Assembly (NCBI GenBank): GCA_947492745.1
Contig: CANLOE010000025.1
Span: 1-64,000 of the forward strand
Direction of reading: 5' to 3'
Length of the DNA: 64,000 bases
Source: an uncultured Cyclobacteriaceae bacterium
Lineage (GTDB): Bacteria > Bacteroidota > Bacteroidia > Cytophagales > Cyclobacteriaceae
The position numbers and the translations under genes were made by a program. Numbering within the stretch: the stretch's first letter is position 1; every line of letters starts with the position of its first letter. The notes under the pieces were generated by a model. It had not been told where the DNA came from, ran no database searches, and saw only the letters and a program-made list of their open reading frames with translations. This document shows positions 1-64,000 of this stretch, one piece after another.

Positions 1-1560
1 CCAGAAGAGTTTAGTAAAATCAATTATTCAAAATGTGCTTAACTTATTGTCCAGTTTTTTATTGCAATTCCAATGTTCACTCAACATTCAAGACCTAAAC
101 TTTTAGAATTACCAAGGTGCCACAAAAGCACATTAGACAAAATTCGAACAAGATTCTTAAATACGAAAAACGCTAAAACGCATTGATACACCGAATAGTG
201 TAACTTTTAGCTTTTAACTTATGCAAATGATGCTTCAAGGGCAATTTACCAATACGCTACCCAAAATCATAATTTATTGAAATTAACGCAAATAACACTT
301 GATAATCAAGTAAAAAAATACTTAATTAACAAAATATTGATGTAAATAAAAATTGATTTTGAATTAAGGTATTTGTGTTGTGAATAAAGAACCTCAGAGT
401 TAAGTGAGGGCTATTTTCAGAACCCTAGAGAACATTGGTACGAATTGAATAACTGTGTTAATTGTCGTGTTTGAATTCTCATCCCAGAGATTGTTTCGAA
501 ATATATCTTTGATTTTCAATGGGTGCGTAGAGTTTTCAGTAGAGCAGTATTTATATCGAACTTTTGCTTTTTTCACCATACCCATTGCTGTATATGCTTG
601 TTTGGCACAAAATCTTACCAAAAAAAAAATTTTATATAGTATTTATATCATATAATCTTACCTATAAACATAAGCAATAAAAAATTATTGAAATAATCTT
701 ACAGAAATTTTCATTACCACCATAAATCAGAACAAACTTCAATGAATATCGGTTTCGGTAATTGGGCAAATGTTCTCAACCTCCTTCTATAGCAAGAACA
801 TGGTTTAATCCCGGTTCAACTTGATAAGGCCAGGGTTAGGATCGTTGTATAGGCTCTAATCAATATTGAACTATTTCACCCATCAGAATTGAAATGATTT
901 ACAATTAGTTCCTGAAAACCCTTTGATATTTGTACCCAAAATAGATGAGGATAGTCCTGTCCTTCTTAACAACTGTTTTCATAAAGCAGCCCCCTTGAAC
1001 AAACAATACGTATGTAAATCAAAGTACAGTTAATAAAAGCCCATTAATTCTCAAAAACCAAAAAAATACCACATCCATTAAATAACGAAGTCAATACACT
1101 GAAAAAAAACAGAAAAAGCAGTTTGTTTTGAATCTAAAATTTTGATTAACATACACTTAAATACAATACCAGATTTATAGCGGAATCTTAGTAAGTACTT
1201 CATACCCTTTATTCGAAATGAGTCCCGAACAAGAGTTTTTCCCATTAAAATACTTATTCCGATTGCCCCTTAAATACCGTGGGTCATTGAGAGAACCCGT
1301 TGTGCTTACAGATGGAAATCTGCTCACCTTACAGAAGCTAATACCCAAGCATAAAAGACTTTACAAGTGATTTCAGTATCTTAAAGTAATCGATAACACA
1401 ATTAGACATTTAAATTAGTCAGTATAACTACTAATGCGGCCATCCAACCTCTCCACGTTACCCAAAACCTGATATCGAATTATATTTGCAATATAACATC
1501 AAGCTAAAAAACTACGAAAACAACCTAAAGCAAACATCTACTCTAAAACTTTACTATTTG
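1..1560. other. AT-rich region without a convincing gene
   Basis: No frame in this stretch gives a recognisable protein. A minus-strand frame at 400-621 and a 50-codon plus-strand frame at 1218-1370 are open, but I recognise neither. The minus-strand frame shares a 22-nt near-identical stretch with 6087-6109, so a decayed mobile element is possible. The last part carries the promoter-like box listed separately. Confidence 0.5.
1458..1488 (+). promoter_or_regulatory. Putative Bacteroidota-type promoter of the first agarase gene
   Basis: TATATTTG at 1481-1488 fits the Bacteroidota -7 consensus TAnnTTTG. A TTA at 1458-1460, 20 nt upstream, is one base from the usual -33 TTG. A transcript starting just after this box could not use an ATG at 1486, which supports the start at 1561. 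This rests on consensus matching only. Confidence 0.4.
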
Positions 1561-4065
1561 ATGAAATTCTCTAAATTATCAATGATTGCCTTGACCTGCC
1601 TACCACTAGCAACAATGGGGCAAAACAAGGAATGGGACAATATACCTGTCCCTGCTAGAATAGCCCCGGGAATGACCTGGGAAATCCAGGAGAAACCCTC
1701 GGATGATTTCAATTATAAATTCGACGCTCAGGAAAACTTCGCCCACTTCGGGGAAGACCGAAAATGGTACAACTTTTATCATAACTCCTGGAACGGTCCC
1801 GGCACAACTTATTGGCAATATGACCATGTAGCTGTTGACGGTGATGATTTGGTACTTAGGGCCTCAAGAAACCGTAGTACGGCAAAACTAGGTGTAGAAG
1901 GGATTAACGCGGGTTGTATTACTGGAAGTAATCGAGTGCTTTACCCTGTTTATGTCGAGGCTAGTATAAGCGTAGCGAACATTGCCTTGGCCTCTGATGT
2001 ATGGCTACTCAGCCCTGACGATACTCAAGAAATCGATATTATCGAATGTTACGGAGGTGGAGATAGTGGCAACGGCTTCTTTGCCGAATTTATTCATTTA
2101 AGTCATCATTCTTTCATTAGAGCACCCTTCACAGACTACCAACCTAGAGATAGAGATAGCTGGTGGGGACGTAGCGATGTCAATACTTGGGGAGAATTCT
2201 CCTGGAACAATGGAGACCGACAGTATGTACGTATCGGTGTGAACTGGGTAGGCCCCAAACACTTCGAGTATTATATCGATGGTGAAATGGTAAGGATTCT
2301 AAAAGATGAAGCCATGGCCACTAAGAATGGTAACACTTGGTATTATACTTACCCAACAATGACTAATGGTGTATTGGATACAGGTGGAGATGGGTTTCAG
2401 AAAACCACTCGGTTTGCTACCAGTAGTACTTTTTCAATGAAAATATTAGATGACGCCAACAAGGTTTCCAATGTAAGCGTTGTAGATCCCTATAACTTCC
2501 AAGGAGGTAGAGGGTTTACAAAGGAACTGGATATCATCGTGAATGTAGAATCTCAGGATTGGCACGTAGAAGCGGGACGCACTCCCAACGATGAACTATT
2601 GAAAGACCCAACCAGAAACCAAATGAAAGTAGACTGGTTACGCGTTTATAAACCAGTGCCTTCAACGGATATTGTAGCCGTTACGGACGTAACCATGGCT
2701 TCTTCACTTTCCTTAGAGATAGGAGAATCATCTACGCTCAAGGCCACAGTACTACCGGCCAATGCTTCGGACAAAAGCCTCGCATGGTCTTCCAGTAACA
2801 GTAATATTGTTAGGGTAAGCAACAGTGGTGTGGTTACCGCCGTGGCAACAGGTAGAGCTACCGTAACCGTGAACACCACAGATGGGAACAAGCAGGCAAG
2901 TACTGTCGTCACCGTAACTCCCAAAGATACCGGAGGTGGCACTACCACTAACTTGGCACTCAACAAACCCGCAAGACAGTCCAGTAACTATACCGCTAAA
3001 TCCGTTGCTTCAATGGCCAATGATGGCAGTAGAGTTGAAAAGAATTTCAACCATACTGAAAATGATACCAATGCTTGGTGGGAAGTCGATCTAGGAGCAG
3101 TGTCAGAAATCAGCACTATCGAAGTTTATAACAGAACCGATTGCTGCTCTTTCCGATTGAGTGACTTTCACGTATTTGTTTCTGATATTCCTTTTACTTC
3201 AGAAAGCCTGAATGCTACTTTACAGCAGTCAAGCGTCAGTGACTTCCATACCGAAGGTCAGGCGGGCAGCCCATCTGTAATTACCGCCAACCGTACGGGA
3301 CGTTATGTCAGAGTACAACTTGCAGGTACTAACTACCTCCATATGTCCGAGGTTGTTGTTAAAGGTAAAGAAGGTTCAGACAATACAAACATGGGTCTGG
3401 TTATCGAAGCGGAAGACTTCAAAGCTACCGACGGTACCTTTGATGACTCCTTTGTTCCCGAAGGACCTGGTTTTGGTGTAAAGGCCAGTGGAAACAGAAT
3501 CAATTATGTCAATGCAGGTGACTGGGCTTCTTATGATATCAATGTAGCCGTATCAGGTGCTTACGCTATAGAATACCTGATATCAACGCCTTCCGCAAAC
3601 GCTCAGATTCAGTTCATGGTCGATGGCACTCTCGTGGCAACCACCAATGTTCCGAACAACGGACAGTGGGAAGATTACACTCCTCTTAGCGGTGGTACCA
3701 TCAACTTAACTGCCGGTTCGCATACGATTAGAATAGTTGCTTCAGGTAGTAATAGCTGGCAGTGGAATCTTGACAAAATCAAGTTAAGTCCTGCGAGTTC
3801 TTCCAGTAGACTTATTGGTGATAACACCATCATCGAGAAGCAAGTCAGCATTTACCCTAACCCTGCTGAAGATATCATCAGATTTATCAGCGAAGGGGAC
3901 ATGGTCAAGAGTGTAAACGTTTACAATCTTCAGGGTGTCCGAGTGATGAGTGTTGAATTAGACAATAATTCACTGAATATCAAATCCTTGAGAAGCGGTA
4001 TATATACATTACAGCTAATTGGAGAAAACCTGAATGAAATACATCGAATTATTAAGAGCAATTAA
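1561..4065 (+). CDS. Secreted GH16 beta-agarase with BIG2, F5/8C and CBM6 domains, T9SS-targeted
   Basis: Endo-hydrolase cutting beta-1,4 bonds of agarose, exported and probably surface-attached or released by T9SS. The 834-residue product starts with a signal peptide (MKFSKLSMIALTC..., cleavage near Q20). The frame is open 25 codons further up to an ATG at 1486, but the signal peptide and promoter argue for 1561. Domains: GH16 at about 22-365, opening with WDNIPVPA as in characterised beta-agarases, with catalytic motif EIDIIE (nucleophile E157, acid/base E162); BIG2 Ig-like at about 371-455; F5/8 type C (discoidin, CBM32-like) at about 464-600; CBM6 at about 611-745, ending WQWNLD; T9SS sorting domain at about 762-834 with YPNPAED. 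The next gene encodes a shorter paralogue. Agarase is preferred over porphyranase or carrageenase because the whole catalytic domain reads like Zobellia AgaA; substrate is inferred. Confidence 0.93.
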   Translation: MKFSKLSMIALTCLPLATMGQNKEWDNIPVPARIAPGMTWEIQEKPSDDFNYKFDAQENFAHFGEDRKWYNFYHNSWNGPGTTYWQYDHVAVDGDDLVLRASRNRSTAKLGVEGINAGCITGSNRVLYPVYVEASISVANIALASDVWLLSPDDTQEIDIIECYGGGDSGNGFFAEFIHLSHHSFIRAPFTDYQPRDRDSWWGRSDVNTWGEFSWNNGDRQYVRIGVNWVGPKHFEYYIDGEMVRILKDEAMATKNGNTWYYTYPTMTNGVLDTGGDGFQKTTRFATSSTFSMKILDDANKVSNVSVVDPYNFQGGRGFTKELDIIVNVESQDWHVEAGRTPNDELLKDPTRNQMKVDWLRVYKPVPSTDIVAVTDVTMASSLSLEIGESSTLKATVLPANASDKSLAWSSSNSNIVRVSNSGVVTAVATGRATVTVNTTDGNKQASTVVTVTPKDTGGGTTTNLALNKPARQSSNYTAKSVASMANDGSRVEKNFNHTENDTNAWWEVDLGAVSEISTIEVYNRTDCCSFRLSDFHVFVSDIPFTSESLNATLQQSSVSDFHTEGQAGSPSVITANRTGRYVRVQLAGTNYLHMSEVVVKGKEGSDNTNMGLVIEAEDFKATDGTFDDSFVPEGPGFGVKASGNRINYVNAGDWASYDINVAVSGAYAIEYLISTPSANAQIQFMVDGTLVATTNVPNNGQWEDYTPLSGGTINLTAGSHTIRIVASGSNSWQWNLDKIKLSPASSSSRLIGDNTIIEKQVSIYPNPAEDIIRFISEGDMVKSVNVYNLQGVRVMSVELDNNSLNIKSLRSGIYTLQLIGENLNEIHRIIKSN

Positions 4066-4089
4066 TTAAATATTACATTATTTCGATTT

Positions 4090-4121
4090 AAGGAACAATG
4101 GGAGCTTACCCATTGTTCCTT
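4090..4121 (+). terminator. Hairpin after first agarase gene
   Basis: A perfect 13-bp inverted repeat (AAGGAACAATGGG and its complement) around a 6-nt loop lies 25 bp after the stop codon. The following bases are AT-rich but not a clean T run, so termination efficiency is uncertain. Confidence 0.6.
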
Positions 4122-4236
4122 AATTGATATTTATTATGGCGCAATTTTTGCTAATATAATGGCACTGGATATCAGCACATTTTTTGTGACTTATTTTTTA
4201 GAAATGCTTTTAATATCTCTCACAAAATACTACCAC

Positions 4237-5610
4237 ATGAACTTTTTCAAACCATTATTAACCATCGCAGTATGTATACCGTTCACACTTGCAGCCCAAG
4301 ATTGGGAAAACATTCCCGTTCCGGCAAAAGCAGGAAGCGGTAAAGTATGGGAGCTACAAGAAGCTGCTTCAGATGACTTCAATTATATTTTTGAAGCCAC
4401 AAAAGACAGTACTGACTTCGGCGATAAAAAGTGGTATAATTTTTATCACAATGGATGGGACGGCCCTGGAACCACATACTGGCAGTATGATCATGTTTCT
4501 GTAGATGGTAGTGACTTGGTTTTCAACTCCTCACGAAATAAAAGTACGGTAAAAATGGGTGTAGAGGGTATCAACGCAGGATGTGTTACCGGAACCTCTC
4601 GGGTTAAGTACCCTGTTTTTGTAGAAGCCAGTATCAGTGTTGCAGATATCTCTTTAGCTTCTGATGTTTGGCTACTCAGTCCGGACGATACACAAGAAAT
4701 AGACATCATAGAATGTTATGGAGGAGCAGATAATGGCAATCAATTCTTCGCCCAGTTCATCCACTTGAGCCATCACTCTTTCATACGGGTACCGTTTACT
4801 GACTATCAACCAAGAGATGCCAATAGCTGGTGGGGTAGAGAGGGCGTCAGTAGTTGGGGAGAGTATTTATGGAATGATGGAGACAGAAAATACGTACAGA
4901 CCGGTGTATACTGGATAAGCCCTTTTCACTTTGAATATTATATCGATGGTAAACTTGTCCGTGTAGTGTACAACAACGCTTTTGCTACTTATAAGGACAA
5001 AGAAAACGAATGGTCCTATACTTATCCTACCATGACAGATGGAGAGCTTGATTTCACTAATGGTTATCAAACAGTAGTAGAATATTCAAAAGGGAGCACT
5101 TATTCTTTTCAGACATTAAAGGAAGCTAGTGATCTCTCAGAAGTAGAGGTCATTGATCCTTTTAAATATCAGAGTGGTAATGGTTTCTTTAAAGAAATGG
5201 ACATTATCATCAACGTCGAATCTCAGAATTGGCATGTAGCCGCTGGACGTACTCCCACAAATGCAGAGTTAAATGACCCTTCGAAAAATATTATGAAAGT
5301 AGATTGGCTCCGTGTGTACAAACCTGTTGAAGGCACAGTAGTAGGGCTGGAGAACGATTTACAAGAACAAGCAATACCTACCATTTATCCCATACCTGTA
5401 AACAATACTTTGTTTCTGGAAGATGTAGCTACTGATAGGTATGATATAATTACTTATGACCTTCAAGGCCAAGTCATCGACAAAAAACAACAGCTATTCA
5501 TCGATGGCAAGTACCGTCACAATACCGAAAGCCTGAGTGAGGGAGTCTACTTATTGAAGTTGGTCTCTGAGAAGGTCACACATAGCCTGAAGTTTGTAGT
5601 CAATAGATAA
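4237..5610 (+). CDS. Secreted GH16 beta-agarase, T9SS-targeted
   Basis: Second beta-agarase, 457 residues. The frame is open from 4159, but the ATG at 4237 begins a clear signal peptide (MNFFKPLLTIAVCIPFTLAAQ) and is preferred. The GH16 domain (about 22-365) starts DWENIPVPAK and carries EIDIIE with E154 and E159 as the expected nucleophile and acid/base. It also shares SDVWLLSPDDTQ, HLSHHSFIR and FTDYQPRD with the upstream paralogue. Residues 379-457 form a T9SS sorting domain (YPIPVNN, then YDLQGQVID). Unlike its neighbour it has no carbohydrate-binding modules, so the pair may divide labour between insoluble and soluble agar (inference). It lies 171 bp after the first agarase, behind a hairpin, and is followed by a strong terminator. 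Confidence 0.93.
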   Translation: MNFFKPLLTIAVCIPFTLAAQDWENIPVPAKAGSGKVWELQEAASDDFNYIFEATKDSTDFGDKKWYNFYHNGWDGPGTTYWQYDHVSVDGSDLVFNSSRNKSTVKMGVEGINAGCVTGTSRVKYPVFVEASISVADISLASDVWLLSPDDTQEIDIIECYGGADNGNQFFAQFIHLSHHSFIRVPFTDYQPRDANSWWGREGVSSWGEYLWNDGDRKYVQTGVYWISPFHFEYYIDGKLVRVVYNNAFATYKDKENEWSYTYPTMTDGELDFTNGYQTVVEYSKGSTYSFQTLKEASDLSEVEVIDPFKYQSGNGFFKEMDIIINVESQNWHVAAGRTPTNAELNDPSKNIMKVDWLRVYKPVEGTVVGLENDLQEQAIPTIYPIPVNNTLFLEDVATDRYDIITYDLQGQVIDKKQQLFIDGKYRHNTESLSEGVYLLKLVSEKVTHSLKFVVNR

Positions 5611-5622
5611 AGAATTAACTTC

Positions 5623-5670
5623 AAAAAAACAGGCCTTAGGTTCGAGAAAACCTAAGGCCTGTTTTTTTTT
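5623..5670 (+). terminator. Strong rho-independent terminator
   Basis: A-rich arm, a GC-containing stem (ACAGGCCTTAGGTT with its complement), a short loop and a run of ten T residues, beginning 13 bp after the second agarase gene. The symmetric A/T flanks would let it work in both directions. Confidence 0.93.
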
Positions 5671-6338
5671 TAGCTTGTAGCATTCACCCAAATCATGCCC
5701 TAAACCTCCCGGTATAGCTTCAAATCAGTAATACAAACTTAGCTTTTAAAATCGCCTATCTTCCTGTTCATTATGCTTCACTCTGCGTTGACGATCCTCG
5801 GGATACGCTGCTATCCCTGCGGTTATCGCCTTAATCGAAACTAATATGACCCGCGGAATCTTATACGACATCTGAAACCCAATTTGTATAATATGAAAAG
5901 TGGTGTATCGAATTAACCGTATCAATGCAATACTGAATCCAAGAAAACATCCTGATCTGTGGCTACTAAAGCCCTCAAAACAACATATTAATGCTTGATG
6001 CGGGGCAATTCTATGATACGTAAGTTCGCTGATTCCTGAAAAAGGAAACCATCGCATCAGCAATCTCCGATTGTAGAGGCTATTTGGAAAATATATCTTT
6101 TATTTTCAAGTAGATGGTGTCGATTTTCAATCCAATTTTTCATGGCACTGACAATTCTATAAATAGCCCCGCTCGCTTTCACTGATAGGCAAAAAAATTT
6201 CTTTGGTGTTCTCCCTTTTTCGCATAACAGAGGTCACTATTTCTTTTCCCGTATCCATGGAAACTATACCGGCAAAGGCCATGTTCATAAGTTGTTTATT
6301 ATCACTATATTAGCAATAAGCAAATTTCAAAAACAAAC
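5671..6338. other. Intergenic region holding a MITE copy and a possible decayed reading frame
   Basis: Contains MITE copy 1 (5732-5888). Beyond it, reading the minus strand from about 6290 to 6060 gives two short open frames in different phases (one starts MNMAFAGIVSMDTGKE). They look like a frameshifted fragment of an unrecognised protein and end in sequence resembling 498-519. No intact gene is seen. The promoter of the GH117 gene should lie in the last 100 bp, but I see no good match. Confidence 0.5.
5732..5888 (-). mobile_element. MITE-like element, copy 1 (157 bp)
   Basis: Non-coding element with imperfect terminal inverted repeats starting TACAAA and ending TTTGTA, flanked on both sides by TAA (5729-5731 and 5889-5891) as a target duplication. 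It is the reverse complement of copies at 14069-14227 and 18128-18287. It contains a central GGGATA...TATCCC hairpin and a conserved AACGCAGAGTGAA block. The size, TIRs, TWA duplications and lack of coding capacity suggest a MITE. The duplication type matches IS5-family (IS1031-like) or PIF/Harbinger-type transposases, but no such transposase gene is in the window. Confidence 0.85.
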
Positions 6339-8648
6339 ATGGCCACCACAACTATGAGAAATACGAAAATTCATATCATCTTGGTTCTATTCATTTTTTT
6401 CAGCACTTTTTCTCAAGCTCAAAAATTTTCAGGTTTCGTCATTGACTCTGAAACCAATAGCGCATTGGCCAATGTCGAGGTACGATTAGTGGAAGATGAC
6501 CTATCCACCACCACCGATGCCGCCGGGAAGTTTGAGTTCACAGCTCCTTCCCTATCCGATAGGGTTATCAGTGCAGAACTGGAAGGCTATGTTTTTTATA
6601 AAGAACTTATTCCGGCAGCTGGGGCCAATGACTTCAAAATACTCCTTAGACCTAGAAAGAAAAGTATTGCAGCTATTAGATTGGAAGGCTATAAAGCAAG
6701 AGAAAGTGAGACCCTGAGTTACGAACGCCAGCAGGAATGGACCAGCAGTTTTGAAAAGTCCCGGCTTAGCGGCGACTTCGCACCGGATAGGAGTGTTACC
6801 CGGCGAGATCCAAGTGCGGTTTTGGAAATAGACGGCACTTACTATACCTGGTATACCAGAGGTACAGGCCCTGTACCCGGTTTCAACACCGGAGATCCTG
6901 AGGCCAAGATCTTCCCATGGGACAAATGTGATATTTGGTACGGTACTTCTACTGATGGTTACACTTGGAAAGAAGAAGGCCCTGCCGTCCTCCGAGGCCC
7001 GAAAGGCACTTTTGATGACCGTTCTGTCTTTACCCCTGAGATATTTGCACATGATGGCAAGTACTACCTCGTCTATCAGGCAGTAAAAGCACCTTATGTA
7101 GTACGGGTCAAGAATACTGTGGCCATGGCGGTGGCAGATAATCCACGTGGTCCTTGGAGAAAGCTGGATGAACCCATACTGCGACCCACCGATAATGGTA
7201 TATGGAGAGGTGATGTAGACAATCGTTTTTTAGTACATAAAAAGGGAGATTTTGATAGTCATAAAGTACACGACCCTACACTCATCTACTTCAAGGGCAA
7301 GTTCATGCTCTACTATAAAGGTGAGCAAATGGGCGAGGAACGTTTTCTTGGACAACGTGAAATAAAATGGGGAGTAGCTATAGCTGATAATCCCGAAGGA
7401 CCCTATATCAAGTCCGAGTACAATCCTATTACGAATACAGGTCATGAACTTACACTATGGAAGTACAATGGTGGTATTGCACTTATCCATACTTTGGATG
7501 GACCGGAAAGAAATACCATACAATTTTCCGAAGATGGTATCAATTTTAAAATCATGTCCTCGGCTACCCAACTGCCACATGCATTTGGCCTGTTCAGGGA
7601 TGAGGAGAGCAGCACCAACCCACTTCAAGGTATACAATGGGGACTAGCTCATGAACTGGTGTGGGACAGGCCTGGTGGATGGATGTACCTGCACCGTTTT
7701 GACCTTCTTGAAGTCCAAGCTACCGATATTTTTTTCCTACTCGAAACAATCAATCTGAATGTAGGGAAGACGAGAAGAGTACTTCCCGAGTTCGTTCCAT
7801 CGAATTCCAACAAATTTGAGCTGGAATGGGAAAGTGATGCCCCCTCCATCGTCGAGGTAGATGAAAATGGCGTTTTAAATGGAAAGCGAATAGGGTCTGC
7901 AACCATCAGGGTTAAATTGAAATCATTGAATATCAGCCGCGAATTAGACATCAATGTTATATCCGGTGACATAGAAGAAAAAGAGATTAGTATAGAAGCG
8001 GAAGAGTTCGAAAAGACAGGTAACTTAAGCGGGGAGACTTATGGCGGCCCCTTAGGTGTCGGACGGGCAGCTACGGTCATCAATTTTGTCAACAAGGAAG
8101 ATTGGGCCACCTACACCGTTGATGTTCCTTTCAGTGGTAACTATACCGTCAATTACTTGATAAGTACACCGCTTACCGATAATATCAAAATACAGCTCAA
8201 ACAGGGGGATGAAGTACTTAATGAAGAGAGTGTCGCCAATAGCGGCGATTGGAACTCCTTTTATAATCTAATCGGTAAAAATAGTTTTTTCCTGAAAAAA
8301 GGTGTGACCGAACTGACCATATTTGCTTCGGGCGAGAACGATTGGCAATGGAATTTAGATCGTTTTGTATTGAGAGCAGAAGTCATTACGGGTATAGACG
8401 AAGTAGAAAAAGAATCCAGCATAGTGTTTTATCCAAATCCAGCAAAAACACAATTATCGTTCAACAAAACCCTATCACTCGGTACAACGTTGACAATTAC
8501 CGACTTCACCGGTAAAGTAAAAAGAGAAGAAACCATTACTTCCAATCAATTCGATAGTATCGATATCTCAACACTTGATAAGGGTTATTACCTATTGGAA
8601 ATCAATACCCCAAAAATGACAACTGTTAAAAGGTTCATAAAATATTGA
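6339..8648 (+). CDS. T9SS-exported GH117 alpha-1,3-(3,6-anhydro)-L-galactosidase with CBM6
   Basis: Exo-enzyme expected to release 3,6-anhydro-L-galactose from the non-reducing end of neoagaro-oligosaccharides. The 769-residue product has a signal peptide (to about Q27; a second ATG at 6354 is an alternative start) and a carboxypeptidase-regulatory-like fold at about 28-110. The GH117 domain at about 120-470 shows RRDPSAV (D157), WDKCDIWYGTS, DDRSVFTPE, KVHDPTL, REIKWGVAIADNPEGP and TNTGHE, as in Zobellia AhgA. Next come a BIG2-like domain at about 475-545, CBM6 at about 548-680 (ending WQWNLD) and a T9SS domain at about 694-769 (YPNPAKTQ). Many GH117 proteins are near 400 residues and lack these extra modules, so this is an unusually elaborate member. 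The CBM6 closely resembles that of the first agarase. Family assignment is firm; specificity is inferred. Confidence 0.9.
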   Translation: MATTTMRNTKIHIILVLFIFFSTFSQAQKFSGFVIDSETNSALANVEVRLVEDDLSTTTDAAGKFEFTAPSLSDRVISAELEGYVFYKELIPAAGANDFKILLRPRKKSIAAIRLEGYKARESETLSYERQQEWTSSFEKSRLSGDFAPDRSVTRRDPSAVLEIDGTYYTWYTRGTGPVPGFNTGDPEAKIFPWDKCDIWYGTSTDGYTWKEEGPAVLRGPKGTFDDRSVFTPEIFAHDGKYYLVYQAVKAPYVVRVKNTVAMAVADNPRGPWRKLDEPILRPTDNGIWRGDVDNRFLVHKKGDFDSHKVHDPTLIYFKGKFMLYYKGEQMGEERFLGQREIKWGVAIADNPEGPYIKSEYNPITNTGHELTLWKYNGGIALIHTLDGPERNTIQFSEDGINFKIMSSATQLPHAFGLFRDEESSTNPLQGIQWGLAHELVWDRPGGWMYLHRFDLLEVQATDIFFLLETINLNVGKTRRVLPEFVPSNSNKFELEWESDAPSIVEVDENGVLNGKRIGSATIRVKLKSLNISRELDINVISGDIEEKEISIEAEEFEKTGNLSGETYGGPLGVGRAATVINFVNKEDWATYTVDVPFSGNYTVNYLISTPLTDNIKIQLKQGDEVLNEESVANSGDWNSFYNLIGKNSFFLKKGVTELTIFASGENDWQWNLDRFVLRAEVITGIDEVEKESSIVFYPNPAKTQLSFNKTLSLGTTLTITDFTGKVKREETITSNQFDSIDISTLDKGYYLLEINTPKMTTVKRFIKY

Positions 8649-8692
8649 TTTAATGATATTTGGTATTATCCTGTCTTTAAACCGTATTAAAC

Positions 8693-8728
8693 AAAAAAGG
8701 TTCTTGTTGACAACAAAGAACCTTTTTT
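8693..8728 (+). terminator. Rho-independent terminator after GH117 gene
   Basis: AAAAAAGGTTCTT and its complement flank a short loop, ending in a run of six T residues about 45 bp after the stop codon. The A and T tracts make it potentially bidirectional. Confidence 0.88.
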
Positions 8729-9206
8729 CATTGTGTTGATCTAGCTTTCAAATATTGTTCATTATAAGCTTATATTCCGAAAGCATAATCCCGATAAAAT
8801 CAGCCATTGTATGAAGGGTTCAAAAGCATTACTTATTGTAATGAGCCGGTAAAGTTATATAAATATCTGATTTTTAGATTTTTTACAATTGATAACAGGA
8901 GGGTCAATGGCAGTTTTGAAATAAAGCTGTTGAAAGCTACCTTTTCCCTTAACCGTGGGGGAATCCATCTGCATAAGACCCAATACTTTTTTTGTCTCTG
9001 CACATTTGAATAATTCAAACTATTGAGGATGATTTGAAGCATTTAACAGCTTTTAAGCTAAAAAGTATGTACTTTAGCCAAAAAAAATAGCGGTAAGGAA
9101 TGTGCAACTGTAATTATCAATTTTGTAATTCCGTAGCGTCATACCTACTGCATTGGAAATAATTTCCAATTGTAAAAAACACCCTTTATTATCATTTAAA
9201 ACTATT
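8729..9206. other. AT-rich intergenic region upstream of the sugar-kinase gene
   Basis: Only short unrecognised frames are present. It separates the terminated GH117 transcript from the kinase-aldolase pair, so their promoter must lie here. TACTTTAG near 9070 resembles the -7 box only loosely. No repeat element was seen. Confidence 0.4.
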
Positions 9207-10244
9207 ATGAAAAAAGTTGTAACTTTTGGAGAAATAATGCTGAGGCTCGCGCCCCAAGGTTTTCTCAGGTTTTCACAAGCCAATTCTTTTCAGGCCATTT
9301 ATGGCGGTGGCGAATCAAACGTTGCTGTATCATTGGCAAATTTCGGAGTGCCAGTGGACTTCATCACGCGTTTGCCCAAAAACGATATCGGCCAATGTGC
9401 TTTGATGGAGATGCGAAAGAGAGGTGTAAATACTGAAAACATCATCTTCGGAGGCGAAAGGTTAGGGATTTATTTTTTAGAAACAGGAGCAGTAAGCAGA
9501 GGAAGCAAGGTCGTTTATGACAGGGCTCATTCTTCAATGTGTACCATTGAGAAAGGCATGGTGGACTGGAAAGAGGTGTTTAAGGATGCACAATGGTTTC
9601 ATTGGACGGGAATCACCCCTGCCATATCCCAAGGAGCCGCAGATGCCTGTTTGGAAGCACTTGAAGTTGCCAGCGATATGGGCATCACTATATCCACGGA
9701 TTTGAATTATCGAAAAAAACTATGGAAGTATGGCAAAGAACCTTCAGAGGTAATGCCTGCCTTGGTAGAACACTGCGATATCATATTGGGAAATGAGGAA
9801 GATGCAGAGAAGCATTTTGATATCCATCCCGATACTGTAGATGTGACTAAAGGTGACTCTATGGATGCACAAGCCTATAAAGGTGTCTGCTTAAAGTTGA
9901 TGGAGCGATTTCCAAAAGCGAAAAAAGTCATTACTACGCTTCGGGGTTCTATCAGTGCCTCTCATAATACCTGGTCGGGTGTACTCTACAACGGTTCTGA
10001 ATTTCTGGAAGCCCCTACTTATCAAATCACACACATTGTAGACAGAGTTGGTGGTGGCGATTCGTTCATGGGAGGACTGATCTATGGATTGCTACACTAT
10101 CCTGAAGATGACCAGAAGGCATTGAACTATGCTGTGGCCGCTTCTTGCCTAAAGCATACTATCTATGGAGATGCTAATCAAGTGAGTATCGAAGAAGTAG
10201 AAAAACTGGTCGAAGGCGATGCCTCCGGACGTGTTTCCCGATAA
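9207..10244 (+). CDS. 2-keto-3-deoxy-sugar acid kinase (KdgK-like, PfkB family)
   Basis: Phosphorylates a 2-keto-3-deoxy hexonate, the step before aldol cleavage. In an agar locus the likely source is 3,6-anhydro-L-galactose, whose oxidation leads to 2-keto-3-deoxygalactonate or gluconate (known pathway; substrate here inferred). The 345-residue protein starts MKKVVTFGEIMLRLAP; an in-frame ATG 18 codons upstream gives a non-homologous tail and was rejected. PfkB features are the N-terminal GGGESNVAVSLANFG substrate-binding segment and the C-terminal anion-hole/base motif DRVGGGDSF with D285 as catalytic base. The 345-residue length is normal. An aldolase gene follows 120 bp downstream, so the two probably form an operon. 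Confidence 0.85.
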   Translation: MKKVVTFGEIMLRLAPQGFLRFSQANSFQAIYGGGESNVAVSLANFGVPVDFITRLPKNDIGQCALMEMRKRGVNTENIIFGGERLGIYFLETGAVSRGSKVVYDRAHSSMCTIEKGMVDWKEVFKDAQWFHWTGITPAISQGAADACLEALEVASDMGITISTDLNYRKKLWKYGKEPSEVMPALVEHCDIILGNEEDAEKHFDIHPDTVDVTKGDSMDAQAYKGVCLKLMERFPKAKKVITTLRGSISASHNTWSGVLYNGSEFLEAPTYQITHIVDRVGGGDSFMGGLIYGLLHYPEDDQKALNYAVAASCLKHTIYGDANQVSIEEVEKLVEGDASGRVSR

Positions 10245-10364
10245 GTCGCATTGAAAAAAGGGATATACTTAAGAATAGCTACAACGTCTTGAATTTAGGG
10301 CGAAGTAGTAACCATAAAAGGTATATTCAGTAAAAAAATAGATCATCAAAAAGTTAATTTAAAA

Positions 10365-11033
10365 ATGTCAAGATTCTCAAGAATAGAAGTAGCTATGGCA
10401 ATGAAAAAAACAGGGCTTGTCCCTGTTTTTTATCATGCTGATATTGAAGTATGTAAAAAAATAGTCAAATCCTGTTATGATGGAGGTGTCAGGGTATTTG
10501 AGTTTACCAATAGAGGGGATTTTGCCCATGAGGTATTCGGTGAACTGAACAAGTACTGTAGAGAGCATCTTCCCGAGATGATTCTGGGTGTCGGTTCTGT
10601 CATCGATGCAGGTACCACTAGCCTGTATTTACAGTTAGGGGCAAATTTCATTGTCAGCCCTGTGCTGAAAGAAGAGATGGCCAAGGTTTGTAACAGGAGA
10701 AAGGTAGCCTGGTCTCCCGGCTGTGGTTCTCTGACCGAAATTGGACTTGCCGAAGAACTTGGAGCCGAAGTAGTTAAGATTTTTCCTGGATCGCAAGTAG
10801 GAGGTCCTTCTTTCGTAAAGGCTGTAAAAGGCCCTTTTCCTTGGTGCAGTATTATGCCCACAGGTGGAGTCGAACCCACGGATGAAAATTTGAAAGCTTG
10901 GTTTCAGGCAGGCGTAATCTGTGTAGGGATGGGGTCCAAATTGTTGACTTCGGATATCGTCAAAGAAGAAAAGTACGAGCAGCTGACAAATAAAGTTGCA
11001 GGAACGCTTGAAATTATCAAAAAATATCAATAA
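10365..11033 (+). CDS. 2-keto-3-deoxy-6-phosphogluconate aldolase family protein (Eda-like)
   Basis: Class I aldolase splitting the phosphorylated 2-keto-3-deoxy acid to pyruvate and glyceraldehyde 3-phosphate. The 222-residue length is typical. Expected catalytic residues are present: Schiff-base lysine K138 in EVVKIFPGS and the glutamate E46 in VFEFTNRG; GVGSV and MPTGGV phosphate-site motifs are also visible. It pairs with the kinase just upstream, completing the lower part of anhydrogalactose (or uronate) catabolism. The upper steps, a dehydrogenase and a cycloisomerase, are not in the window. Whether it prefers the gluconate or galactonate form cannot be told from sequence. Confidence 0.87.
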   Translation: MSRFSRIEVAMAMKKTGLVPVFYHADIEVCKKIVKSCYDGGVRVFEFTNRGDFAHEVFGELNKYCREHLPEMILGVGSVIDAGTTSLYLQLGANFIVSPVLKEEMAKVCNRRKVAWSPGCGSLTEIGLAEELGAEVVKIFPGSQVGGPSFVKAVKGPFPWCSIMPTGGVEPTDENLKAWFQAGVICVGMGSKLLTSDIVKEEKYEQLTNKVAGTLEIIKKYQ

Positions 11034-11355
11034 TCTAAGCTTTTAATCACTGGATTACTTGTGAAATCAGCAATAAATAGTGCCACTTTTAGATAGAAGT
11101 AATAAAAAATTCCTTTAAGTAAACTTGACATAGATTGTTGAAAATTGGCGTAAACAACGGTCTCATTCAATAAATAGATAAGGATAAGCACTCAACTAAT
11201 TATTTTAATACGAGGGCATTCTACCCTGAATTTGGCCTTTTTCTATACTCTGTTTTCAGGAATAAGTTTGACGATAACATCGAATACTAACGTACATCCG
11301 AATGATTAATCATAAAACTATCTGAATATTTTTTTGTCTTTTAAACGAACAAGTC
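11034..11355. other. Intergenic region before the TonB-dependent receptor
   Basis: No gene and no strong terminator are visible after the aldolase stop. The receptor's promoter is presumably here; a loose TA-rich box ending TTTTTTTG lies near 11325-11337. No repeat element was seen. Confidence 0.35.
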
Positions 11356-13809
11356 ATGAAAAAGTTTGTCCATTTATTTGTTATATCACTCATCACGATA
11401 GCCTCGCTACAGGCGCAGGACATTGATGTGAATGAAGAGGTATACGACCTTTCACTTGAAGAGCTGATGAATATTGAAGTTACGGTAGGTAATATTTCCG
11501 GTACTTCTAACCTGAAACTACCTCTTAGCGTAACCACCATCAGCCGTTCGGATATCGAAGTCTCCAATGCCCAGAATCTACTTCACCTATTGCAGCTTTA
11601 TGTACCTGGTGTGACCTATACTCGACATGATGAAGGCCCCATGATTGGCCTTAGAGGTATCATTTCGGACAGAAACAATAAGTTGTTAATGGTTATCGAC
11701 GGGATTGTCGTTAATCAGCGAGCACATAACGGTGTGACTACAGATTTGGAAAACTGGGATTTAGGAGATATTGAAAAGATAGAAGTTATCCGTGGTCCCG
11801 GTTCGGTAACCTATGGTCCAGGTGCGATAGCGGGTGTTATTAATATACAAACCAGAAAACCGGGAGACCTTAGTGGATTGAAATTAAGTGCAGGCTACGT
11901 CACTGGGTATGAGAATAAGACTTTTTCTGCCTCTTATGGCTTCAATAAGGCCAATGTAAAAGGGATTTTCCATGCCAGTGTAGCAAGAACCAATGGATTG
12001 GTACCCGATGGGATGTATCTGAATGACTCTATACTCGGTGAAAGAGGAAATCCCGACGAGTTTCTAACGCCTGCTGCCACTTATATGCGTGACTATGATG
12101 ATAAACCACAAGTAAAGTTTCTAGGTGGAATTAATTTTTCAGAAGATTTTACTGTCACAGCCAGGTTTAACCGGTCGGGGGCTACTATAGGTGGGTACCT
12201 ACATCCTCAGACAAAGTTGATTACCGGGTTCGATGGTGATAACAATGCCATAAGAACCGAGGATTTCGACGATATTTTCTTTCAAAGCCAGCAGCAATTT
12301 CAGTTAACGGCGGAGAACAGACACGAATTCTCCAGTATCCCTATAGAAATCAACTCATCACTGACTTATTTGAGCAGTGATTATCAAAGGACACAACGGT
12401 TTATAAATGAAGGTTTCCTAGCCTTCTTTGGAGCATCTGACCCCGTTCAAGCAGCAGATAACTTCGATGATGCCGGCAGGTTCTACGATGCCAATAGCTT
12501 AGATAATCCTATGAACCTATTACAGAACTTCTCTGAGAATGCTTTTGTCGCCAATGTGTTGGGAGTATACAAAATCAGTGATGAGTATAAGTTTGCATTG
12601 GGTGTAGAATATGTCAATACCAAGTTCGGTTCAGGCTGGGGTGACGATGAACGTGACCTTCGAATGGGTGACTTTCAGAATATTATTAGTGGTCCCAACT
12701 CTTTTGCCGCTAGAACTGAGAACAGGCCGCGTACTATAAATGTGGCAGATCGCGTGGAAAATAAAGATTTCTTTTTTGTCGGTGATGGTTGGTCTATTAA
12801 CGATATAGGACTTGTAGCAGAGGCGAATTTGGGATTTACCCCATTATTCAATGTACTGTTATCCGGTAGATTGGATAAAAACACTTTTTCCGACTGGTTA
12901 TTATCACCGAGATTGGCCATTATATCCGAAATCAATAATAAAAATGTATTGAAGTTCGTACTTCAAAGATCTCAGAAAATCAATACTGCCGAACAATTGT
13001 TGATTGCTGACCGAACTGGGGTAGAAAGTGATATAGAATCTATTTTCAACGCTGAAGTAATCTACACGACTTTACTGGGTGAGAATTCCAAACTTAATAT
13101 TTCAGGATTTTACAACGACCAAGATGCTATCGGTTGGAACCGTGTCGCCGTCGCTACCACCCCCATTGCCGACATCCAAATGGCGGGGCTGGAAATAGAC
13201 TATCAACTCCAATACTCAGGATTTACCGGTGGTATCAACCATTCTTATATCAAGCAGTTGGACTATCAGCTGAAAGCCGATAGCCTATTCAGTAACATTT
13301 CCTACGCCAATTACTTTATCAATGGTACTGCTCCCGGACAATTTGTCAATATAGGTCACGGAAACGATTTAGTGGGCATACCTGTTAACTCTACGAAGCT
13401 CTATCTCAACAAATACTTTAGTGATAAGAAATATATACTTCATACGGAATTAGCTGCTTTCTGGGGATTTGAAGGTAGCAAATCGGTACAGGAAGTGGCT
13501 AGAGATTCCAAAAGCAATCCGACTACGGGACAAAAGGTCTTTGATGCCTATCAAAAAGCGTTCGATGATGAAAACCTGTTTGGTACAAGCATATTCTGGA
13601 ATGCCACCTTTACGGCCAAGCCGATAGAAAACTTATCCATTATGGTCGGAGTGCACAATATCCTAGGAGGTAACTTGGCGAGAATCGATGAACAGATACA
13701 AACGTTTACCAAGAGCTTCGGAGGCAGTCAATCCTTTGTTTCTGATGCCAATTATTTCATTGAGCCCAGAACCTATAGCTTTAAGGTCTCCTATGAGTTC
13801 CCTTGGTAA
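11356..13809 (+). CDS. TonB-dependent outer-membrane receptor
   Basis: Outer-membrane active transporter of 817 residues. A signal peptide (MKKFVHLFVISLITIASLQAQ) is followed by a short segment containing DLSLEELMNIEVTV, then a plug domain at about 50-170 (VTTISRSDIEVS, LQLYVPGV, GLRGI, VIDGIVVNQ, IEVIRGPGSVTYGPGA) and a beta-barrel to a C-terminal strand ending in an aromatic residue (SYEFPW). It lacks the carboxypeptidase-like N-terminal domain of SusC proteins and has no SusD neighbour, so it is a classical TBDR rather than a SusC. Its place after the agarase, GH117, kinase and aldolase genes suggests uptake of agar oligosaccharides or anhydrogalactose, but an iron- or vitamin-related substrate is not excluded. 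Confidence 0.88.
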   Translation: MKKFVHLFVISLITIASLQAQDIDVNEEVYDLSLEELMNIEVTVGNISGTSNLKLPLSVTTISRSDIEVSNAQNLLHLLQLYVPGVTYTRHDEGPMIGLRGIISDRNNKLLMVIDGIVVNQRAHNGVTTDLENWDLGDIEKIEVIRGPGSVTYGPGAIAGVINIQTRKPGDLSGLKLSAGYVTGYENKTFSASYGFNKANVKGIFHASVARTNGLVPDGMYLNDSILGERGNPDEFLTPAATYMRDYDDKPQVKFLGGINFSEDFTVTARFNRSGATIGGYLHPQTKLITGFDGDNNAIRTEDFDDIFFQSQQQFQLTAENRHEFSSIPIEINSSLTYLSSDYQRTQRFINEGFLAFFGASDPVQAADNFDDAGRFYDANSLDNPMNLLQNFSENAFVANVLGVYKISDEYKFALGVEYVNTKFGSGWGDDERDLRMGDFQNIISGPNSFAARTENRPRTINVADRVENKDFFFVGDGWSINDIGLVAEANLGFTPLFNVLLSGRLDKNTFSDWLLSPRLAIISEINNKNVLKFVLQRSQKINTAEQLLIADRTGVESDIESIFNAEVIYTTLLGENSKLNISGFYNDQDAIGWNRVAVATTPIADIQMAGLEIDYQLQYSGFTGGINHSYIKQLDYQLKADSLFSNISYANYFINGTAPGQFVNIGHGNDLVGIPVNSTKLYLNKYFSDKKYILHTELAAFWGFEGSKSVQEVARDSKSNPTTGQKVFDAYQKAFDDENLFGTSIFWNATFTAKPIENLSIMVGVHNILGGNLARIDEQIQTFTKSFGGSQSFVSDANYFIEPRTYSFKVSYEFPW

Positions 13810-13911
13810 TCAAAGAATGTATATGGAGACTATGACCTATTTATAAGCGACTATTCTAAAGGTACAGATAGCATCAATCTCAAAAATTGATTGTTGGCAC
13901 CCTTATAAAAT

Positions 13912-13958
13912 AAAAAACTACCCGATTTTTGGTTCTCCAAAAATCGGGTAGTTTTTTT
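13912..13958 (+). terminator. Strong, probably bidirectional terminator
   Basis: A 21-bp near-perfect stem (core CTACCCGATTTTTGG and complement) with a 4-nt loop, flanked by A and T tracts, lies about 100 bp after the TonB receptor. The next gene is convergent, so this hairpin may end transcription from both sides. Confidence 0.92.
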
Positions 13959-14291
13959 TATAATCCTTCAGTATTGATATTCAGCTTGGGTACTACCAAT
14001 TCAAATATCGCAACGGCCGGTCTCTTCGTATGAATAAACGCCGGTTTTTATCGTATAATCAGCTATTATACAAATTTAGGTTTTAAATGTCGTATAAGAT
14101 TCCGCTGGTCATTTTGTTTCAATCAAGGCGAGAACCGCAGGAATAGCAGCGCTATCCCGAGGATGGTCAACGCAGAGTGAAGCAAAATGAACAGGAAGAT
14201 AGGCGATAGTTGAAAGCTAAGTTTGTATTATAACTTCTTTCTTCGAAAGCTCCTTACCGAAGGGGAGAAATCCCGACATTACTCCTGATGA
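13959..14291. other. Convergent intergenic region with MITE copy 2
   Basis: Lies between the 3' ends of the TonB receptor and trehalose genes. Apart from the MITE (14069-14227) nothing recognisable is present. Confidence 0.6.
14069..14227 (+). mobile_element. MITE-like element, copy 2 (159 bp)
   Basis: Same family as 5732-5888 (opposite orientation) and 18128-18287. Ends are TACAAA and TTTGTA; the flanking duplication here is TTA (14066-14068 and 14228-14230). The central hairpin has one mismatch (GGAATA against TATCCC). It sits in the gap between two convergent genes. Confidence 0.88.
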
Positions 14292-16475
14292 TTACTTATT
14301 TTTTGCAATAAGTCCCAGCAAGTCGCGTACTCCGGTATGATTTTCAATACTATACTTCGCCTCCGAATTAGCACTTCCGACCTTGATGGTCACACCATCC
14401 TTAGGAATAGCCTTAAAGGTATCTTCGTCTGTCCAGTCATCGCCCAGTGCCATGATAAAATCCGAAGGGTAACGCTCCATCCATTTACAGGCTGCCTTTC
14501 CTTTGTTAACTTCAATATTTTTGATTTCCACTACCATATCTCCTTCCAATACTTGCAGGTTCATATTGGCAGAGAGGTACTTAAGATGGCTCACTATCTC
14601 TCTTGCCCTTAAATCACCGAAGCCCGGATCTACTTTTCGGTAATGCCATGCTAAAGAGTAATCCTTCTCTTCTACCAGAGACCCCGGGGTTTTGTTCACA
14701 TACATTTCCAAAATGGGTTTTATATCGCTTTTCCATTCATTGGAAAGACTGTCAATGGTTTCCCACTCTTCACCATGGGCTCTTAGCCACACACCGTGTT
14801 CGCAAATCATATCCATTTTCAAATGTCCCAGCCAACTTCCGAGCGTCTTTCGGTCCCTTCCGCTGATGATGACAACGTGATTATTGGGATTCTCGGTCAG
14901 AGACGTCAATATTTCGAGTAATTCTTTCCCGGGACTGGCCTGCTCGGGCCTAGAGTAGAAAGGTACGAGGGTCCCATCATAATCCAGAAAGAACAATCGC
15001 TTTTTGGACTTGGTATACTTATCCATGATGATCTGTACCGTCTCTTCATCGATCCTCTTTGTGGCCAAGGATTGCTGACGTTCTTTGATATCTTCCAGAC
15101 GGTCCAGGAACATCTTGACCCAGTGATGGATATTATAGCGCTTGAGTGTTGCTTGCATTGTATCCATGTGCAGCGACTGTTCTTCCTCGGGCATGGTCAG
15201 CGCTTGGTGCAGTGCATCCACTACTTGAGTCTTATCATTGGGATTGATAATGATCGCATCTGAGAGTTCCTTCGAAGACCCCGCCATCTCACTGAGTACC
15301 AGCACTCCTTTTTTATCCAATTTACTGGCAACGAATTCCTTACATACAAGGTTCATCCCATCCCTCATGGGAGTGACCATGGCCACATCAGCCATTCTAT
15401 AAAAAGCCGATAGGTCCTCCAAGGGGAAAGAGCGGTAGAAATAATGTATTGGAGTCCAGTTCATCGTGCCATAGCGACCATTGATACGGCCTACCAAGAG
15501 GTCTACCTCTCTTTTCAGCTCTTTATACTTCTCTACCTTGTCCCTAGAGGGTACTACTATGAGTATTAAAGAAACACGCTTTTGGTATTTAGGGAAATTC
15601 TGTAGGAATATATCGAAAATACCGAGCCTTGCCGGGATACCCTTAGAGTAGTCCAGACGGTCAATGGATAATATCAATTTTTGATCTCCCAGAGAGGCCC
15701 TGAACCTCACTTCCCTTTTTATGGTTTCAGGACTTGCCGCAGAGTTCGCATATTTATCATAATCTATGCCCATCGGAAAAGAGTCGACCTGTATGACCCT
15801 ATTGCCCTTGGTCAACTGGCCTCTTTTGTTGCTCAGGTAGGAAATACGGCTAACTGCACTAAGGAAATGGCGCATATCGTCATAAGTATGGAATCCGACC
15901 AGGTCAGCCCCGAGCATACCATCAATCAATTCCTTTCTCCATGGCAACAGTCGAAACACCTCATAAGAAGGGAAAGGTATGTGCAGAAAAAAGCCCACAC
16001 TTACATTGGGCATCTGCTGTCTGATCAGGCCGGGCAATAGCAACAATTGGTAATCATGCACCCATATGGTATCCTCTGGCTCCGCTATTTCCATTAGGGC
16101 TTCACAGAATTTTTTGTTGACTTTCTCATAAGCCTCCCATAGCGACTTTTTGTAAATAGCATACTGGTTGAAATAATGGAAAGTGGGCCATAAAGTTTCA
16201 TTACTAAACCCCTCATAGTATAGCTTTATCTCCTCTGCGGTCAAAAAAACAGGAAACATGTTTTCCGATTTCAACTTCTGGGTAACTTCTGTTTTGTCAG
16301 AATCCTTTTTGAAAGAAAGTCCTGGCCAACCTAACCAAACATTATTACCTTTTCTATATATTGAACCTAAACCTGTAGCCAGTCCCCCCTCACTGGGTTT
16401 GTAGACCAGCTCTCCTTTGGCGCTCTTCAAAATCTTGACCGGAAGTCGATTGGATATAATAATAGTTTTTCCCAT
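14292..16475 (-). CDS. Bifunctional trehalose-6-phosphate synthase/phosphatase
   Basis: Makes trehalose from UDP-glucose and glucose 6-phosphate in two steps on one 727-residue chain. The N-terminal GT20 synthase domain (about 1-480) shows [52 protein letters not shown], the DRLDYSKGI phosphate-binding loop and [10 protein letters not shown]. The C-terminal HAD phosphatase domain (about 490-727) has the catalytic LDYDGTL motif near residue 497 and later [10 protein letters not shown] for metal binding. The start at 16475 is the first ATG; an upstream TTG adds only four residues. It reads towards the TonB receptor. Likely role: osmoprotection. It shows no clear link to the agar or polyketide genes. 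Confidence 0.93.
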
Positions 16476-17004
16476 AATGTTATTCAAAAGTTGTTAGGTA
16501 CCTGTTGTTTATTGAGCTTATACGCTTTATGTATTTCAAACAAGCTTCTTATAATTTGGTTATGATGAACGCATCCTATCAGCTTGCAAAATAAAATTAA
16601 AATAACTCTTCTCACTGCTATCGGTCACAATCTTTTCAACTAAATCATCCGATAGTAGGTAGCGAAGCCAAAAAATTTACGGGAACCCAAGCGAATAAAA
16701 CCTTTGTCTACCTGAAAGTCCATCATCACCGACTACGAAGCGTTTAGAATTAAAATAGCAATGTTAAGGTGAAAAGCCCAACAATACTTTTTAGAACCTG
16801 GCAAGGAATCCATCGATCACCACTACAAAATAGCCGACCGATATTACAGACAAACCGAATACCATTTTTCGATGAGAGTACAGAAAAGCATCCTTATAAG
16901 TCAAATCGATAATTTGTTTCGCAAATCAATCCTTAAATATTTGCATTTCTTCTGATTTAATCCAAATTTAGGGTTTTTATATCTTTGCCAAGGGATCAGA
17001 GAAA
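16476..17004. other. Divergent intergenic region between trehalose and EEP genes
   Basis: Contains the start regions of two divergent genes. No protein-like frame was recognised; a 24-codon hydrophobic minus-strand frame near 16870-16795 is too short to call. The EEP promoter candidate is at its right end. Confidence 0.4.
16957..16987 (+). promoter_or_regulatory. Putative promoter of the EEP-family gene
   Basis: TATCTTTG at 16980-16987 matches the Bacteroidota -7 consensus TAnnTTTG, 17 bp ahead of the ATG. The -33 position (TTA at 16957-16959, spacer 20) is a weak match to TTG. The leader would be very short. Confidence 0.5.
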
Positions 17005-18012
17005 ATGAATAAATATTTAAAGAGTAGCTCGAAGATTTTTGCCTATATCCTTGCGATTTTTGCCCTGTTTTTGTTTTTCGGGCGTTTTTACAGTTATGGA
17101 CTGGGGGCTACATTGATTTTCTTACGTTGGGTCATCGTCATTTTGTGTTTTGCTATGATGATTGTTCTGCGCTTTCAAAACAGTAAGCTGATCATCTACA
17201 CACTATTGGGCATTGTTTTTCTTTACAGTATAGAATGGACCTGGTACCATATACAGTATCAGAGTCCGAAACTTGTAGAAGAACCCTCTCTGGAAAGGCA
17301 GGCTAAATTCCTGACCCAGAACCTCAAATTTCTGGGTGGTGATGATGACAAGACGCTAAATACACTTTTCGAAGAGAATGCAGATGTACTTGTAGTGCAA
17401 GAGCTGACCCCGGAATGGAAAGATAAGATTCTCTTAAGGTTTGACAGTATCTATCCTTACTTGGCACTTCACCCCATGAACGGAACCAATGGTCTCGGTA
17501 TCTTTTCAAAATTCAAAATCAATTCCTCCAAGATAGTATACAGTACTGCCAATCGGCTCATGGCACAATCTGCACTACTTGATATTCATGGCGAAGAAGT
17601 AAATCTGTACAATATACAACTCTCTCCTACCCAAGAGTTCAAGCGTTCCGGGGATGAGATCCTTACGCTCTACAATACCAATATCAAGGCCAGACAAAAG
17701 GAATGGAAACATCTCGATCAACTGATTACCTACGAAACAAGTAAAAACTCCAAAATAGTCATTATGGGAGATGCCAATACATTGGATTTCGAATTGTTAT
17801 ACCGGCAGATCAGAAAAAAGTTTATTGACGTGTTTGGGTTTACAGGAGTAAATATGGGGCTGAACTATCCCTATAATGTACACTATCCGCCTTTTCCCAT
17901 CGTTCGGTTTGACTATATTTTTGTCAATGAGAACATCACACCGATTGCGTCCGAACTGATCGAGAGCAGTGGGTCCGATCACCTGCCCTTCAATGCGGTG
18001 CTGGAGTTCTGA
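17005..18012 (+). CDS. Membrane-anchored endonuclease/exonuclease/phosphatase (EEP) family protein
   Basis: A metal-dependent phosphodiester or phosphate-ester hydrolase of unknown substrate. The 335-residue protein has about three N-terminal hydrophobic segments (roughly 10-30, 33-53, 60-80). These place the C-terminal catalytic domain (about 100-335) probably on the periplasmic side (topology inferred). EEP signatures are visible: VLVVQELTP with E133 as metal ligand, GDAN at 255-258, RFDYIF and the terminal SGSDHLPF with D325/H326. It is single, divergent from the trehalose gene and convergent with the MATE gene, so context gives little. DNase, sphingomyelinase-like or phosphoinositide-phosphatase-like activity cannot be distinguished. 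Confidence 0.8.
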   Translation: MNKYLKSSSKIFAYILAIFALFLFFGRFYSYGLGATLIFLRWVIVILCFAMMIVLRFQNSKLIIYTLLGIVFLYSIEWTWYHIQYQSPKLVEEPSLERQAKFLTQNLKFLGGDDDKTLNTLFEENADVLVVQELTPEWKDKILLRFDSIYPYLALHPMNGTNGLGIFSKFKINSSKIVYSTANRLMAQSALLDIHGEEVNLYNIQLSPTQEFKRSGDEILTLYNTNIKARQKEWKHLDQLITYETSKNSKIVIMGDANTLDFELLYRQIRKKFIDVFGFTGVNMGLNYPYNVHYPPFPIVRFDYIFVNENITPIASELIESSGSDHLPFNAVLEF

Positions 18013-18037
18013 TAGACCGTAGGGAATATCGTTTAAT

Positions 18038-18348
18038 CCAAATTGATCAATGGGGTTATGTTATAGAGGGCATAATTACAATAAAATCAATGGTTTAGAT
18101 GAGGAGGCTGTTATCACTAAGGTATAATACAAATTTGGGTTTTAAATGTCGTATAGGATTGCGCGGGTCATTTTAGTTTCAATCAAGGCGAACACCACAG
18201 GGATAACGCTGCTATCCCGAGGATGGTCAACGCAGAGTGAAACAAAATGAACAGGAAGATATGCGATAGTTAAAAGCTAAATTTGTATAAAACCTGCACA
18301 GCTGATTTTGAAGCCATTTATGTTCAGGAAGGTTATTGATCATTTTGG
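18038..18348 (+). repeat. Repeat family 2, copy A, interrupted by a MITE
   Basis: Without the inserted MITE and its duplicated TAA this copy is about 148 bp. It begins CCAAATTGATC and ends GATCATTTTGG, imperfect inverted ends. Read on the + strand it matches the reverse complement of 21166-21330 block by block: GGCATAAT, TAAAATCA, GGTTTAG, GAGGAGGC, ATCACTAAGGT, AACCTGCACAG and TTTTGAAGCCATTT. Element limits are uncertain by several bases because both copies are followed by GTTGAA. Confidence 0.8.
18128..18287 (+). mobile_element. MITE-like element, copy 3 (160 bp), inserted in repeat family 2
   Basis: Ends TACAAA/TTTGTA, flanked by TAA at 18125-18127 and 18288-18290. The second copy of the host repeat (21166-21330) lacks the insert and has a single TAA at the matching point (reverse complement reads GGTGTAAAACC), so insertion with a 3-bp target duplication is shown directly. 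Confidence 0.92.
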
Positions 18349-18365
18349 GTTGAACCCAAAATGAT
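18339..18365. repeat. 27-bp perfect palindrome
   Basis: ATCATTTTGGGTT, a central G, and the exact complement. It overlaps the right end of repeat copy A and lies about 80 bp beyond the MATE stop codon. It could be a head-to-head junction of two repeat ends or a factor-binding dyad. It has no T run, so a terminator role is doubtful. Confidence 0.7.
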
Positions 18366-18445
18366 ATACAAATATTCAGCTCGGGAATTCTCTTCGTTGG
18401 CAAGTCACGGTAGACCGGCCCGGTCATAAATCGCATTGCAATACA

Positions 18446-19795
18446 TCAATTACGGCCCAACTTATGGAACAGTGTCCCAATAGCAATCATGGTTGCCAAA
18501 ATAGTAATGCTGTCCACACCTGCGGCTGCATAAAAAATACCCGAAATCCCATACTGCCCTGAAATCAATACAACGGCAGGAATATAGAGTACCAATTGTC
18601 TGATCAGTCCGACGATAGTAGCATACCTTCCTCTGTTCATGGCGGGAAAAGCTGCCAGTCCCATAAAAAATACAGGTAAAAAGGGAAGTATGAACATATA
18701 GATACGGAAATCCCAGAGTCGAACCGAAGAAAAGACCCTGTTCGGCAAGAGGATATGGAGTGTTTCCCCGGGGTACAGAACGATCAATAGCCAAAAGGGA
18801 ACAATTATGAGCGTTCCTATCAAGCTAAATAACCTGAAACCTTCCTTTAGACGTCCATAATTGCCTGCTCCATAGTTGATCCCCGCAAAGGGCTGAAAAG
18901 CAATCATAAGGCCAAACAAGGGTGTCAACAGGAAGAGTTGCAAGCGGCTGGCCGCTGCAAAAAAGGCAATATCACTTTCTTCACCTATTTGTGCGATGAT
19001 ATTGAAAACGACAACGTACTGTACAACATTCATAATACGGACCACTAAACTGGGCAGACCTTTGGAAAACATGGATTTCAAGATAGCCCTATCAAAGCCA
19101 ATCGTGTTTATATCTCCCAAAGATGGTGTTCTTTCTTTTCTGAAATATCGGTAACCTACCAAGCAATAGACGAGCATACCCACATTCGTTGCCCAGGCCG
19201 CTCCTGCCACACCCATGCCCAATATCCTGATGAAGAGTGGATTGAGAACAATATTTACCATAAGGCCATAACTCATCATGATGGCTGCCCTTTTCATCTT
19301 TCCCTCCCCACGGATGATCAGGTTCTGGGCAAAACCATAAATCCAAAAAACCATGCCCAGGGAAACCACTTTGAAATAGGTAGTGGCATCTGTCAGTATA
19401 GCCCCTTCTCCTCCCATAAACCGTACCATCCGCTCGGTCTGACTATAGGCCAAAGGCGTAAATATCAATGCTGCGATGATAACCATGGTATTGGTATTCG
19501 GCAATATACCCGATAGTATGGCCCTGTTCTCCTGCCCCAGAGCAATACTCAAAGTATTGGCTGCCCCAGTACCGATAAGTGAGGCCAGTCCTATGACAAT
19601 CGTATTCAATGGATATGCCAAGGCTACACCCGAAAAAGCTATCTCTCCCAGTAACTGCCCCACGAATACGGCATCCAGAAAACCATTCAGACCAAAAAGC
19701 ACCATGGCCACAATGGCGGGCAAGGATAGCTCCATCATGACTTCCGAAAGTGGGGAGTTCAGTATGCTTACTTTTGATTTTTTCTTTAGTGACAT
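18446..19795 (-). CDS. MATE-family multidrug/toxin efflux transporter
   Basis: Inner-membrane cation-coupled antiporter of 449 residues with about twelve hydrophobic segments in two similar halves. The N-terminal half begins PLSEVMMELSLPAIVAM, with FLDAVFVGQLLG and a NTLSIALGQ segment; the second half has KGLPSLVVRIMNVV, GLMIAFQPFAGINYGAG and QLVLYIPAVV. The ATG at 19795 is the first proper start; the frame extends only through a TTG six codons earlier. It follows the polyketide genes on the same strand after a 372-bp gap, so export of or self-protection from the polyketide is a reasonable guess, but MATE genes are common and substrate cannot be read from sequence. Confidence 0.88.
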   Translation of the reverse strand: MSLKKKSKVSILNSPLSEVMMELSLPAIVAMVLFGLNGFLDAVFVGQLLGEIAFSGVALAYPLNTIVIGLASLIGTGAANTLSIALGQENRAILSGILPNTNTMVIIAALIFTPLAYSQTERMVRFMGGEGAILTDATTYFKVVSLGMVFWIYGFAQNLIIRGEGKMKRAAIMMSYGLMVNIVLNPLFIRILGMGVAGAAWATNVGMLVYCLVGYRYFRKERTPSLGDINTIGFDRAILKSMFSKGLPSLVVRIMNVVQYVVVFNIIAQIGEESDIAFFAAASRLQLFLLTPLFGLMIAFQPFAGINYGAGNYGRLKEGFRLFSLIGTLIIVPFWLLIVLYPGETLHILLPNRVFSSVRLWDFRIYMFILPFLPVFFMGLAAFPAMNRGRYATIVGLIRQLVLYIPAVVLISGQYGISGIFYAAAGVDSITILATMIAIGTLFHKLGRN

Positions 19796-20167
19796 GAGGA
19801 TATTCGAGGTCAATTATCTTGGGAATACGGCATCCGTAGAAAATGGAATGCTTTCCCGTTAGTGTTCGGCCGGTCCTGGTCAGGTGGGTCATTCGACCCT
19901 ATTTTATTTTTTTATCGGGAATGAAAGTTTTTGATAGCGACATATCGTCCCGTTGTCATTGTGATGGCTATACATCGAAGAAGCTCAAGGGAGTTATCCC
20001 CGCGTTTACTTTACCTATTCCGTGCATCAATAGCTGCATATCGGGAGCCACGCCCTCCTCTGTTTTCATTCACCATCATGCTGCTATGTCGAATGAATCC
20101 AAATTGTCCACCTTTTACGCTGTATACGTTCATCACGTTTTCTATCAATCAGTTGGGATTCGTTTTT
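19796..20167. other. Intergenic region between acylhydrolase and MATE genes
   Basis: No recognisable gene in either strand and no clear terminator. Short open frames here run on into shadows of neighbouring genes. It may hold a promoter for the MATE gene, but no convincing -7 box was found. Confidence 0.4.
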
Positions 20168-21139
20168 TCATGAAGCACACAGAGTGGAGCGCCATTCCAA
20201 CAGCTTTTCGATTTGTTGGGGTTCTCTCCTGTATGGACTCATCACGGGCATTGTCATGGAACGGGCATTATCCGCAAGGTTGTATTTGACGAAAGTGGCA
20301 TGGGTTCCCGAAGGGCCAAGGTCAATATAGAGGCATGGGCCTTTTTTTTCGAAAAATGCTACTGCCTTTCGAAAATCAGTGTAAAGGGCAACAACTTTCC
20401 AAAAATAGTCCCTCGGTACCTCCCCAAGTTCCTCACAATGCAGCCCGGATACAAATCCCGGCACAGGCTCGGGTACGGTTCGGTGGTTGAAGGGCCGGTC
20501 CGAGAACTCATCAATAGTGTCTCCGAGCAATGGGGAGTGGAAAGGTGCCTTTACGGGCAGCCGCAGAAAAGTAGTCCCTATGGATTCCATTTCTTTCTGA
20601 AATGCCCCTAAGTCTGCCGCCTTGCCAGATACGGTAAAGTGCCCATCGAAGTTGTCCGAGGCCAGATCCAGGCCATGGTTCTCATAAGCGGTCCGATGGC
20701 GGTGGTCTCTCGGGGCCAACACCGCCAGCATGCCTCCTTCTATCCTGCGCTCTACAATCATGATAGCTTGGTCCATAGCACTACGAAGTGCCTCCTCGGC
20801 ACTCCACAGACCATTGGCAACGCCCGCCGCAAACTCGCCCAGACTTGTACCCATGACATAGTCTGCGGCTATCCCCATACTTTCCATCACTCGGCACATG
20901 GCTATTTCGGTAGCCAGTATAGCGGGATGGGTCATGAGCAGGTCATCAAAAACGGGTTCTGTGGTATCGTACAGCTGCTGGATAATGGATTTGCCCAAAT
21001 ACTGCCGGACGATAGCATCGCTCTCTTCCATACTGGCCCTGAACACTCCATTGTCCGCGAACAATTTCTGTCCCATTCCTCTGTACTGGCTACCTTGGCC
21101 CGAAAATAGGAAAACTACTTTTAGTGTCTCTTTTTCCAT
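20168..21139 (-). CDS. Stand-alone AT-like protein, probably a trans-AT PKS acylhydrolase (PedC-like)
   Basis: A 323-residue alpha/beta protein of the FabD/AT superfamily. It keeps the N-terminal FSGQGSQYRGMG, the nucleophile loop GTSLGEF (S99) and the catalytic histidine in APFHSPL (H201). Two features differ from malonyl transferases. The first residue after Gly in GHSLG is Thr. The arginine that binds the malonyl carboxylate (R110, in KRGELM, of the AT-ER protein in this cluster) has no counterpart: the aligned stretch reads MDQAIM. Loss of that arginine is expected for acylhydrolases that clear stalled acyl chains from ACPs, as for PedC. An AT for a non-carboxylated starter is the alternative. 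It is separated from the main operon by 377 bp containing a repeat element. Confidence 0.75.
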   Translation of the reverse strand: MEKETLKVVFLFSGQGSQYRGMGQKLFADNGVFRASMEESDAIVRQYLGKSIIQQLYDTTEPVFDDLLMTHPAILATEIAMCRVMESMGIAADYVMGTSLGEFAAGVANGLWSAEEALRSAMDQAIMIVERRIEGGMLAVLAPRDHRHRTAYENHGLDLASDNFDGHFTVSGKAADLGAFQKEMESIGTTFLRLPVKAPFHSPLLGDTIDEFSDRPFNHRTVPEPVPGFVSGLHCEELGEVPRDYFWKVVALYTDFRKAVAFFEKKGPCLYIDLGPSGTHATFVKYNLADNARSMTMPVMSPYRREPQQIEKLLEWRSTLCAS

Positions 21140-21516
21140 GGGTAATGATTCTTTTTACGTTGAAACCAAATTGATCGATAGCCTTCCTAATTACGAACAC
21201 AAATGGCTTCAAAACCAGCTGTGTTGCGCTGTGCAGGTTTTACACCTTAGTGATACAAAGGCCTCCTCACCTAAACCGCTGATTTTATAGCGATTATGCC
21301 CTTATCACAAAACCCTATCGATCAATTTGGGTTGAATATTCAATCCTTATTGATCAACCTGTTGTCAGAGGGTTATTGCCGACACCTGATCTCTGCGACT
21401 ATATATAGGTTTGACCACAACAGGTTTCTTCCAAAAGGTGCATTGGTTTTCCCATTGCGAAGCCAAATTATCGTTGACCCGCTGGGCAATGCCCGCCCTA
21501 CTTCACCGATAAGCAC
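21140..21516. other. Gap in the polyketide operon, filled by repeats
   Basis: Contains repeat family 2 copy B (21166-21330), a near-palindrome centred on GAATATTC (21329-21346) and a 10-bp inverted repeat AACCTGTTGT/ACAACAGGTT (21356-21365 and 21417-21426). No gene. It breaks the otherwise tight minus-strand operon, so the acylhydrolase may have its own promoter here. Confidence 0.6.
21166..21330 (-). repeat. Repeat family 2, copy B (about 165 bp), uninterrupted
   Basis: Perfect 16-bp terminal inverted repeats (CCAAATTGATCGATAG at 21166-21181 and its complement at 21315-21330). The interior is the reverse complement of 18038-18348 minus the MITE. GTTGAA lies on both sides (21159-21164 and 21331-21336), possibly a target duplication, but the same hexamer follows copy A and may belong to the element. 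No coding capacity. Confidence 0.85.
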
Positions 21517-22263
21517 CTATCTTCCGAAAAGTGCCTCTATCCTATCGGCTACCTCGGGTTGATGAAAGGTGATGTCATGCATTTTCAGTTCCTGTTCGAT
21601 GACTTTGGGCAGATCTTTTTTGATACGCTGGGTCAGGTGCTCTTTCAGTGTAAGGAGGGACAACCTTGGTTTTTGTGCCAAAGAGCGTGCCAGACCAATG
21701 GCGGTATCGAGTACTTCCGCTTTGGGTACCACTGTCAAGGGCACCCCTCTTTCCCGTAGGTCTCCACCACGGTAGTTTTCCGCTGAAAAGAGCATCTCAT
21801 TTCCCAGGGTATCTCCTAGACGAAGGGGCACCATCATCGTGCCTCCCATACCGGGTGTAAATCCATACTTCATGAAATTCGTTGTATACACACTTTCCTT
21901 ACCCAAAATGGTGAAGTCCGAGTATAGACCGAACACAAAACCGCCGCCTATGGCATGTCCCTGCATGGCCGAGATCACGGGAACCTCGCATTCTAAAGGA
22001 TAGGTAAAAAAGGCCAGATCGTTGAAGCCCATTTCTTTTTTGTAGATCTTGAAGAGTTCCTCTTTTGTTCCCCCACAGCAGAAATAGTTATCGTATCCCG
22101 TGATAATGACTACTTTGTAGTGGCCTCTTTCCTTGATCAGCTCAAAAGCCTTGATAATGTTCTTGACCAGTTCGGTAGAAAAGGTATTTCGGGACGCTTT
22201 GTCCTCCAAGGTAATCTGGATGATATCATCCCCCAGCTCTTTTAGACTGACTATTTGTTCCAT
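21517..22263 (-). CDS. Beta-branching enoyl-CoA hydratase homologue ECH2 (PksI-like decarboxylase)
   Basis: Crotonase-fold protein of 248 residues expected to decarboxylate the 3-methylglutaconyl-ACP intermediate, leaving a beta-methyl branch with a double bond. It closely follows Bacillus PksI: VIITGYDNYFCCGGT, VISAMQGHAIGGGFVFGLYSDF, ESVYTTNFMKYGFTPGMGGT, RGGDLRERGVP, SLLTLKEHL and VIEQELKMHDITFHQPEV. The frame is open upstream to 22377, but the ATG at 22263 gives the PksI-like start (MEQIVSLKELGDDIIQI). It overlaps the end of the ECH1 gene by 13 bp, suggesting translational coupling. Last gene of the tight operon. Confidence 0.92.
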   Translation of the reverse strand: MEQIVSLKELGDDIIQITLEDKASRNTFSTELVKNIIKAFELIKERGHYKVVIITGYDNYFCCGGTKEELFKIYKKEMGFNDLAFFTYPLECEVPVISAMQGHAIGGGFVFGLYSDFTILGKESVYTTNFMKYGFTPGMGGTMMVPLRLGDTLGNEMLFSAENYRGGDLRERGVPLTVVPKAEVLDTAIGLARSLAQKPRLSLLTLKEHLTQRIKKDLPKVIEQELKMHDITFHQPEVADRIEALFGR

Positions 22264-23036
22264 GGGAATATATTGTTGTTGACAAAATTGGAAATGTTCG
22301 AACGTACTTTCTCGGAATTGACCAGACCGGTTATCTTGTCCACGGCCAGTTTCTGCGTATCTTCCTCGATAATCCACAGCTTGGACATGTATTCTTTCAG
22401 GTCTTTCACCGTAGCACCTTCCAGACGGGTAAGTCTCAGCAGCATGGTTCTCAAGGTCTGGTCCGGTGCAGGGCTGAGCTCATCCACCAGGCCGATCTGG
22501 AAGGCCCTCTCCGCAGTGATGCCACCCGTCATCAGCGTCATCCATTGCGCCTTTTGGTATCCTACCCTTCTTATCAGAAAGGGCATGACGCAAGCGGGCA
22601 ATAGGCCAAATAGTGCCTCCGACAGTCCATAGGTAGCCTTCTCACCGGACAGTACGATATCACTGGCAGCTACAATGCCCATGCCACCCGCGTTTACCTT
22701 GCCGTCCACCTTCACCACGACGATTTTCGAACAGGTGGTGATGTGCCTGAGCATGTCGTAGTAGCGATTGGAATCCAGGTCGGAAGCACCGGCAGCAGCA
22801 CTGTGTGCTGCTACCGCTTTAAAATCCATGCCTGTGCAGAAGTCCTTCTCATTGCCTTGTATAACGAGGACTTTCTGAGTCGGGTCTGATTCGATATCGC
22901 GCAGTACTTCCATCATCTCCTCTAGGAGTAGGTTATTGATACTATTGTTTTCTTCCGGCCTATTGATCTGAAGTGTGACCACTCCTCTTTTACGGTCGGT
23001 AAGGATGGTTTCGAATGCTTTGCTTATTGTATCCAT
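22251..23036 (-). CDS. Beta-branching enoyl-CoA hydratase homologue ECH1 (PksH-like dehydratase)
   Basis: Crotonase-fold protein of 261 residues expected to dehydrate 3-hydroxy-3-methylglutaryl-ACP in beta-branching. PksH-like signatures: QINRPEENNSINN, FCTGMDF, GKVNAGGMGIVAASDIVLS, YGLSEALFGLLPACVMPFLIRRVG, QKAQWMTLMTGGI and a terminal FPWNK. The start codon lies 9 bp after the HMGS stop, and the 3' end overlaps the ECH2 start by 13 bp. Together with HMGS, the Ser-KS, a donor ACP and ECH2 it completes the standard cassette. Confidence 0.92.
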   Translation of the reverse strand: MDTISKAFETILTDRKRGVVTLQINRPEENNSINNLLLEEMMEVLRDIESDPTQKVLVIQGNEKDFCTGMDFKAVAAHSAAAGASDLDSNRYYDMLRHITTCSKIVVVKVDGKVNAGGMGIVAASDIVLSGEKATYGLSEALFGLLPACVMPFLIRRVGYQKAQWMTLMTGGITAERAFQIGLVDELSPAPDQTLRTMLLRLTRLEGATVKDLKEYMSKLWIIEEDTQKLAVDKITGLVNSEKVRSNISNFVNNNIFPWNK

Positions 23037-23045
23037 AGCTATAGC

Positions 23046-24290
23046 TTATACGAATTCGTACTTTCTGTGAAAATCCTTGATTTCGGAGAACACCAATTTG
23101 TTCTTTCCCTTGACGTGCGCATAAGGTTCGGGAAACTCCTCGCGATCTACTTTAAAGTTCTTTGTGCCGAATTTCAATTTTCCATTGACATGAAAGGTAC
23201 TTTCATAATCGCTCATGGACATTTTGTAGCGGTCCTGTAGGTGATTGGATATGCCGTACTTCTTTAAGCTCTCCTGTGCCTGTGGACTCACCAGCCCGCT
23301 GTAGAACTCTGAGCAACAGCCCGACCCATAGGAGAATACACCCACCCTCTTGGTGCGGTCATAGTTACCGTTTTCGATGGCGCTCAACAGTGCCAAGTGT
23401 GCCGTAGCTCCCATGATATTTCCCACGCGTTGGCAGTAGAGCAGTGAGGGGGTCACTCTCTTTTGAAAATCAGCTTCGATGTAATCGGGTTTTGCTTTTT
23501 TCAGTTTTCTCATATTGGTACGGTGGGCACCCTTCACCATACCGCCAAAAGGCGTGTGAAAGGCCAGGTAGTCGAAGGTAGTTTCATAATCGGCACCTTC
23601 TACCCTATTCTGATACTCCTTGAAGGAGTTTTCACAACAATCCAGATAGGATAACAGGGACTTGTCCGCATCGCCGGCCTCGGCATCGGGTACGGGCCTA
23701 CAGGTATCCATGACCTCATAGCCGTAGTAGCCATTGGCACCTTTATCCACCTGAAACACGGTGGGATTGTCACTGACCAGAATAGCTACCGCTCCGGAAC
23801 CCGTACTGGGTTCGGCAAATGAAAAGTCCAGTGAGTCTTCGACGATATTGGTCCGCATAATGTCCGTACAGATAACCAAGGCTTTGCGGCCCGGTGCTGC
23901 TTGGGACAGGATGAAGTTCACGGCCATCTGAAAACCGGCGGTCCCGGAGTAGCAGGCATTTTTCAACTCGAACAAACGGCAGTTTCTGCTCAGTCCCAGA
24001 TAGTGGTGCATATAGGTGCTCATGGACTTGCCAAAGTCGATGCCCGATTCGGTGCAGGTGATGATCATATCTATTTTGCCCTTTTCTTCTTCGGACAGGT
24101 TGTCGATAATAGGTTTGGCGGCGTTCACACCATTGGAGATAGGATCTTCGTAGGGCATGGGAACGGTCTTTTCTTTCATCATAAGGTTTTCGAACCTTTC
24201 CATGTTCAGATTTCGTGCAACAGCCAGCTCTTTTACATCGAGTACTGCTGACCCACAATAGATATTGATAGCTTCTATTCCTGCTTTCAT
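23046..24290 (-). CDS. HMG-CoA synthase homologue for beta-branching (PksG-like HCS)
   Basis: Condenses the acetyl group of a donor ACP with the beta-keto group of an ACP-bound chain. The 414-residue protein has the catalytic cysteine in KNACYSGTAGF (C113), the glutamate in CTESGID (E81) and a histidine in AFHTPFGG. GVFSYGSGCCSEFYSG, near the C-terminal third, is typical of the PksG subgroup. It sits between the decarboxylating KS and ECH1 with gaps of 24 and 9 bp. Mevalonate-pathway HMGS is excluded by context. Confidence 0.94.
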   Translation of the reverse strand: MKAGIEAINIYCGSAVLDVKELAVARNLNMERFENLMMKEKTVPMPYEDPISNGVNAAKPIIDNLSEEEKGKIDMIITCTESGIDFGKSMSTYMHHYLGLSRNCRLFELKNACYSGTAGFQMAVNFILSQAAPGRKALVICTDIMRTNIVEDSLDFSFAEPSTGSGAVAILVSDNPTVFQVDKGANGYYGYEVMDTCRPVPDAEAGDADKSLLSYLDCCENSFKEYQNRVEGADYETTFDYLAFHTPFGGMVKGAHRTNMRKLKKAKPDYIEADFQKRVTPSLLYCQRVGNIMGATAHLALLSAIENGNYDRTKRVGVFSYGSGCCSEFYSGLVSPQAQESLKKYGISNHLQDRYKMSMSDYESTFHVNGKLKFGTKNFKVDREEFPEPYAHVKGKNKLVFSEIKDFHRKYEFV

Positions 24291-24314
24291 TAGGTTAAGT
24301 TTATAGATTATGTA

Positions 24315-25562
24315 TTAGTTTTTCTTGATTACCAGTGATGTATTGATACCTCCAAAACCGAAGCTATTGCTAAGGGTATGGTCGACATCGCCAGTGTATT
24401 CGGTTTCCCTGAGCCATTGGACCTGCTCATGGATGGGATTGTCCAGGTTATTACTTCGGTGGAGGAAGCCTTCTTTCATCTGTAGTAAAGAGGCCACCGC
24501 TTCAATAGCACCCGCCGCACTGAGTCCATGACCGATCAAGGATTTGGTGCTATTGACCTTGACCCGGGGCATATCCATGGCGATAATGGCTTCTACTTCG
24601 GTCTTATCGCCTATGACCGACCCGGTACCGTGTGTGTTGATATAATCGACCTGATCGGCCCGGAGCTGCGAATGGTCCAAAGCTTTTTTCATCGCCTCCA
24701 GCTCTCCTTGCATGGAAGGGTTGGGGTTTCTGTTGGCATCCATGCTTATCCCATAGCCCAGAATGCTTCCGTAGCCCTGTTGCTTCCTTTGAACTGGGTG
24801 TGAAGCGGATTCCAGAACAAGGCAGGCCGCGGATTGCCCATATACAAAGCCGGCATGGGCACGGTCAAATGGACGGTAGAGTTTTGACACATCGGTCGTT
24901 TCATCGGCACCGGCCATCGCACCCATTGCTGTGAAGCCTTGGTACTCAAAGAGAGAGAGGTCCATCAAAGGTGCCACAACGATGACCGTATCGTATTCTC
25001 CGGAGTTGATCAGGCGGCAGCCCTGGATGATTCCCATATTGCCACTGGCCGAAGCTGCTGCGATAGCATGCCCCTCACCTCGAATCCCCAATACTTCGGA
25101 CAAGGCTCCGACAATATCGGTATCGAAGAAGTTCAGGGCGTAGTTCGGTCTCAAAAAACGCAGTTTATGGGCATACTTTTCGTAGTTTTCATAAAGGTCT
25201 GCCTGCTGTATATTGCTACCACTGGAAACAATGGCCACTCTGGACCGGTCACTTACAGCATCTTGCAGCTGGGCATCGCACCAAGCTTCCAAAGCACAAT
25301 ACATCCCATAGGAAGCACTTTTCGACAAGTTCCGCATTCGTAGGACTCGGTCCATGACCTCCTGTTCCAATGGCAGTCGGGAGACGGCCTCCCTGAAGTC
25401 GAAACCTACCGTATTTCCTATGGGAAACGTATAGTCCACGCCTTCTTTTTCAAATAGGATTTTTGAAAAATGGGTATCCCCGTTTTTCAATGCTTCGGTA
25501 AACTTGGCTATGCCAATACCGATAGGGGTAATTGCCCCCAGTCCTGTTACGGTTACATTCAT
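24315..25562 (-). CDS. Free-standing decarboxylating ketosynthase (PksF-like, Cys-to-Ser)
   Basis: A 415-residue KAS-fold enzyme expected to decarboxylate malonyl on a small ACP, giving acetyl-ACP for the HMG synthase. The nucleophile position reads AAASASGN with S171 where elongating KS enzymes have Cys, the hallmark of this decarboxylase clade. The two histidines remain (INTHGTGS and KSLIGHG). The C-terminal SFGFGGINTSLVI is normal. It is placed directly after the two small ACP genes (16 bp gap) and before HMGS. Confidence 0.93.
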   Translation of the reverse strand: MNVTVTGLGAITPIGIGIAKFTEALKNGDTHFSKILFEKEGVDYTFPIGNTVGFDFREAVSRLPLEQEVMDRVLRMRNLSKSASYGMYCALEAWCDAQLQDAVSDRSRVAIVSSGSNIQQADLYENYEKYAHKLRFLRPNYALNFFDTDIVGALSEVLGIRGEGHAIAAASASGNMGIIQGCRLINSGEYDTVIVVAPLMDLSLFEYQGFTAMGAMAGADETTDVSKLYRPFDRAHAGFVYGQSAACLVLESASHPVQRKQQGYGSILGYGISMDANRNPNPSMQGELEAMKKALDHSQLRADQVDYINTHGTGSVIGDKTEVEAIIAMDMPRVKVNSTKSLIGHGLSAAGAIEAVASLLQMKEGFLHRSNNLDNPIHEQVQWLRETEYTGDVDHTLSNSFGFGGINTSLVIKKN

Positions 25563-25578
25563 TTTGGTAAAATCGTCA

Positions 25579-25827
25579 TTAAGGTAAGGTCATTTTTTCC
25601 AATAGCATATCCGCTAGCTCGCCGAGGTTGCCTGCTGTATGAAATTCAAATCGGTGAGCCACAAGCCCCAAATCTTCCATCATCGTTTCAATAAGTTCTG
25701 CCCGTTCAACAGACCCTCCACCCAATAGGCATAAAAAGGAGTCGTATTCCACCTCCTCTTTTTCCAGATTGGGTACGATATCCATCAGACGCTGTACAAT
25801 CAGATCGAACACCTCTTCCTTTTTCAT
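25579..25827 (-). CDS. Small free-standing acyl carrier protein 1
   Basis: An 82-residue ACP; phosphopantetheine site is S39 in LGGGSVERAELIETM, where most carrier proteins have DSL. Helices 1 and 2 (VFDLIVQRLMDIVPN and the stretch after S39) are recognisable. It lies 4 bp after a second small ACP gene and before the Ser-KS. Beta-branching cassettes usually have one donor ACP, so one of the two may carry another unit; which one is the acetyl donor cannot be told. Confidence 0.85.
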   Translation of the reverse strand: MKKEEVFDLIVQRLMDIVPNLEKEEVEYDSFLCLLGGGSVERAELIETMMEDLGLVAHRFEFHTAGNLGELADMLLEKMTLP

Positions 25828-25831
25828 TGCG

Positions 25832-26068
25832 TTATCCTTTCTCCACGATCATATCGGCCAGTTCGTTGATGGTCTGCGCCCCGACGAACTCTACTCTTGA
25901 GGATTCCGATTCCAATCGTTCCAGGGTCATGGTGATCAGTTCGCCCCTGTCCAGTGAGTTCGCTCCCAAATCGACAAAGGTATCGTCGAGTGATAGCTCC
26001 TCGTTTTCCAGTGCAGGGATGATTTCCAATAAGTTTTCTTTGATAATACTGACTACTTTCTGTTTCAT
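25832..26068 (-). CDS. Small free-standing acyl carrier protein 2
   Basis: A 78-residue ACP with S38 in the site LGANSLDRGELITMTLE, the more canonical of the two. It lies 13 bp after the AT-ER gene. The likely role is donor ACP (AcpK-like) of the beta-branching cassette, loaded with malonate by the AT and decarboxylated by the Ser-KS. It shares with its neighbour the (R)xELI segment after the serine but is otherwise clearly diverged, so the pair is not a recent duplication. Confidence 0.88.
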   Translation of the reverse strand: MKQKVVSIIKENLLEIIPALENEELSLDDTFVDLGANSLDRGELITMTLERLESESSRVEFVGAQTINELADMIVEKG

Positions 26069-26081
26069 TTCTATTTGTTGT

Positions 26082-28325
26082 TTAGTTGTTGATAATCGAT
26101 AGTTTTTCTTTCATGAGCTTGGCCGCTTCCTCCATGAGCAAAGTGCCTATCTCATCGGTATGGCGTTCTCTCCAGTTTTCCAATCGGGAACCTTTCACCC
26201 ATTGGTTGAAGGCTCCCATCGACGAGCCTGTATGCACCTGAAAGTTCACCTTTCTCTCCATATTGCCTTCAAAGGCCAAGCGACTACTGAAACCGAAATA
26301 AGCACGGAATATCAGGGCCATTTTATTTCTGGGGTTCTTTTCTGCTTTTTCGATTTCTGCTTCCTTTCCATTTTTCATTTTATAGGCCCTTACTTCTTTC
26401 CACACTTCGTCGAGTGTTTTTTCGAAGTATCTATTTTCCAATTGCTGCACTATTTTTTCGGGGATCTCTTCTATAGCATTGTATTGCTGATAGAGATTGA
26501 ACAGTTTATTGGCCCTAACGGGAAACAATACCCCTTTTTTCAATACCTGCACCTTGGCCCCGATTTCGAACATGTCTCCCGCAGGGGCATAATCCGTATC
26601 CCGTACGTCCACCTCCTGCAAGATCTCCTTCACGCTCTCACTGGTACCCGCCTCGACGGTACACTGATTGATAGAACCTGTCAGTACAAAATCGGCCCCC
26701 ATCATAAAGGCACAGACAATGGACTGTGGCGTGCCTATACCGCCCGCAAGACCGACCCTGATCGATCGATCGTAGGCATATTGTCTTTTACAACTATCCC
26801 TCAATTGCTGCATGGCAGGCAAGAGGACCATAGCTATACCACGGTCCGTATGCCCTCCGGAGTCGGCCTCCACGCAGATATCATAGCTCATGGGTACTTT
26901 CTTTGCATAGGTGGACTCTTCAATACTGATCAGTCCCTCTTCCAAGAGCCTATTGACTATCCTCTCCGGTGCCGGGCTCATAAAAGCTTTGGCCACTTCG
27001 GGCCTGGATACTTTTGCCACTATCCTATGGGTACAGCTGATTTCACCATTACCCATTTTTTTCAATCCTTTCAATCGATAATAGACCAGTGCTGGTGTCA
27101 TGGTCATGAAAGCTGCCGCTTCTATGGTATGGATACCATGGTTCAGGTAAAGGCTGACGATGTCCATCTCCCTATCCGGATTATCCAAATGATGGATCAG
27201 GTTCAGCCCATAGGCCTGACTGGGAGTCAATTGTCCTTGGAGGTACCGGATGTCCTCTTCGATCTGTCGCAAGCTCATACCTGCCGTCCCCAGAAAACCG
27301 AGCATGTTCGACTTTGCCAAACGCAGCACCATCTCTTTGGATGCAATCCCTTTGTACATGGCCCCCGTCATATAGGCATACTTCACTTTATATTCTTCCC
27401 GGAAGCTTGCAGAACCCAGACTACTTCCACAAAACCCGTTCGTTGTTTTTTTTTCAGGGCTTATTTTCTCCACCACGGCAGTGGCTTTTACTTCATGTTT
27501 ATTTTTTATTTCGATGACCATTTTGGTCAGGATGTCACCTCCTATTTCCTCGAAATCCCCAACACCACTATCCAAGAGGTGAGCTATGGTATCTACCCAT
27601 AGGACCGAACTCGCTATCTGCGTGGCCAGTAGTTTTTTCACTTCTCCGTTGTCATATGGTCTCGCAGTCGCATTGGCAATCACGGGTACTTTCAATGGCG
27701 AAAAACGGACCTGTTCCAAAAAAGCCTCAAACTCCGAAGCAGCATTGGCCATGTATTTCGAATGAAAAGGTGCGCTGACGAACAGTGGGATAATCTTGAT
27801 TCCCTGAGCATCAAAATCCTTGACGACGGTATCGATCTCTTCCTTTTTTCCAGCGATGACAATCTGCGTGGGCGTGTTGTAGTTGGCGACCTCTACACCG
27901 TAGCCGCCTTCTTTCAGTTTTTCCCGTACTTGTCCCGCTTCCAGGCCCAGTACAGCGGCCATTCCTCCACCGGAGGCTGCCGCCATCAATTCGCCTCTCT
28001 TTTGGACCAACTTCAGGCCCGACATAAAATCAAAAGCTCCGGCACTGAGCAGGGCATTGTACTCGCCCAAACTGTGCCCTATGAGATAGTCAGGAGTCGA
28101 ACCGTTCTGCTGTTCGTAATACCGAAAGGCATTTACCGTATACAATGCGGGCTGCGTGAACTGGGTCTTGCCCAGTTCTCTCTTTGGGTCCTTTAGGCAA
28201 AGCTCTTCCAAATCATAGCCCAAGAACTCCGATGCTGCCAAAGTCTCTGTTCTATATTGTTGAAAAAGTCCCTTTCCCATGCCTCTGTGCTGGGCACCTT
28301 GCCCAGGAAACATTATCGCTTTCAT
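26082..28325 (-). CDS. Trans-acting acyltransferase-enoylreductase fusion (PksE-like AT-ER)
   Basis: Supplies extender units to the AT-less modules and carries a PfaD-type flavin enoylreductase. Of 747 residues, about 1-285 are AT: MFPGQGAQHRGMG, GHSLGEY with S85, KRGELM with R110 (malonyl carboxylate binder) and VSAPFHS with H188, consistent with malonyl-CoA specificity. About 300-735 are ER: MTGAMYKGIASKEMV, EADSGGHTDRG and the flavin-site GLAGGIGTPQS. It is the only intact malonyl-type AT seen, so it presumably loads all modules. The ER can serve modules in trans in addition to the two built-in MDR-type ER domains. It begins 3 bp after the large PKS stop codon. Confidence 0.94.
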   Translation of the reverse strand: MKAIMFPGQGAQHRGMGKGLFQQYRTETLAASEFLGYDLEELCLKDPKRELGKTQFTQPALYTVNAFRYYEQQNGSTPDYLIGHSLGEYNALLSAGAFDFMSGLKLVQKRGELMAAASGGGMAAVLGLEAGQVREKLKEGGYGVEVANYNTPTQIVIAGKKEEIDTVVKDFDAQGIKIIPLFVSAPFHSKYMANAASEFEAFLEQVRFSPLKVPVIANATARPYDNGEVKKLLATQIASSVLWVDTIAHLLDSGVGDFEEIGGDILTKMVIEIKNKHEVKATAVVEKISPEKKTTNGFCGSSLGSASFREEYKVKYAYMTGAMYKGIASKEMVLRLAKSNMLGFLGTAGMSLRQIEEDIRYLQGQLTPSQAYGLNLIHHLDNPDREMDIVSLYLNHGIHTIEAAAFMTMTPALVYYRLKGLKKMGNGEISCTHRIVAKVSRPEVAKAFMSPAPERIVNRLLEEGLISIEESTYAKKVPMSYDICVEADSGGHTDRGIAMVLLPAMQQLRDSCKRQYAYDRSIRVGLAGGIGTPQSIVCAFMMGADFVLTGSINQCTVEAGTSESVKEILQEVDVRDTDYAPAGDMFEIGAKVQVLKKGVLFPVRANKLFNLYQQYNAIEEIPEKIVQQLENRYFEKTLDEVWKEVRAYKMKNGKEAEIEKAEKNPRNKMALIFRAYFGFSSRLAFEGNMERKVNFQVHTGSSMGAFNQWVKGSRLENWRERHTDEIGTLLMEEAAKLMKEKLSIINN

Positions 28326-28328
28326 TTT

Positions 28329-30676
28329 CTATTGATTTTTATGATTTTCTGTTTCGTTCAATTGTGCGAACCATGCTGAACAATGGGGTTCTTTCGTTAC
28401 CGAAAAATGGTCTCCTTCGGCATTGATAACCCTTAGGTTACTGTAATGGGCCTTCCAACCCAAATCTTCGCTTGCTCCTTTCAAAAATTCGCCCTGGGCT
28501 CGAATCAAGGTGGCCGATACATCGAAAAGGCCCGATAGTTCATGGTCGGTATCCAAGGAGGCATGGTACACCTCCCACATCTTATGCAGTTTATTCCTGT
28601 CCAGACGCACACCTGCTTTGTCCAATAGGTCATGAATCACTGCCACTCTTTTGGATTTGGCAGTTCTCATGATTTTCTTGGTCATTTTATCGATGTCCAA
28701 TACCAAGGTTTCATCGGATTGGTCCACTATCGTCCTAATAAAAGCCGTAATGCGGTCATTGACCTTTAGGTTCAGCGTATTGGAATAACTGTCAATAAGA
28801 ATTACATTCCCGATAATCAGATCCGGTATGTCTTTCAGTTGTTTCAGCATTTCGTGGAGTACAAGACCTCCATAGCTATGGGCCACGATCTGCACTGGAC
28901 CTGTAGGTGCCAGTTCCTTGATCAGGTCGAGGTTGTGTGCTGCCATGGCCGCCAGTGTGGTCAGTGCTTCCCCTTCTTCCCTTACTCCTTTCATCTGTAG
29001 TCCAAAAACATTACCAGAGGCTGAAAACTTCTCGGCCAGCTCATAGTAGCCGTCAACAATACCGGGCATACCGGGCAGGATATAGGTGTGTCCTGTTTCA
29101 CGGTTCCCATCGTTCTTGAAATAGATGATATCCTTATGATAGTTTTCCTTAGGGGCTTTCAAATCCTGCTCAATCAGGCTTAACAAAGCGCCCAAGTCCT
29201 GCTGCACCAGTACTTGTCCCATTGTGAGGTGAAGGTCCAAAGCTTCATTGAGTCCGCTCATCAGGTCCAACACCTGTAGTGAAGTCAGGTCCAGTTCGGA
29301 GAGTGGGAGGTCCATGGAGATATCAGCGAGTTCCTTTCCCGTTATGTCTTTGAAAACGGTATCGATTTTCTCTTTCTCTTTACTGGGAATGGTCTCCAAA
29401 GGTGTTCTTTCCTCGGGTTCCTTCTCTGGGACCTGTACCTTCCCTCCTTCTTCTTCGGGAAGGGGCAGCGCAGCTGTTCCTTTTCCCTTGTACTCTTCGA
29501 GTATGATATGGGCATTGGTGCCTCCTACAGCGAAGCTGTTCAGTGCGGCCCTACGGGGATAGCTACCGTTCTTCCATGGAATAGCGTTGTCTTCCAGTAC
29601 CAGGGAAAGTGATGGGGACAGATCGCTGTTGACTTCTCCCAGTCCGGGTATGCCCGGTATGGTCTTGCTTCTCAAGGCCATGATGACTTTGATCAGGGAG
29701 GCCATACCCGAGGCGATTCCCGAGTGCCCCACGGTTGGTTTTATGCTGCTGATGCGCCACTTTTTATCCTTTTCACTGCTCAGTTCTTTGTAAACAGCGT
29801 CTATTGCCCCCAATTCTATAGCATCCGAAATACGGTTGGCGATACCATGTGCTTCGATATAATCGATAGTATTGGGGTCTATTTTTGCATTTTCAAGGCT
29901 TTTCCTTACGGCTGATTTAATGCCTTTGGGATTAGGGGCTTCCCAAGAGATATTCTTTCCTCCATGCAGGTAACTGCTTCCCTTTACCAGAGCCTGGATA
30001 GTATTTCCTTCCGACTCGGCGAGGTCGAGGCGCTTGAGCATGACCATGCCGATACCCTCACTCCGGACGATACCATCGGCCTCCTGACCGAAGCTTTTCA
30101 TCTCCCCTTCTTTGCTCAATAGTCCCACTAGGTCTTCCATTCCTTTGTATGTGGCCGTTTCCTTAGTAATGACATTGACACTTCCCACGATAGCTTGTGT
30201 ACATTCTCCATTGTGGATGGCCTGCACTGCTTTGTGAATAGCCTGAAAGGAACTGGTACAGGCAGAATTGACAATCTCACTCGGACCCGATAGGTTGAAC
30301 TCATAGGATATCTTCGAGGCCAACATGGAGGCCATGCTTCTACTGTTTTCCATGGATTGGTTATCAAAGTGCTGTGTCAGACCTATAAAGACACCCGTAT
30401 TGCTCCCGTAGAGCTCTTTACGGCCCATCCCTGAGGAGGCCAGGACCTTGGCCAAAACTCCGAAGACCAATTTGTGCTGGCGCAGGTCTGAAGTGATATC
30501 GCCCTCTATGGGTTTGTCCAACAACTGTTGCAGGTCTTTGTCCACCACTCCTTCATTGATTCCCATCCAGCCTTTGGACGCATTCGGTCTACTTTCTCCC
30601 GATAGGGAGTTGGACCAGAGTTCGCCCGGGTTGTCCGCACCTGGGAAGAGCCCCTCGGCCCCTATGATAGCGATGT
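28329..30676 (-). other. Terminal module: variant KS*, ACP, thioesterase
   Basis: KS* (about 30676-29490) keeps Cys (C6509, NSACTSSF) and a His in TVGHSG, but HGTGT is HGIAN and its N-terminal region is shortened. An ACP with LDLTSLQVL (Ser near 29285) and an alpha/beta-hydrolase TE (about 29145-28329) follow. The TE nucleophile is S6970 in AHSYGG, with EGDHFSV for the histidine. Whether KS* elongates or only passes the chain on is open. Confidence 0.85.
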
Positions 30677-33600
30677 CCTTGGTCAGGACATCTTCCTCAC
30701 TACCAGCTACCTCTACCGCACTGATTTCCACTAAGCTTTGTTTGCTATCGCTATGGGAAACCGCTATGGGTTCGGGTTCTTCCAAAACTACCGCTGGTTC
30801 CTTCTGTTCCACGTCCGTGACCTCTGCCCGTGTTGTTGTTTCTATGGCGGGGAGTGCTGCTGCCTCCTTGAGTATCATTTTCGCAAATTCGTCCAGAGTG
30901 GGATTTTCGTACAGTGCTGCCCCTTGTATGGAAGTGCCGTAGGTATCGTTGACCGCTTTCAATATCTCGATGCCACTGATAGAGTCCAGACCGACATCCA
31001 CAAAGGAGGCTTCCTCATCGAATTCGTCGCTCGGGATATGCAGTATATTGTCAAAGATATCCTTGATTTTCTCTTTAATGGACTGCAAACTGATAGCAGG
31101 TGCCCCTGCTGTTCGGTCTTCTTGCGGGGTGGGCTGACGGTCTTCCTTTATTTGAGGGCGTTCTTCCAAAATGGTCGAAGCGGCCCTAGAGGCGGAATAG
31201 TCCACAGTACTGTCATTAGGATCCTCCAAAGCGATTTTCAGCGATGGGACTTCATGCGCTTGGAAGACATCGGCTTCCGCTGCACCTGCGGCTTCCAGCA
31301 CCCTTTTCGGTTCCAAATTATCCTTCCTGACCAGCACGGGATTCAGCGTCCCGACCGTATCGACTTTCTTTTGGCGGTTTTGCTCATAGGCATTGTACCA
31401 ATAGCGTTCCGGTGCGAAGGGATAGGTCGGGAGGCTCATTTTCAATGGTTTTTCTTCTCCGTAGAGGAGCAACCAGTCCATGTCCATTCCTTTCACCCAC
31501 AATTGGGCCAGTGAGGGCAGTTCGTTGTTCTTGATAGCTGTGGTCACATAGGCCTGTCCTGCTTGTCCTGTCAGTAGGAATCCACTTTCCTTTTTCTTGG
31601 TATTCCCGAGAAATATACCCTCCGATTTTCCTTCCAGATAGGCAGAGAGCTTGTCGATAATGTCCTCTGCACTATCGGCCACAAGGGCCATCCGCTCTTC
31701 TAGGGCCTGTCTCCCTACCTGTAGGGTGTAGGCCATGGACTGTAGGTCCAGGGCGGGGCGGGTCTGTAGGTGTTGCAATAGGTTTTCAGCCTGTGCCCTT
31801 AGCCGATCGGTATTTTTTGCCGAAAGGACGAGGACTACAGGTCCGCTTGCATGGACAGGAGCCTTCCGTTGTTCCCGGTATTCTTCGATAATGATGTGGC
31901 CATTGCTACCGCCGGCCCCGAAACTACTGACTCCTGCCAGTAGTGGCCCTTCCCCATCGCGGGTCCAGGGTTCCAGTTGCTGCTGTACGCTGAAAGGGCT
32001 ATTTTCAAAATCAATGTTGGGGTTGAGGGTTTCGGAGTGCAGTGAGGGCACCAGTGTTCTGTGCTTGAGCTGCAATAGGACTTTGGTAATGCCCGAAATG
32101 GCCGCCATGGACTCTCCATGACCGATGTTCGACTTGACGGAGCCTATTTTTATCTTTTTTTCCTGATTGTTTTCGGGAGCAAAGACCTTGGACAGGCCGG
32201 CGATTTCTATCGGATCGCCCAGACTTGTGCCCGTGCCATGGGCTTCGATATAACTGATCTCGGCCGTATCGATATTGGCATTGCGGACTGCTTCCTGTAT
32301 GACAGCGGACTGTGCCTTGGGATTGGGGACGGTATAGCCGTTGGTCTTTCCTCCATGGTTTACAGCGATGCCCTTGATCGTTCCATAGATATGGTCTCCG
32401 TCCTTTATGGCCTTGCTCAGTGGTTTCAAGAGTACCGCACCCACACCTTCTGCGGGGACATAGCCTTCGGCACCTTCACCGAAACTCTCGCACCTACCCT
32501 TGCTCGATACGAAATTCCCCTGTGAGAGTACCAAATATTTGTTGGGGTGGATACTGACGTTGACCCCGCCGGCTACTGCATAATCGATGCTACCGCTACG
32601 CAAGCTACCACAGGCAATCTCGATGGCGGTCAGTGAAGAGGAACACATGGTGTCCACGGCCAGACTGGGTCCGTGAAAGTCAAAGAAATAGGATGCACGG
32701 TTCGCAATGCTGCTCGGACTGCTCCACAGGGCGGTGGGCCTACCTTTGAGTGTCTCTTCGACTCCGAAAAGCTGGTATTCCTCGTACATCACCCCTACAT
32801 ACACGCCGACCTTACTTCTCAGTACGTTCTTTTCCTTGGTCTTCGAGCCTCGAAGGGTCTCTTTGGTATAGCCGGCATCTTCGATGGCCTCATGTACCGT
32901 CTGTAAAAAGAGCCGCTCCTGAGGGTCCATCATCTCGGCTTCTTTCGGTGAAATCTTGAAGAACTTGGAATCGAACCTGTCGTAGCCATCGATGAAGCCG
33001 CCCCATTTGCTGAAACTTTTTCCGGCTTGTCCCTTTTGTGCATCGTAAAAACCGCTCAGGTCCCATCGTTCCTCGGGAATCTCCGTGATGCTATCACGGC
33101 CCTGTTTCAGGTTTTCCCAAAACGCATTGACATCCTTCGCGCCCGGGTATTGGCCTCCGAGCCCTATGATAGCGATATCTTCCGCGCCATTTGCCGTTTG
33201 CCCCAAGGGTTTGTGCACGGTATTCGTTTCTTCCACGGCTCGGATAAAGCGGGGCCTGGAGTCGGGCAGAACCGCTATCGGTGTTACGGGTGTATCTTCG
33301 GTCATCACGGTTGCAGGATTATCTCCGGGGGACATACCGGCCAGTTTCAGGAGTGTATCGGTATGTTCTTCCATAAAGTATTCGAGCAGTTCGCCCAGGT
33401 TCTGGTGTTCAAAAAACAGTGTTCTCGGTAGATTATCGAAAACCTGCCCCAGACTATTGGTCAATTTGGTGATGGACAGGGAATCGATGCCGTAATCCTC
33501 AAAGGGTACTTCCAGATCGATCCTGTCTTCGGGTAGCTTTAGATCCTTGTGCAGGATTCCTTTGATATAGCGTATGGAAAAGGCTTTCAACTTTTCCTGT

Positions 33601-36600
33601 TCCTTGTCGCTGAGCGCAGAAGGGGCTTGCTTTTCTTTGACCTTGACCGTTTTTTTCATGGCTTTCAGTTTTTTGCCATAGGTAACTATCGCCTGTTCCT
33701 TGTCGGTGGTCATCAGTTTTTCGAAAACCGACAATCCATCCGTGGTAGGCATGGGACTCATCCCCCATTGCTGCTCCATATATTTCTGCACTTCTGCATT
33801 GACCTGTATGCCGCCTTCTTCCCACAGGGGCCAGTTGATACTTATGGTATGCCCTTTTCGTTTCCCCGCTGCCTTTAGCGCATTTCTGTAGTGAGCGTAA
33901 TTGTCCAGATAGGTATTGGCCATGGCATAATCCGCTTGGCCGGCATTCCCCATGATAGCGGCTACAGAACTGAAATAGACCATGAAGTCCAAGGTCATGT
34001 CCTTGGTCAACTCATCCAAATATTTAGTTCCCAGCATTTTGGGAGCAAGTACGGAGCGTATTTCTTCGGAAGTCTTGTGGAGGAGCAGGCCATCCTCTGT
34101 CCTTCCGGCCGCATGGATGATTCCCTGAAGGCCTCCGTATTCGCTTTTGACCTTATTTATAAGACCTTTCAGGGCCTCCCTGTCACCCATATCACAGGAA
34201 TGGTAGCTTGTCCGGGGAAATTCACCCAGAAAAGCCTGTAGTTCTGTACTGATTGAACTTCTACCGACCAGTAGGATTCGGGTATCCTTGACCGAGGCTA
34301 TGTACCGGGCAAAAATCCTTCCCAGACCGCCACCGCCGCCTGTGATGAGGTAGGTGCCCCCTTCTTTGATGCAAGAGTCCGAAAGGCCTTCCTCAGGTAC
34401 TGCCTCGACCGGAATCAGTTCCCGAACCTCACGGGTACCGTTCTGATAACGGACTTCGGTAGTATCGATGATGCGCTCTACGTTCAACAGTGCTCCCAGG
34501 GATTCCACATCATGCAGTATGCCGTCTTCCAGTAGAAGTACCTTCCCACTTACTTTTGGGGTTTCCTGAGCGACACTCTTGAACAGCCCCGATAGGAAGC
34601 CGAAATGTACCGCATCCGAAGCACTCATCACCACCAAGTTGTGCGAAGGTCCATTGTTTTTCATATCGGTACGCAGGCGGTCTGCTACCTGTACCGCATA
34701 GTCCAAAGAATCCGAAACGGGAAGGGCTTCCACCTCTATTTCCAGTACTTCCTTGAGCTTATCGGCCATGATTCCCGTTCCTCCTATCAGATAAACTTGA
34801 GTGGCCAGTGGTGAAGTGGACTGCTTCTCTGTATCGACGGGGCTTTCTTTCCAAGGGTAATCGTAAGTGTGTGTCTTCTTTTCAGCATTTTTCGGCGCAT
34901 CTCCGGAAAATTTCAGGCCCACAAAGTCCACAAAATCGATCAGCACCTCACCGGCATCGTTCAGGATATCGATGTCATAATGGATAACCGCACCGGCATC
35001 CTTGTCTTTGTTCCTGCGGGCATAGCACCAGAGCGATTCGGGCAGCTCAGCATATAGGTTTACCTCTTGGACGCTATAGGGCAGCACAAGGGCTTTCTCT
35101 TCATTGCCGAAATTCAGACCGGCACAGGTCTGTAGTGCAGAATCCAATATCCCCGGAGTCAGTACATAGCCCGGCTCTTTTTTCAGTGCTATTTTGGACA
35201 GGACCTCTCCCTCTCCATAGAACAAGTGTTCTACACCTTGGAAGCTGCTCCCATAGTTCAGGCCTATCTCCCTGAAAAGTGCGTAGAATTCCTCTTTTTC
35301 TTTGGATTGCGGTAGCTTATCGCGCAATTGGGCCAAGTCATAACTCCGGGTTCGTTTCCCGTCTTTGTTCAGTAATATGCCCTGGCTGTGTACCTTGTTT
35401 TCATCGCCCATCGCGGAGTAGACTTCATAGGTGAGTCCTTCCTGCTGTGGATGAACGGAAATACCCACGTTCCGGGGCGTTCCGTTCACTTCAATGGGAC
35501 TCAACCAGACGACTTCCTTCAGTTGATTGATTTGTTGCCCTGTACTTCTGACACCGGCTTCCCGTGCCATCTCCAGATAGGCCACACCGGGCAGTACTTT
35601 CCTGTCCTGCACCAAGTGGTGGGCGAGGAAGTTTTCCTTGCCCGTATAGGTACTTTCGTATTTTTGGGCTTTCAGGTCGGACTCGTTCCGATGCAGTAGC
35701 GGGTGCAGTTCGGCCGGCTTGCCCTGCGGACTATCGGCGATGGCTTCTGTCTCTATCCAGTACCTTTCCCTTGCAAAAGGGTAGGTCGGCAGGGAAAGCT
35801 TGGAAAGTGTCCTTTCGGGGTAGAGTTGCGACCAATCGATTTGTGCCCCAGCCACCCAGTGTTCAGCAAGTGCCGACAGATTTTGCTCTTTTAGGGACGC
35901 TGTGACCGTGGCAGTATCGATTGCCGGGACTGTTTTTTTCCTGACCTTGGCCCTGAATTGATCCCTATGCTCTCCGTGCAAGTAGTCGGACAGCTGTTTT
36001 TTCAGTATTTCCCTATCCTCTGCGATAAAAGCCAGTCTTTCTTCGTGGTGGTCGCGGCCTACTTGGAGTGTATAGGCTATTTCATGCAGTGCCTCCCGAG
36101 GGTTCGATGCTACATGGGCCTGTAAATCCCTGACCCTATCCTTTAGGGCTTCAGGTGTCTTGGCCGATAACAGGATGAGTGCCGCTGCATCATCGGAGTA
36201 CCCTGCTTTCTCGGGAGCAATATACTCTTCGATAATGATGTGGGCATTGCTTCCACCAAAACCAAAACTGCTGACGCCTGCTATTTTCGGTACATCGCCT
36301 GTTTTTGACCATGTCCGCGTCTCCTGCTGTAGGGCAAATGGGCTTCCTGCCAGTTTCAGGTATTTGTTCGGGTTTTTCAGATGTGGATTGCCCGGCAAGG
36401 TATTGTGCTTCATGGCCAATAGGACCTTGGTGATACCGGCCATACCGGCGGCGGCTTCCAGGTGTCCTATATTGGCCTTGACCGTACCGATGGCACAGTG
36501 CGGCTCTTGGGGCATCGCTTGGCCTTTGTCCCGATAGAGTTCCTTGAAGGCCGCTTTCAGTCCCTCTACTTCGATAGGGTCTCCCAACGGGGTGCCCGTA

Positions 36601-39600
36601 CCGTGTGCTTCGATATAACTGATGTCGCCAGGGTCAACGCCCGCACTACGATAGGCCTTGACCAAGAGTTCCTTCTGGGCCATAGGGTTGGGTGAAGTGA
36701 GGGTATTGGCCCTTCCTCCGTGATTTTCCCCCGTACCTCGGACGATTCCGTAGATGGGGTCTCCGTCCAACTCTGCTTGGCGCAGTGGCTTCAGCACCAA
36801 GGCACCTACGCCTTCACTCCTTACGTATCCATTCGCGCTTTCATCAAAACTCTTGCAACGACCGTCATCGCTCAACATGCCTGCCTGACTGAAGGATATA
36901 GTGATCTGTGGCAATAATAATACGTTGACTCCGCCAGCGATGGCCATATCGCAATAGCCCGAGCGGATATTTTCTACCGCGCGGTGCAGGGCCACTAGGG
37001 AACTGGAACAGGCCGTATCGATAGGTTCGCTCGGTCCATGCAGGTCCAAGAGGTAGGATATCCTGTTGACCAGAACGGAATGCGAAGAACCCGTGGAGAA
37101 CTGGGCTTCGATATTGGCATTGTTCTCATCCCCATAGCGCATGGCATAGTCCGAACTGGCCACTCCTATGAATATGCCCGTATTGCTTCCTTTTATCTTT
37201 TCTTGGGTGATACCGGCATCCTCTACGGCACTGAATACGGTTTCCAGTATCAGGCGCTGTTGCGGGTCCATCAGTTCGGCTTCGCTTGGTAGAATATTGA
37301 AATAGAACGGGTCGAACTTATCCACATCGGGCATGAAGCCGCCCCATTTTGCTTTGGTCTTGCCCTTTTCCTTGAGGGGGTCTCCATAGTATTTCTTCCA
37401 GTCCCACCGCTCTTGGGGCACTTCCGAAATCAGGTCTTTGTTATCGTGCAGGTTCTGCCAGAATGCTTCCAGATCGGGGGAGTCCGGATAGCGACCACTA
37501 AGGCCTACAATAGCGATGGCCTCCTCTTCCTTTCGGGGAACTGTCCCTACCTGCTCTTGTGGCGAATGGGAGAGACTTTCGGAACGGAATCTTGGTGGTT
37601 TTCTGAACGATGGTCCTGTAGGGGGCAGTGCTTCCGGGGTCGGAAGAGCGGTGGGTATAGTGGCAGGAACTTGCTGCTCCGCTTGGTCTCCCATGACTTT
37701 TTCCAGTTGCTGGGGGTATTCCTCCAGAAGGTATTGGGCCAGCTTTTCTACCGTAGGGTAACTGAAAAAGACCGTAGGTTGTACATCTATATCGAAATGA
37801 TCGTTGAGGGTATTGGTATACTTACTCAACAGGATGGAATCAAAACCGTAACTGCCCAGTTCCTTTTGCCTATCGATAAGTTGCGGGTCTATCTTCAATA
37901 GCTCCGACATGAATGCGACCAGCTGATGCTCCGTAGGTTCCTGTAGGTGCTGTACAGATGAGGTCGAAGCAGGAACAGTGCCGTGCTTTCGCTCTTTCTG
38001 CTGTTGTGCTTTCCACTTCTCGGCAAACTTGTCCACGAGTCCGTAAAAGACCGCTGCCTGCTCTTTTCCTTGGTCCAGAAGCTCATCGAACACGCGAAGG
38101 CCTTCTTCTTTTGGCAAGGGCATCAGGCCCCACTGTTTCTTCATGTACTCTGCGACATCCTCAGCGACCTGCATCCCGCCTTCCGCCCATAGCGGCCAGT
38201 TGATGCTCATGGTCAGTCCTTGGCGCAGCCCTCGATGGCGCAGGGTATTTCTATACTGCGCGTGATGGTCCATAAAGGTATTGGCCGCGGCATAATCCGT
38301 CTGGCCCGCATTGCCCATGATGGCCGCTACCGAACTGAAATACACCACAAAGTCCAGCGCCATATCCTTACTGCATTCGTCCAGGTTCAGGGTACCCTGG
38401 ATTTTGGGAGCCAGTACGGTATGACGGACCTCTTTGATTTTGTTGACCATGAAGTCATCCGCTACATGTCCCGCACTATGGATGATCCCCTTAAGGTGTC
38501 CATATCGAGACTGAATATCTTTCATCAATTGTGCTACTGCTGTTTTATCCCCGATATCACAACTGTGGTATACAGCGTTGGGTACTGCCTGTAGTACTTG
38601 CTCTATGTCCTTGTTCAATGGTCTACGGCCTATGAGGATTGGCTTGGCTTTTTTTGTATTTCCGATGTGCGCCGCGAACAGGCTTCCCAAGCCGCCACTA
38701 CCTCCTGTGATGAGATAAAGGCCTCCTTCTTCGATGCGCAGTGGACCTTCTCCAGCGACCAAAGGAGCTATCGGACTCAGGTCTTTGATGTAGCGTGCCT
38801 GTCCGGTATACTTGACTTCGGTATCTCCCGTACTCAGCTCTTGTGCTATCAGCGATGCCAGTGCCGTACTGTCCTGCATCAGTTCTTCGTCTACGCAGAG
38901 TACCTTACCGCTTACTTTGGGATTTTCGCGATGCGCACTTTTGAACAGCCCCGAGACGAATCCATGGTCCGAAAGGGTCGCTGTGCTGCACAGTACCAAG
39001 GTATGTGAAGCTTTATTGTTTTTGATGTCAGCACCTAGCCGATCGAACAGACCATCAAAGTAGGCAAGGTGTCCCGTATCCGGAGTTACGTGGCTTACTT
39101 CCAAAGAAAGTGCTCTTCGCAGTCCCTCAGCAACGGAAGCGGTACTCCCTGCGAGTACAATGGACACCAGGTCGGTACCTGTCCCGTTTTCCGAAACAGT
39201 GGATAGGGGAGCTTCCTGCCAAGTGTAGTCATAGATTCCTGTACGGGGTTCCTCAGAAGCCTGTACAGCGGACAGCGGTAGGGTACCACTCATCAGTGGC
39301 AGGGTAAAGAAATCCCTGAAAGTAAGCAGTATCTGACCTTTTTCATCAAGGATATCAACATTGTAATGCCCTGTTTTTTCCTTACCATTGGCTCCTTTTA
39401 CCCTTCTGACATAACTCCATACCTTAGCGGGAAGCACTCCGTATATGTTCACTTCTTCGATGCTATAGGGCAATTGTATCCTCGGTTCGTCCGCAGCGAA
39501 GTTCAGCCCGACGATGGACTGTAGGGCACTGTCCAGTATACCGGGCAGTAATTGGTACCCCTCTTCCAGTGGCAATGCTATTTCCGAGAGTACTTCTTCC

Positions 39601-42600
39601 TCGCTGTAGTGTATCTTTTGGATACCTCTGAATACCGCTCCCAGGTTCAGTCCGATGGTACTGAAGAGTTCATAGCATGACTTTCCTTCTTTTGCCTGGC
39701 CCAAGCGCTTTTTGATGGCTTCCATATCCCTGTTCTCAGGTCGGGGCAATGCTGCGGTAGCTATCTTTCCTTTTCCGTTCAGCACTTTGGGTGCTGTTTC
39801 GCTTTCGAAAGAGTACACTTCATAGGTGTTTTCTTCTCCATCGGGATGGATGCTGATGCATACCTGAACGGGCGCATCGGTGACACGGATAGGGTCCAGC
39901 CATTGTATCTCTTTGATCTGAGTGACTTTCTGCGCCGTACTCAGCTCTCCCGCTGCCCGGGCCAGTTCGATATAGGCCACACCGGGAAGCACCATTTCCT
40001 CACCGACTTTGTGATGGCTCAGGAAGTTCTCCTTACCCGTGAAGGTACTCTTGAAATTCTGTGAGGCCAGGTTCGATTCGTTACGGTGCAACAGCGGGTG
40101 CAGTTTCCCACTTGTCGTAGCGTTCAATGTAAGGTCTCCTTCGGACCACCAGTACCGCTCTCGGGCAAAAGGGTAGGTCGGCAGTTCAAGCTTAGAGGGT
40201 TCTGCTTCGGTGTAGAGCAGCGTCCAGTCGATTTCCGCACCGCTGACCCAGAATCGGGCCAAGGATTCCAGTTCGTTGTTCCGGAGCGCACTTTCCAGGT
40301 ATGCCTTGCCGGCATTGCCTTCCAGCAGGATTTGATTGCTGTCATTTCCTTTGAGGCTATTGCCCGTATAAGCTTTGGTATAGTTGCCCTGCTGATAATC
40401 GGCCAGTTGTGAACGGAGCATCCCATGACTTTCCGTGACGATGGCCAAGCGCTCTTCCATCGCCTGCCGTCCCACTTGCAGGGTATAGGCTATATCGTAT
40501 AGGCTATCCTGCGGGTGGGCCACAAGGTGTTTTTCCAGATTGACCGCTTGTTCCTTGAGGCGTTCCTTGTTTTTTGCCGACAGGGTAATCACTACAGGTA
40601 GACCTGTAGGCTTGGCCATTGGTTTTTCTTTCGGGTACTCTTCCAGTACCAGGTGCGCATTGGTCCCGCTGAAGCCAAAACTACTGATGGCCGTTCTTCT
40701 GGGCTGATGAGTGGGGCTATCCCAGGCTTTCAGCTCGGTATTGATGTAAAAAGGGCTGTTCTCCAAATCAATATGCTCATTGAGCCGAGAGAAATTGAGC
40801 GAGGGCGGTATCTGCCGGTGCTGTAGGGAAAGTAGCATCTTGATGACACCGGATATACCGGCGGCGGTCAGGGCGTGCCCGATATTGGTCTTGACACTCC
40901 CGATACCGCAATACGCTGTTCTGTCCGTATACCGCTGGAAAGATTCCTTTAGGGCCTTGATCTCTATGGGATCGCCCAGTTTGGTACCCGTACCATGCGC
41001 CTCTATATAGGTGATGGTCTGCGGGTCGATATCGAATCTGTCATACACTTTGGTCAGCAAAGCGACCTGTGAGTCCTTGCTGGGAGCAGTGATTCCGTTC
41101 GTAGCTCCGTCCTGGTTGATACCCCAACCTTTGACAACTCCGTAGATCCTATCCTTGTCTTTTTTGGCCTGAGCCAATTTTTTCAGTACCAATACGCCCA
41201 CGGCTTCAGCGGGGACGAAGCCATTGGCAGTGGTATCGAAGGTATGGCACTGCCCATCGCTGCTCAGCATGCCGGCCTTGCTGGTCATGATGTGCAACTT
41301 GGGCGTGGGCAGAAGTCCTACACCACCGGCGAGGGCGATATCACTATTGCCGAGCAGCAGACTGTCACAGGCCTGGGCTATGGCCACCAGGGAGCTGGAG
41401 CAAGCCGTATCGATGGACATACACGGACCTCTGAGGTTCAATAGATAGGAAATACGGGCACTTAGGATGGCATTGCTATTGCCCGTCAGGTTATGGGCTT
41501 CCAGGTTATCGGTCTGTCCGGGAACATCCCTTTCATAATCACCATGGGCCACACCGACAAATACGCCGCAGTTTTGGTCGGACAATCGCTCGGCTGCGTA
41601 ACCCGCATCTTCTATCGCTTTCCAGCACTCTTCCAAAAAGAGGCGTTGCTGTGGGTCCATCATCTCTGCTTCCGATGGGGAGATGTTGAAGAACAAAGGG
41701 TCGAACTTATCGATATCCTTGAGCATGCCCATCCACTTACTGTAGGACTTGCCTTCTGCTTTGGGGTCTTCATCATAGTAGGAATCCAAAGGCCATTTGT
41801 CTTCACCTACTTCCACTACTGAGTTGCGTCCTGCTTTCAGGTTCTCCCAAAAGTCGGCTTTGTTTTCAGCCCCCGGCATTCTACAGGAAACCCCGACAAT
41901 GGCAATGTCCATTTCAGTGGGTCGGGCTTGCGGTTCTTTTTCACTCCATGAAGCAGAGGATGTTATCGGCACCTGGGGCTTGGGTTGCTTTTCTCCCAAG
42001 CGGATGCGGACTTGTTGGGCCAGCTTTCCCTGTGATTGTAGTTGTGTCTTCAATGTTCCGCTGAGATCTTGGATGTCGGTATGGCTATGGCTGATGACGA
42101 CCTTACCGATATGTTGCCCACTTTCCACATAGGTCATGGCCTCATTGATGCGGTCCAGTGGATATATCTTGCTTACAATGGGCCGAATTTTGCCCTCTTC
42201 GATCAGGCCTTCCAGATAGCTCATCATTTCCCGCATTGTGGGCATGTTATTACTGCTGGACAGGAGTATTTTTCGCAAATCGATACTTTTGATTTCCTGA
42301 TTTTCGACCAGCTTGGAAAGGTCCAGTTTTGGACTGGTTTTCAGGGCATGCACTGCCAACTCAATATAGCGTCCTCCCGAACTCAATAGGTTCAGACCTT
42401 TCTGGATCATTTCCCCGGACAGCATGTTGAGCACGACATCGAAGCCTTTTCCTCGGGTCAGTGTTCTCATCTCTTCTTCGAAATCATGGGTCGATTTGTA
42501 ATTGCCCAAATTCCCTAGGCCGATTTCTCTTAAAAAGTCCAGTTTGTCGGCTTTGCTGGAGGTTCCATAGACCTCGGCTCCCATCAACCTTGCCAATTGT

Positions 42601-45600
42601 AGGGCCATCAACCCGCAGCCGCCCGCTGCGGTCTGCACCAGGATACGCTCATTCGGCTTGAGTTCTGCCTTGAGTAGAGCTTGGTATACGGTGATGAATA
42701 CGACGGGTAGACTACAGGCCTCTTCATGCGATAGTTTTTTCGGTTTTCCTGCGGTCGTGGTTACGGAGACATTGACAAAGCTGCTATGCCCTCCGAGTTG
42801 CGCCCCGGTAATGGCCACGACTTCATCCCCTTCTGCAAACTCGGTGACATCCGGCCCTACTTTGGTCACTTGTCCACTGACCTCGAAACCTGGGACAAAA
42901 GGATAGGCGGGCATGGTCGGATAGAGTCCCTTGACGCACATGATATCGGGGAAATTGACGCTGGAGGCCATTACCTTTATCTGAACCTCTCCCGATTCCG
43001 GGTCGGGCAGTGCTATGGTTTCCAAATGAGTCTCCTCGATACCCTGAACCGTTTTGACAAGATAGCCCTTATTTTGGGAGTCCTCTGACGTGATGCTCAG
43101 TGCTACTTTCTGTGCTGTGGCGGCTTGGGTCCGTAATTGGGTTTCCGGTAGTTTTGCCGAGGGTCGAGCTTCCATCGCGGCAATAAAGGAGGTCAGCTGT
43201 CCCACCGTGGGATGATCGTAAAGGTCGGTGGCCGATAGGTTGAGGTCAAGGGCTTTGTTGATATTCTTGACATATTCCACACCCGTGATGGAGTCCATAC
43301 CGTAATCAATGAATTTACGGTCCTGCGCTACCTTTTCGTCCAGATAGAGGATATCCTGCAGTTGAGTGGAAAGTATATCGGCAATTGCTTTTGCCGACAG
43401 CGCAGTAGTGCTGTTGAAAGGCGGGGCCTCCGCTGCTTCCGGCAAGGCGATGGTAAGCTCATTGCCCGTTTCGCTGTTGACTGCCGTTTCTTTGCCAACA
43501 GCATGGTGCTTTTCACTAATGAACTTGGCCAAATCGGACACTGTGGGATGATCATAGAGATCGGTGGCAGAGATGTTGATGTTCAGGGCCGTGTTGATGA
43601 GTTTCACGTACTCGACTCCTGTGATGGAATCCATACCGTAATCGATGAATTTGCGTTTTGGAGCGATTTTTTCATCCAAGTATAGGATATCCTGTAGCTG
43701 CTGGGACAGCACTTCCGATATTTCCTTTTCGGACAGTAACAATTTGTTTTCCGTGGATCCATTATCGCTGTTTCCATCCATGATTTCCATAGAATCGGCG
43801 GAGACCGTGCTTTGCTCTGGCTCATGGTCCAAGCGGATCTTTATCTCTTCGATAGTGGGAGTACTTTTAGGCCCATCCTCGGTTGTTTCCAGTTGTACCT
43901 TTTGCTGCGATGCCCTATTATCCGCGAGGGCTATCACCGGCACGCTTGACCGTGATATGGACTTTCGTGCTTCGAGGGTCGATGGAGTAGTAGCGACCGT
44001 CGCGGGTTCGGTTTTTCTTTTGCGGTCGATCCAGTATCTTTTTCGCTCAAAGGGGTAGGTGGGCAGTCCTACCTTTTGGGGTCGGTGGTCTGTATGGAAT
44101 TGCTCCCAGTCCAGCTTTGCGCCCTTTACCCAGAGCTGTGCGAGTACTTCCAGTTCCTTATTGGCAATGGCTTCCCTGATCATTGCCTTTCCTACAGCTC
44201 CTTTGAGTGGCAGATTCAGGTCATCACTTTTGGCATTGCCCGAAAAGTAGCCTGTTTTCTTCCCTTTCAGGTAGTTGTCCAAAAGGGTCATGAGTTGCTC
44301 CCTGGTCTCTATCACACAGGCAAACCGTTCTTCCATTTCACTCCTGCCCAGCTGTAGGGTATAGGCCATATCCGCAAGGTCAAGTGAAGGATTTTCCGTT
44401 AGAAATGCACTCAGGTTATGAAGCTGTGCCAACAGGCGATCGCAGTTCTTGGCCGATATGACCATGATTTGCGGCCCCTGAACAATAGCGGTGTCCACTC
44501 TCTCTTTGGGAAGATGCTCTTCGATGACGACGTGCACATTGGTACCACTGAAGCCAAAGCTGTTGATGGCTGCCCGGCGTGGCTGCCCGGGAGCCACCTC
44601 CCAGTTTCTGAGGTCGCTATTGATGAAGAAGGGGCTATCCTTCAGCGGTATGTGTGGATTGAGGGTATTGAAATTGAGACTCGGGAAGAGCTGTTTTTCC
44701 TGTATGGACAAGAGTACTTTAATGAGGCCCGAGACCCCGGCAGCGGTCAGGGCATGCCCGATATTGGTCTTGACACTACCTATACCGCAAAATTCCTTTT
44801 TGTTGGTATAGGTTTGAAAGGATTCTTTCAGGGCTTTTATCTCTATGGGGTCGCCCAGTTTGGTACCCGTTCCATGTGCTTCCACATAGCTAATGGTACC
44901 GGGATCGATATCGAACTTGTCGTATACCCCTTTCTGCAATTGTGTCTGGGATTTATCACTGGGTGCGGTAATACCGTTGGTCGCACCGTCCTGGTTCATG
45001 CCCCAGCCTTTGATAATGCCATAGATCCTATCCCCGTCCGCTTCGGCGCGGTCCCTTCTCTTCAACACCACTACTCCCACACCCTCTGCGGGCACGAAAC
45101 CATTGGCAGATTCATCAAAGGTATGGCACTGTCCGTCTTCACTGAGCATACCCGCCTTACTGGTCAGGATATGCAGGTTTGGGGTACTCAGGACACTCAC
45201 CCCACCGGCCAGTGCCCAATCACAATTGTCCAGCAATAGGCTATCACAGGCTTGGGCCACAGCGACCAAGGAACTGGAACAGGCGGTATCGATGGATACA
45301 CTGGGCCCCTTGAGGTTCAGGAAATAGGAGATGCGGGCACTGAGAATGGAGTTATTGGTACTGATGAGCGAATAAGAGTCCAGTCCTTCTTTGTCCAGTC
45401 CGTTTTCAGTATTGTAATCGCTGGCCGTTACTCCCACAAATACACCGCAACGCTGCTCGGATAATTTTTTGGGGTCATAGCCGGCATCTTCTATGGCCGC
45501 CCAGCTCTGTTCCAGAAATACCCTTTGCTGTGGGTCCATGACTCGGGCTTCTTTGGGCGAGATATTGAAGAACAGCGGGTCGAACTTGTCGCTATGTTCG

Positions 45601-48600
45601 AGCACGCCCATCCATTTGCTATAGGATTTTCCTTCTGCCGATTTGTCCAGATCGAAATATTCGGATTCGGGCCATTTTTCTTCGGGGACTTCCTTGATAC
45701 TGTTTCTGCCGGCTTTCAGGTTTTCCAAAAAGGAATGACTATCGGCTGCGCCCGGCATGCGTGTGGACAACCCTACGATGGCAATGTCCCGTGGCGAAAC
45801 GGTCCCTTTGGTATTCTTTTTCTTTGCCTCGATAGCGGGGGAAATGGCTTTGGGAGATTCCGAAGGCTGCCGAGGGACCGATACGTTCACTTTCAGTGCC
45901 GGAGGTGCTGTTGTTTCAGTGACCTGTCGATGACCATTGGGAACCTCTTGGTGCTGCCCTACGGTACTTATAGTAGCAGCGGGCAGTGCCTCGTACACAA
46001 AGCGGCTCAATTGATCCAAGGTAGGATAGTTATAGAGGTCGGTAGCAGCCAGTTCGAGGATAAAGGTATCGTTGATTTTCTGAATCAGCTCTACGCCGAT
46101 GACCGAGTCCAGCCCTAGGTTGATGAACTTTTCGTCCAGATCTATCTGTTCCGGTGCGATGTAGAGGATACCCGCCAGCATTTCCAGCAATTGTTGTGCA
46201 ACCTCTGCTTCTGTATGGGATTTGGGAACAGCAGTGGACTTGGGTTCAGGTTCCATCGGGGCCATCAGGATCTCTTCAGGGTCTTGAGCAGGGTATTCCG
46301 AACGGGTTGTGGGCAATGCTTCGTGTATGAAGCTGCCCAGTGTTTCCAAGGTCGGGTAATTGTAGAGGTCGGTAGCGGCCAGTTCCAGCAGGAAGGTGTC
46401 ATTGATTTTCTGAATCAATTCCACGCCGATGACCGAGTCCAGTCCCAGATTGATAAATTTCTCTTCGGCATCGATCTGCTCGGGTGCGATATAGAGAATG
46501 TCGGCCAGCATCTGCAACAATACTTGGCTCACTTCGGACAAGGTATGTGACTTAGGCTGTTCCAGATGTGGCATATCAAGGTTCGTTTTAGTTGTATTTG
46601 AGGTTGTAGAAGGGGTTTCACTTATTATCGATGATTCTTCCATGCGTATCAGCTGCACTTTACTTTGTGTGCCGGACATTTCATTTCCGATTGTATTTTC
46701 ATCTTTTTGTTGTAATCTGACTTTCTCTTTCTCTTTTGACTCCGTTTTAGTCGGTGCTTTCCGTACTACTTCCGATGCGGTCTCGGTGACCCAGTGCCGC
46801 TCTCTGGCAAAAGGATAGGTCGGTAGACTGATTTTGGCCGGGCGGGCTGCGTTGCTGTACAGGGCCGTCCAGTCCACTGTTCCACCATGGCACCATATAT
46901 CGAGTACCTTTTCGTATTCCCCTTCCTGTAACAGTACCGTAGTTGAGTTCGTACCAAGGGAGTTCTTCAGTTCTTCCAGCCTTCTTCTGCCTTTCTTCAC
47001 ACTGCCCGCATGTACCGCAGTATCCGTGGACAGGTAGTTCGCCAATTGCTCTTTCAGGTGGGCTATGCTATCCGTTCGGAAGGCCATACGTTCTTCCATA
47101 GCTTCCCTGCCCGCTTGTAGGGTATAGGCGATGTCGTGGAGTGAGCGGTCATCTTGGTCTACCAAAAATTGACTCAACAGAGTGGCATAGTCCCTGAGCC
47201 GTTCCTTGTTTCGGGCAGAAAGTAGGATGAGTGCAGGTATACCGTAGGCTGCGGTCGGTTTCGGCCCGGGGGTATATTCTTCCAGCACCATGTGGGCATT
47301 GGTACCTCCAAAACCAAAACTGCTGACGGCTGCTCTTCGGGGTATATCCTTTGCGGGCCGGTTCCAATCTTTCAGTTGGGTGCTGATATAAAAGGGCGAG
47401 TTTTCCAGCTCGATCTGTTCGTTGAGCGTATCGAAATGAAGGTTGGGCACATACTTTCGGTGCTGCATCATGAGTATGGTCTTGATTACCCCGGCCACAC
47501 CCGAGGCCATGGCCGTATGCCCGATATTCGTCTTGACCGATCCGATGGCGCAGTACTGTTTTTTGTCGGTATACTTTCCGAAGGAGTGGGTCAGGGCTTC
47601 CATTTCGATAGGGTCCCCCAATTTGGTGCCCGTACCATGGGCCTCGACATAGGTAATGGTGCCCGGGTCAATGGCGTAATCGGCATAGATCCGCTGCTGC
47701 AATTCGGCCTGCGAACGCATACTGGGGGCGGTGATACCGTTGGTCCGCCCATCTTGGTTGACACCACTGGCTTTGATTAGGGCATATATCCTATCTCCAT
47801 CCTTTTCGGCCTCTTCCCGTTTTTTCAATAATAGAACACCTACTCCTTCTCCGGACACAATACCATCTGCCGAATCATCGAAGGTCTTGCATCGCCCTTC
47901 TTTGGAGGGCATTCCTGTCTGGCTGGTCCAGATATGGCCCAGTGGGGTGGTCATCAGGCATACCCCTCCTGCCAGTGCCATGGTGCTTTCCCCTGACAGT
48001 AGGCTTTGGCAAGCCCTGTCAATAGCTACCAAAGAGCTGGAGCAGGCGGTGTCCAGGGCCAGCGCGGGGCCGGTGAAGTTCATATAGTAGGAAATCCGGG
48101 AGGCCAGTATGGCAGGTGAGTTACCCGTGAAAGCGGATTTTCTACCTGCTCCCTTATGTTTTTGCAGAAGCTGCAAGTAGTCTCCCGCACCGGCACCCAC
48201 AAAAACTCCAATGCGCTGTCGATCGAGCCCTTCCATGCTATAGCCGGCATCTTCCATGGTTTTCCAGCTCTCTTCCAGAAACACCCTTTGCTGGGGGTCC
48301 ATGATTTTGGCTTCTCTGGGCGATATACCGAAGAAAAGCGGGTCGAATTTGTCCGAATCGGCGATGAAACCTCCCCATTTGCTATAGGCTGTGCCTTCGT
48401 GATTCGGGTCGGGGTGGTACCATTCGTAACCGTTCCAGTGCTTTTCCCCGATTTCCTGGATAGCGTCCACACCCTCACATAGGTTCTTCCAGTATTCCCC
48501 GATGTTTGCTGCTCCGGGAAAGCGTCCCGACATACCGACAATGGCTATGTCCTTACTGCTATCGGCAAGCTTATCGGTCACTTTGGATATTGCCTCGCGG

Positions 48601-49784
48601 TGTTCGTTATGGCTATTTTCCCCCAATTGTGCTTTGAGTTGCTCTTCCGAAAAGGCATGCAGGCGTAGGCCGCGGAGGTAGAGCAGTGTATTTTCTTCTT
48701 CATCGATAACCTCTACATCAAAATCGGGCCTGTCCCCTTCTTTTCGCCGGGCCACCAGACGGTACTTGCCCGTAGCTTGGCTTCCCAGCAGGGCAACTTC
48801 CCGAATGGTATAAGGGATTACCTCCACGCTATCCTGCGCTTCCCCGGAAAGGTTTCGCCTTTCGTGAAGCATGGTGGCCACCAAAGCAGCGTTCATTGCC
48901 CGCGCCAAATAGGTGGAAGGGGATGAGGTCAGCTCAAAAGTACCGACAATGCCCTTTTTCGTAAAGGTCAGGGAGGTGTAGGGATTGCTATAGAAATCAC
49001 CAAAGCCCTTTTTTCGGTAGATGTCCGTCAGTTCCTGTGGGACCAAAGTCTGCTCTACCGCTTCCTGTTCTGCGAAAGTACTGTCCATCTGTTCTTCCCC
49101 TTCTCCATCAAGGTCCACGAAGCCTTTGAGGTGCAGCGTCGGCTCCTGTGCTGATTCAGAACGGCTATGGATACTGAAGCGCAGTCGACCATCGGACAGT
49201 TCTTTCAATTCAAAGAACAGTTCCGGACTTTCTTCCGCTGCCGTGATCAGTGGGACATGAAGGATGATTTCTTTCAAACTAAGTCTGTCTATTTTGAACT
49301 GTTCCTTGAAAACGGAATATGCCAGTTCTACATAGGCATCGGTCGGAAGGACATGATGGCCAAATATCAAATGATCGCGCAAACAGGGGTTGTTCTCTAT
49401 GTTCACCCGATACGAAAACCGTACCTGCCCTGTCTCTTGGATACTGCCCTCCGAGGCAATGGCCCTAAAGAAGGACTCTTGGATCGTCTCCGTCTCTTCT
49501 ACAGTATCTTTTTTGGGCATCCCTTCGGCGGGTTGTTCTGTAGTGTTCCACTCCTGTTGGGCAAGATGGGCCGATAATTCCCTAAGGTTGGGATAATCGT
49601 ATAGGGTAGAGGCTTTTAGGTCAATACCCAGCGCCGCATTGGTCGCTTTGATGAACTCCATACCCAGTATGGAATCCAGGCCCAGTTGGCTAAACGGTTT
49701 TTTTTCATTCAGTTCTTCTATATCCAGATAAAGAAGGTCACCTACAATTTGGGATAGCAGTGCTTTGATATCTTCAGGCTTCAT
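28329..49784 (-). CDS. Trans-AT polyketide synthase, terminal protein with thioesterase (about 7,151 aa)
   Basis: Giant PKS protein finishing the chain. Order: ACP, DH*, KS, ACP, ACP, KS, ACP, ACP, ER, KS, DH, KR, ACP, KS, DH, KR, ACP, KS, ACP, KS*, ACP, TE. There is no AT domain in any module, so malonate must come from the AT-ER protein. The first five KS domains have Cys, HGTGT and NIGH; the last is variant. The start is the ATG at 49784 (MKPEDIKALLSQ); a TTG two codons earlier is an unlikely start. The gene before it ends 15 bp upstream of this ATG. Module entries give the details. The TE at the C-terminus marks this protein as the last of the assembly line, so release as acid or macrolactone is expected. 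Confidence 0.96.
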   Translation of the reverse strand: MKPEDIKALLSQIVGDLLYLDIEELNEKKPFSQLGLDSILGMEFIKATNAALGIDLKASTLYDYPNLRELSAHLAQQEWNTTEQPAEGMPKKDTVEETETIQESFFRAIASEGSIQETGQVRFSYRVNIENNPCLRDHLIFGHHVLPTDAYVELAYSVFKEQFKIDRLSLKEIILHVPLITAAEESPELFFELKELSDGRLRFSIHSRSESAQEPTLHLKGFVDLDGEGEEQMDSTFAEQEAVEQTLVPQELTDIYRKKGFGDFYSNPYTSLTFTKKGIVGTFELTSSPSTYLARAMNAALVATMLHERRNLSGEAQDSVEVIPYTIREVALLGSQATGKYRLVARRKEGDRPDFDVEVIDEEENTLLYLRGLRLHAFSEEQLKAQLGENSHNEHREAISKVTDKLADSSKDIAIVGMSGRFPGAANIGEYWKNLCEGVDAIQEIGEKHWNGYEWYHPDPNHEGTAYSKWGGFIADSDKFDPLFFGISPREAKIMDPQQRVFLEESWKTMEDAGYSMEGLDRQRIGVFVGAGAGDYLQLLQKHKGAGRKSAFTGNSPAILASRISYYMNFTGPALALDTACSSSLVAIDRACQSLLSGESTMALAGGVCLMTTPLGHIWTSQTGMPSKEGRCKTFDDSADGIVSGEGVGVLLLKKREEAEKDGDRIYALIKASGVNQDGRTNGITAPSMRSQAELQQRIYADYAIDPGTITYVEAHGTGTKLGDPIEMEALTHSFGKYTDKKQYCAIGSVKTNIGHTAMASGVAGVIKTILMMQHRKYVPNLHFDTLNEQIELENSPFYISTQLKDWNRPAKDIPRRAAVSSFGFGGTNAHMVLEEYTPGPKPTAAYGIPALILLSARNKERLRDYATLLSQFLVDQDDRSLHDIAYTLQAGREAMEERMAFRTDSIAHLKEQLANYLSTDTAVHAGSVKKGRRRLEELKNSLGTNSTTVLLQEGEYEKVLDIWCHGGTVDWTALYSNAARPAKISLPTYPFARERHWVTETASEVVRKAPTKTESKEKEKVRLQQKDENTIGNEMSGTQSKVQLIRMEESSIISETPSTTSNTTKTNLDMPHLEQPKSHTLSEVSQVLLQMLADILYIAPEQIDAEEKFINLGLDSVIGVELIQKINDTFLLELAATDLYNYPTLETLGSFIHEALPTTRSEYPAQDPEEILMAPMEPEPKSTAVPKSHTEAEVAQQLLEMLAGILYIAPEQIDLDEKFINLGLDSVIGVELIQKINDTFILELAATDLYNYPTLDQLSRFVYEALPAATISTVGQHQEVPNGHRQVTETTAPPALKVNVSVPRQPSESPKAISPAIEAKKKNTKGTVSPRDIAIVGLSTRMPGAADSHSFLENLKAGRNSIKEVPEEKWPESEYFDLDKSAEGKSYSKWMGVLEHSDKFDPLFFNISPKEARVMDPQQRVFLEQSWAAIEDAGYDPKKLSEQRCGVFVGVTASDYNTENGLDKEGLDSYSLISTNNSILSARISYFLNLKGPSVSIDTACSSSLVAVAQACDSLLLDNCDWALAGGVSVLSTPNLHILTSKAGMLSEDGQCHTFDESANGFVPAEGVGVVVLKRRDRAEADGDRIYGIIKGWGMNQDGATNGITAPSDKSQTQLQKGVYDKFDIDPGTISYVEAHGTGTKLGDPIEIKALKESFQTYTNKKEFCGIGSVKTNIGHALTAAGVSGLIKVLLSIQEKQLFPSLNFNTLNPHIPLKDSPFFINSDLRNWEVAPGQPRRAAINSFGFSGTNVHVVIEEHLPKERVDTAIVQGPQIMVISAKNCDRLLAQLHNLSAFLTENPSLDLADMAYTLQLGRSEMEERFACVIETREQLMTLLDNYLKGKKTGYFSGNAKSDDLNLPLKGAVGKAMIREAIANKELEVLAQLWVKGAKLDWEQFHTDHRPQKVGLPTYPFERKRYWIDRKRKTEPATVATTPSTLEARKSISRSSVPVIALADNRASQQKVQLETTEDGPKSTPTIEEIKIRLDHEPEQSTVSADSMEIMDGNSDNGSTENKLLLSEKEISEVLSQQLQDILYLDEKIAPKRKFIDYGMDSITGVEYVKLINTALNINISATDLYDHPTVSDLAKFISEKHHAVGKETAVNSETGNELTIALPEAAEAPPFNSTTALSAKAIADILSTQLQDILYLDEKVAQDRKFIDYGMDSITGVEYVKNINKALDLNLSATDLYDHPTVGQLTSFIAAMEARPSAKLPETQLRTQAATAQKVALSITSEDSQNKGYLVKTVQGIEETHLETIALPDPESGEVQIKVMASSVNFPDIMCVKGLYPTMPAYPFVPGFEVSGQVTKVGPDVTEFAEGDEVVAITGAQLGGHSSFVNVSVTTTAGKPKKLSHEEACSLPVVFITVYQALLKAELKPNERILVQTAAGGCGLMALQLARLMGAEVYGTSSKADKLDFLREIGLGNLGNYKSTHDFEEEMRTLTRGKGFDVVLNMLSGEMIQKGLNLLSSGGRYIELAVHALKTSPKLDLSKLVENQEIKSIDLRKILLSSSNNMPTMREMMSYLEGLIEEGKIRPIVSKIYPLDRINEAMTYVESGQHIGKVVISHSHTDIQDLSGTLKTQLQSQGKLAQQVRIRLGEKQPKPQVPITSSASWSEKEPQARPTEMDIAIVGVSCRMPGAENKADFWENLKAGRNSVVEVGEDKWPLDSYYDEDPKAEGKSYSKWMGMLKDIDKFDPLFFNISPSEAEMMDPQQRLFLEECWKAIEDAGYAAERLSDQNCGVFVGVAHGDYERDVPGQTDNLEAHNLTGNSNAILSARISYLLNLRGPCMSIDTACSSSLVAIAQACDSLLLGNSDIALAGGVGLLPTPKLHIMTSKAGMLSSDGQCHTFDTTANGFVPAEAVGVLVLKKLAQAKKDKDRIYGVVKGWGINQDGATNGITAPSKDSQVALLTKVYDRFDIDPQTITYIEAHGTGTKLGDPIEIKALKESFQRYTDRTAYCGIGSVKTNIGHALTAAGISGVIKMLLSLQHRQIPPSLNFSRLNEHIDLENSPFYINTELKAWDSPTHQPRRTAISSFGFSGTNAHLVLEEYPKEKPMAKPTGLPVVITLSAKNKERLKEQAVNLEKHLVAHPQDSLYDIAYTLQVGRQAMEERLAIVTESHGMLRSQLADYQQGNYTKAYTGNSLKGNDSNQILLEGNAGKAYLESALRNNELESLARFWVSGAEIDWTLLYTEAEPSKLELPTYPFARERYWWSEGDLTLNATTSGKLHPLLHRNESNLASQNFKSTFTGKENFLSHHKVGEEMVLPGVAYIELARAAGELSTAQKVTQIKEIQWLDPIRVTDAPVQVCISIHPDGEENTYEVYSFESETAPKVLNGKGKIATAALPRPENRDMEAIKKRLGQAKEGKSCYELFSTIGLNLGAVFRGIQKIHYSEEEVLSEIALPLEEGYQLLPGILDSALQSIVGLNFAADEPRIQLPYSIEEVNIYGVLPAKVWSYVRRVKGANGKEKTGHYNVDILDEKGQILLTFRDFFTLPLMSGTLPLSAVQASEEPRTGIYDYTWQEAPLSTVSENGTGTDLVSIVLAGSTASVAEGLRRALSLEVSHVTPDTGHLAYFDGLFDRLGADIKNNKASHTLVLCSTATLSDHGFVSGLFKSAHRENPKVSGKVLCVDEELMQDSTALASLIAQELSTGDTEVKYTGQARYIKDLSPIAPLVAGEGPLRIEEGGLYLITGGSGGLGSLFAAHIGNTKKAKPILIGRRPLNKDIEQVLQAVPNAVYHSCDIGDKTAVAQLMKDIQSRYGHLKGIIHSAGHVADDFMVNKIKEVRHTVLAPKIQGTLNLDECSKDMALDFVVYFSSVAAIMGNAGQTDYAAANTFMDHHAQYRNTLRHRGLRQGLTMSINWPLWAEGGMQVAEDVAEYMKKQWGLMPLPKEEGLRVFDELLDQGKEQAAVFYGLVDKFAEKWKAQQQKERKHGTVPASTSSVQHLQEPTEHQLVAFMSELLKIDPQLIDRQKELGSYGFDSILLSKYTNTLNDHFDIDVQPTVFFSYPTVEKLAQYLLEEYPQQLEKVMGDQAEQQVPATIPTALPTPEALPPTGPSFRKPPRFRSESLSHSPQEQVGTVPRKEEEAIAIVGLSGRYPDSPDLEAFWQNLHDNKDLISEVPQERWDWKKYYGDPLKEKGKTKAKWGGFMPDVDKFDPFYFNILPSEAELMDPQQRLILETVFSAVEDAGITQEKIKGSNTGIFIGVASSDYAMRYGDENNANIEAQFSTGSSHSVLVNRISYLLDLHGPSEPIDTACSSSLVALHRAVENIRSGYCDMAIAGGVNVLLLPQITISFSQAGMLSDDGRCKSFDESANGYVRSEGVGALVLKPLRQAELDGDPIYGIVRGTGENHGGRANTLTSPNPMAQKELLVKAYRSAGVDPGDISYIEAHGTGTPLGDPIEVEGLKAAFKELYRDKGQAMPQEPHCAIGTVKANIGHLEAAAGMAGITKVLLAMKHNTLPGNPHLKNPNKYLKLAGSPFALQQETRTWSKTGDVPKIAGVSSFGFGGSNAHIIIEEYIAPEKAGYSDDAAALILLSAKTPEALKDRVRDLQAHVASNPREALHEIAYTLQVGRDHHEERLAFIAEDREILKKQLSDYLHGEHRDQFRAKVRKKTVPAIDTATVTASLKEQNLSALAEHWVAGAQIDWSQLYPERTLSKLSLPTYPFARERYWIETEAIADSPQGKPAELHPLLHRNESDLKAQKYESTYTGKENFLAHHLVQDRKVLPGVAYLEMAREAGVRSTGQQINQLKEVVWLSPIEVNGTPRNVGISVHPQQEGLTYEVYSAMGDENKVHSQGILLNKDGKRTRSYDLAQLRDKLPQSKEKEEFYALFREIGLNYGSSFQGVEHLFYGEGEVLSKIALKKEPGYVLTPGILDSALQTCAGLNFGNEEKALVLPYSVQEVNLYAELPESLWCYARRNKDKDAGAVIHYDIDILNDAGEVLIDFVDFVGLKFSGDAPKNAEKKTHTYDYPWKESPVDTEKQSTSPLATQVYLIGGTGIMADKLKEVLEIEVEALPVSDSLDYAVQVADRLRTDMKNNGPSHNLVVMSASDAVHFGFLSGLFKSVAQETPKVSGKVLLLEDGILHDVESLGALLNVERIIDTTEVRYQNGTREVRELIPVEAVPEEGLSDSCIKEGGTYLITGGGGGLGRIFARYIASVKDTRILLVGRSSISTELQAFLGEFPRTSYHSCDMGDREALKGLINKVKSEYGGLQGIIHAAGRTEDGLLLHKTSEEIRSVLAPKMLGTKYLDELTKDMTLDFMVYFSSVAAIMGNAGQADYAMANTYLDNYAHYRNALKAAGKRKGHTISINWPLWEEGGIQVNAEVQKYMEQQWGMSPMPTTDGLSVFEKLMTTDKEQAIVTYGKKLKAMKKTVKVKEKQAPSALSDKEQEKLKAFSIRYIKGILHKDLKLPEDRIDLEVPFEDYGIDSLSITKLTNSLGQVFDNLPRTLFFEHQNLGELLEYFMEEHTDTLLKLAGMSPGDNPATVMTEDTPVTPIAVLPDSRPRFIRAVEETNTVHKPLGQTANGAEDIAIIGLGGQYPGAKDVNAFWENLKQGRDSITEIPEERWDLSGFYDAQKGQAGKSFSKWGGFIDGYDRFDSKFFKISPKEAEMMDPQERLFLQTVHEAIEDAGYTKETLRGSKTKEKNVLRSKVGVYVGVMYEEYQLFGVEETLKGRPTALWSSPSSIANRASYFFDFHGPSLAVDTMCSSSLTAIEIACGSLRSGSIDYAVAGGVNVSIHPNKYLVLSQGNFVSSKGRCESFGEGAEGYVPAEGVGAVLLKPLSKAIKDGDHIYGTIKGIAVNHGGKTNGYTVPNPKAQSAVIQEAVRNANIDTAEISYIEAHGTGTSLGDPIEIAGLSKVFAPENNQEKKIKIGSVKSNIGHGESMAAISGITKVLLQLKHRTLVPSLHSETLNPNIDFENSPFSVQQQLEPWTRDGEGPLLAGVSSFGAGGSNGHIIIEEYREQRKAPVHASGPVVLVLSAKNTDRLRAQAENLLQHLQTRPALDLQSMAYTLQVGRQALEERMALVADSAEDIIDKLSAYLEGKSEGIFLGNTKKKESGFLLTGQAGQAYVTTAIKNNELPSLAQLWVKGMDMDWLLLYGEEKPLKMSLPTYPFAPERYWYNAYEQNRQKKVDTVGTLNPVLVRKDNLEPKRVLEAAGAAEADVFQAHEVPSLKIALEDPNDSTVDYSASRAASTILEERPQIKEDRQPTPQEDRTAGAPAISLQSIKEKIKDIFDNILHIPSDEFDEEASFVDVGLDSISGIEILKAVNDTYGTSIQGAALYENPTLDEFAKMILKEAAALPAIETTTRAEVTDVEQKEPAVVLEEPEPIAVSHSDSKQSLVEISAVEVAGSEEDVLTKDIAIIGAEGLFPGADNPGELWSNSLSGESRPNASKGWMGINEGVVDKDLQQLLDKPIEGDITSDLRQHKLVFGVLAKVLASSGMGRKELYGSNTGVFIGLTQHFDNQSMENSRSMASMLASKISYEFNLSGPSEIVNSACTSSFQAIHKAVQAIHNGECTQAIVGSVNVITKETATYKGMEDLVGLLSKEGEMKSFGQEADGIVRSEGIGMVMLKRLDLAESEGNTIQALVKGSSYLHGGKNISWEAPNPKGIKSAVRKSLENAKIDPNTIDYIEAHGIANRISDAIELGAIDAVYKELSSEKDKKWRISSIKPTVGHSGIASGMASLIKVIMALRSKTIPGIPGLGEVNSDLSPSLSLVLEDNAIPWKNGSYPRRAALNSFAVGGTNAHIILEEYKGKGTAALPLPEEEGGKVQVPEKEPEERTPLETIPSKEKEKIDTVFKDITGKELADISMDLPLSELDLTSLQVLDLMSGLNEALDLHLTMGQVLVQQDLGALLSLIEQDLKAPKENYHKDIIYFKNDGNRETGHTYILPGMPGIVDGYYELAEKFSASGNVFGLQMKGVREEGEALTTLAAMAAHNLDLIKELAPTGPVQIVAHSYGGLVLHEMLKQLKDIPDLIIGNVILIDSYSNTLNLKVNDRITAFIRTIVDQSDETLVLDIDKMTKKIMRTAKSKRVAVIHDLLDKAGVRLDRNKLHKMWEVYHASLDTDHELSGLFDVSATLIRAQGEFLKGASEDLGWKAHYSNLRVINAEGDHFSVTKEPHCSAWFAQLNETENHKNQ
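30860..33180 (-). other. PKS module KS-ACP
   Basis: KS (about 33179-31875) has VDTMCSSSLTAIEIAC, EAHGTGT and SNIGHGE, so it appears competent. No reductive domain lies between it and the ACP (GLDSISG, Ser near 30981), only a 300-residue linker. It would leave a beta-keto group unless acted on in trans. Confidence 0.85.
33350..37521 (-). other. PKS module KS-DH-KR-ACP
   Basis: KS (about 37520-36215; IDTACSSS, HGTGT, NIGH). DH (about 35715-34900) has the His of AHHLVQDRKVLPG and the Asp of ILDSALQ. KR (about 34860-33665) has TGGGGGLG, YFSSVAA and GQADYAMAN. ACP has GIDSLSI (Ser at 33480-33482). An olefin is predicted. Confidence 0.88.
37700..41909 (-). other. PKS module KS-DH-KR-ACP after the second doublet-ACP module
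   Basis: KS (about 41909-40630; IDTACSSS with TSKAGMLSSDGQCHTFD). DH (about 40108-39300) has SHHKVGEEMVLPG and ILDSALQ. KR (about 39240-38030) has TGGSGGLG, YFSSVAA and GQTDYAAAN; its AGHVADD matches the Asp of B-type ketoreductases. ACP has GFDSILL (Ser near 37837). An olefin is predicted. Confidence 0.88.
42085..45789 (-). other. PKS module KS-ACP-ACP-ER, candidate beta-branching site
   Basis: KS (about 45788-44505; IDTACSSS, HGTGT, NIGH). Then a doublet of nearly identical ACPs (YGMDSITGVEYV; Ser at 43625-43627 and 43290-43292) and an MDR-type ER (about 43035-42085; QTAAGGCGLMALQLA as nucleotide-binding loop). No KR or DH. A beta-keto group held on tandem ACPs is the usual substrate of the HMGS cassette; the ER could saturate the new double bond to a beta-methyl. 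Confidence 0.8.
45980..48551 (-). other. PKS module KS-ACP-ACP, candidate beta-branching site
   Basis: KS (about 48551-47272; LDTACSSS with TSQTGMPSKEGRC, HGTGT, NIGH). Two nearly identical ACPs follow (LGLDSVIGVELIQKINDTF; Ser near 46434 and 46105). No reductive domain. It is a likely target of the beta-branching cassette, though the tryptophan reported after the serine in many branching ACPs is absent. Confidence 0.8.
48640..49784 (-). other. ACP plus DH-like domain, probable enoyl-isomerase (double-bond shift)
   Basis: The ACP (about 49784-49570, GLDSILGMEF) is followed by a double-hotdog domain with the DH histidine H138 (RDHLIFGHHVLP). At the catalytic Asp position it has N298 (MNAALV instead of LDSALQ). 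His without Asp is described for trans-AT enoyl-isomerase domains. It belongs functionally to the KS-ACP that ends the upstream protein. Confidence 0.7.
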
Positions 49785-49799
49785 TGTCAATAGAGTTGT

Positions 49800-52700
49800 T
49801 TACAGGTTCATGTTTTTCAAATGTGCTTTCAGGAATGCACTACTATTTTGTTTGGGCTTTGTCGTTCCATTGGTTTCCTGTGCAGACCGGACTTGGGTAC
49901 CGTACTCCTCTGCCTCCAGTGTAGTGGCCAAAGAAATCTTTTCTGTAGCCGGTGGTCCGGCCGATGTATCGTTTCGTTGAGAATCGACATCTTGGGTTTG
50001 CAGTTTTGCCTTGCCTTGCTTCGCATCGGTCAAATAAGCGGCCAGCTCTTCTACCAATGGATAGTCGTATAGTTTTGAAGCCTTTAGGTCCATGGCAAGG
50101 TCTTTGTTCAGGGCTTTCAGGAATTCCACTCCCAATATCGAATCCAGTCCCAGTTCACTGAAAGGTTTTCTTAGGTCCAGCTCCTCCTCTTCTAGGTAAA
50201 GTAGCCGCTTCAGATGGGTTACTATCACCTGCTTCACTTGTTCCATTCCCTGCTCGGGAGGCATTCGTTTCTCCATGGAGTCCATTTTCTTTTCCGGGAG
50301 ATAGACTCTGCCCATATCCACGGTGTTGGCTTTCTCCTCTCGGGCGATTTCATTGGAAGGCAAGGGCAGCACTTCCAATGCGACACGTAGTTCTCTTTTG
50401 GGCAGTACGTGGGTCTTTTTGTTTTCTACTTTCTTGGGTTCTTGTCGATTTTCATCAAACCAGCACCTTCTCTTTTCAAAGGGATAGCCGGGCAATACTA
50501 CTTTCCGTGGTTTCCCTTCCTTTTGGTAAAGTACTGTCCAATCGATCTTACTGCCTTTGCACCAAGCTTCGGCCAGTGCCGTGGCCTCTTTCTTTTTCAG
50601 GGACCTGTTCAGATCTTCATCGCCGATAGACGGCTCCTCTTCCTGCGTATTGCCATGGAACATGCCGACTGTATTTTGTGATTTCCCGTAGGCGGATAAC
50701 CTTTCCGATAGGTCGGTGATGTTATCGGCAAGGATGGCCAGGCGCTCTTCCATACCATCCCTGCCCACTTGTAGGGTATAGGCCAGGTCATATAGGTCCA
50801 CTTGAGGGTTCGATGCCAAATGGTCTTTCATAGCCCGGGCCAGTTCCTTGAGCTTCTTCGGATTCTTTGCGGATAGCACAAAAATCAATGGTGCCGTGCC
50901 CTTATAGGGTGATGATGGGCTTTTGGGAGGTTCCTCGATAATGACATGGGCATTGCTTCCCCCGATACCGAAGCTACTGACACCTGCGATTTTGGGTATG
51001 GCACCCGATGTCTTCCATACAGTGGTCTCCTTCTGGATGTAGAAAGGGCTTTTCTCCAGTTTCAGGTATTTATTGGGCTGTTGGAGGTGCGGATTGCCGG
51101 GCAGTAGTCCATGCTGCATGGCCAAGAGTACTTTGATAACACCCGCAATGCCCGAAGCGGCCTCCAAGTGACCGATGTTTGCCTTGACAGTGGCTATGGC
51201 ACAATAGGGTCGGTCGGGTACCTTCTGCCCCGATTCCCGGAACAGCTGGGAAAAAGCCGACTTGAGGCCTTCGACTTCGATAGGGTCGCCCAGAGGTGTT
51301 CCCGTACCGTGGGCTTCGATATAGCTGACCTTATCGGGAGCAATACGGGCATTTCCATAGGCTTTCAGCAAGAGTTCTTTCTGTGCATTGGGATTCGGGG
51401 AAGAGAGGGTATTGGCCTTGCCTCCGTGGTTCTCCGCAGTGCCCCGTATCAGACCCAATATAGGGTCTCCGTCCTCCACTGCCCTGCTCAGGGGTTTGAG
51501 TATGATGGCCCCTGCACCTTCGCCCCTGACATAGCCATTGGCCCGCTCGTCGAAACTCTTGCACCGACCCTCTTCGCTGAGCATCCCGGAGTTGCTGAAG
51601 GATAGGGTAAGTTCGGGCGACAGCAGGGCATTTACCCCGCCCGCAATGGCCATGGTACAATGACCGTTCCTGATGTTTTCGACGGCTTTACGGATGGCCA
51701 CCAAGGCACTGGAACAAGCGGTATCCACAGCCTCACTGGGGCCATGGGTATCCAGAAAATAAGATATTCTGTTTACCAATAATGAATGTGATGTGCCTAT
51801 GGAAAACTGTGCTTGGTTGCTCTTTTCATGTTTATTGAGCAATGCAGCATAATCTGCGGTAGCCACGCCGAAGAATACGCCCGTATCGGTACCCTTGAGA
51901 CTTTCGGCGGCTATACCTGCATGCTGTAGGGCATGGTAGACGACCTCCATGACCATCCTCTGTTGGGGATCCATCCAGGCTGCTTCCTTGGGCGATATGT
52001 TGAAGAACAGGGGGTCGAACTTGTCGATATCGGAAATGAAGCCTCCCCATTTGGACTTGGTCTTGGTAGGATCTTCCTTGGCATCGCCGTAGTATTCCCT
52101 CCAGTCCCAGCGGTCCTGTGGCACTTCACTGATCAGATCTCTGTTCTCTTTGAGGTTTTGCCAGAAGGTCTCCAGATCGGGGGAGCCAGGAAAGCGGCAT
52201 CCCATGCCGATGACCGCTATAGGCTCATCAGGCTCCGTTTTTCCTTGGATATCGGTCCGCTCGGGGGCAGGCTCCGAAACAGGCCAGAACCTTGGTGCTC
52301 CTTCACGGAAGAACGTCTCCCCTGCTTCGGGCAAGGCTTCCTGTTCCGTTTGAGTATGTTTTTTCCTATCGAGTTCCGCTTTGTAATTTTTTACCATAAA
52401 GCCCGCCAACTCCTCCAAGGTCGGATAGTTGAAAAAGACGGTAGGCTGTACCTCTAGGTCATAGCGTTGGTTCAGTTCATTGGCAAATTTTGTGAATAAG
52501 ATGGAATCAAAGCCGTACTCACCGAATTCCTTGTCTTTCCTGATATCTTTTGTGTTTTTCTTGATAATGCGTGATGCCATCTCCGACAGCTCGTAGAGCA
52601 GCCCATCCCTCTCCTTTTCGGGGTCCGCTACGTGATTTGGGGAGGTGTCCTTGTCTTTTATCGGTGCGCTGTCCCTATCATGGCCATTGGTCTTTTCCAT

Positions 52701-55700
52701 AAAACGTTCGCTGTCCCCATAGAATACCACAGCTTGGGTCATCTTCGCTTGCATCACTCGGTCAAAAGCCTTTAGGCCCTGTTCATCGGGCATGGGCTCC
52801 AGTCCCCATTTCTGCTTCAGGAATTTTTTACTTTCTTCCTCCAAGGTCATGCCGCCCCGGTTCCATATGGGCCAGTTGATACTACAGGTATGACCGTGGC
52901 GTTTTCCCTGCTCCACCAGCCGGTTTCGGTATGAAGCATAACGGTCCAGATACGCATTGGCCGCAGCATAGTCCGCTTGTCCTACATTGCCCAGAAGGGC
53001 GGCAATGGAAGAGAAATAGAGCATAAAATCCATCGGTAAAGTGGCGGTGGCCTCGTCAAGATTTTTGGCTCCCTGTATCTTTACGCCCAGTACCTGTTGG
53101 ATTTCGCTCGGGGTCTTGTTGACAATGAGGCTGTCCCTGATACTCCCCGCACTGTGGAGCACACCGTCCAATCGACCGTATTTATCCACGATTCCTGCTA
53201 TGAGTGCCTTTACCGATTTCCTATCACTCATATCGCATTGGTAATAGATGGCATTTGGAAGATGGGAGAGTATCGATTTTTTACTTTCGTCCAGTTCGCT
53301 CCTACCCGTAAGTACAATCCGGGTATCCTTGAAAGTACCGATGTGCCGGGAAAAGAGCTGTCCCAGACCACCGAAACCACCCGTGATCAAGTAGGTACCG
53401 CCTTCTTTCAGGTAAGCTTTGGGAGAAGCTTCCCTCTGTTGTTTTACAGGGCAGAGTTGTCTTACCTCGCGGATGCCATTGCGATACCGTACCTCTTGCG
53501 CCGGGTCGTCCTGCTCCTTTTGCAGGATCGTGGCCAGGTCTCCTATCTCCTGTAGTCGCAGTGCATCTACTACCAGCAGCTTTACCCTTAGCATGGGATG
53601 CTCTTGGGACACGGTCTTCAATAGTCCGCTGATGAAACCGTACTCATGATAGTGCTGCTCCTCGCACAAAAGGATAAGCTGTCCTTTGGCACCCTTCCTG
53701 ATTTTCCCTTTTACCTTGTTCAGTACCTCAAGAAAGTAGGCGTACTCGCTCCCATGCCCTATACTATCCACTTCCTCTTCCAGAATCTCTTCCAGTTTTT
53801 CGGCCAGTTGAGGGTTGTCACTGGCGATAAGTATACTCAAATTCTCCGAAAAGCTTTCTACATCCATATCAGTGGATAGCGAACGCGCCTTCCATTCGTT
53901 TTTATAAAGATGGGTCTTGACAGTAGCTAGAGGTGCCTCTACGGGGATAAAGGCAAACTCCCTGAAACGGAGCAGCACTTCCCCGGTTTCGTCCAATAGA
54001 TCGATGTCGTAGTGTAGCACGGGCCCTTCTTCCTTTCCTTTGGCAGTTCTTTTGACATAACTATAGATCTTATCGGGCAGTGGTCGATGAACGTCCACTT
54101 CCCTCACGTTGAAGGGCATCAGCAAGCCCCATTCTTCTCGGACCATGTTCAGACTAATGGCCGTAGTCTGCAGTGCACTGTCCAGTGCCCCGGGTGTCAA
54201 TACATAGCCTTCTCCTTTGGGCAATTCTATCTCGGATAAGGTTTCTTCTTCGTTGAAATGAATTTTCTGTATCCCTTGAAAACTTGGCCCCAAGTGCAGT
54301 CCGATGCTGCGGAACATTTGATAACAATCCTGCCCCGCTCTCGATTCGCCCAACCTACTTTTGATGGCTTCCAGATCCATTCGCTCCGGTCTGGGGAGTA
54401 CCTTCGTGGTCAGTTTTCCCTGACCGTGGACCTGCCTGTCCTTTGACTTCCCCAAGGAACTGATCTGGTAAAACAGCTCGCCGTTCTGTCCGGGCTGTAG
54501 GCTTGTTTCTATTTCCTGGGGTATACCATTGACTTTGATGGGACTCAGCCAAGTGATGTCCCGCAGCTGAGTAATCTTTTGATGAAGGCTCCGCTCACCG
54601 GCTTCCCTGGCCAGTTCGATATAGGCCACTCCGGGCAGTACTTTATCCGCCATTAACCGGTGCTCGGCCAGAAAGTGCTCTTCTCCGCTAAAGGTACTGG
54701 TGAACCTTTGCTGCCGCAGGTCCGAATCATTGGTATGTAACAGCGGATGAAGCCGGCCCGGTCGGTTTTTCAACAGTTCTCGGTCGGAGGGTTGTGGTAT
54801 CCAATGCCTCTCTTTGGCGAAAGGATAGGTAGGTAGAGCTATTCTTTGAGGCTTTCCGTTCGGATACATCCTGTTCCAATCGATAGCAGCGCCATGGACC
54901 CAGGACCGTGCCCATTCCTCCGCCTGTTCTTCGATAGGGTGTTCCTTTCCGATGTCCTGCTTCGATTTACTAGGGTCATTGTGCTGTTTACTACCGAGAT
55001 ACAGACCTTTTTGGCCTTGAGAACCATTCAGGTAGTCTGTCATATGTTCCAAGAGCACTTCCATATCAGAAGCAACGATGGCCAGGCGCTCATCCATGGC
55101 CTGGCGGCCTACCTGTAGGGTATAGGCGATGTCATATAGATTTTCATTCGGATGCTGTTCGATATGGGTTTTGAGGTTTTCCACCTGCTTCCTCAAAGCG
55201 ATGTTACTCTTGGCCGATAGTAGGACTATAGCAGGTCCTTCACCTATGAAGGCCCGAGACCGGGTCAAGGGTGCTGCTTCGAGGACCATGTGTGCATTGG
55301 TACCGCTGAAGCCAAAACTACTGATAGCGGCACGTTTTGGTCCTTTGACCTCATCGGGCCATGGGTTGAGCTTATCATTGATGAAAAAGGGACTGTTCTC
55401 CACATCGATATGTTCATTGGCCTTGATGAAGTTCAGCGTTGGGGGCAGTTGGTCATGTTTGAAGGAGAGCATCACCTTGATAACACCCGCTACTCCTGCC
55501 GCCATGGCAGCGTGGCCTATATTGGTCTTGATACTGCCCAGCCCGCAGTACCCTTTCCTGTCGGTAAATTCCTCAAAAGAACTTTTCAGGGCCCGGAACT
55601 CGATGGGGTCCCCCAACTTGGTGCCTGTACCATGTGCTTCTACATAGGCAATGGACTCCGGGTCTATGCCCAACTGCCGGTAGAGGCCCACTTCCAGATT

Positions 55701-58700
55701 TTTTTGGGATACTGCGCTAGGTGCCGTGATACCGCTCGTGGTACCGTCCTGATTGATGGCACTGCCTTTGATCACTCCATAGATAGGGTCACCGTCCCTG
55801 AGGGCATCCTCCATGCGCTTCATGATCAGGACCCCCACTCCTTCGCCGGGAACAAAGCCATTGGCCCGGTTATCGAAGGTGTAGCATTGCCCGTCCGGGG
55901 ACAACATGCCCGCCCTGCTCGTCTTTTTGTAGAACTCGGGCGTGATGAATACGGAGACACCGCCGGATATGATGATGTCCGATTCCCTCTGCTGCAAACT
56001 CTTGCAACCCATATGCATGGCGACCAAGGAACTTGAACAGGCCGTATCTACGGCCAGTGCGGGCCCTTTCAGGTCCAGGTAGTAGGAAATCCTTGAGGCC
56101 AGTATTGAGCTGGCATTTCCCCAGAAGGCGGAAGCCTCCAGGTTTTTTTCTTTGGAAAAATCCATGTAGTCCCCAGTAGCGGCCCCTACGAATACACCGC
56201 ACTTGCTCGTTGCGAGTTGTTCGGGATTGATGGCCGCATCTTCTATGGCCTTCCAGCAATGCTGTAGAAAGAGCCGCTGTTGCGGGTCCATCATTTCGGC
56301 TTCGCTCGCGGATATCCTAAAGAACCAAGGGTCGAACTTGTCGATATCGGTCAGAAAACTCCCCCATTTGCTATTGGTCTTGTCGGGTGCGTTTTTATCC
56401 TGACTGTAGTGCCGGTGTTTGTCCCATCGTTCGGCGGGTACTTCCTCGATCAGGCTTTTCCCGTCTCTCAGGACTTCCCAGAACGCTTCCAGATTTTCCA
56501 CGGGTCCAAATTGGCCACTCATACCGATGATGGCGATATCATCGCTACCATGGACCGTATTCACCTCGGCTGAGGGCGCTCGGTCCCGTTTTGGTTCATA
56601 TTCCTCCTTCTGTACCGCCCTCCTGTATTTCTCAGCAATGTTCAGGACCACCTTGCCGATATTGCTCCTATTCTCCAAGCAGCGATAGGCTGCTACATAC
56701 TCTTCCAACTCGAATTGCTGTTGAATGGTACTTTTCAATACTCCTCCGGCAATCAGGTCATGGCATTCCTGCCAGAGGTGCCGGGCATAATCGGTATCTT
56801 CGGCCAGCAAGCGCAAAAGGTCCAACCCGATAAAGGTCTGGTTGTCCGAAAAAATACTGAGGTCAATGGCATTGGCTGATTTGATTGCCGTCATGGACAG
56901 TTCTACATAGCGTCCCCTTTTGGCGAGGCAATTGATGCCTTTCTGTATGTTGTCACCGGACAGTGTGTTGATGACCACATCCACTCCCCTGCCCTCCGTG
57001 ATTTTTTCGACTTCCTTTTCGAAATCATCTTCGATATAGTTGATGACGTGCCCCACGCCCATTTTTCGTAGGTAATCCAACTTTGCTGCACTACCTGCTG
57101 TAGCAATGATGCGGACATTTCTACTTTGTGCCAGTTGGACCGCGGCCAGCCCTGTTCCTCCTGTGGCCGTCTGGATAAGGATAGTCTCTCCCGACTGTGG
57201 GTTGGCCCTTCGAAATGCCTCGACCATCGTCATGGAAACAGCCAACAGAGAGCAACTTTCGGAAAAGGATAATGCGTCCGGCATGCGAAAGAGGTTATCT
57301 TCCCGCACATTGATATGTGTGGCCTGCAAACCCAACTTCTTATCGGCAATAGCGATGACTTTTTCTCCAATAGCAAGGTTTTTGACCTTGGACCCCTTTT
57401 TCACTACGACTCCCGAGGCTTCGAATCCAGGGGTAAAGGGATAGGCGGGCATGGTGGGATATAGCCCCTTGACGCAGAGCAGGTCTCCGAAGTTAAGGGA
57501 AAAGCTTGCTACAGCCACCTGCACCTCATCCTCCCGTGGGGTCTCGGGCCGGAAGTTGACCAAATGAATGTCCTCGATGTCGCCGGGCTGTCTCAGCAGG
57601 AGTTTTCTGCCCATGCCCATTGGTGCAGGGTATCCGTTGCTCTCCGATAGGGGTGTACGGCTCGGTGCTATAGGCTGTGGTAGCGGCTCTGTCCTGACGG
57701 CAGGGGCCGACATGCTAGCGATAGGTTTCATAGCGGGTTTCATCTCTTCAAACTGTAGTCTCAGCTTAGGTGCGTACGCTTGCACCAGGTACTCGGTCAG
57801 CTTATGCAGGGTCGGGTAATCGAACAGGGTCGTGGTCGCTAGCCGTGCATCGAGCCGTTGATTGATGCGTTTTATCAAGGATAGTCCCAAAATCGAGTCT
57901 ACTCCATAGTCGGCCATGGGCGTATGGATATCCAATTGTTCCGGGGTCATTTTCAGGATCTCCCCTAGAACTCTTCTCACGAAGGTCAATGATCGCGCGT
58001 ACAGTTCCTTTTCTGACATTGTAGGTACAGCCTTAATAGTGGTCGTGTTATCTCTTGCAGGGATGGTGATGTAGTCCTCGGACACGGTTGGCGGAGCTAT
58101 TGGCGACTTGGACCTTACCCTATCAAGTAGTCGTGAGGACAATGCTTTTGGGTATTCCTTGCCTAGATGGCCGGCAAACTTTCTTATCGTGGGATAATCA
58201 AAGAGTGTGGTCGTGGGCATTTGGCTTTCAACCTTTTGATTGATGGCCTTGATCAAAGTCAGCCCCAGAATGGAATCGACTCCATAATCTGCCATGGGCG
58301 TATCGATATCCAACTTCCCGATATCCATTTTCAATATCTCGGCCACCTGCTCTTTGACCAAGGTGATGCCCAAGTGCTCTATTTCCGATGGGTGGGGTTC
58401 CTGTGATGGGAATTGTCCCTCTGCTCCTGTCGTATCGGAGTACTGCATTGGAAATCCATTGTTTTGTGATAGCGGTTCGGGCTTGTACTCCATAGGCACT
58501 CTCAACACTCCATCACTATGCGCGACCAGAATCTGTTGTGGTAGGCGGTCCTGTTGTGGATAGGAAGTCGGGGCCGAAAATCCGGTCTCCATCAACACTT
58601 GCTGCCATTGTTCCCTTGAGAGGCCGGGGCTTCCTTCCAGCCTGATTTCCCCATCCCCGAACATCCACCAGCCATCCAGCAGACCAAAGGTCAATGTGGT

Positions 58701-61700
58701 AAACAGTTCGGTCCGGGCGATTTCGTTGAGCAATAGCAGTCCTTCTTTTTTCAGTACGGCCTTGATATTGGTCAGGGTATGGTGAATGTTCTTGGTGGCA
58801 TGCACCACATTGGCACCGATAACGATGTCGTATGCGCCCAGTGCGATGCCCTGTTCGCCGGGAAAACGCTCTATATCGAACATGGCCGTTTCCATATAGG
58901 GAGCCATTTCCCTAAAGTTGTTTTCGGCGCGGAGGAGAAAACTTTTGGAAAGGTCGGTATAGGTATAGGTCACTAGATCCTTGAAAGGGGCCAGTTTTTC
59001 AAACAGATGCTGGCTGGTACCTCCCGTACCGGCGCCTACTTCCAGGATTTTTATCTTTTCCCCATGGGCCAGACGGGGAGCACTATTGCCCACACTGTCA
59101 CAGACTACCTTGGCCAAGAGCTCATTGAAGTAATTGGCGCGGTGATTGCCTTTGTAGAATCCACTGACATGATCCATGCTGCCTTCGGGGAATATGATGT
59201 CGGTCGCCTTGACTTTTCCCGAAATGATATCCTCAAAAGCGTCCAGGCAAATTTTCAACAGGCGGATATGTGCCCGGTAGTCCCCGTTGCTCTTTCCGAT
59301 ACTGCTCAGTTCGGAATCCAGATCGAATGTTTTCAAGGCCTCTTCCGCCTTTGCGCTCAGAAGGGCATTGCCGCCCTGTAAGGTCATATAGTTCCTATCG
59401 ACCATCATGGTCAGTAGTACACGGAACAGCCGCTCGTACTTGGGGAGTATGCCCAGTCGTTCTCTAAGCATATGCAGGGAGGACAGTTTATCACCGTACA
59501 GTTTCGTTTGCATCCTTTCGAATACCCGGACAAAGCCCAGACAGCAGGCTTCCATCAGTCTGGACTCGACTACTTCATCGGACCGGAAGGGTTGGGTTAT
59601 GGGTTCTTGGGGCGTTAACCGCGAAGTGTTCTGTACTTCCTGGACCTTTCGGTCCTTGGTTATTTCCTTGGTGAAGGATATGTCTGCATTGTCGGCATCC
59701 ATTTTTATGGCAATGAGCTGTGACAGGGTACCGGAGAGTACTTTTTCCACTACCTGCATGCCTTCCGCAGGGGATATACTCTCGATACGCAAGGCCTGCA
59801 TTCTTTTCCTGTATTCATGGGACGAGACTATTCCCACTTCTCCCCAGTAGCCCCAATTGATGCTGTATGCAGGGACCTTGGGCAATCGGTCTTCCAAACT
59901 TTGGGCAAAACTGTCCTTATAGATACAGCCTGCGGCATAATTGGCCTGACCTGCGGCTTTCCATTGGGATATGACCGATGAGTAGAAGCAGATAAAATCA
60001 AGTTCTTCCTTTTTGAAGACCTCTACTAGGTGAAAACTGCCCAATGCCTTGGGGTCAAAGGATTTTTTGAAATCGGCTTCCTCCATGTGGCTCAGCAGGA
60101 CATCGTTGAGTACAATGGCCGAGTGGAAAATACCGTTGATATTGAGTCCGGCAGCTTTGATTTCCTGATATACCCGAACCAGACTTTCTTCGCTATTGGC
60201 ATCGCACTGGAAGTACAAGGGACGTTTTCCCTTCTTTTCCATCTCCATCATGGCATGAAGGATTGCTCCCTCAGCGGGCCTTCTTCCCAGCCATATTACC
60301 TGTGCATCGTATTGGGAAAGAAGGTATTCCGTGGTCACTTTGCCCAGACCTCCGGCACCGCCCAGTATCAGATAGGTTCCCTGAGCCTTCAGTTTGCCCA
60401 AGGCACTGCCACCGAGCTCCAATGGTGCGGGATAAAGTTTTCTTTGGTAAGGAAGTCCATTTCTATAGGCCGTAACTATCCCTTCGGGGTCGTAGGGAGT
60501 GTCCAGTATGTTCTCCAATAGCTTGCCCTCAAGGCTTGGCGTATCCAGGTCGATCACACGGACGCTCCAGTGGGGCTGTTCCTTGGCCAATGACCCTATC
60601 AGGCCCGCAATACCGCTACCGACAAAGCTGACCTTATCATTGGATAGCACCTTTTGGGTGTTGTGCAGGAGTATGGTCAGGCGTAGATTCTTTTCCGCAT
60701 AGTCCGAAGACAGGAGTTTTTTGAGTATCCTGAAAACGGCCAATTCCCTTTTTTCGACTTCTTGGGCCACATCGAAGCCCTGTTGCCCGACCGTGCCGGG
60801 TATACAGCCCTGCAATAGGTACAGCTCCTCCACCTGCGGTCCATTCACTGCCCATGTGCTCTCCACTGAGACCTGTGCCTTTCTTTGTTGCAGCAGGGAC
60901 GATAGGCTTTGGGACAAAGGGGAATCGGTATCTCCTATCAACATTATATGTTTCGGGGTGACCTGTGCCGGGGGTGACCAAGAGCCGATCCTATCCCATA
61001 GGGGCAGGTACAACATGTCCGATGGCTTTGGGGTACCTCCGCTTACTAGGGCCGAAGGTACAAGGGCCGCTGTTCCGGAGGAAGTGGTATGCAGAGGCAA
61101 GGCCACAAAGTCCCGGAAACTGAGCAGTACTCTTCCTTCTTCATCGAAGAGGTCCACATCATATTTTGCTATACGGCTATCATGGTGGGTGTGCTTTTTT
61201 CTGGCCCTGCACCATACTGTGTGGGTCAGGTCTCGGTAGAAGTGGACACTGCCGATACTGTAAGGGAGCTGTAGTCCTCCCGCAGCACTCTCTTCCTGGG
61301 CAAGACAGATGCATACTTGTAGCGCACTATCGAGCAGGCCCAAGTGATGGGTATCTCCGTGGTATCCGTTCAGGGAAATTTTGGCCAGCCCTTCGGTGGT
61401 ACTGTAGTAAAGCTGTTCCATGCCCTGAAAACTATCACCATAGCCCAAACCCAAAGCGATGAACAGGGCATAGCAATCTTTTTTATCTCGGGTATAGGGT
61501 AGTTTTTCCCTAAGTGCTATCAGGTCCACGGGTGGTGGCTCGGGTAAGGGTTCCGTACTCAGGTAACCTTGGCCATGGAGTACGGTCTGTCCTTCTTCCC
61601 CCGAAGCGGTCCGGACTTCATAGCGTAGGCTGCCTTCCGGCAAAGGGTGTAGGTGCGTTGCTATGGTAGCGCTACCTTGAGGGGCTTCGATGGGAGTCCT

Positions 61701-64000
61701 CCAAACGACTTCTTTCAGTTGCGTGATCTTTTCGTGAAGGTAACGGTGTCCCGCAGCTCTGGCCATCTCCAGATAGGCCACGCCGGGGAGAATGCCCCTG
61801 CCCTTGACCTGGTGATCTTGTAGAAAGTGCTCTGCTCCCGTAAAATGACTATCAAATCTACATCCATGCTGGTCCGATACGTTATGGTGCAGTAGTGGAT
61901 GTTCTTTGGCCGTGATGCTTTGGAGCGGTTTTGTGGCTCCCGTTATCCAATGTTTTTCCTTGGCAAAGGGGTAACAGGGCAGATCGATTTTCTGTGGATG
62001 ACCTTCGGGATAGAGCATGGCCCAATCGATGGCGGTCCCACTGACCCACAGCCGTGCCAAGGAGATGAGATCTCGACCGGCGATGGCGGTCTTGAGATGC
62101 GACCGGCCCGCAGCACTGCTTGGGGAGACGGATTTTTTTCCTTTTTTACTATTTCCCTCGAAGGAATCAAGGGAAATATCGTCTGCCAGATACCGGGCCA
62201 GCCCGTCCAATAGTGCGGGTCTGTCCGAAACGACCAGGGCAAAGCGCTCTTCCATAGCTTCCCTGCCCAGTTGTAGGGTATAGGCGATATCATGTAGGTT
62301 TTCCTGCTCATGGGACAGTACATGGTTCCGGAGATGGGTCACCTGTCTTTTCAGGGCCGCTTTATCCCTTGCGGACAGTAGGATGAGTGCCGGATCCTGC
62401 TCTTGGGATACTGTCGGCCTTTTCTGCACTGGATACTCTTCGACCACGACATGGGCATTGGTACCACTGAAACCAAAGCTATTGATGGCCGCTCTTCGAA
62501 GCTGTCCTTGGGCCGTGGACCAGTCCTGTAGGGCGGTGGCCACATAAAAGGGGCTGTTCCTGAAATCGATTTCGCTGTTGGGGGCATCGTAGTGGAGACT
62601 GGGCACCAGCTTACGGTGCTGTAGCATCAGTATCGTTTTGATGAGTCCCGAGATACCTGCCGCCTCGGCCGCATGTCCGATATTGGTCTTTACCGAACCG
62701 ATGGCACAAAACTGTTTTTGGGAAGTGTGCGTACCGAAGGTATGCTGTAGGGCATCGACCTCTATAGGATCGCCCAGCTTGGTACCTGTTCCATGTGCCT
62801 CGATATAGCCAATGGTTTCAGGGTGTAGATTGTATTGGGAGTAAACGTGTTTTTGCAGCTCACTTTGTGCTTGTGCGCTCGGTGCGGTAATGCCATTGGT
62901 CCTACCGTCCTGATTCACTCCACTTCCCTTGATGACAGCGTATATTCTGTCCCCATCTCTTTCGGCATCTTCCCGGCGCTTCATCACCAGTACTCCGACT
63001 CCCTCTGCGGAGACGATACCATCGGCCCCATTGTCAAAGGTCCTGCACTTTCCCTCTTTGGAAGGCATACCGACCTGACTGGTCCAGACGTGGAGCAGGG
63101 GCGTGTTCATCAAGGATACCCCACTGGCCAGGGCCAGCTCCGACTCTCCCGACAGCAAGCTTTGGTAGGCCCTGTCAATGGCTACCAATGAGCTGGAACA
63201 AGCGGTGTCCACGGTGATGGCGGGGCCTCTCAGGTTCAGGAAAAAAGAAATCCTTGCCGCCAGTATTGCCTGCGAATTGCCCATAAAGGCCAGTCCTTCT
63301 TTCTCCGCACCGCACTTCGCCAAAAGATCGCGGTAGTCCCCGGAACTGGCACCCACAAAAACACCCACTTTCCTTTTGCCCAGCGATTTGGGAGCATAAC
63401 CCGCATTTTCAATGGCCCGCCAGCTCTCTTCGAGCAACAATCGCTGTTGGGGGTCCATGATTTCCGCCTCCTTGGGTGAAATACCGAAGAAGAGCGCATC
63501 GAACTTATCGACGTCTTTCAAAAATCCTCCCCACTTGCTGTAGGAAGTTCCCTCATGCCCTTGTTCGCGATTGTACCAGTCCATATCGCCCCAGCGACTT
63601 TCATCGATTTCCTGAACGGCACATTTGCCGTCCCTCAGGTTTTCCCAGAACTCATGGACATTCCCGGCACCGGGAAACCGGCAGGAAAGCCCTACAATGG
63701 CCACATCCGTATTCCCGTTTTTGGATGCTCTTTTTTCAGAAAGCATCGGTTTGCGCTGCGCTATCGTTTGGGGTCGTACCTGCGCGCTCCCATTGACTTC
63801 AGTGCCGCTCAATTGATGTTGATGTACTTTACGTAAGGTGAGGCCTTCTACTCTCAATAGTCGTTTTTTGTCCGCCCCGAGGATTTCCATAGTAAAGGTC
63901 AGCTCTTCTTCACTGGCCGAAAGGCACTCCATGGCGCAGGTATAGGGCATATCGGCCCCCAGTTCCTGGTGAAGGCTTACCTTGCTCAACTGGTAGGGCA
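49800..64000 (-). CDS. Trans-AT polyketide synthase, upstream protein (partial, 5' end beyond window)
   Basis: At least 4,730 residues; the frame stays open to the window edge, and the first visible residues already lie inside a DH-fold domain, so the apparent TTG start at 63989 is internal. Order: end of a DH-like domain, KS, DH, KR, C-methyltransferase, ACP, ACP, ER, KS, DH, KR, ACP, KS, ACP. No AT domain. It ends on an ACP and a short tail (AFLKAHLKNMNL) that may dock to the next protein, whose N-terminus starts with another ACP. The stop lies 15 bp before the next ATG, so the two PKS genes are one transcript. All three KS domains have the Cys-His-His set. Confidence 0.95.
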   Translation of the reverse strand, partial: PYQLSKVSLHQELGADMPYTCAMECLSASEEELTFTMEILGADKKRLLRVEGLTLRKVHQHQLSGTEVNGSAQVRPQTIAQRKPMLSEKRASKNGNTDVAIVGLSCRFPGAGNVHEFWENLRDGKCAVQEIDESRWGDMDWYNREQGHEGTSYSKWGGFLKDVDKFDALFFGISPKEAEIMDPQQRLLLEESWRAIENAGYAPKSLGKRKVGVFVGASSGDYRDLLAKCGAEKEGLAFMGNSQAILAARISFFLNLRGPAITVDTACSSSLVAIDRAYQSLLSGESELALASGVSLMNTPLLHVWTSQVGMPSKEGKCRTFDNGADGIVSAEGVGVLVMKRREDAERDGDRIYAVIKGSGVNQDGRTNGITAPSAQAQSELQKHVYSQYNLHPETIGYIEAHGTGTKLGDPIEVDALQHTFGTHTSQKQFCAIGSVKTNIGHAAEAAGISGLIKTILMLQHRKLVPSLHYDAPNSEIDFRNSPFYVATALQDWSTAQGQLRRAAINSFGFSGTNAHVVVEEYPVQKRPTVSQEQDPALILLSARDKAALKRQVTHLRNHVLSHEQENLHDIAYTLQLGREAMEERFALVVSDRPALLDGLARYLADDISLDSFEGNSKKGKKSVSPSSAAGRSHLKTAIAGRDLISLARLWVSGTAIDWAMLYPEGHPQKIDLPCYPFAKEKHWITGATKPLQSITAKEHPLLHHNVSDQHGCRFDSHFTGAEHFLQDHQVKGRGILPGVAYLEMARAAGHRYLHEKITQLKEVVWRTPIEAPQGSATIATHLHPLPEGSLRYEVRTASGEEGQTVLHGQGYLSTEPLPEPPPVDLIALREKLPYTRDKKDCYALFIALGLGYGDSFQGMEQLYYSTTEGLAKISLNGYHGDTHHLGLLDSALQVCICLAQEESAAGGLQLPYSIGSVHFYRDLTHTVWCRARKKHTHHDSRIAKYDVDLFDEEGRVLLSFRDFVALPLHTTSSGTAALVPSALVSGGTPKPSDMLYLPLWDRIGSWSPPAQVTPKHIMLIGDTDSPLSQSLSSLLQQRKAQVSVESTWAVNGPQVEELYLLQGCIPGTVGQQGFDVAQEVEKRELAVFRILKKLLSSDYAEKNLRLTILLHNTQKVLSNDKVSFVGSGIAGLIGSLAKEQPHWSVRVIDLDTPSLEGKLLENILDTPYDPEGIVTAYRNGLPYQRKLYPAPLELGGSALGKLKAQGTYLILGGAGGLGKVTTEYLLSQYDAQVIWLGRRPAEGAILHAMMEMEKKGKRPLYFQCDANSEESLVRVYQEIKAAGLNINGIFHSAIVLNDVLLSHMEEADFKKSFDPKALGSFHLVEVFKKEELDFICFYSSVISQWKAAGQANYAAGCIYKDSFAQSLEDRLPKVPAYSINWGYWGEVGIVSSHEYRKRMQALRIESISPAEGMQVVEKVLSGTLSQLIAIKMDADNADISFTKEITKDRKVQEVQNTSRLTPQEPITQPFRSDEVVESRLMEACCLGFVRVFERMQTKLYGDKLSSLHMLRERLGILPKYERLFRVLLTMMVDRNYMTLQGGNALLSAKAEEALKTFDLDSELSSIGKSNGDYRAHIRLLKICLDAFEDIISGKVKATDIIFPEGSMDHVSGFYKGNHRANYFNELLAKVVCDSVGNSAPRLAHGEKIKILEVGAGTGGTSQHLFEKLAPFKDLVTYTYTDLSKSFLLRAENNFREMAPYMETAMFDIERFPGEQGIALGAYDIVIGANVVHATKNIHHTLTNIKAVLKKEGLLLLNEIARTELFTTLTFGLLDGWWMFGDGEIRLEGSPGLSREQWQQVLMETGFSAPTSYPQQDRLPQQILVAHSDGVLRVPMEYKPEPLSQNNGFPMQYSDTTGAEGQFPSQEPHPSEIEHLGITLVKEQVAEILKMDIGKLDIDTPMADYGVDSILGLTLIKAINQKVESQMPTTTLFDYPTIRKFAGHLGKEYPKALSSRLLDRVRSKSPIAPPTVSEDYITIPARDNTTTIKAVPTMSEKELYARSLTFVRRVLGEILKMTPEQLDIHTPMADYGVDSILGLSLIKRINQRLDARLATTTLFDYPTLHKLTEYLVQAYAPKLRLQFEEMKPAMKPIASMSAPAVRTEPLPQPIAPSRTPLSESNGYPAPMGMGRKLLLRQPGDIEDIHLVNFRPETPREDEVQVAVASFSLNFGDLLCVKGLYPTMPAYPFTPGFEASGVVVKKGSKVKNLAIGEKVIAIADKKLGLQATHINVREDNLFRMPDALSFSESCSLLAVSMTMVEAFRRANPQSGETILIQTATGGTGLAAVQLAQSRNVRIIATAGSAAKLDYLRKMGVGHVINYIEDDFEKEVEKITEGRGVDVVINTLSGDNIQKGINCLAKRGRYVELSMTAIKSANAIDLSIFSDNQTFIGLDLLRLLAEDTDYARHLWQECHDLIAGGVLKSTIQQQFELEEYVAAYRCLENRSNIGKVVLNIAEKYRRAVQKEEYEPKRDRAPSAEVNTVHGSDDIAIIGMSGQFGPVENLEAFWEVLRDGKSLIEEVPAERWDKHRHYSQDKNAPDKTNSKWGSFLTDIDKFDPWFFRISASEAEMMDPQQRLFLQHCWKAIEDAAINPEQLATSKCGVFVGAATGDYMDFSKEKNLEASAFWGNASSILASRISYYLDLKGPALAVDTACSSSLVAMHMGCKSLQQRESDIIISGGVSVFITPEFYKKTSRAGMLSPDGQCYTFDNRANGFVPGEGVGVLIMKRMEDALRDGDPIYGVIKGSAINQDGTTSGITAPSAVSQKNLEVGLYRQLGIDPESIAYVEAHGTGTKLGDPIEFRALKSSFEEFTDRKGYCGLGSIKTNIGHAAMAAGVAGVIKVMLSFKHDQLPPTLNFIKANEHIDVENSPFFINDKLNPWPDEVKGPKRAAISSFGFSGTNAHMVLEAAPLTRSRAFIGEGPAIVLLSAKSNIALRKQVENLKTHIEQHPNENLYDIAYTLQVGRQAMDERLAIVASDMEVLLEHMTDYLNGSQGQKGLYLGSKQHNDPSKSKQDIGKEHPIEEQAEEWARSWVHGAAIDWNRMYPNGKPQRIALPTYPFAKERHWIPQPSDRELLKNRPGRLHPLLHTNDSDLRQQRFTSTFSGEEHFLAEHRLMADKVLPGVAYIELAREAGERSLHQKITQLRDITWLSPIKVNGIPQEIETSLQPGQNGELFYQISSLGKSKDRQVHGQGKLTTKVLPRPERMDLEAIKSRLGESRAGQDCYQMFRSIGLHLGPSFQGIQKIHFNEEETLSEIELPKGEGYVLTPGALDSALQTTAISLNMVREEWGLLMPFNVREVDVHRPLPDKIYSYVKRTAKGKEEGPVLHYDIDLLDETGEVLLRFREFAFIPVEAPLATVKTHLYKNEWKARSLSTDMDVESFSENLSILIASDNPQLAEKLEEILEEEVDSIGHGSEYAYFLEVLNKVKGKIRKGAKGQLILLCEEQHYHEYGFISGLLKTVSQEHPMLRVKLLVVDALRLQEIGDLATILQKEQDDPAQEVRYRNGIREVRQLCPVKQQREASPKAYLKEGGTYLITGGFGGLGQLFSRHIGTFKDTRIVLTGRSELDESKKSILSHLPNAIYYQCDMSDRKSVKALIAGIVDKYGRLDGVLHSAGSIRDSLIVNKTPSEIQQVLGVKIQGAKNLDEATATLPMDFMLYFSSIAALLGNVGQADYAAANAYLDRYASYRNRLVEQGKRHGHTCSINWPIWNRGGMTLEEESKKFLKQKWGLEPMPDEQGLKAFDRVMQAKMTQAVVFYGDSERFMEKTNGHDRDSAPIKDKDTSPNHVADPEKERDGLLYELSEMASRIIKKNTKDIRKDKEFGEYGFDSILFTKFANELNQRYDLEVQPTVFFNYPTLEELAGFMVKNYKAELDRKKHTQTEQEALPEAGETFFREGAPRFWPVSEPAPERTDIQGKTEPDEPIAVIGMGCRFPGSPDLETFWQNLKENRDLISEVPQDRWDWREYYGDAKEDPTKTKSKWGGFISDIDKFDPLFFNISPKEAAWMDPQQRMVMEVVYHALQHAGIAAESLKGTDTGVFFGVATADYAALLNKHEKSNQAQFSIGTSHSLLVNRISYFLDTHGPSEAVDTACSSALVAIRKAVENIRNGHCTMAIAGGVNALLSPELTLSFSNSGMLSEEGRCKSFDERANGYVRGEGAGAIILKPLSRAVEDGDPILGLIRGTAENHGGKANTLSSPNPNAQKELLLKAYGNARIAPDKVSYIEAHGTGTPLGDPIEVEGLKSAFSQLFRESGQKVPDRPYCAIATVKANIGHLEAASGIAGVIKVLLAMQHGLLPGNPHLQQPNKYLKLEKSPFYIQKETTVWKTSGAIPKIAGVSSFGIGGSNAHVIIEEPPKSPSSPYKGTAPLIFVLSAKNPKKLKELARAMKDHLASNPQVDLYDLAYTLQVGRDGMEERLAILADNITDLSERLSAYGKSQNTVGMFHGNTQEEEPSIGDEDLNRSLKKKEATALAEAWCKGSKIDWTVLYQKEGKPRKVVLPGYPFEKRRCWFDENRQEPKKVENKKTHVLPKRELRVALEVLPLPSNEIAREEKANTVDMGRVYLPEKKMDSMEKRMPPEQGMEQVKQVIVTHLKRLLYLEEEELDLRKPFSELGLDSILGVEFLKALNKDLAMDLKASKLYDYPLVEELAAYLTDAKQGKAKLQTQDVDSQRNDTSAGPPATEKISLATTLEAEEYGTQVRSAQETNGTTKPKQNSSAFLKAHLKNMNL
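50020..52230 (-). other. PKS module KS-ACP ending the upstream protein
   Basis: KS (about 52228-50925) has VDTACSSALVAI, EAHGTGTPLGDP and KANIGHLEAASG. It is followed by a long linker without catalytic domains and an ACP (GLDSILGVEFL, Ser at 50139-50141). With the ACP and isomerase-like domain at the start of the next protein it would form one split module. Confidence 0.82.
52385..56542 (-). other. PKS module KS-DH-KR-ACP
   Basis: KS (about 56540-55270; VDTACSSSLVAMHMG). DH (about 54758-53940) has AEHRLMADKVLPG, where Ala replaces the Gly of HxxxG, and ALDSALQ. KR (about 53910-52700) has TGGFGGLG, YFSSIAA and GQADYAAAN. ACP has GFDSILF (Ser near 52505). An olefin is predicted, a suitable substrate for a later double-bond shift. 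Confidence 0.88.
56630..63710 (-). other. PKS module KS-DH-KR-MT-ACP-ACP-ER
   Basis: KS (about 63708-62430; VDTACSSSLVAIDRA). DH (about 61909-61090) has DHQVKGRGILPG and LLDSALQ. KR (about 61015-59700) has LGGAGGLG, YSSVISQ and GQANYAAGC, with Cys at the usual Asn position. C-methyltransferase (about 59570-58590) has the SAM motif EVGAGTGGTS. Two ACPs carry YGVDSILGL (Ser near 58273 and 57894). The ER (about 57590-56635) has QTATGGTGLAAVQLA. An alpha-methylated, fully reduced unit is predicted. Confidence 0.88.
63825..64000 (-). other. C-terminal end of a DH-fold domain, cut by the window edge
   Basis: PYQLSKVSLHQELG and MEILGADKKRLLRVEGL resemble the last strands of a PKS DH/isomerase domain. 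A short linker leads straight to a KS with no ACP between, the same arrangement as DH*-KS in the next protein, so a second ACP-DH*-KS unit is likely. Catalytic residues are outside the window. Confidence 0.6.

Follow-up and report, generated by a model that had tools for sequence, protein, structure and literature searches.

Gene clusters for trans-acyltransferase (trans-AT) polyketide synthases (PKSs) have been called 'rare' in Bacteroidota (PMC9248904). Their products in this phylum include elansolid from Chitinophaga, as cited in two papers (PMC9248904, PMC7930024), and cuniculene from Aquimarina (PMC9323603). Among pathways that introduce beta-branches, bongkrekic acid has two (PMC12560621), and in virginiamycin the Vir ACPs carry Phe in place of Trp at the flag position, from which the authors argued that Trp is not decisive; the mark that singles out ACPs for beta-branching, the Trp flag or surface features, is still debated (PMC10006238).

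The window analysed here, a DNA stretch of 64,000 nucleotides, represents bases 1-64000 of a 70,341 bp contig (C25) from a host genome of 7.10 Mb in 458 contigs. It was found to carry a trans-AT PKS cluster (contig coordinates 18446-69335, minus strand) that overshoots the right window edge by ~5.3 kb and probably encodes a complete colinear line directing the synthesis of a methyl-rich, oxygen-poor polyene carboxylic acid. The original prediction, namely a trans-AT PKS with a full HMG-ACP synthase (HMGS) cassette in an agar-degrading member of the Bacteroidota, with its genes at 21517-64000 on a single strand, is supported by the domains, the cassette and the agar genes described below. That all of these PKS genes lie on one strand, the minus strand, is confirmed.

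Arrangement of the gene cluster

The genes are arranged in the order gene A, gene B, AT-ER, ACP 1, ACP 2, Ser-KS, HMGS, ECH1 and ECH2 with intergenic gaps of at most 24 bp, as had been predicted, and ECH1 and ECH2 overlap. To the left of ECH2, gaps of 377 and 354 bp are followed by genes for an acyl hydrolase and a MATE-family exporter, both additional to those originally listed. Upstream of gene A (start ~69335) is ~1 kb with no long ORF, with -7-like Bacteroidota sites (TAnnTTTG) 446 and 492 bp from the gene; because of this ORF-poor stretch and the TE that ends gene B, the assembly line appears to be complete on C25. With Pfam E-values as low as 1e-95 and reading frames of more than 6,500 codons, a chance origin of the cluster is not an issue. 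GC content is 39-43% in the flank and 48-53% in the cluster (window 20000-64000), but as the other PKS regions of the host genome are mostly at 44-49%, composition alone is no proof of transfer. An Rfam scan of the window gave zero matches, no tRNA adjoins the cluster as a sign of an integration site, and the genes examined around it included no tailoring gene (oxygenase, glycosyltransferase or similar).

Gene A (49800..69335, with 49800..64000 in the window) encodes 6,511 aa, a loading unit followed by M1 to the first part of M4 (LnmK-like-ACP, KS1-ACPx4-DH', KS2-DH-KR-cMT-ACP-ACP-ER, KS3-DH-KR-ACP and KS4-ACP). Gene B (28329..49790; 7,153 aa) encodes the rest of M4, M5-M9 and a terminal unit (ACP-DH', KS5-ACP-ACP, KS6-ACP-ACP-ER, KS7-DH-KR-ACP, KS8-DH-KR-ACP, KS9-ACP and KS10(short)-ACP-TE). 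Together they include ten KS and no AT domain, the Ser-KS being additional. Nine of the assembly-line KS are in the window (at 63.7, 56.5, 52.2, 48.5, 45.8, 41.9, 37.5, 33.2 and 30.7 kb), in line with the nine AT-less modules predicted. KS1, in M1, is beyond the right edge, and the extension in that direction that had been proposed completed the line with this one further KS and the LnmK-like-ACP loading unit.

LnmK is the methylmalonyl acyltransferase/decarboxylase of leinamycin. The loading domain gave PDB matches to 4hzo, 6x7l and 4hzn that are weak (phmmer E ~3e-4, over ~95 residues), and a Pfam search of the domain returned no LnmK match. The LnmK-like assignment draws also on a six-way alignment, and similar domains stand at the start of PKSs in Aquimarina RZ0, Flavobacterium H122, G021 (a genome of the same family) and two other host contigs. 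At the other end of the line (KS10-ACP-TE, 28362..30677), KS10 (29487-30677) is short and has HGIAN replacing HGTGT. It belongs to a clade of short near-terminal KS with this replacement, common to host contig C12, Aquimarina RZ0, Chitinophaga CF118 and Flavobacterium H122, whose members are followed by ACP-TE or by an ACP and further carrier domains.

The AT-ER, two ACPs, Ser-KS, HMGS, ECH1 and ECH2 are all as originally described. A trans-AT fused to a PfaD-type trans-ER (AT-ER, 26082..28325), with a GHSLG motif and a predicted role in malonyl loading, supplies the free-standing AT that defines a trans-AT PKS. The HMGS cassette itself has every member, namely a donor ACP (ACP 1, 25832..26068, GANS), a decarboxylating KS with Ser replacing Cys (Ser-KS, 24315..25562, AAASASGN), the HMGS (23046..24290, PDB matches CurD/PksG), the dehydratase ECH1 (22251..23036, PDB matches including PksH and also close to 8ahq) and the decarboxylase ECH2 (21517..22263, start likely the ATG near 22263, PDB matches PksI and CurF-ECH2), with the second discrete ACP (25579..25827, GGGS) between the donor ACP and the Ser-KS. 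The discrete acyl hydrolase (20168..21139) had PksD (8avz) as its best structure match. In it GTSL replaces the GHSL of ATs, and the malonyl-binding Arg seems absent ('DQAIM' against 'QKRGE' in the AT-ER, read by eye); a G(A/S/V)SL-like motif rather than GHSL and loss of this Arg are the published features of PksD-type hydrolases (PMC11775670). The MATE-family exporter (18446..19813) probably exports the product.

Host contig C140 (L168, 81-3489) carries a second AT, an AT-ER and fragments of a Ser-KS (~46 aa) and of an HMGS (~56 aa, 73% identical to that of C25), and is judged from these to hold a truncated or frameshifted beta-branching cassette.

Modules predicted to introduce beta-branches

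No KR is present in M1, M4 (split between KS4-ACP in gene A and ACP-DH' in gene B, 48654..52223), M5 (KS-ACP-ACP, 45990..48551), M6 (KS-ACP-ACP-ER, 42060..45788) or M9 (KS-ACP, 30864..33179), and all five have ACPs of the beta-branch type, a single one in M9 and more than one in the others. Judged by domain content and ACP type, five of the ten building steps, including the three consecutive ones M4-M6, look set for beta-branching, which places a carbon branch where it is unusual, in M6 followed by enoyl reduction. ACPs were classified with one profile built from Trp-flag ACPs of non-Bacteroidota clusters and another from KR-module ACPs, with the flag position masked and C25 sequences omitted from training. 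All 11 ACPs of the KR-less modules scored +16 to +29 bits for the beta-branch type, and the embedded ACPs of the KR modules M2, M3, M7 and M8 scored -1 to -69, the classes here, like the KS labels below, being assigned by domain logic in clusters that are for the most part uncharacterised.

In a tree of 202 KS, each labelled by its preceding module, the nearest neighbour from another cluster gave the correct label for 33 of 35 beta-branch KS and for 94 of 134 KS over all labels. This KS phylogeny, one of the checks proposed at the outset, agreed with the module order for 9 of 10 KS. KS2 (62430..63707) and KS5 pair with the KS that follows a post-ACP DH' in G021, in the clade following beta-branching with such a domain, while KS6 and KS7 fall within the beta-branch/beta-branch-ER clade. 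KS3, KS4, KS8 and KS9 group with KS found after MT or DH-KR modules, matching their upstream modules, which by domain anatomy are M2 (processing part DH-KR-cMT-ACP-ACP-ER, 56613..61901), M3 (KS-DH-KR-ACP, 52386..56540), M7 (KS-DH-KR-ACP, 37719..41909) and M8 (KS-DH-KR-ACP, 33363..37517). The placement of KS2-KS9 also supports an order in which gene A precedes gene B, with M4 divided between the two. KS10 is in a separate terminal clade and uninformative on M9. A run of three beta-branching modules was found only in C25 and G021 among the clusters compared, many of which were seen in part; a Roseofilum cluster (L074) has two in a row and the others one. The open-access literature yielded no trans-AT cluster with runs of such modules, which is weak evidence.

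The flag is the residue six positions after the phosphopantetheine Ser; outside Bacteroidota, 70 of 72 beta-type ACPs have Trp there, a feature that is predictive of branching but reported to be non-essential. Within the phylum it is Leu in 14, Ile in 10, Phe in 10 (counting one recovered after its motif had been misread), Trp in 8, Tyr in 4 and Met in 1, and seven of the eight Trp flags are in the host's own cluster C3, the other in C12. The beta-branch ACPs of C25 have F, L, Y or I and no Trp; given the Phe reported for virginiamycin and the argument that Trp is not decisive, this is no reason to doubt branching. The HMGS of C25 belongs to a clade of 14 sequences (FastTree support 1.0) with those of G021, Sporocytophaga, Chitinophaga, Flavobacterium, Aquimarina, Chryseobacterium and a Crocinitomicaceae MAG, in which no Trp occurs wherever flags were seen, and the HMGS of C3 and two from Kordia fall outside it. 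It is tentatively proposed that the Trp-less C25 system, with its Bacteroidota-type HMGS, and the Trp-flagged C3 system, with an HMGS of another lineage, coexist with no cross-talk (this absence being only a hypothesis), and that C25 unites three consecutive beta-methylations, isomerisation and reduction into an isoprenoid-like methylation pattern.

Host contig C12 (locus L160) encodes a PKS of 10,825 aa with tandem beta-type ACPs at 8323 and 8472, one flagged by Trp and the other by Leu. No HMGS was found on the part of the contig examined, and this PKS may borrow the cassette of C25 or C3.

A DH' domain follows the carriers of M1 and M4 (~48648-49475 in M4), and these two group with that of G021 in a clade apart from ordinary DH. 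Enoyl isomerases (EI) have lost the catalytic Asp of dehydratases and kept the His. Both residues are kept in 79 of 83 aligned rows of ordinary DH; the DH' clade keeps the His and has Asp (M1), Asn (M4) or Ser (G021) in the Asp column. The change in M4 is as expected for an EI, and the M1 domain, which retains Asp, may have a function other than isomerisation. A model of the M4 domain (pLDDT 82) has the double-hotdog fold, with Z 22.5 to 4u3v, a solved EI, and Z 22.7 to the pyran synthase 6b2v; in the fold search DH, EI and pyran synthase were tied. An AF2 single-sequence model of the same domain (pLDDT 40) was discarded.

Alternative readings and the predicted product

Binding by the ACP alone leaves the outcome of branching open, as BonI in vitro acts on a module whose product retains a carboxymethyl branch (PMC12560621). 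It is thus conceivable, though doubtful, that the same line branches at only some of its five KR-less modules and passes on a beta-keto group at the rest, giving an oxygenated and possibly cyclising product. Such a reading would suit M9, with its single ACP and an uninformative KS downstream, whereas M1, M4, M5 and M6 have clearly beta-type ACPs and are followed by KS of beta-branch clades. A similarly low probability is given to the post-ACP DH' domains being pyran synthases, vinylogous dehydratases or inactive relics rather than isomerases, which the tied fold comparison and the Asp of M1 would allow. Loss of Asp with His kept in two of three clade members speaks against this, as does the separate clade of the following KS, suggesting that a distinct product is handed on, and no module builds the hydroxyl that a pyran would need.

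That C25 is an already known pathway, such as that of elansolid or cuniculene, which has turned up in a new host is highly improbable: the cassette gene order is common to clusters of Chitinophaga, Flavobacterium, Aquimarina and Sporocytophaga, but none of the related clusters compared has the module order of C25 and the best KS identities are 49-68%. Improbable, to a lesser degree, is a silent or decayed cluster, for which the truncated remnant of AT, AT-ER, Ser-KS and HMGS on C140 might be cited; on C25 itself all frames are intact and the inspected active-site motifs are present.

In the preferred reading, of branching at all five modules with isomerase-like DH' domains, the LnmK-like domain would place a short acyl starter onto the first ACP, and nine extension modules would follow, supplied with malonate by the free AT of the AT-ER, while the acyl hydrolase would clear stalled short acyl chains. 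Ser-KS, ACP, HMGS, ECH1 and ECH2 would convert the beta-ketone of M1, M4, M5, M6 and M9 into a beta-methyl branch; the new double bond would probably be shifted by the post-ACP dehydratase-fold domain in M1 and M4 and reduced by the ER in M6. M2 would give an alpha-methyl, fully reduced unit, and M3, M7 and M8 plain double bonds. From the short KS10 the chain would pass to ACP-TE, be released and then be exported by the MATE protein. Read colinearly, the predicted chain consists of the starter, a beta-methyl unit with a shifted C=C, an alpha-methyl saturated unit, a C=C, the M4 beta-branch (possibly exomethylene or shifted), a beta-methyl C=C, a beta-methyl saturated unit, two C=C units and a beta-methyl C=C ending in the TE-released acid. 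We infer a lipophilic polyene acid of about C26-C29 with up to five beta-methyl branches and one alpha-methyl branch; as the line itself provides no hydroxyl, the product is more likely to be linear than a macrolactone.

Occurrence, host and relation to known systems

Of 148 genomes of the family, only 2, those of the host and G021, have PKS-type HMGS genes (a third match was weak and non-PKS), and these genes were found in none of 395 sampled genomes of the phylum besides the host. HMGS matches of 25-36% identity in other Bacteroidota were interpreted as primary HMG-CoA synthases or different enzymes of the thiolase fold rather than parts of PKS cassettes. The statement that few such systems are described from Bacteroidota holds as regards rarity, but they are not absent, as elansolid, cuniculene and the more than a dozen HMGS loci of the phylum retrieved for comparison attest. 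The suggestion of a new product is uncontradicted: no relative shares the module order or exceeds ~77% in protein identity, and no known cluster with the same domain order and high identity throughout was found among those compared. The closest matches are at 49-68% for KS and 77% for HMGS. Judged from these, the cassette and its logic are known, the module order is new among the clusters compared, and the product is probably new.

Genes in the left flank (window 1489-11033) show the host to be agarolytic, in keeping with the original prediction: a GH16 beta-agarase (best structure 4asm, E 1e-96) and a GH117 anhydrogalactosidase (4ak5, E 2e-127) are encoded there together with a kinase of KDGal type and an aldolase of KDPG type. 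The secreted agar-utilisation proteins have T9SS sorting tails, and their genes adjoin the PKS cluster. The host genome has 62 ketoacyl-synthase matches, most of them in PKS genes, and is very rich in these for Bacteroidota; on contigs C3, C12, C25, C38, C41, C50, C57, C22, C128 and C129 it has, besides the cluster described here, several more large trans-AT clusters as well as cis-AT PKS/NRPS-like genes.

C25 offers a complete, experimentally tractable pathway to a probably new polyene acid in a phylum with few known polyketides. With Trp-flag and Trp-less HMGS systems in one genome, the question of ACP marking becomes testable by ACP and cassette swaps, and the range of structures open to design would be widened by runs of three beta-branch modules that carry isomerase-like and ER domains in line.

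C25 resembles the Bacillus bacillaene system (PksX) in its HMGS (matching PksG), ECH1 (PksH), ECH2 (PksI) and acyl hydrolase (PksD), in the logic of AT-ER, donor ACP and Ser-KS, and in having dehydratase-fold domains, which in bacillaene include an enoyl isomerase, but differs in loading unit, module order, Trp-less ACPs and five rather than few beta-branching modules. Virginiamycin M and bongkrekic acid likewise depend on HMGS chemistry on acceptor ACPs, with one or two branches and with other hosts and architectures. Elansolid, reportedly described by Teta in 2010, and cuniculene are, like the predicted C25 product, trans-AT products of Bacteroidota, compared here by description only. Clusters of Chitinophaga sp. 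CF118, Aquimarina sp. RZ0 (two), Flavobacterium sp. H122 and a Sporocytophaga MAG have the cassette order of C25, AT-ER/ACP/Ser-KS/HMGS/ECH1(/ECH2/AT), and an HMGS of its clade, with LnmK-like-ACP-KS loading in two and an HGIAN near-terminal KS in several; they have one to three separated beta modules in another module order, in contrast to the five of C25 with their run of three. G021 (contigs C161, C164 and C211, a fragmented assembly) shares the LnmK-like loading (53%), the HMGS (75%), the three-beta run and the post-ACP DH' clade, but its order is beta, beta-ER, beta-DH', whereas that of C25 is beta-DH', beta, beta-ER.

Follow-up and report, generated by a model that had tools for sequence, protein, structure and literature searches.

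The trans-AT enoyl-isomerase of bacillaene (PksR, solved as 4u3v, and its relative BaeR) is a DH-fold domain that lies between a KS and an ACP, and loss of the Pro in the HxxxGxxxxP motif is used as a mark of enoyl-isomerases in two papers. The split-module dehydratases, PksL (5e1v) and the BaeM N-terminus, follow a non-elongating KS, precede an ACP and keep the Asp of the second motif. In virginiamycin (VirA ACP5a/5b) and bacillaene (PksL di-ACP), beta-methylation modules combine a KS, tandem ACPs and an HMGS cassette, and the branching ACPs of virginiamycin carry a Phe at the flag position.

The window analysed here is a 64,000 nucleotide stretch of contig CANLOE010000025.1 from an uncultured Cyclobacteriaceae bacterium, and all features described are on its minus strand. 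One module is divided between two proteins, A and B, as the initial annotation had recognised. The C-terminal end of the upstream protein A is formed by a KS (50928–52235; protein A residues 5701–6136), in which Cys-His-His is intact, and the last ACP (50013–50252), and no KR, DH or ER was found between them. Protein B starts with MKPEDIK at the ATG at 49784, and its order from the N-terminus is ACP (49545–49784; Ser in LGLDSILGMEF), a DH-fold domain, here called DHx (48600–49469; residues 106–395), and KS (47274–48563; residues 408–837). The ACPs on either side of the junction are sisters (82/82), both of the beta-branch type with a Phe flag. Because the catalytic residues of the split-module KS are intact and there is no KR, a beta-keto group is expected in this module.

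A complete HMGS cassette (21517–26068) is found downstream of the split module. It includes genes for the decarboxylase ECH2 (21517–22377; nearest PksI, E 5e-88), the dehydratase ECH1 (22251–23036; PRK07112 above cut-off), the HMG-ACP synthase, HMGS (23046–24290; nearest CurD/PksG, E 2e-183), the decarboxylating KS, KS0 (24315–25562; PRK07103 above cut-off), with Ser for Cys in ASASG, and two discrete donor-type ACPs (25579–25827 and 25832–26068) scoring 70.1 and 76.7, respectively, of the 79 bits for PRK07117. The initial annotation mentioned neither the link of this cassette to the split module nor the DHx paralogue in protein A (63786–64000 in the window). All seven DHx-linked ACPs group with all 13 reference beta-branch ACPs (98/96; tree of 42 ACPs), and the best four solved carriers for the protein B ACP are beta-branch ACPs of mupirocin, curacin and virginiamycin. 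This sequence context strongly indicates that KS-ACP/ACP-DHx is a beta-branching module.

In DHx of protein B, H138 (in HLIFGHHVLP; codon 49373–49371) is kept and, as annotated previously, N298 (in MNAALV; codon 48893–48891) is found where each of the four canonical DHs in proteins A and B has the Asp of LDSALQ. These are at 61041–61928 in protein A (LLDSALQ), at 53889–54740 in the module preceding the split module (ALDSALQ) and at 39240–40088 and 34866–35693 in protein B (both ILDSALQ). The N-terminal hotdog was identified by Pfam (PF21089, E 2e-16) and the C-terminal half was under the cut-off (PF14765, E 0.01, 15.8 versus 23.7 bits); the PF14765 scores across the three DHx described below are 15.8, 24.7 and 19.6 bits. 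An AlphaFold2 model built from a six-sequence alignment (mean pLDDT 73.4) matched PKS dehydratases with Z up to 25.8. Structure prediction, proposed earlier as a check on an enoyl-isomerase assignment, returned the DH fold, but 4u3v (Z 21.8, rmsd 3.2, 235 aligned) ranked under ordinary DHs such as 8qk4 (Z 25.8, rmsd 4.3, 274 aligned), though canonical DHs made up four of the six alignment rows. By profile, the closest solved relative is 5e1v, a trans-AT split-module DH (E 5e-13).

The paralogous DHx of protein A (contig positions 63786–64658, with only the C-terminal end in the window) is part of a fused KS-ACPx4-DHx-KS arrangement, and the KS that follows it is at 62433–63719 (protein A residues 1873–2301). 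A third DHx, in the L013 genome, starts the protein after a split, the order being KS-ACP, then DHx-KS. These three known sequences, all on long branches, form a single clade (100/99) that was recovered in all three DH trees (38, 29 and 31 rows). The KSs next after them also form one clade (100/99; 35-row tree), in a group that includes two further KSs, A_4262 and L033p3_748, both of which follow methyltransferase modules. The equivalents of H138 and of the HxxxGxxxxP Pro (P147) are present in all three DHx, and the Gln/His of the second motif is replaced by V (V302 in protein B), L or I, as in enoyl-isomerases. Y125, C134 and T148 are common to the three and absent from the 35 DH-fold domains compared with them. 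The Asp site is relaxed, with Asp in the protein A paralogue (VLDGALL), Asn in protein B and Ser in L013, while the His block is the best conserved part of the domain (0.67, compared to 0.24 for the Asp block and 0.29 overall). In all four other groups, conservation of the Asp block is higher than that of the domain as a whole. As Asp, Asn and Ser all occur, yet the KSs after DHx are one clade, Asp-to-Asn is not the switch, and the A/B boundary is incidental to the arrangement, given that the paralogue is fused and that the protein B ACP shares a chain with DHx. The initial annotation had given weight to both the substitution and the protein interface, and neither emphasis is supported.

Phylogeny against active DHs, also suggested earlier, separated DHx from the four canonical DHs of the cluster, but constraining it with them was not rejected by the AU test (cost 8.93 log units, p 0.109). 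The constraint with enoyl-isomerases cost 1.85 log units (p 0.197). DHx, enoyl-isomerases and split-module DHs form one group (96/86) in the 38-row DH tree, and the trees leave unsettled whether the nearest kin of DHx are the enoyl-isomerases, the split-module DHs or neither.

The best explanation for the whole, which we give about an even chance of being correct, is a beta-branching module with its cassette and a double-bond shift by DHx. On the ACP pair, the cassette would convert the beta-ketone to a beta-methyl-alpha,beta-enoyl thioester. DHx would be a His-based isomerase acting on this product, and it probably shifts the new double bond instead of removing water; there is no obvious beta-hydroxyl for it to eliminate, because the module has no KR and ECH1 serves the HMG step. 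The His, without an Asp partner, would remove a gamma-side proton and deliver it to the alpha carbon, so that the double bond would lie at beta,gamma by the time the chain is accepted by the next KS, whose clade was seen here behind DHx alone. As the chain entering the split module is probably a 2-enoyl, the new methyl branch would most simply supply the proton, and the simplest product to expect would be an exomethylene. The next module has tandem beta-branch-type ACPs with a Leu flag (45978–46547) and no post-ACP domain, and in a neighbouring module an ER (42087–42989) is directly behind tandem beta-branch-type ACPs with a Tyr flag (43164–43736). One cassette could therefore give three outcomes, namely isomerised, saturated and plain enoyl. 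Speaking against the double-bond shift are the Pro kept in every DHx, the paralogue with both His and Asp, the uncertain placement of DHx in the trees, the small number of DHx sequences and their long branches, the rank of 4u3v in the fold comparison and the two KSs behind methyltransferase modules in the KS group.

It is possible, though we think it unlikely, that DHx has lost catalysis altogether and persists as the remnant of a DH, serving the passage from the beta-branch ACPs to the following KS as a scaffold or gatekeeper. The relaxed Asp site, the long branches and the scarcely recognised C-terminal hotdog would suit a remnant, but it would not be expected from the conservation of the His block, the retention of H138 in every DHx and the shared DHx-specific residues. 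Improbable is an origin among the split-module DHs (5e1v/BaeM type) with dehydration retained, the hydroxyl coming from another module or a trans KR. Such an origin would fit the profile match to 5e1v, the shared group in the DH tree and the paralogue with both His and Asp. However, split-module DHs come after a non-elongating KS (EANGSG), whereas DHx follows an elongating KS and ACPs in a module without a KR, and Asp is gone in two of the three DHx and Gln/His in all. The proposal of the initial annotation, an ordinary trans-AT enoyl-isomerase marked by Asp-to-Asn that handles an unbranched chain over the interface between two proteins, is very improbable. The likeness stands in so far as the His is without its Asp, and the Asn is shared with three of four enoyl-isomerase-type references and found in PksR, BaeR and a Nostoc relative, but the retained Pro, the Asp and Ser in the other two DHx, the beta-branch ACPs with their cassette and the fused paralogue argue against it. 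Scarcely credible is an assembly or sequencing error dividing one giant protein, as, though A and B are separated by a lone in-frame TAA (49802–49800, then 15 bases before the ATG; junction 49785–49802, same frame) and L013 has a lone in-frame TAG at a similar place, the stop is present in two independent genomes with an ATG no more than 15 bases away in each, and an order-mate (G913, L037) also has a tandem Trp-flag ACP array divided between two frames.

DHx resembles the bacillaene enoyl-isomerase in its fold, the kept His, the hydrophobic residue for Gln/His and, in protein B, the Asn. It differs in keeping the Pro, in an Asn that is not fixed, and in being placed behind the ACPs of a beta-branching module rather than between KS and ACP. 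The split-module dehydratases are the best sequence match to DHx among solved structures and, like the L013 DHx, start the protein after the split, but DHx comes after beta-branch ACPs and lacks the Asp in two of its three members. The virginiamycin and bacillaene beta-methylation modules share the KS, tandem ACPs and HMGS cassette, and the VirA Phe flag is the same as in the split-module ACPs. Here, in contrast, a DH-fold domain is found behind the ACPs, and the ACP pair is divided over two proteins.

The window belongs to a 70,341-base contig in a 7.1-Mb genome, and carries a trans-AT polyketide synthase on the minus strand. Upstream protein A (6,511 residues) extends past the window end. 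The next, protein B (7,151 residues), begins with an ATG at 49784 and shares the frame of A, with a single TAA and then 15 bases between the two. HMM and motif scans gave the order LnmK-like, ACP, KS, four ACPs, DHx, KS, DH, KR, MT, ACP, ACP, ER, KS, DH, KR, ACP, KS, ACP for A, and ACP, DHx, KS, ACP, ACP, KS, ACP, ACP, ER, KS, DH, KR, ACP, KS, DH, KR, ACP, KS, ACP, KS-like, ACP, TE for B, where DHx denotes a DH-fold domain of the clade considered here. The B domain (48640-49784; H138, with N298 at the Asp site) was described in the initial annotation as an isomerase-like DH acting across the interface between A and B. Its residues and coordinates are correct and the observation is confirmed. 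The interpretation is partly supported and is recast here; the protein split is not needed, since A has the equivalent parts fused.

The position of the break differs, falling between ACP and DHx in L013, a locus from a Bacteroidia MAG, and between the two ACPs of the split module (KS-ACP ending A, ACP-DHx starting B) in the case of B. In another trans-AT synthase, from a genome belonging to the same order (L037; G913:C19:270000-285000), a KS, a degenerate DH and two ACPs with a Trp flag (Trp six residues after the ACP Ser) are followed in a new frame by two further Trp-flag ACPs and a KS, so that this protein break falls within a branching Trp-flag ACP array. At the A N-terminus, outside the window, a domain of the LnmK acyltransferase/decarboxylase family (L009:8100-9332; contig 68100-69332; TIGR04098 at E 1e-51, passing the cut-off) is fused to an ACP ahead of the first KS, which suggests a propionyl starter. 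The paralogous DHx of A is preceded by a run of four β-branch ACPs that closely resemble one another (residues 1111-1545; contig about 64700-66005, likewise outside the window). Ahead of the last ACP and thioesterase of B is a KS-like domain (residues 6401-6765; window about 29490-30584) in which the HGTGT motif is altered to EAHGIAN.

Three DHx members were found, namely the B domain, its paralogue in A (contig 63786-64658) and that of L013 (same genome as G021); the latter two are 30 and 31 % identical to the first. They formed one clade (100/99) in three DH trees. In a search of the family, 2/390 genomes gave matches at E under 1e-100, our own and G021, and four further matches of about 1e-8 to 1e-9 group with ordinary DHs. 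An earlier family search gave 2/196. Searches of the phylum and class each returned only our own genome (1/395 in both), and that of the order returned 2/390, our own and G913, the G913 match being a canonical DH. The genus search gave 1/1 for each of both genomes, and a pattern scan of 84,980 species found one relative, in the same genome as G021. As the genome samples overlap one another and the pattern scan was strict, further members may exist. Among the matches listed in the literature on enoyl-isomerases and β-branching, none was found to describe a DH-fold domain placed after β-branch ACPs; coverage was incomplete, so this is no evidence of its being unpublished.

The domains have the double-hotdog DH fold with the catalytic His, as in trans-AT enoyl-isomerases (EIs). 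The DxxxQ/H motif of canonical PKS dehydratases is absent from all three, which have DGALL (A), NAALV (B) and SGAFI (L013); the cluster's canonical DHs have LDSALQ in 4/4 cases and the bacillaene EI has NSAYL. Y125, C134 and T148 are common to the three DHx and occur in 0/35 other DH-fold domains, and H144 is found in one of the 35. Among the DHx, three sequences only, pairwise identity averages 0.67 near the His, 0.24 near the Asp site and 0.29 for the domain as a whole. The corresponding values are 0.60, 0.57 and 0.42 for the cluster's canonical DHs and 0.52, 0.46 and 0.34 for EIs. This release of the Asp site with the His block held fits a His-based reaction that would proceed without the Asp.

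On sequence grounds, the split module is a β-branching module. The four solved structures that best match the B ACP are all β-branch ACPs, from the mupirocin, curacin and virginiamycin synthases. The seven DHx-linked ACPs all grouped with 13/13 reference branching ACPs in a 42-ACP tree, apart from 16 others (98/96); six of the reference ACPs belong to mupirocin, curacin, virginiamycin or bacillaene biosynthesis, and the remaining seven were counted as branching from a neighbouring cassette or the Trp flag. That flag, a predictive mark and not an essential one, is absent from the DHx-linked ACPs, 7/7 of which have Phe there. A Phe-flag ACP pair adjoins a cassette in Streptomyces xanthii. According to PMC10006238, Phe likewise stands at this position in the branching ACPs of virginiamycin, and ACP5b binds its cassette. 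In the ACP tree, the ACP that ends A is sister to the one that opens B (82/82): together they make up a single tandem pair, cut through by the gene boundary. The split-module KS is of the elongating type, with the Cys and both His motifs intact, and the domain scan detected no KR in this module.

A complete β-branching (HMGS) cassette lies just downstream (21517-26068), comprising ECH2, ECH1, HMGS, a KS in which Ser replaces Cys, and a pair of discrete ACPs. Against PRK07117 both ACPs score slightly short of the cut-off of 79 (70.1 and 76.7); they are adjoining and donor-type (25579-26068), alongside one HMGS and one KS0. The listed ECH2 and ECH1 ORFs (21517-23036) overlap by 127 bases. Since ECH2 homology begins about 39 residues past the listed GTG, the true start is probably later. 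The nearest match of ECH2 is PksI, the product of which is an α,β-enoyl. PksI is the decarboxylase of bacillaene's β-methyl branch, according to the accessible part of PMC7501309.

In a tree built after four of 39 KSs had been dropped, the KSs downstream of the three DHx group as one clade (100/99). The wider group around them includes KSs after β-branch ACPs, bacillaene's among them, and two KSs after methyltransferase modules. In trans-AT synthases, KS clade tends to match the chain accepted, and the single clade thus indicates that the three DHx modules probably pass on one chain type, whatever the residue at the Asp site.

An EI-like action is the one we favour for DHx. In PMC9600693 and PMC11672594, the mark of an EI is that the Pro of HxxxGxxxxP has been replaced (by L/V) and likewise the Gln/His of DxxxQ/H (by V/L). 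The Gln/His is replaced in 3/3 DHx (V, L and I), but P147 is kept in 3/3, where the four EI-type references have V, V, L and L, and for this reason DHx are not classed as EIs. PDB entry 6mbh is titled as an isomerase-inactive double variant of GphF DH1 that includes an L-to-P change, at what we take to be this same Pro. EIs, split-DHs and DHx grouped at 96/86 in a 38-row DH tree (one DH match of 184 aa dropped, of 39). In 29- and 31-row trees, built after dropping 9 and 10 rows, respectively, that were long or of odd composition, neither this grouping nor the sister of DHx was resolved. Holding DHx with EIs gave p 0.197 in an AU test with 12 such rows dropped. Joining them to the cluster's own canonical DHs, from which they stand apart in three trees, gave p 0.109. 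The structure model is a DH fold, with subtype not readable from Z scores. The pyran synthase 6b2v (Z 22.2, rmsd 3.1, 251 aligned) is tied with others, and its absence from 23 profile matches at E up to 1 excludes nothing. A split-module dehydratase (KS0 | DH-ACP) has a DH directly after a non-elongating KS and an ACP after the DH, an arrangement that DHx does not share. The rhizoxin-type vinylogous 'B' branching domain was rejected as it directly follows a KS in the text available (PMC9113145), and an oxygen-insertion split module, as outlined in part of PMC8262917, was rejected as scans of both PKS proteins and of nine further ORFs showed no monooxygenase.

Two Bacillus records labelled as plasmids were encountered. 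A 6.8-kb Bacillus spizizenii record (NZ_CP118022.1) with a PksR-like EI domain appears to be a fragment of a synthase gene. A Bacillus velezensis record (NZ_CP083716.1:604000-653900) carries mutS, mutL, glnA and a bacillaene cluster seemingly shortened after the cassette genes, and is probably a piece of chromosome.

In the EI-like action favoured here, the cassette product would be an α,β-enoyl, which DHx would take, shifting the double bond. An ER, which needs an α,β-enoyl, follows one tandem ACP pair in this synthase. In the split module the γ carbon of the incoming chain is probably already vinylic, because the preceding module has DH and KR. The γ proton would then come most simply from the branch methyl, with an exomethylene as the result, or a dienyl shift may occur instead. 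Tentatively, and as a possibility towards which we do not yet lean, DHx may be its own domain class dedicated to β-branching, placed behind the branching ACPs and shifting double bonds by means of the His alone. Such a class would have a distinctive signature (C-x3-H-x5-H-V-x-P-T) and a dedicated partner KS clade, and would let one HMGS cassette give different branch geometry, e.g. exomethylene, at chosen modules. To our knowledge, it is not fully explained how one trans-acting cassette can leave an endo, exo or reduced β-branch depending on the module. If the proposal is true, editing of the branch by a domain in cis would account simply for such variety, and the domain would be a usable engineering part. 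The Asp residue alone is a poor basis for calling isomerases; the Asn that the initial annotation took as an isomerase sign is indeed present in the PksR enoyl-isomerase (4u3v), and it occupies the Asp site in one of the three DHx and in three of the four EI-type references.
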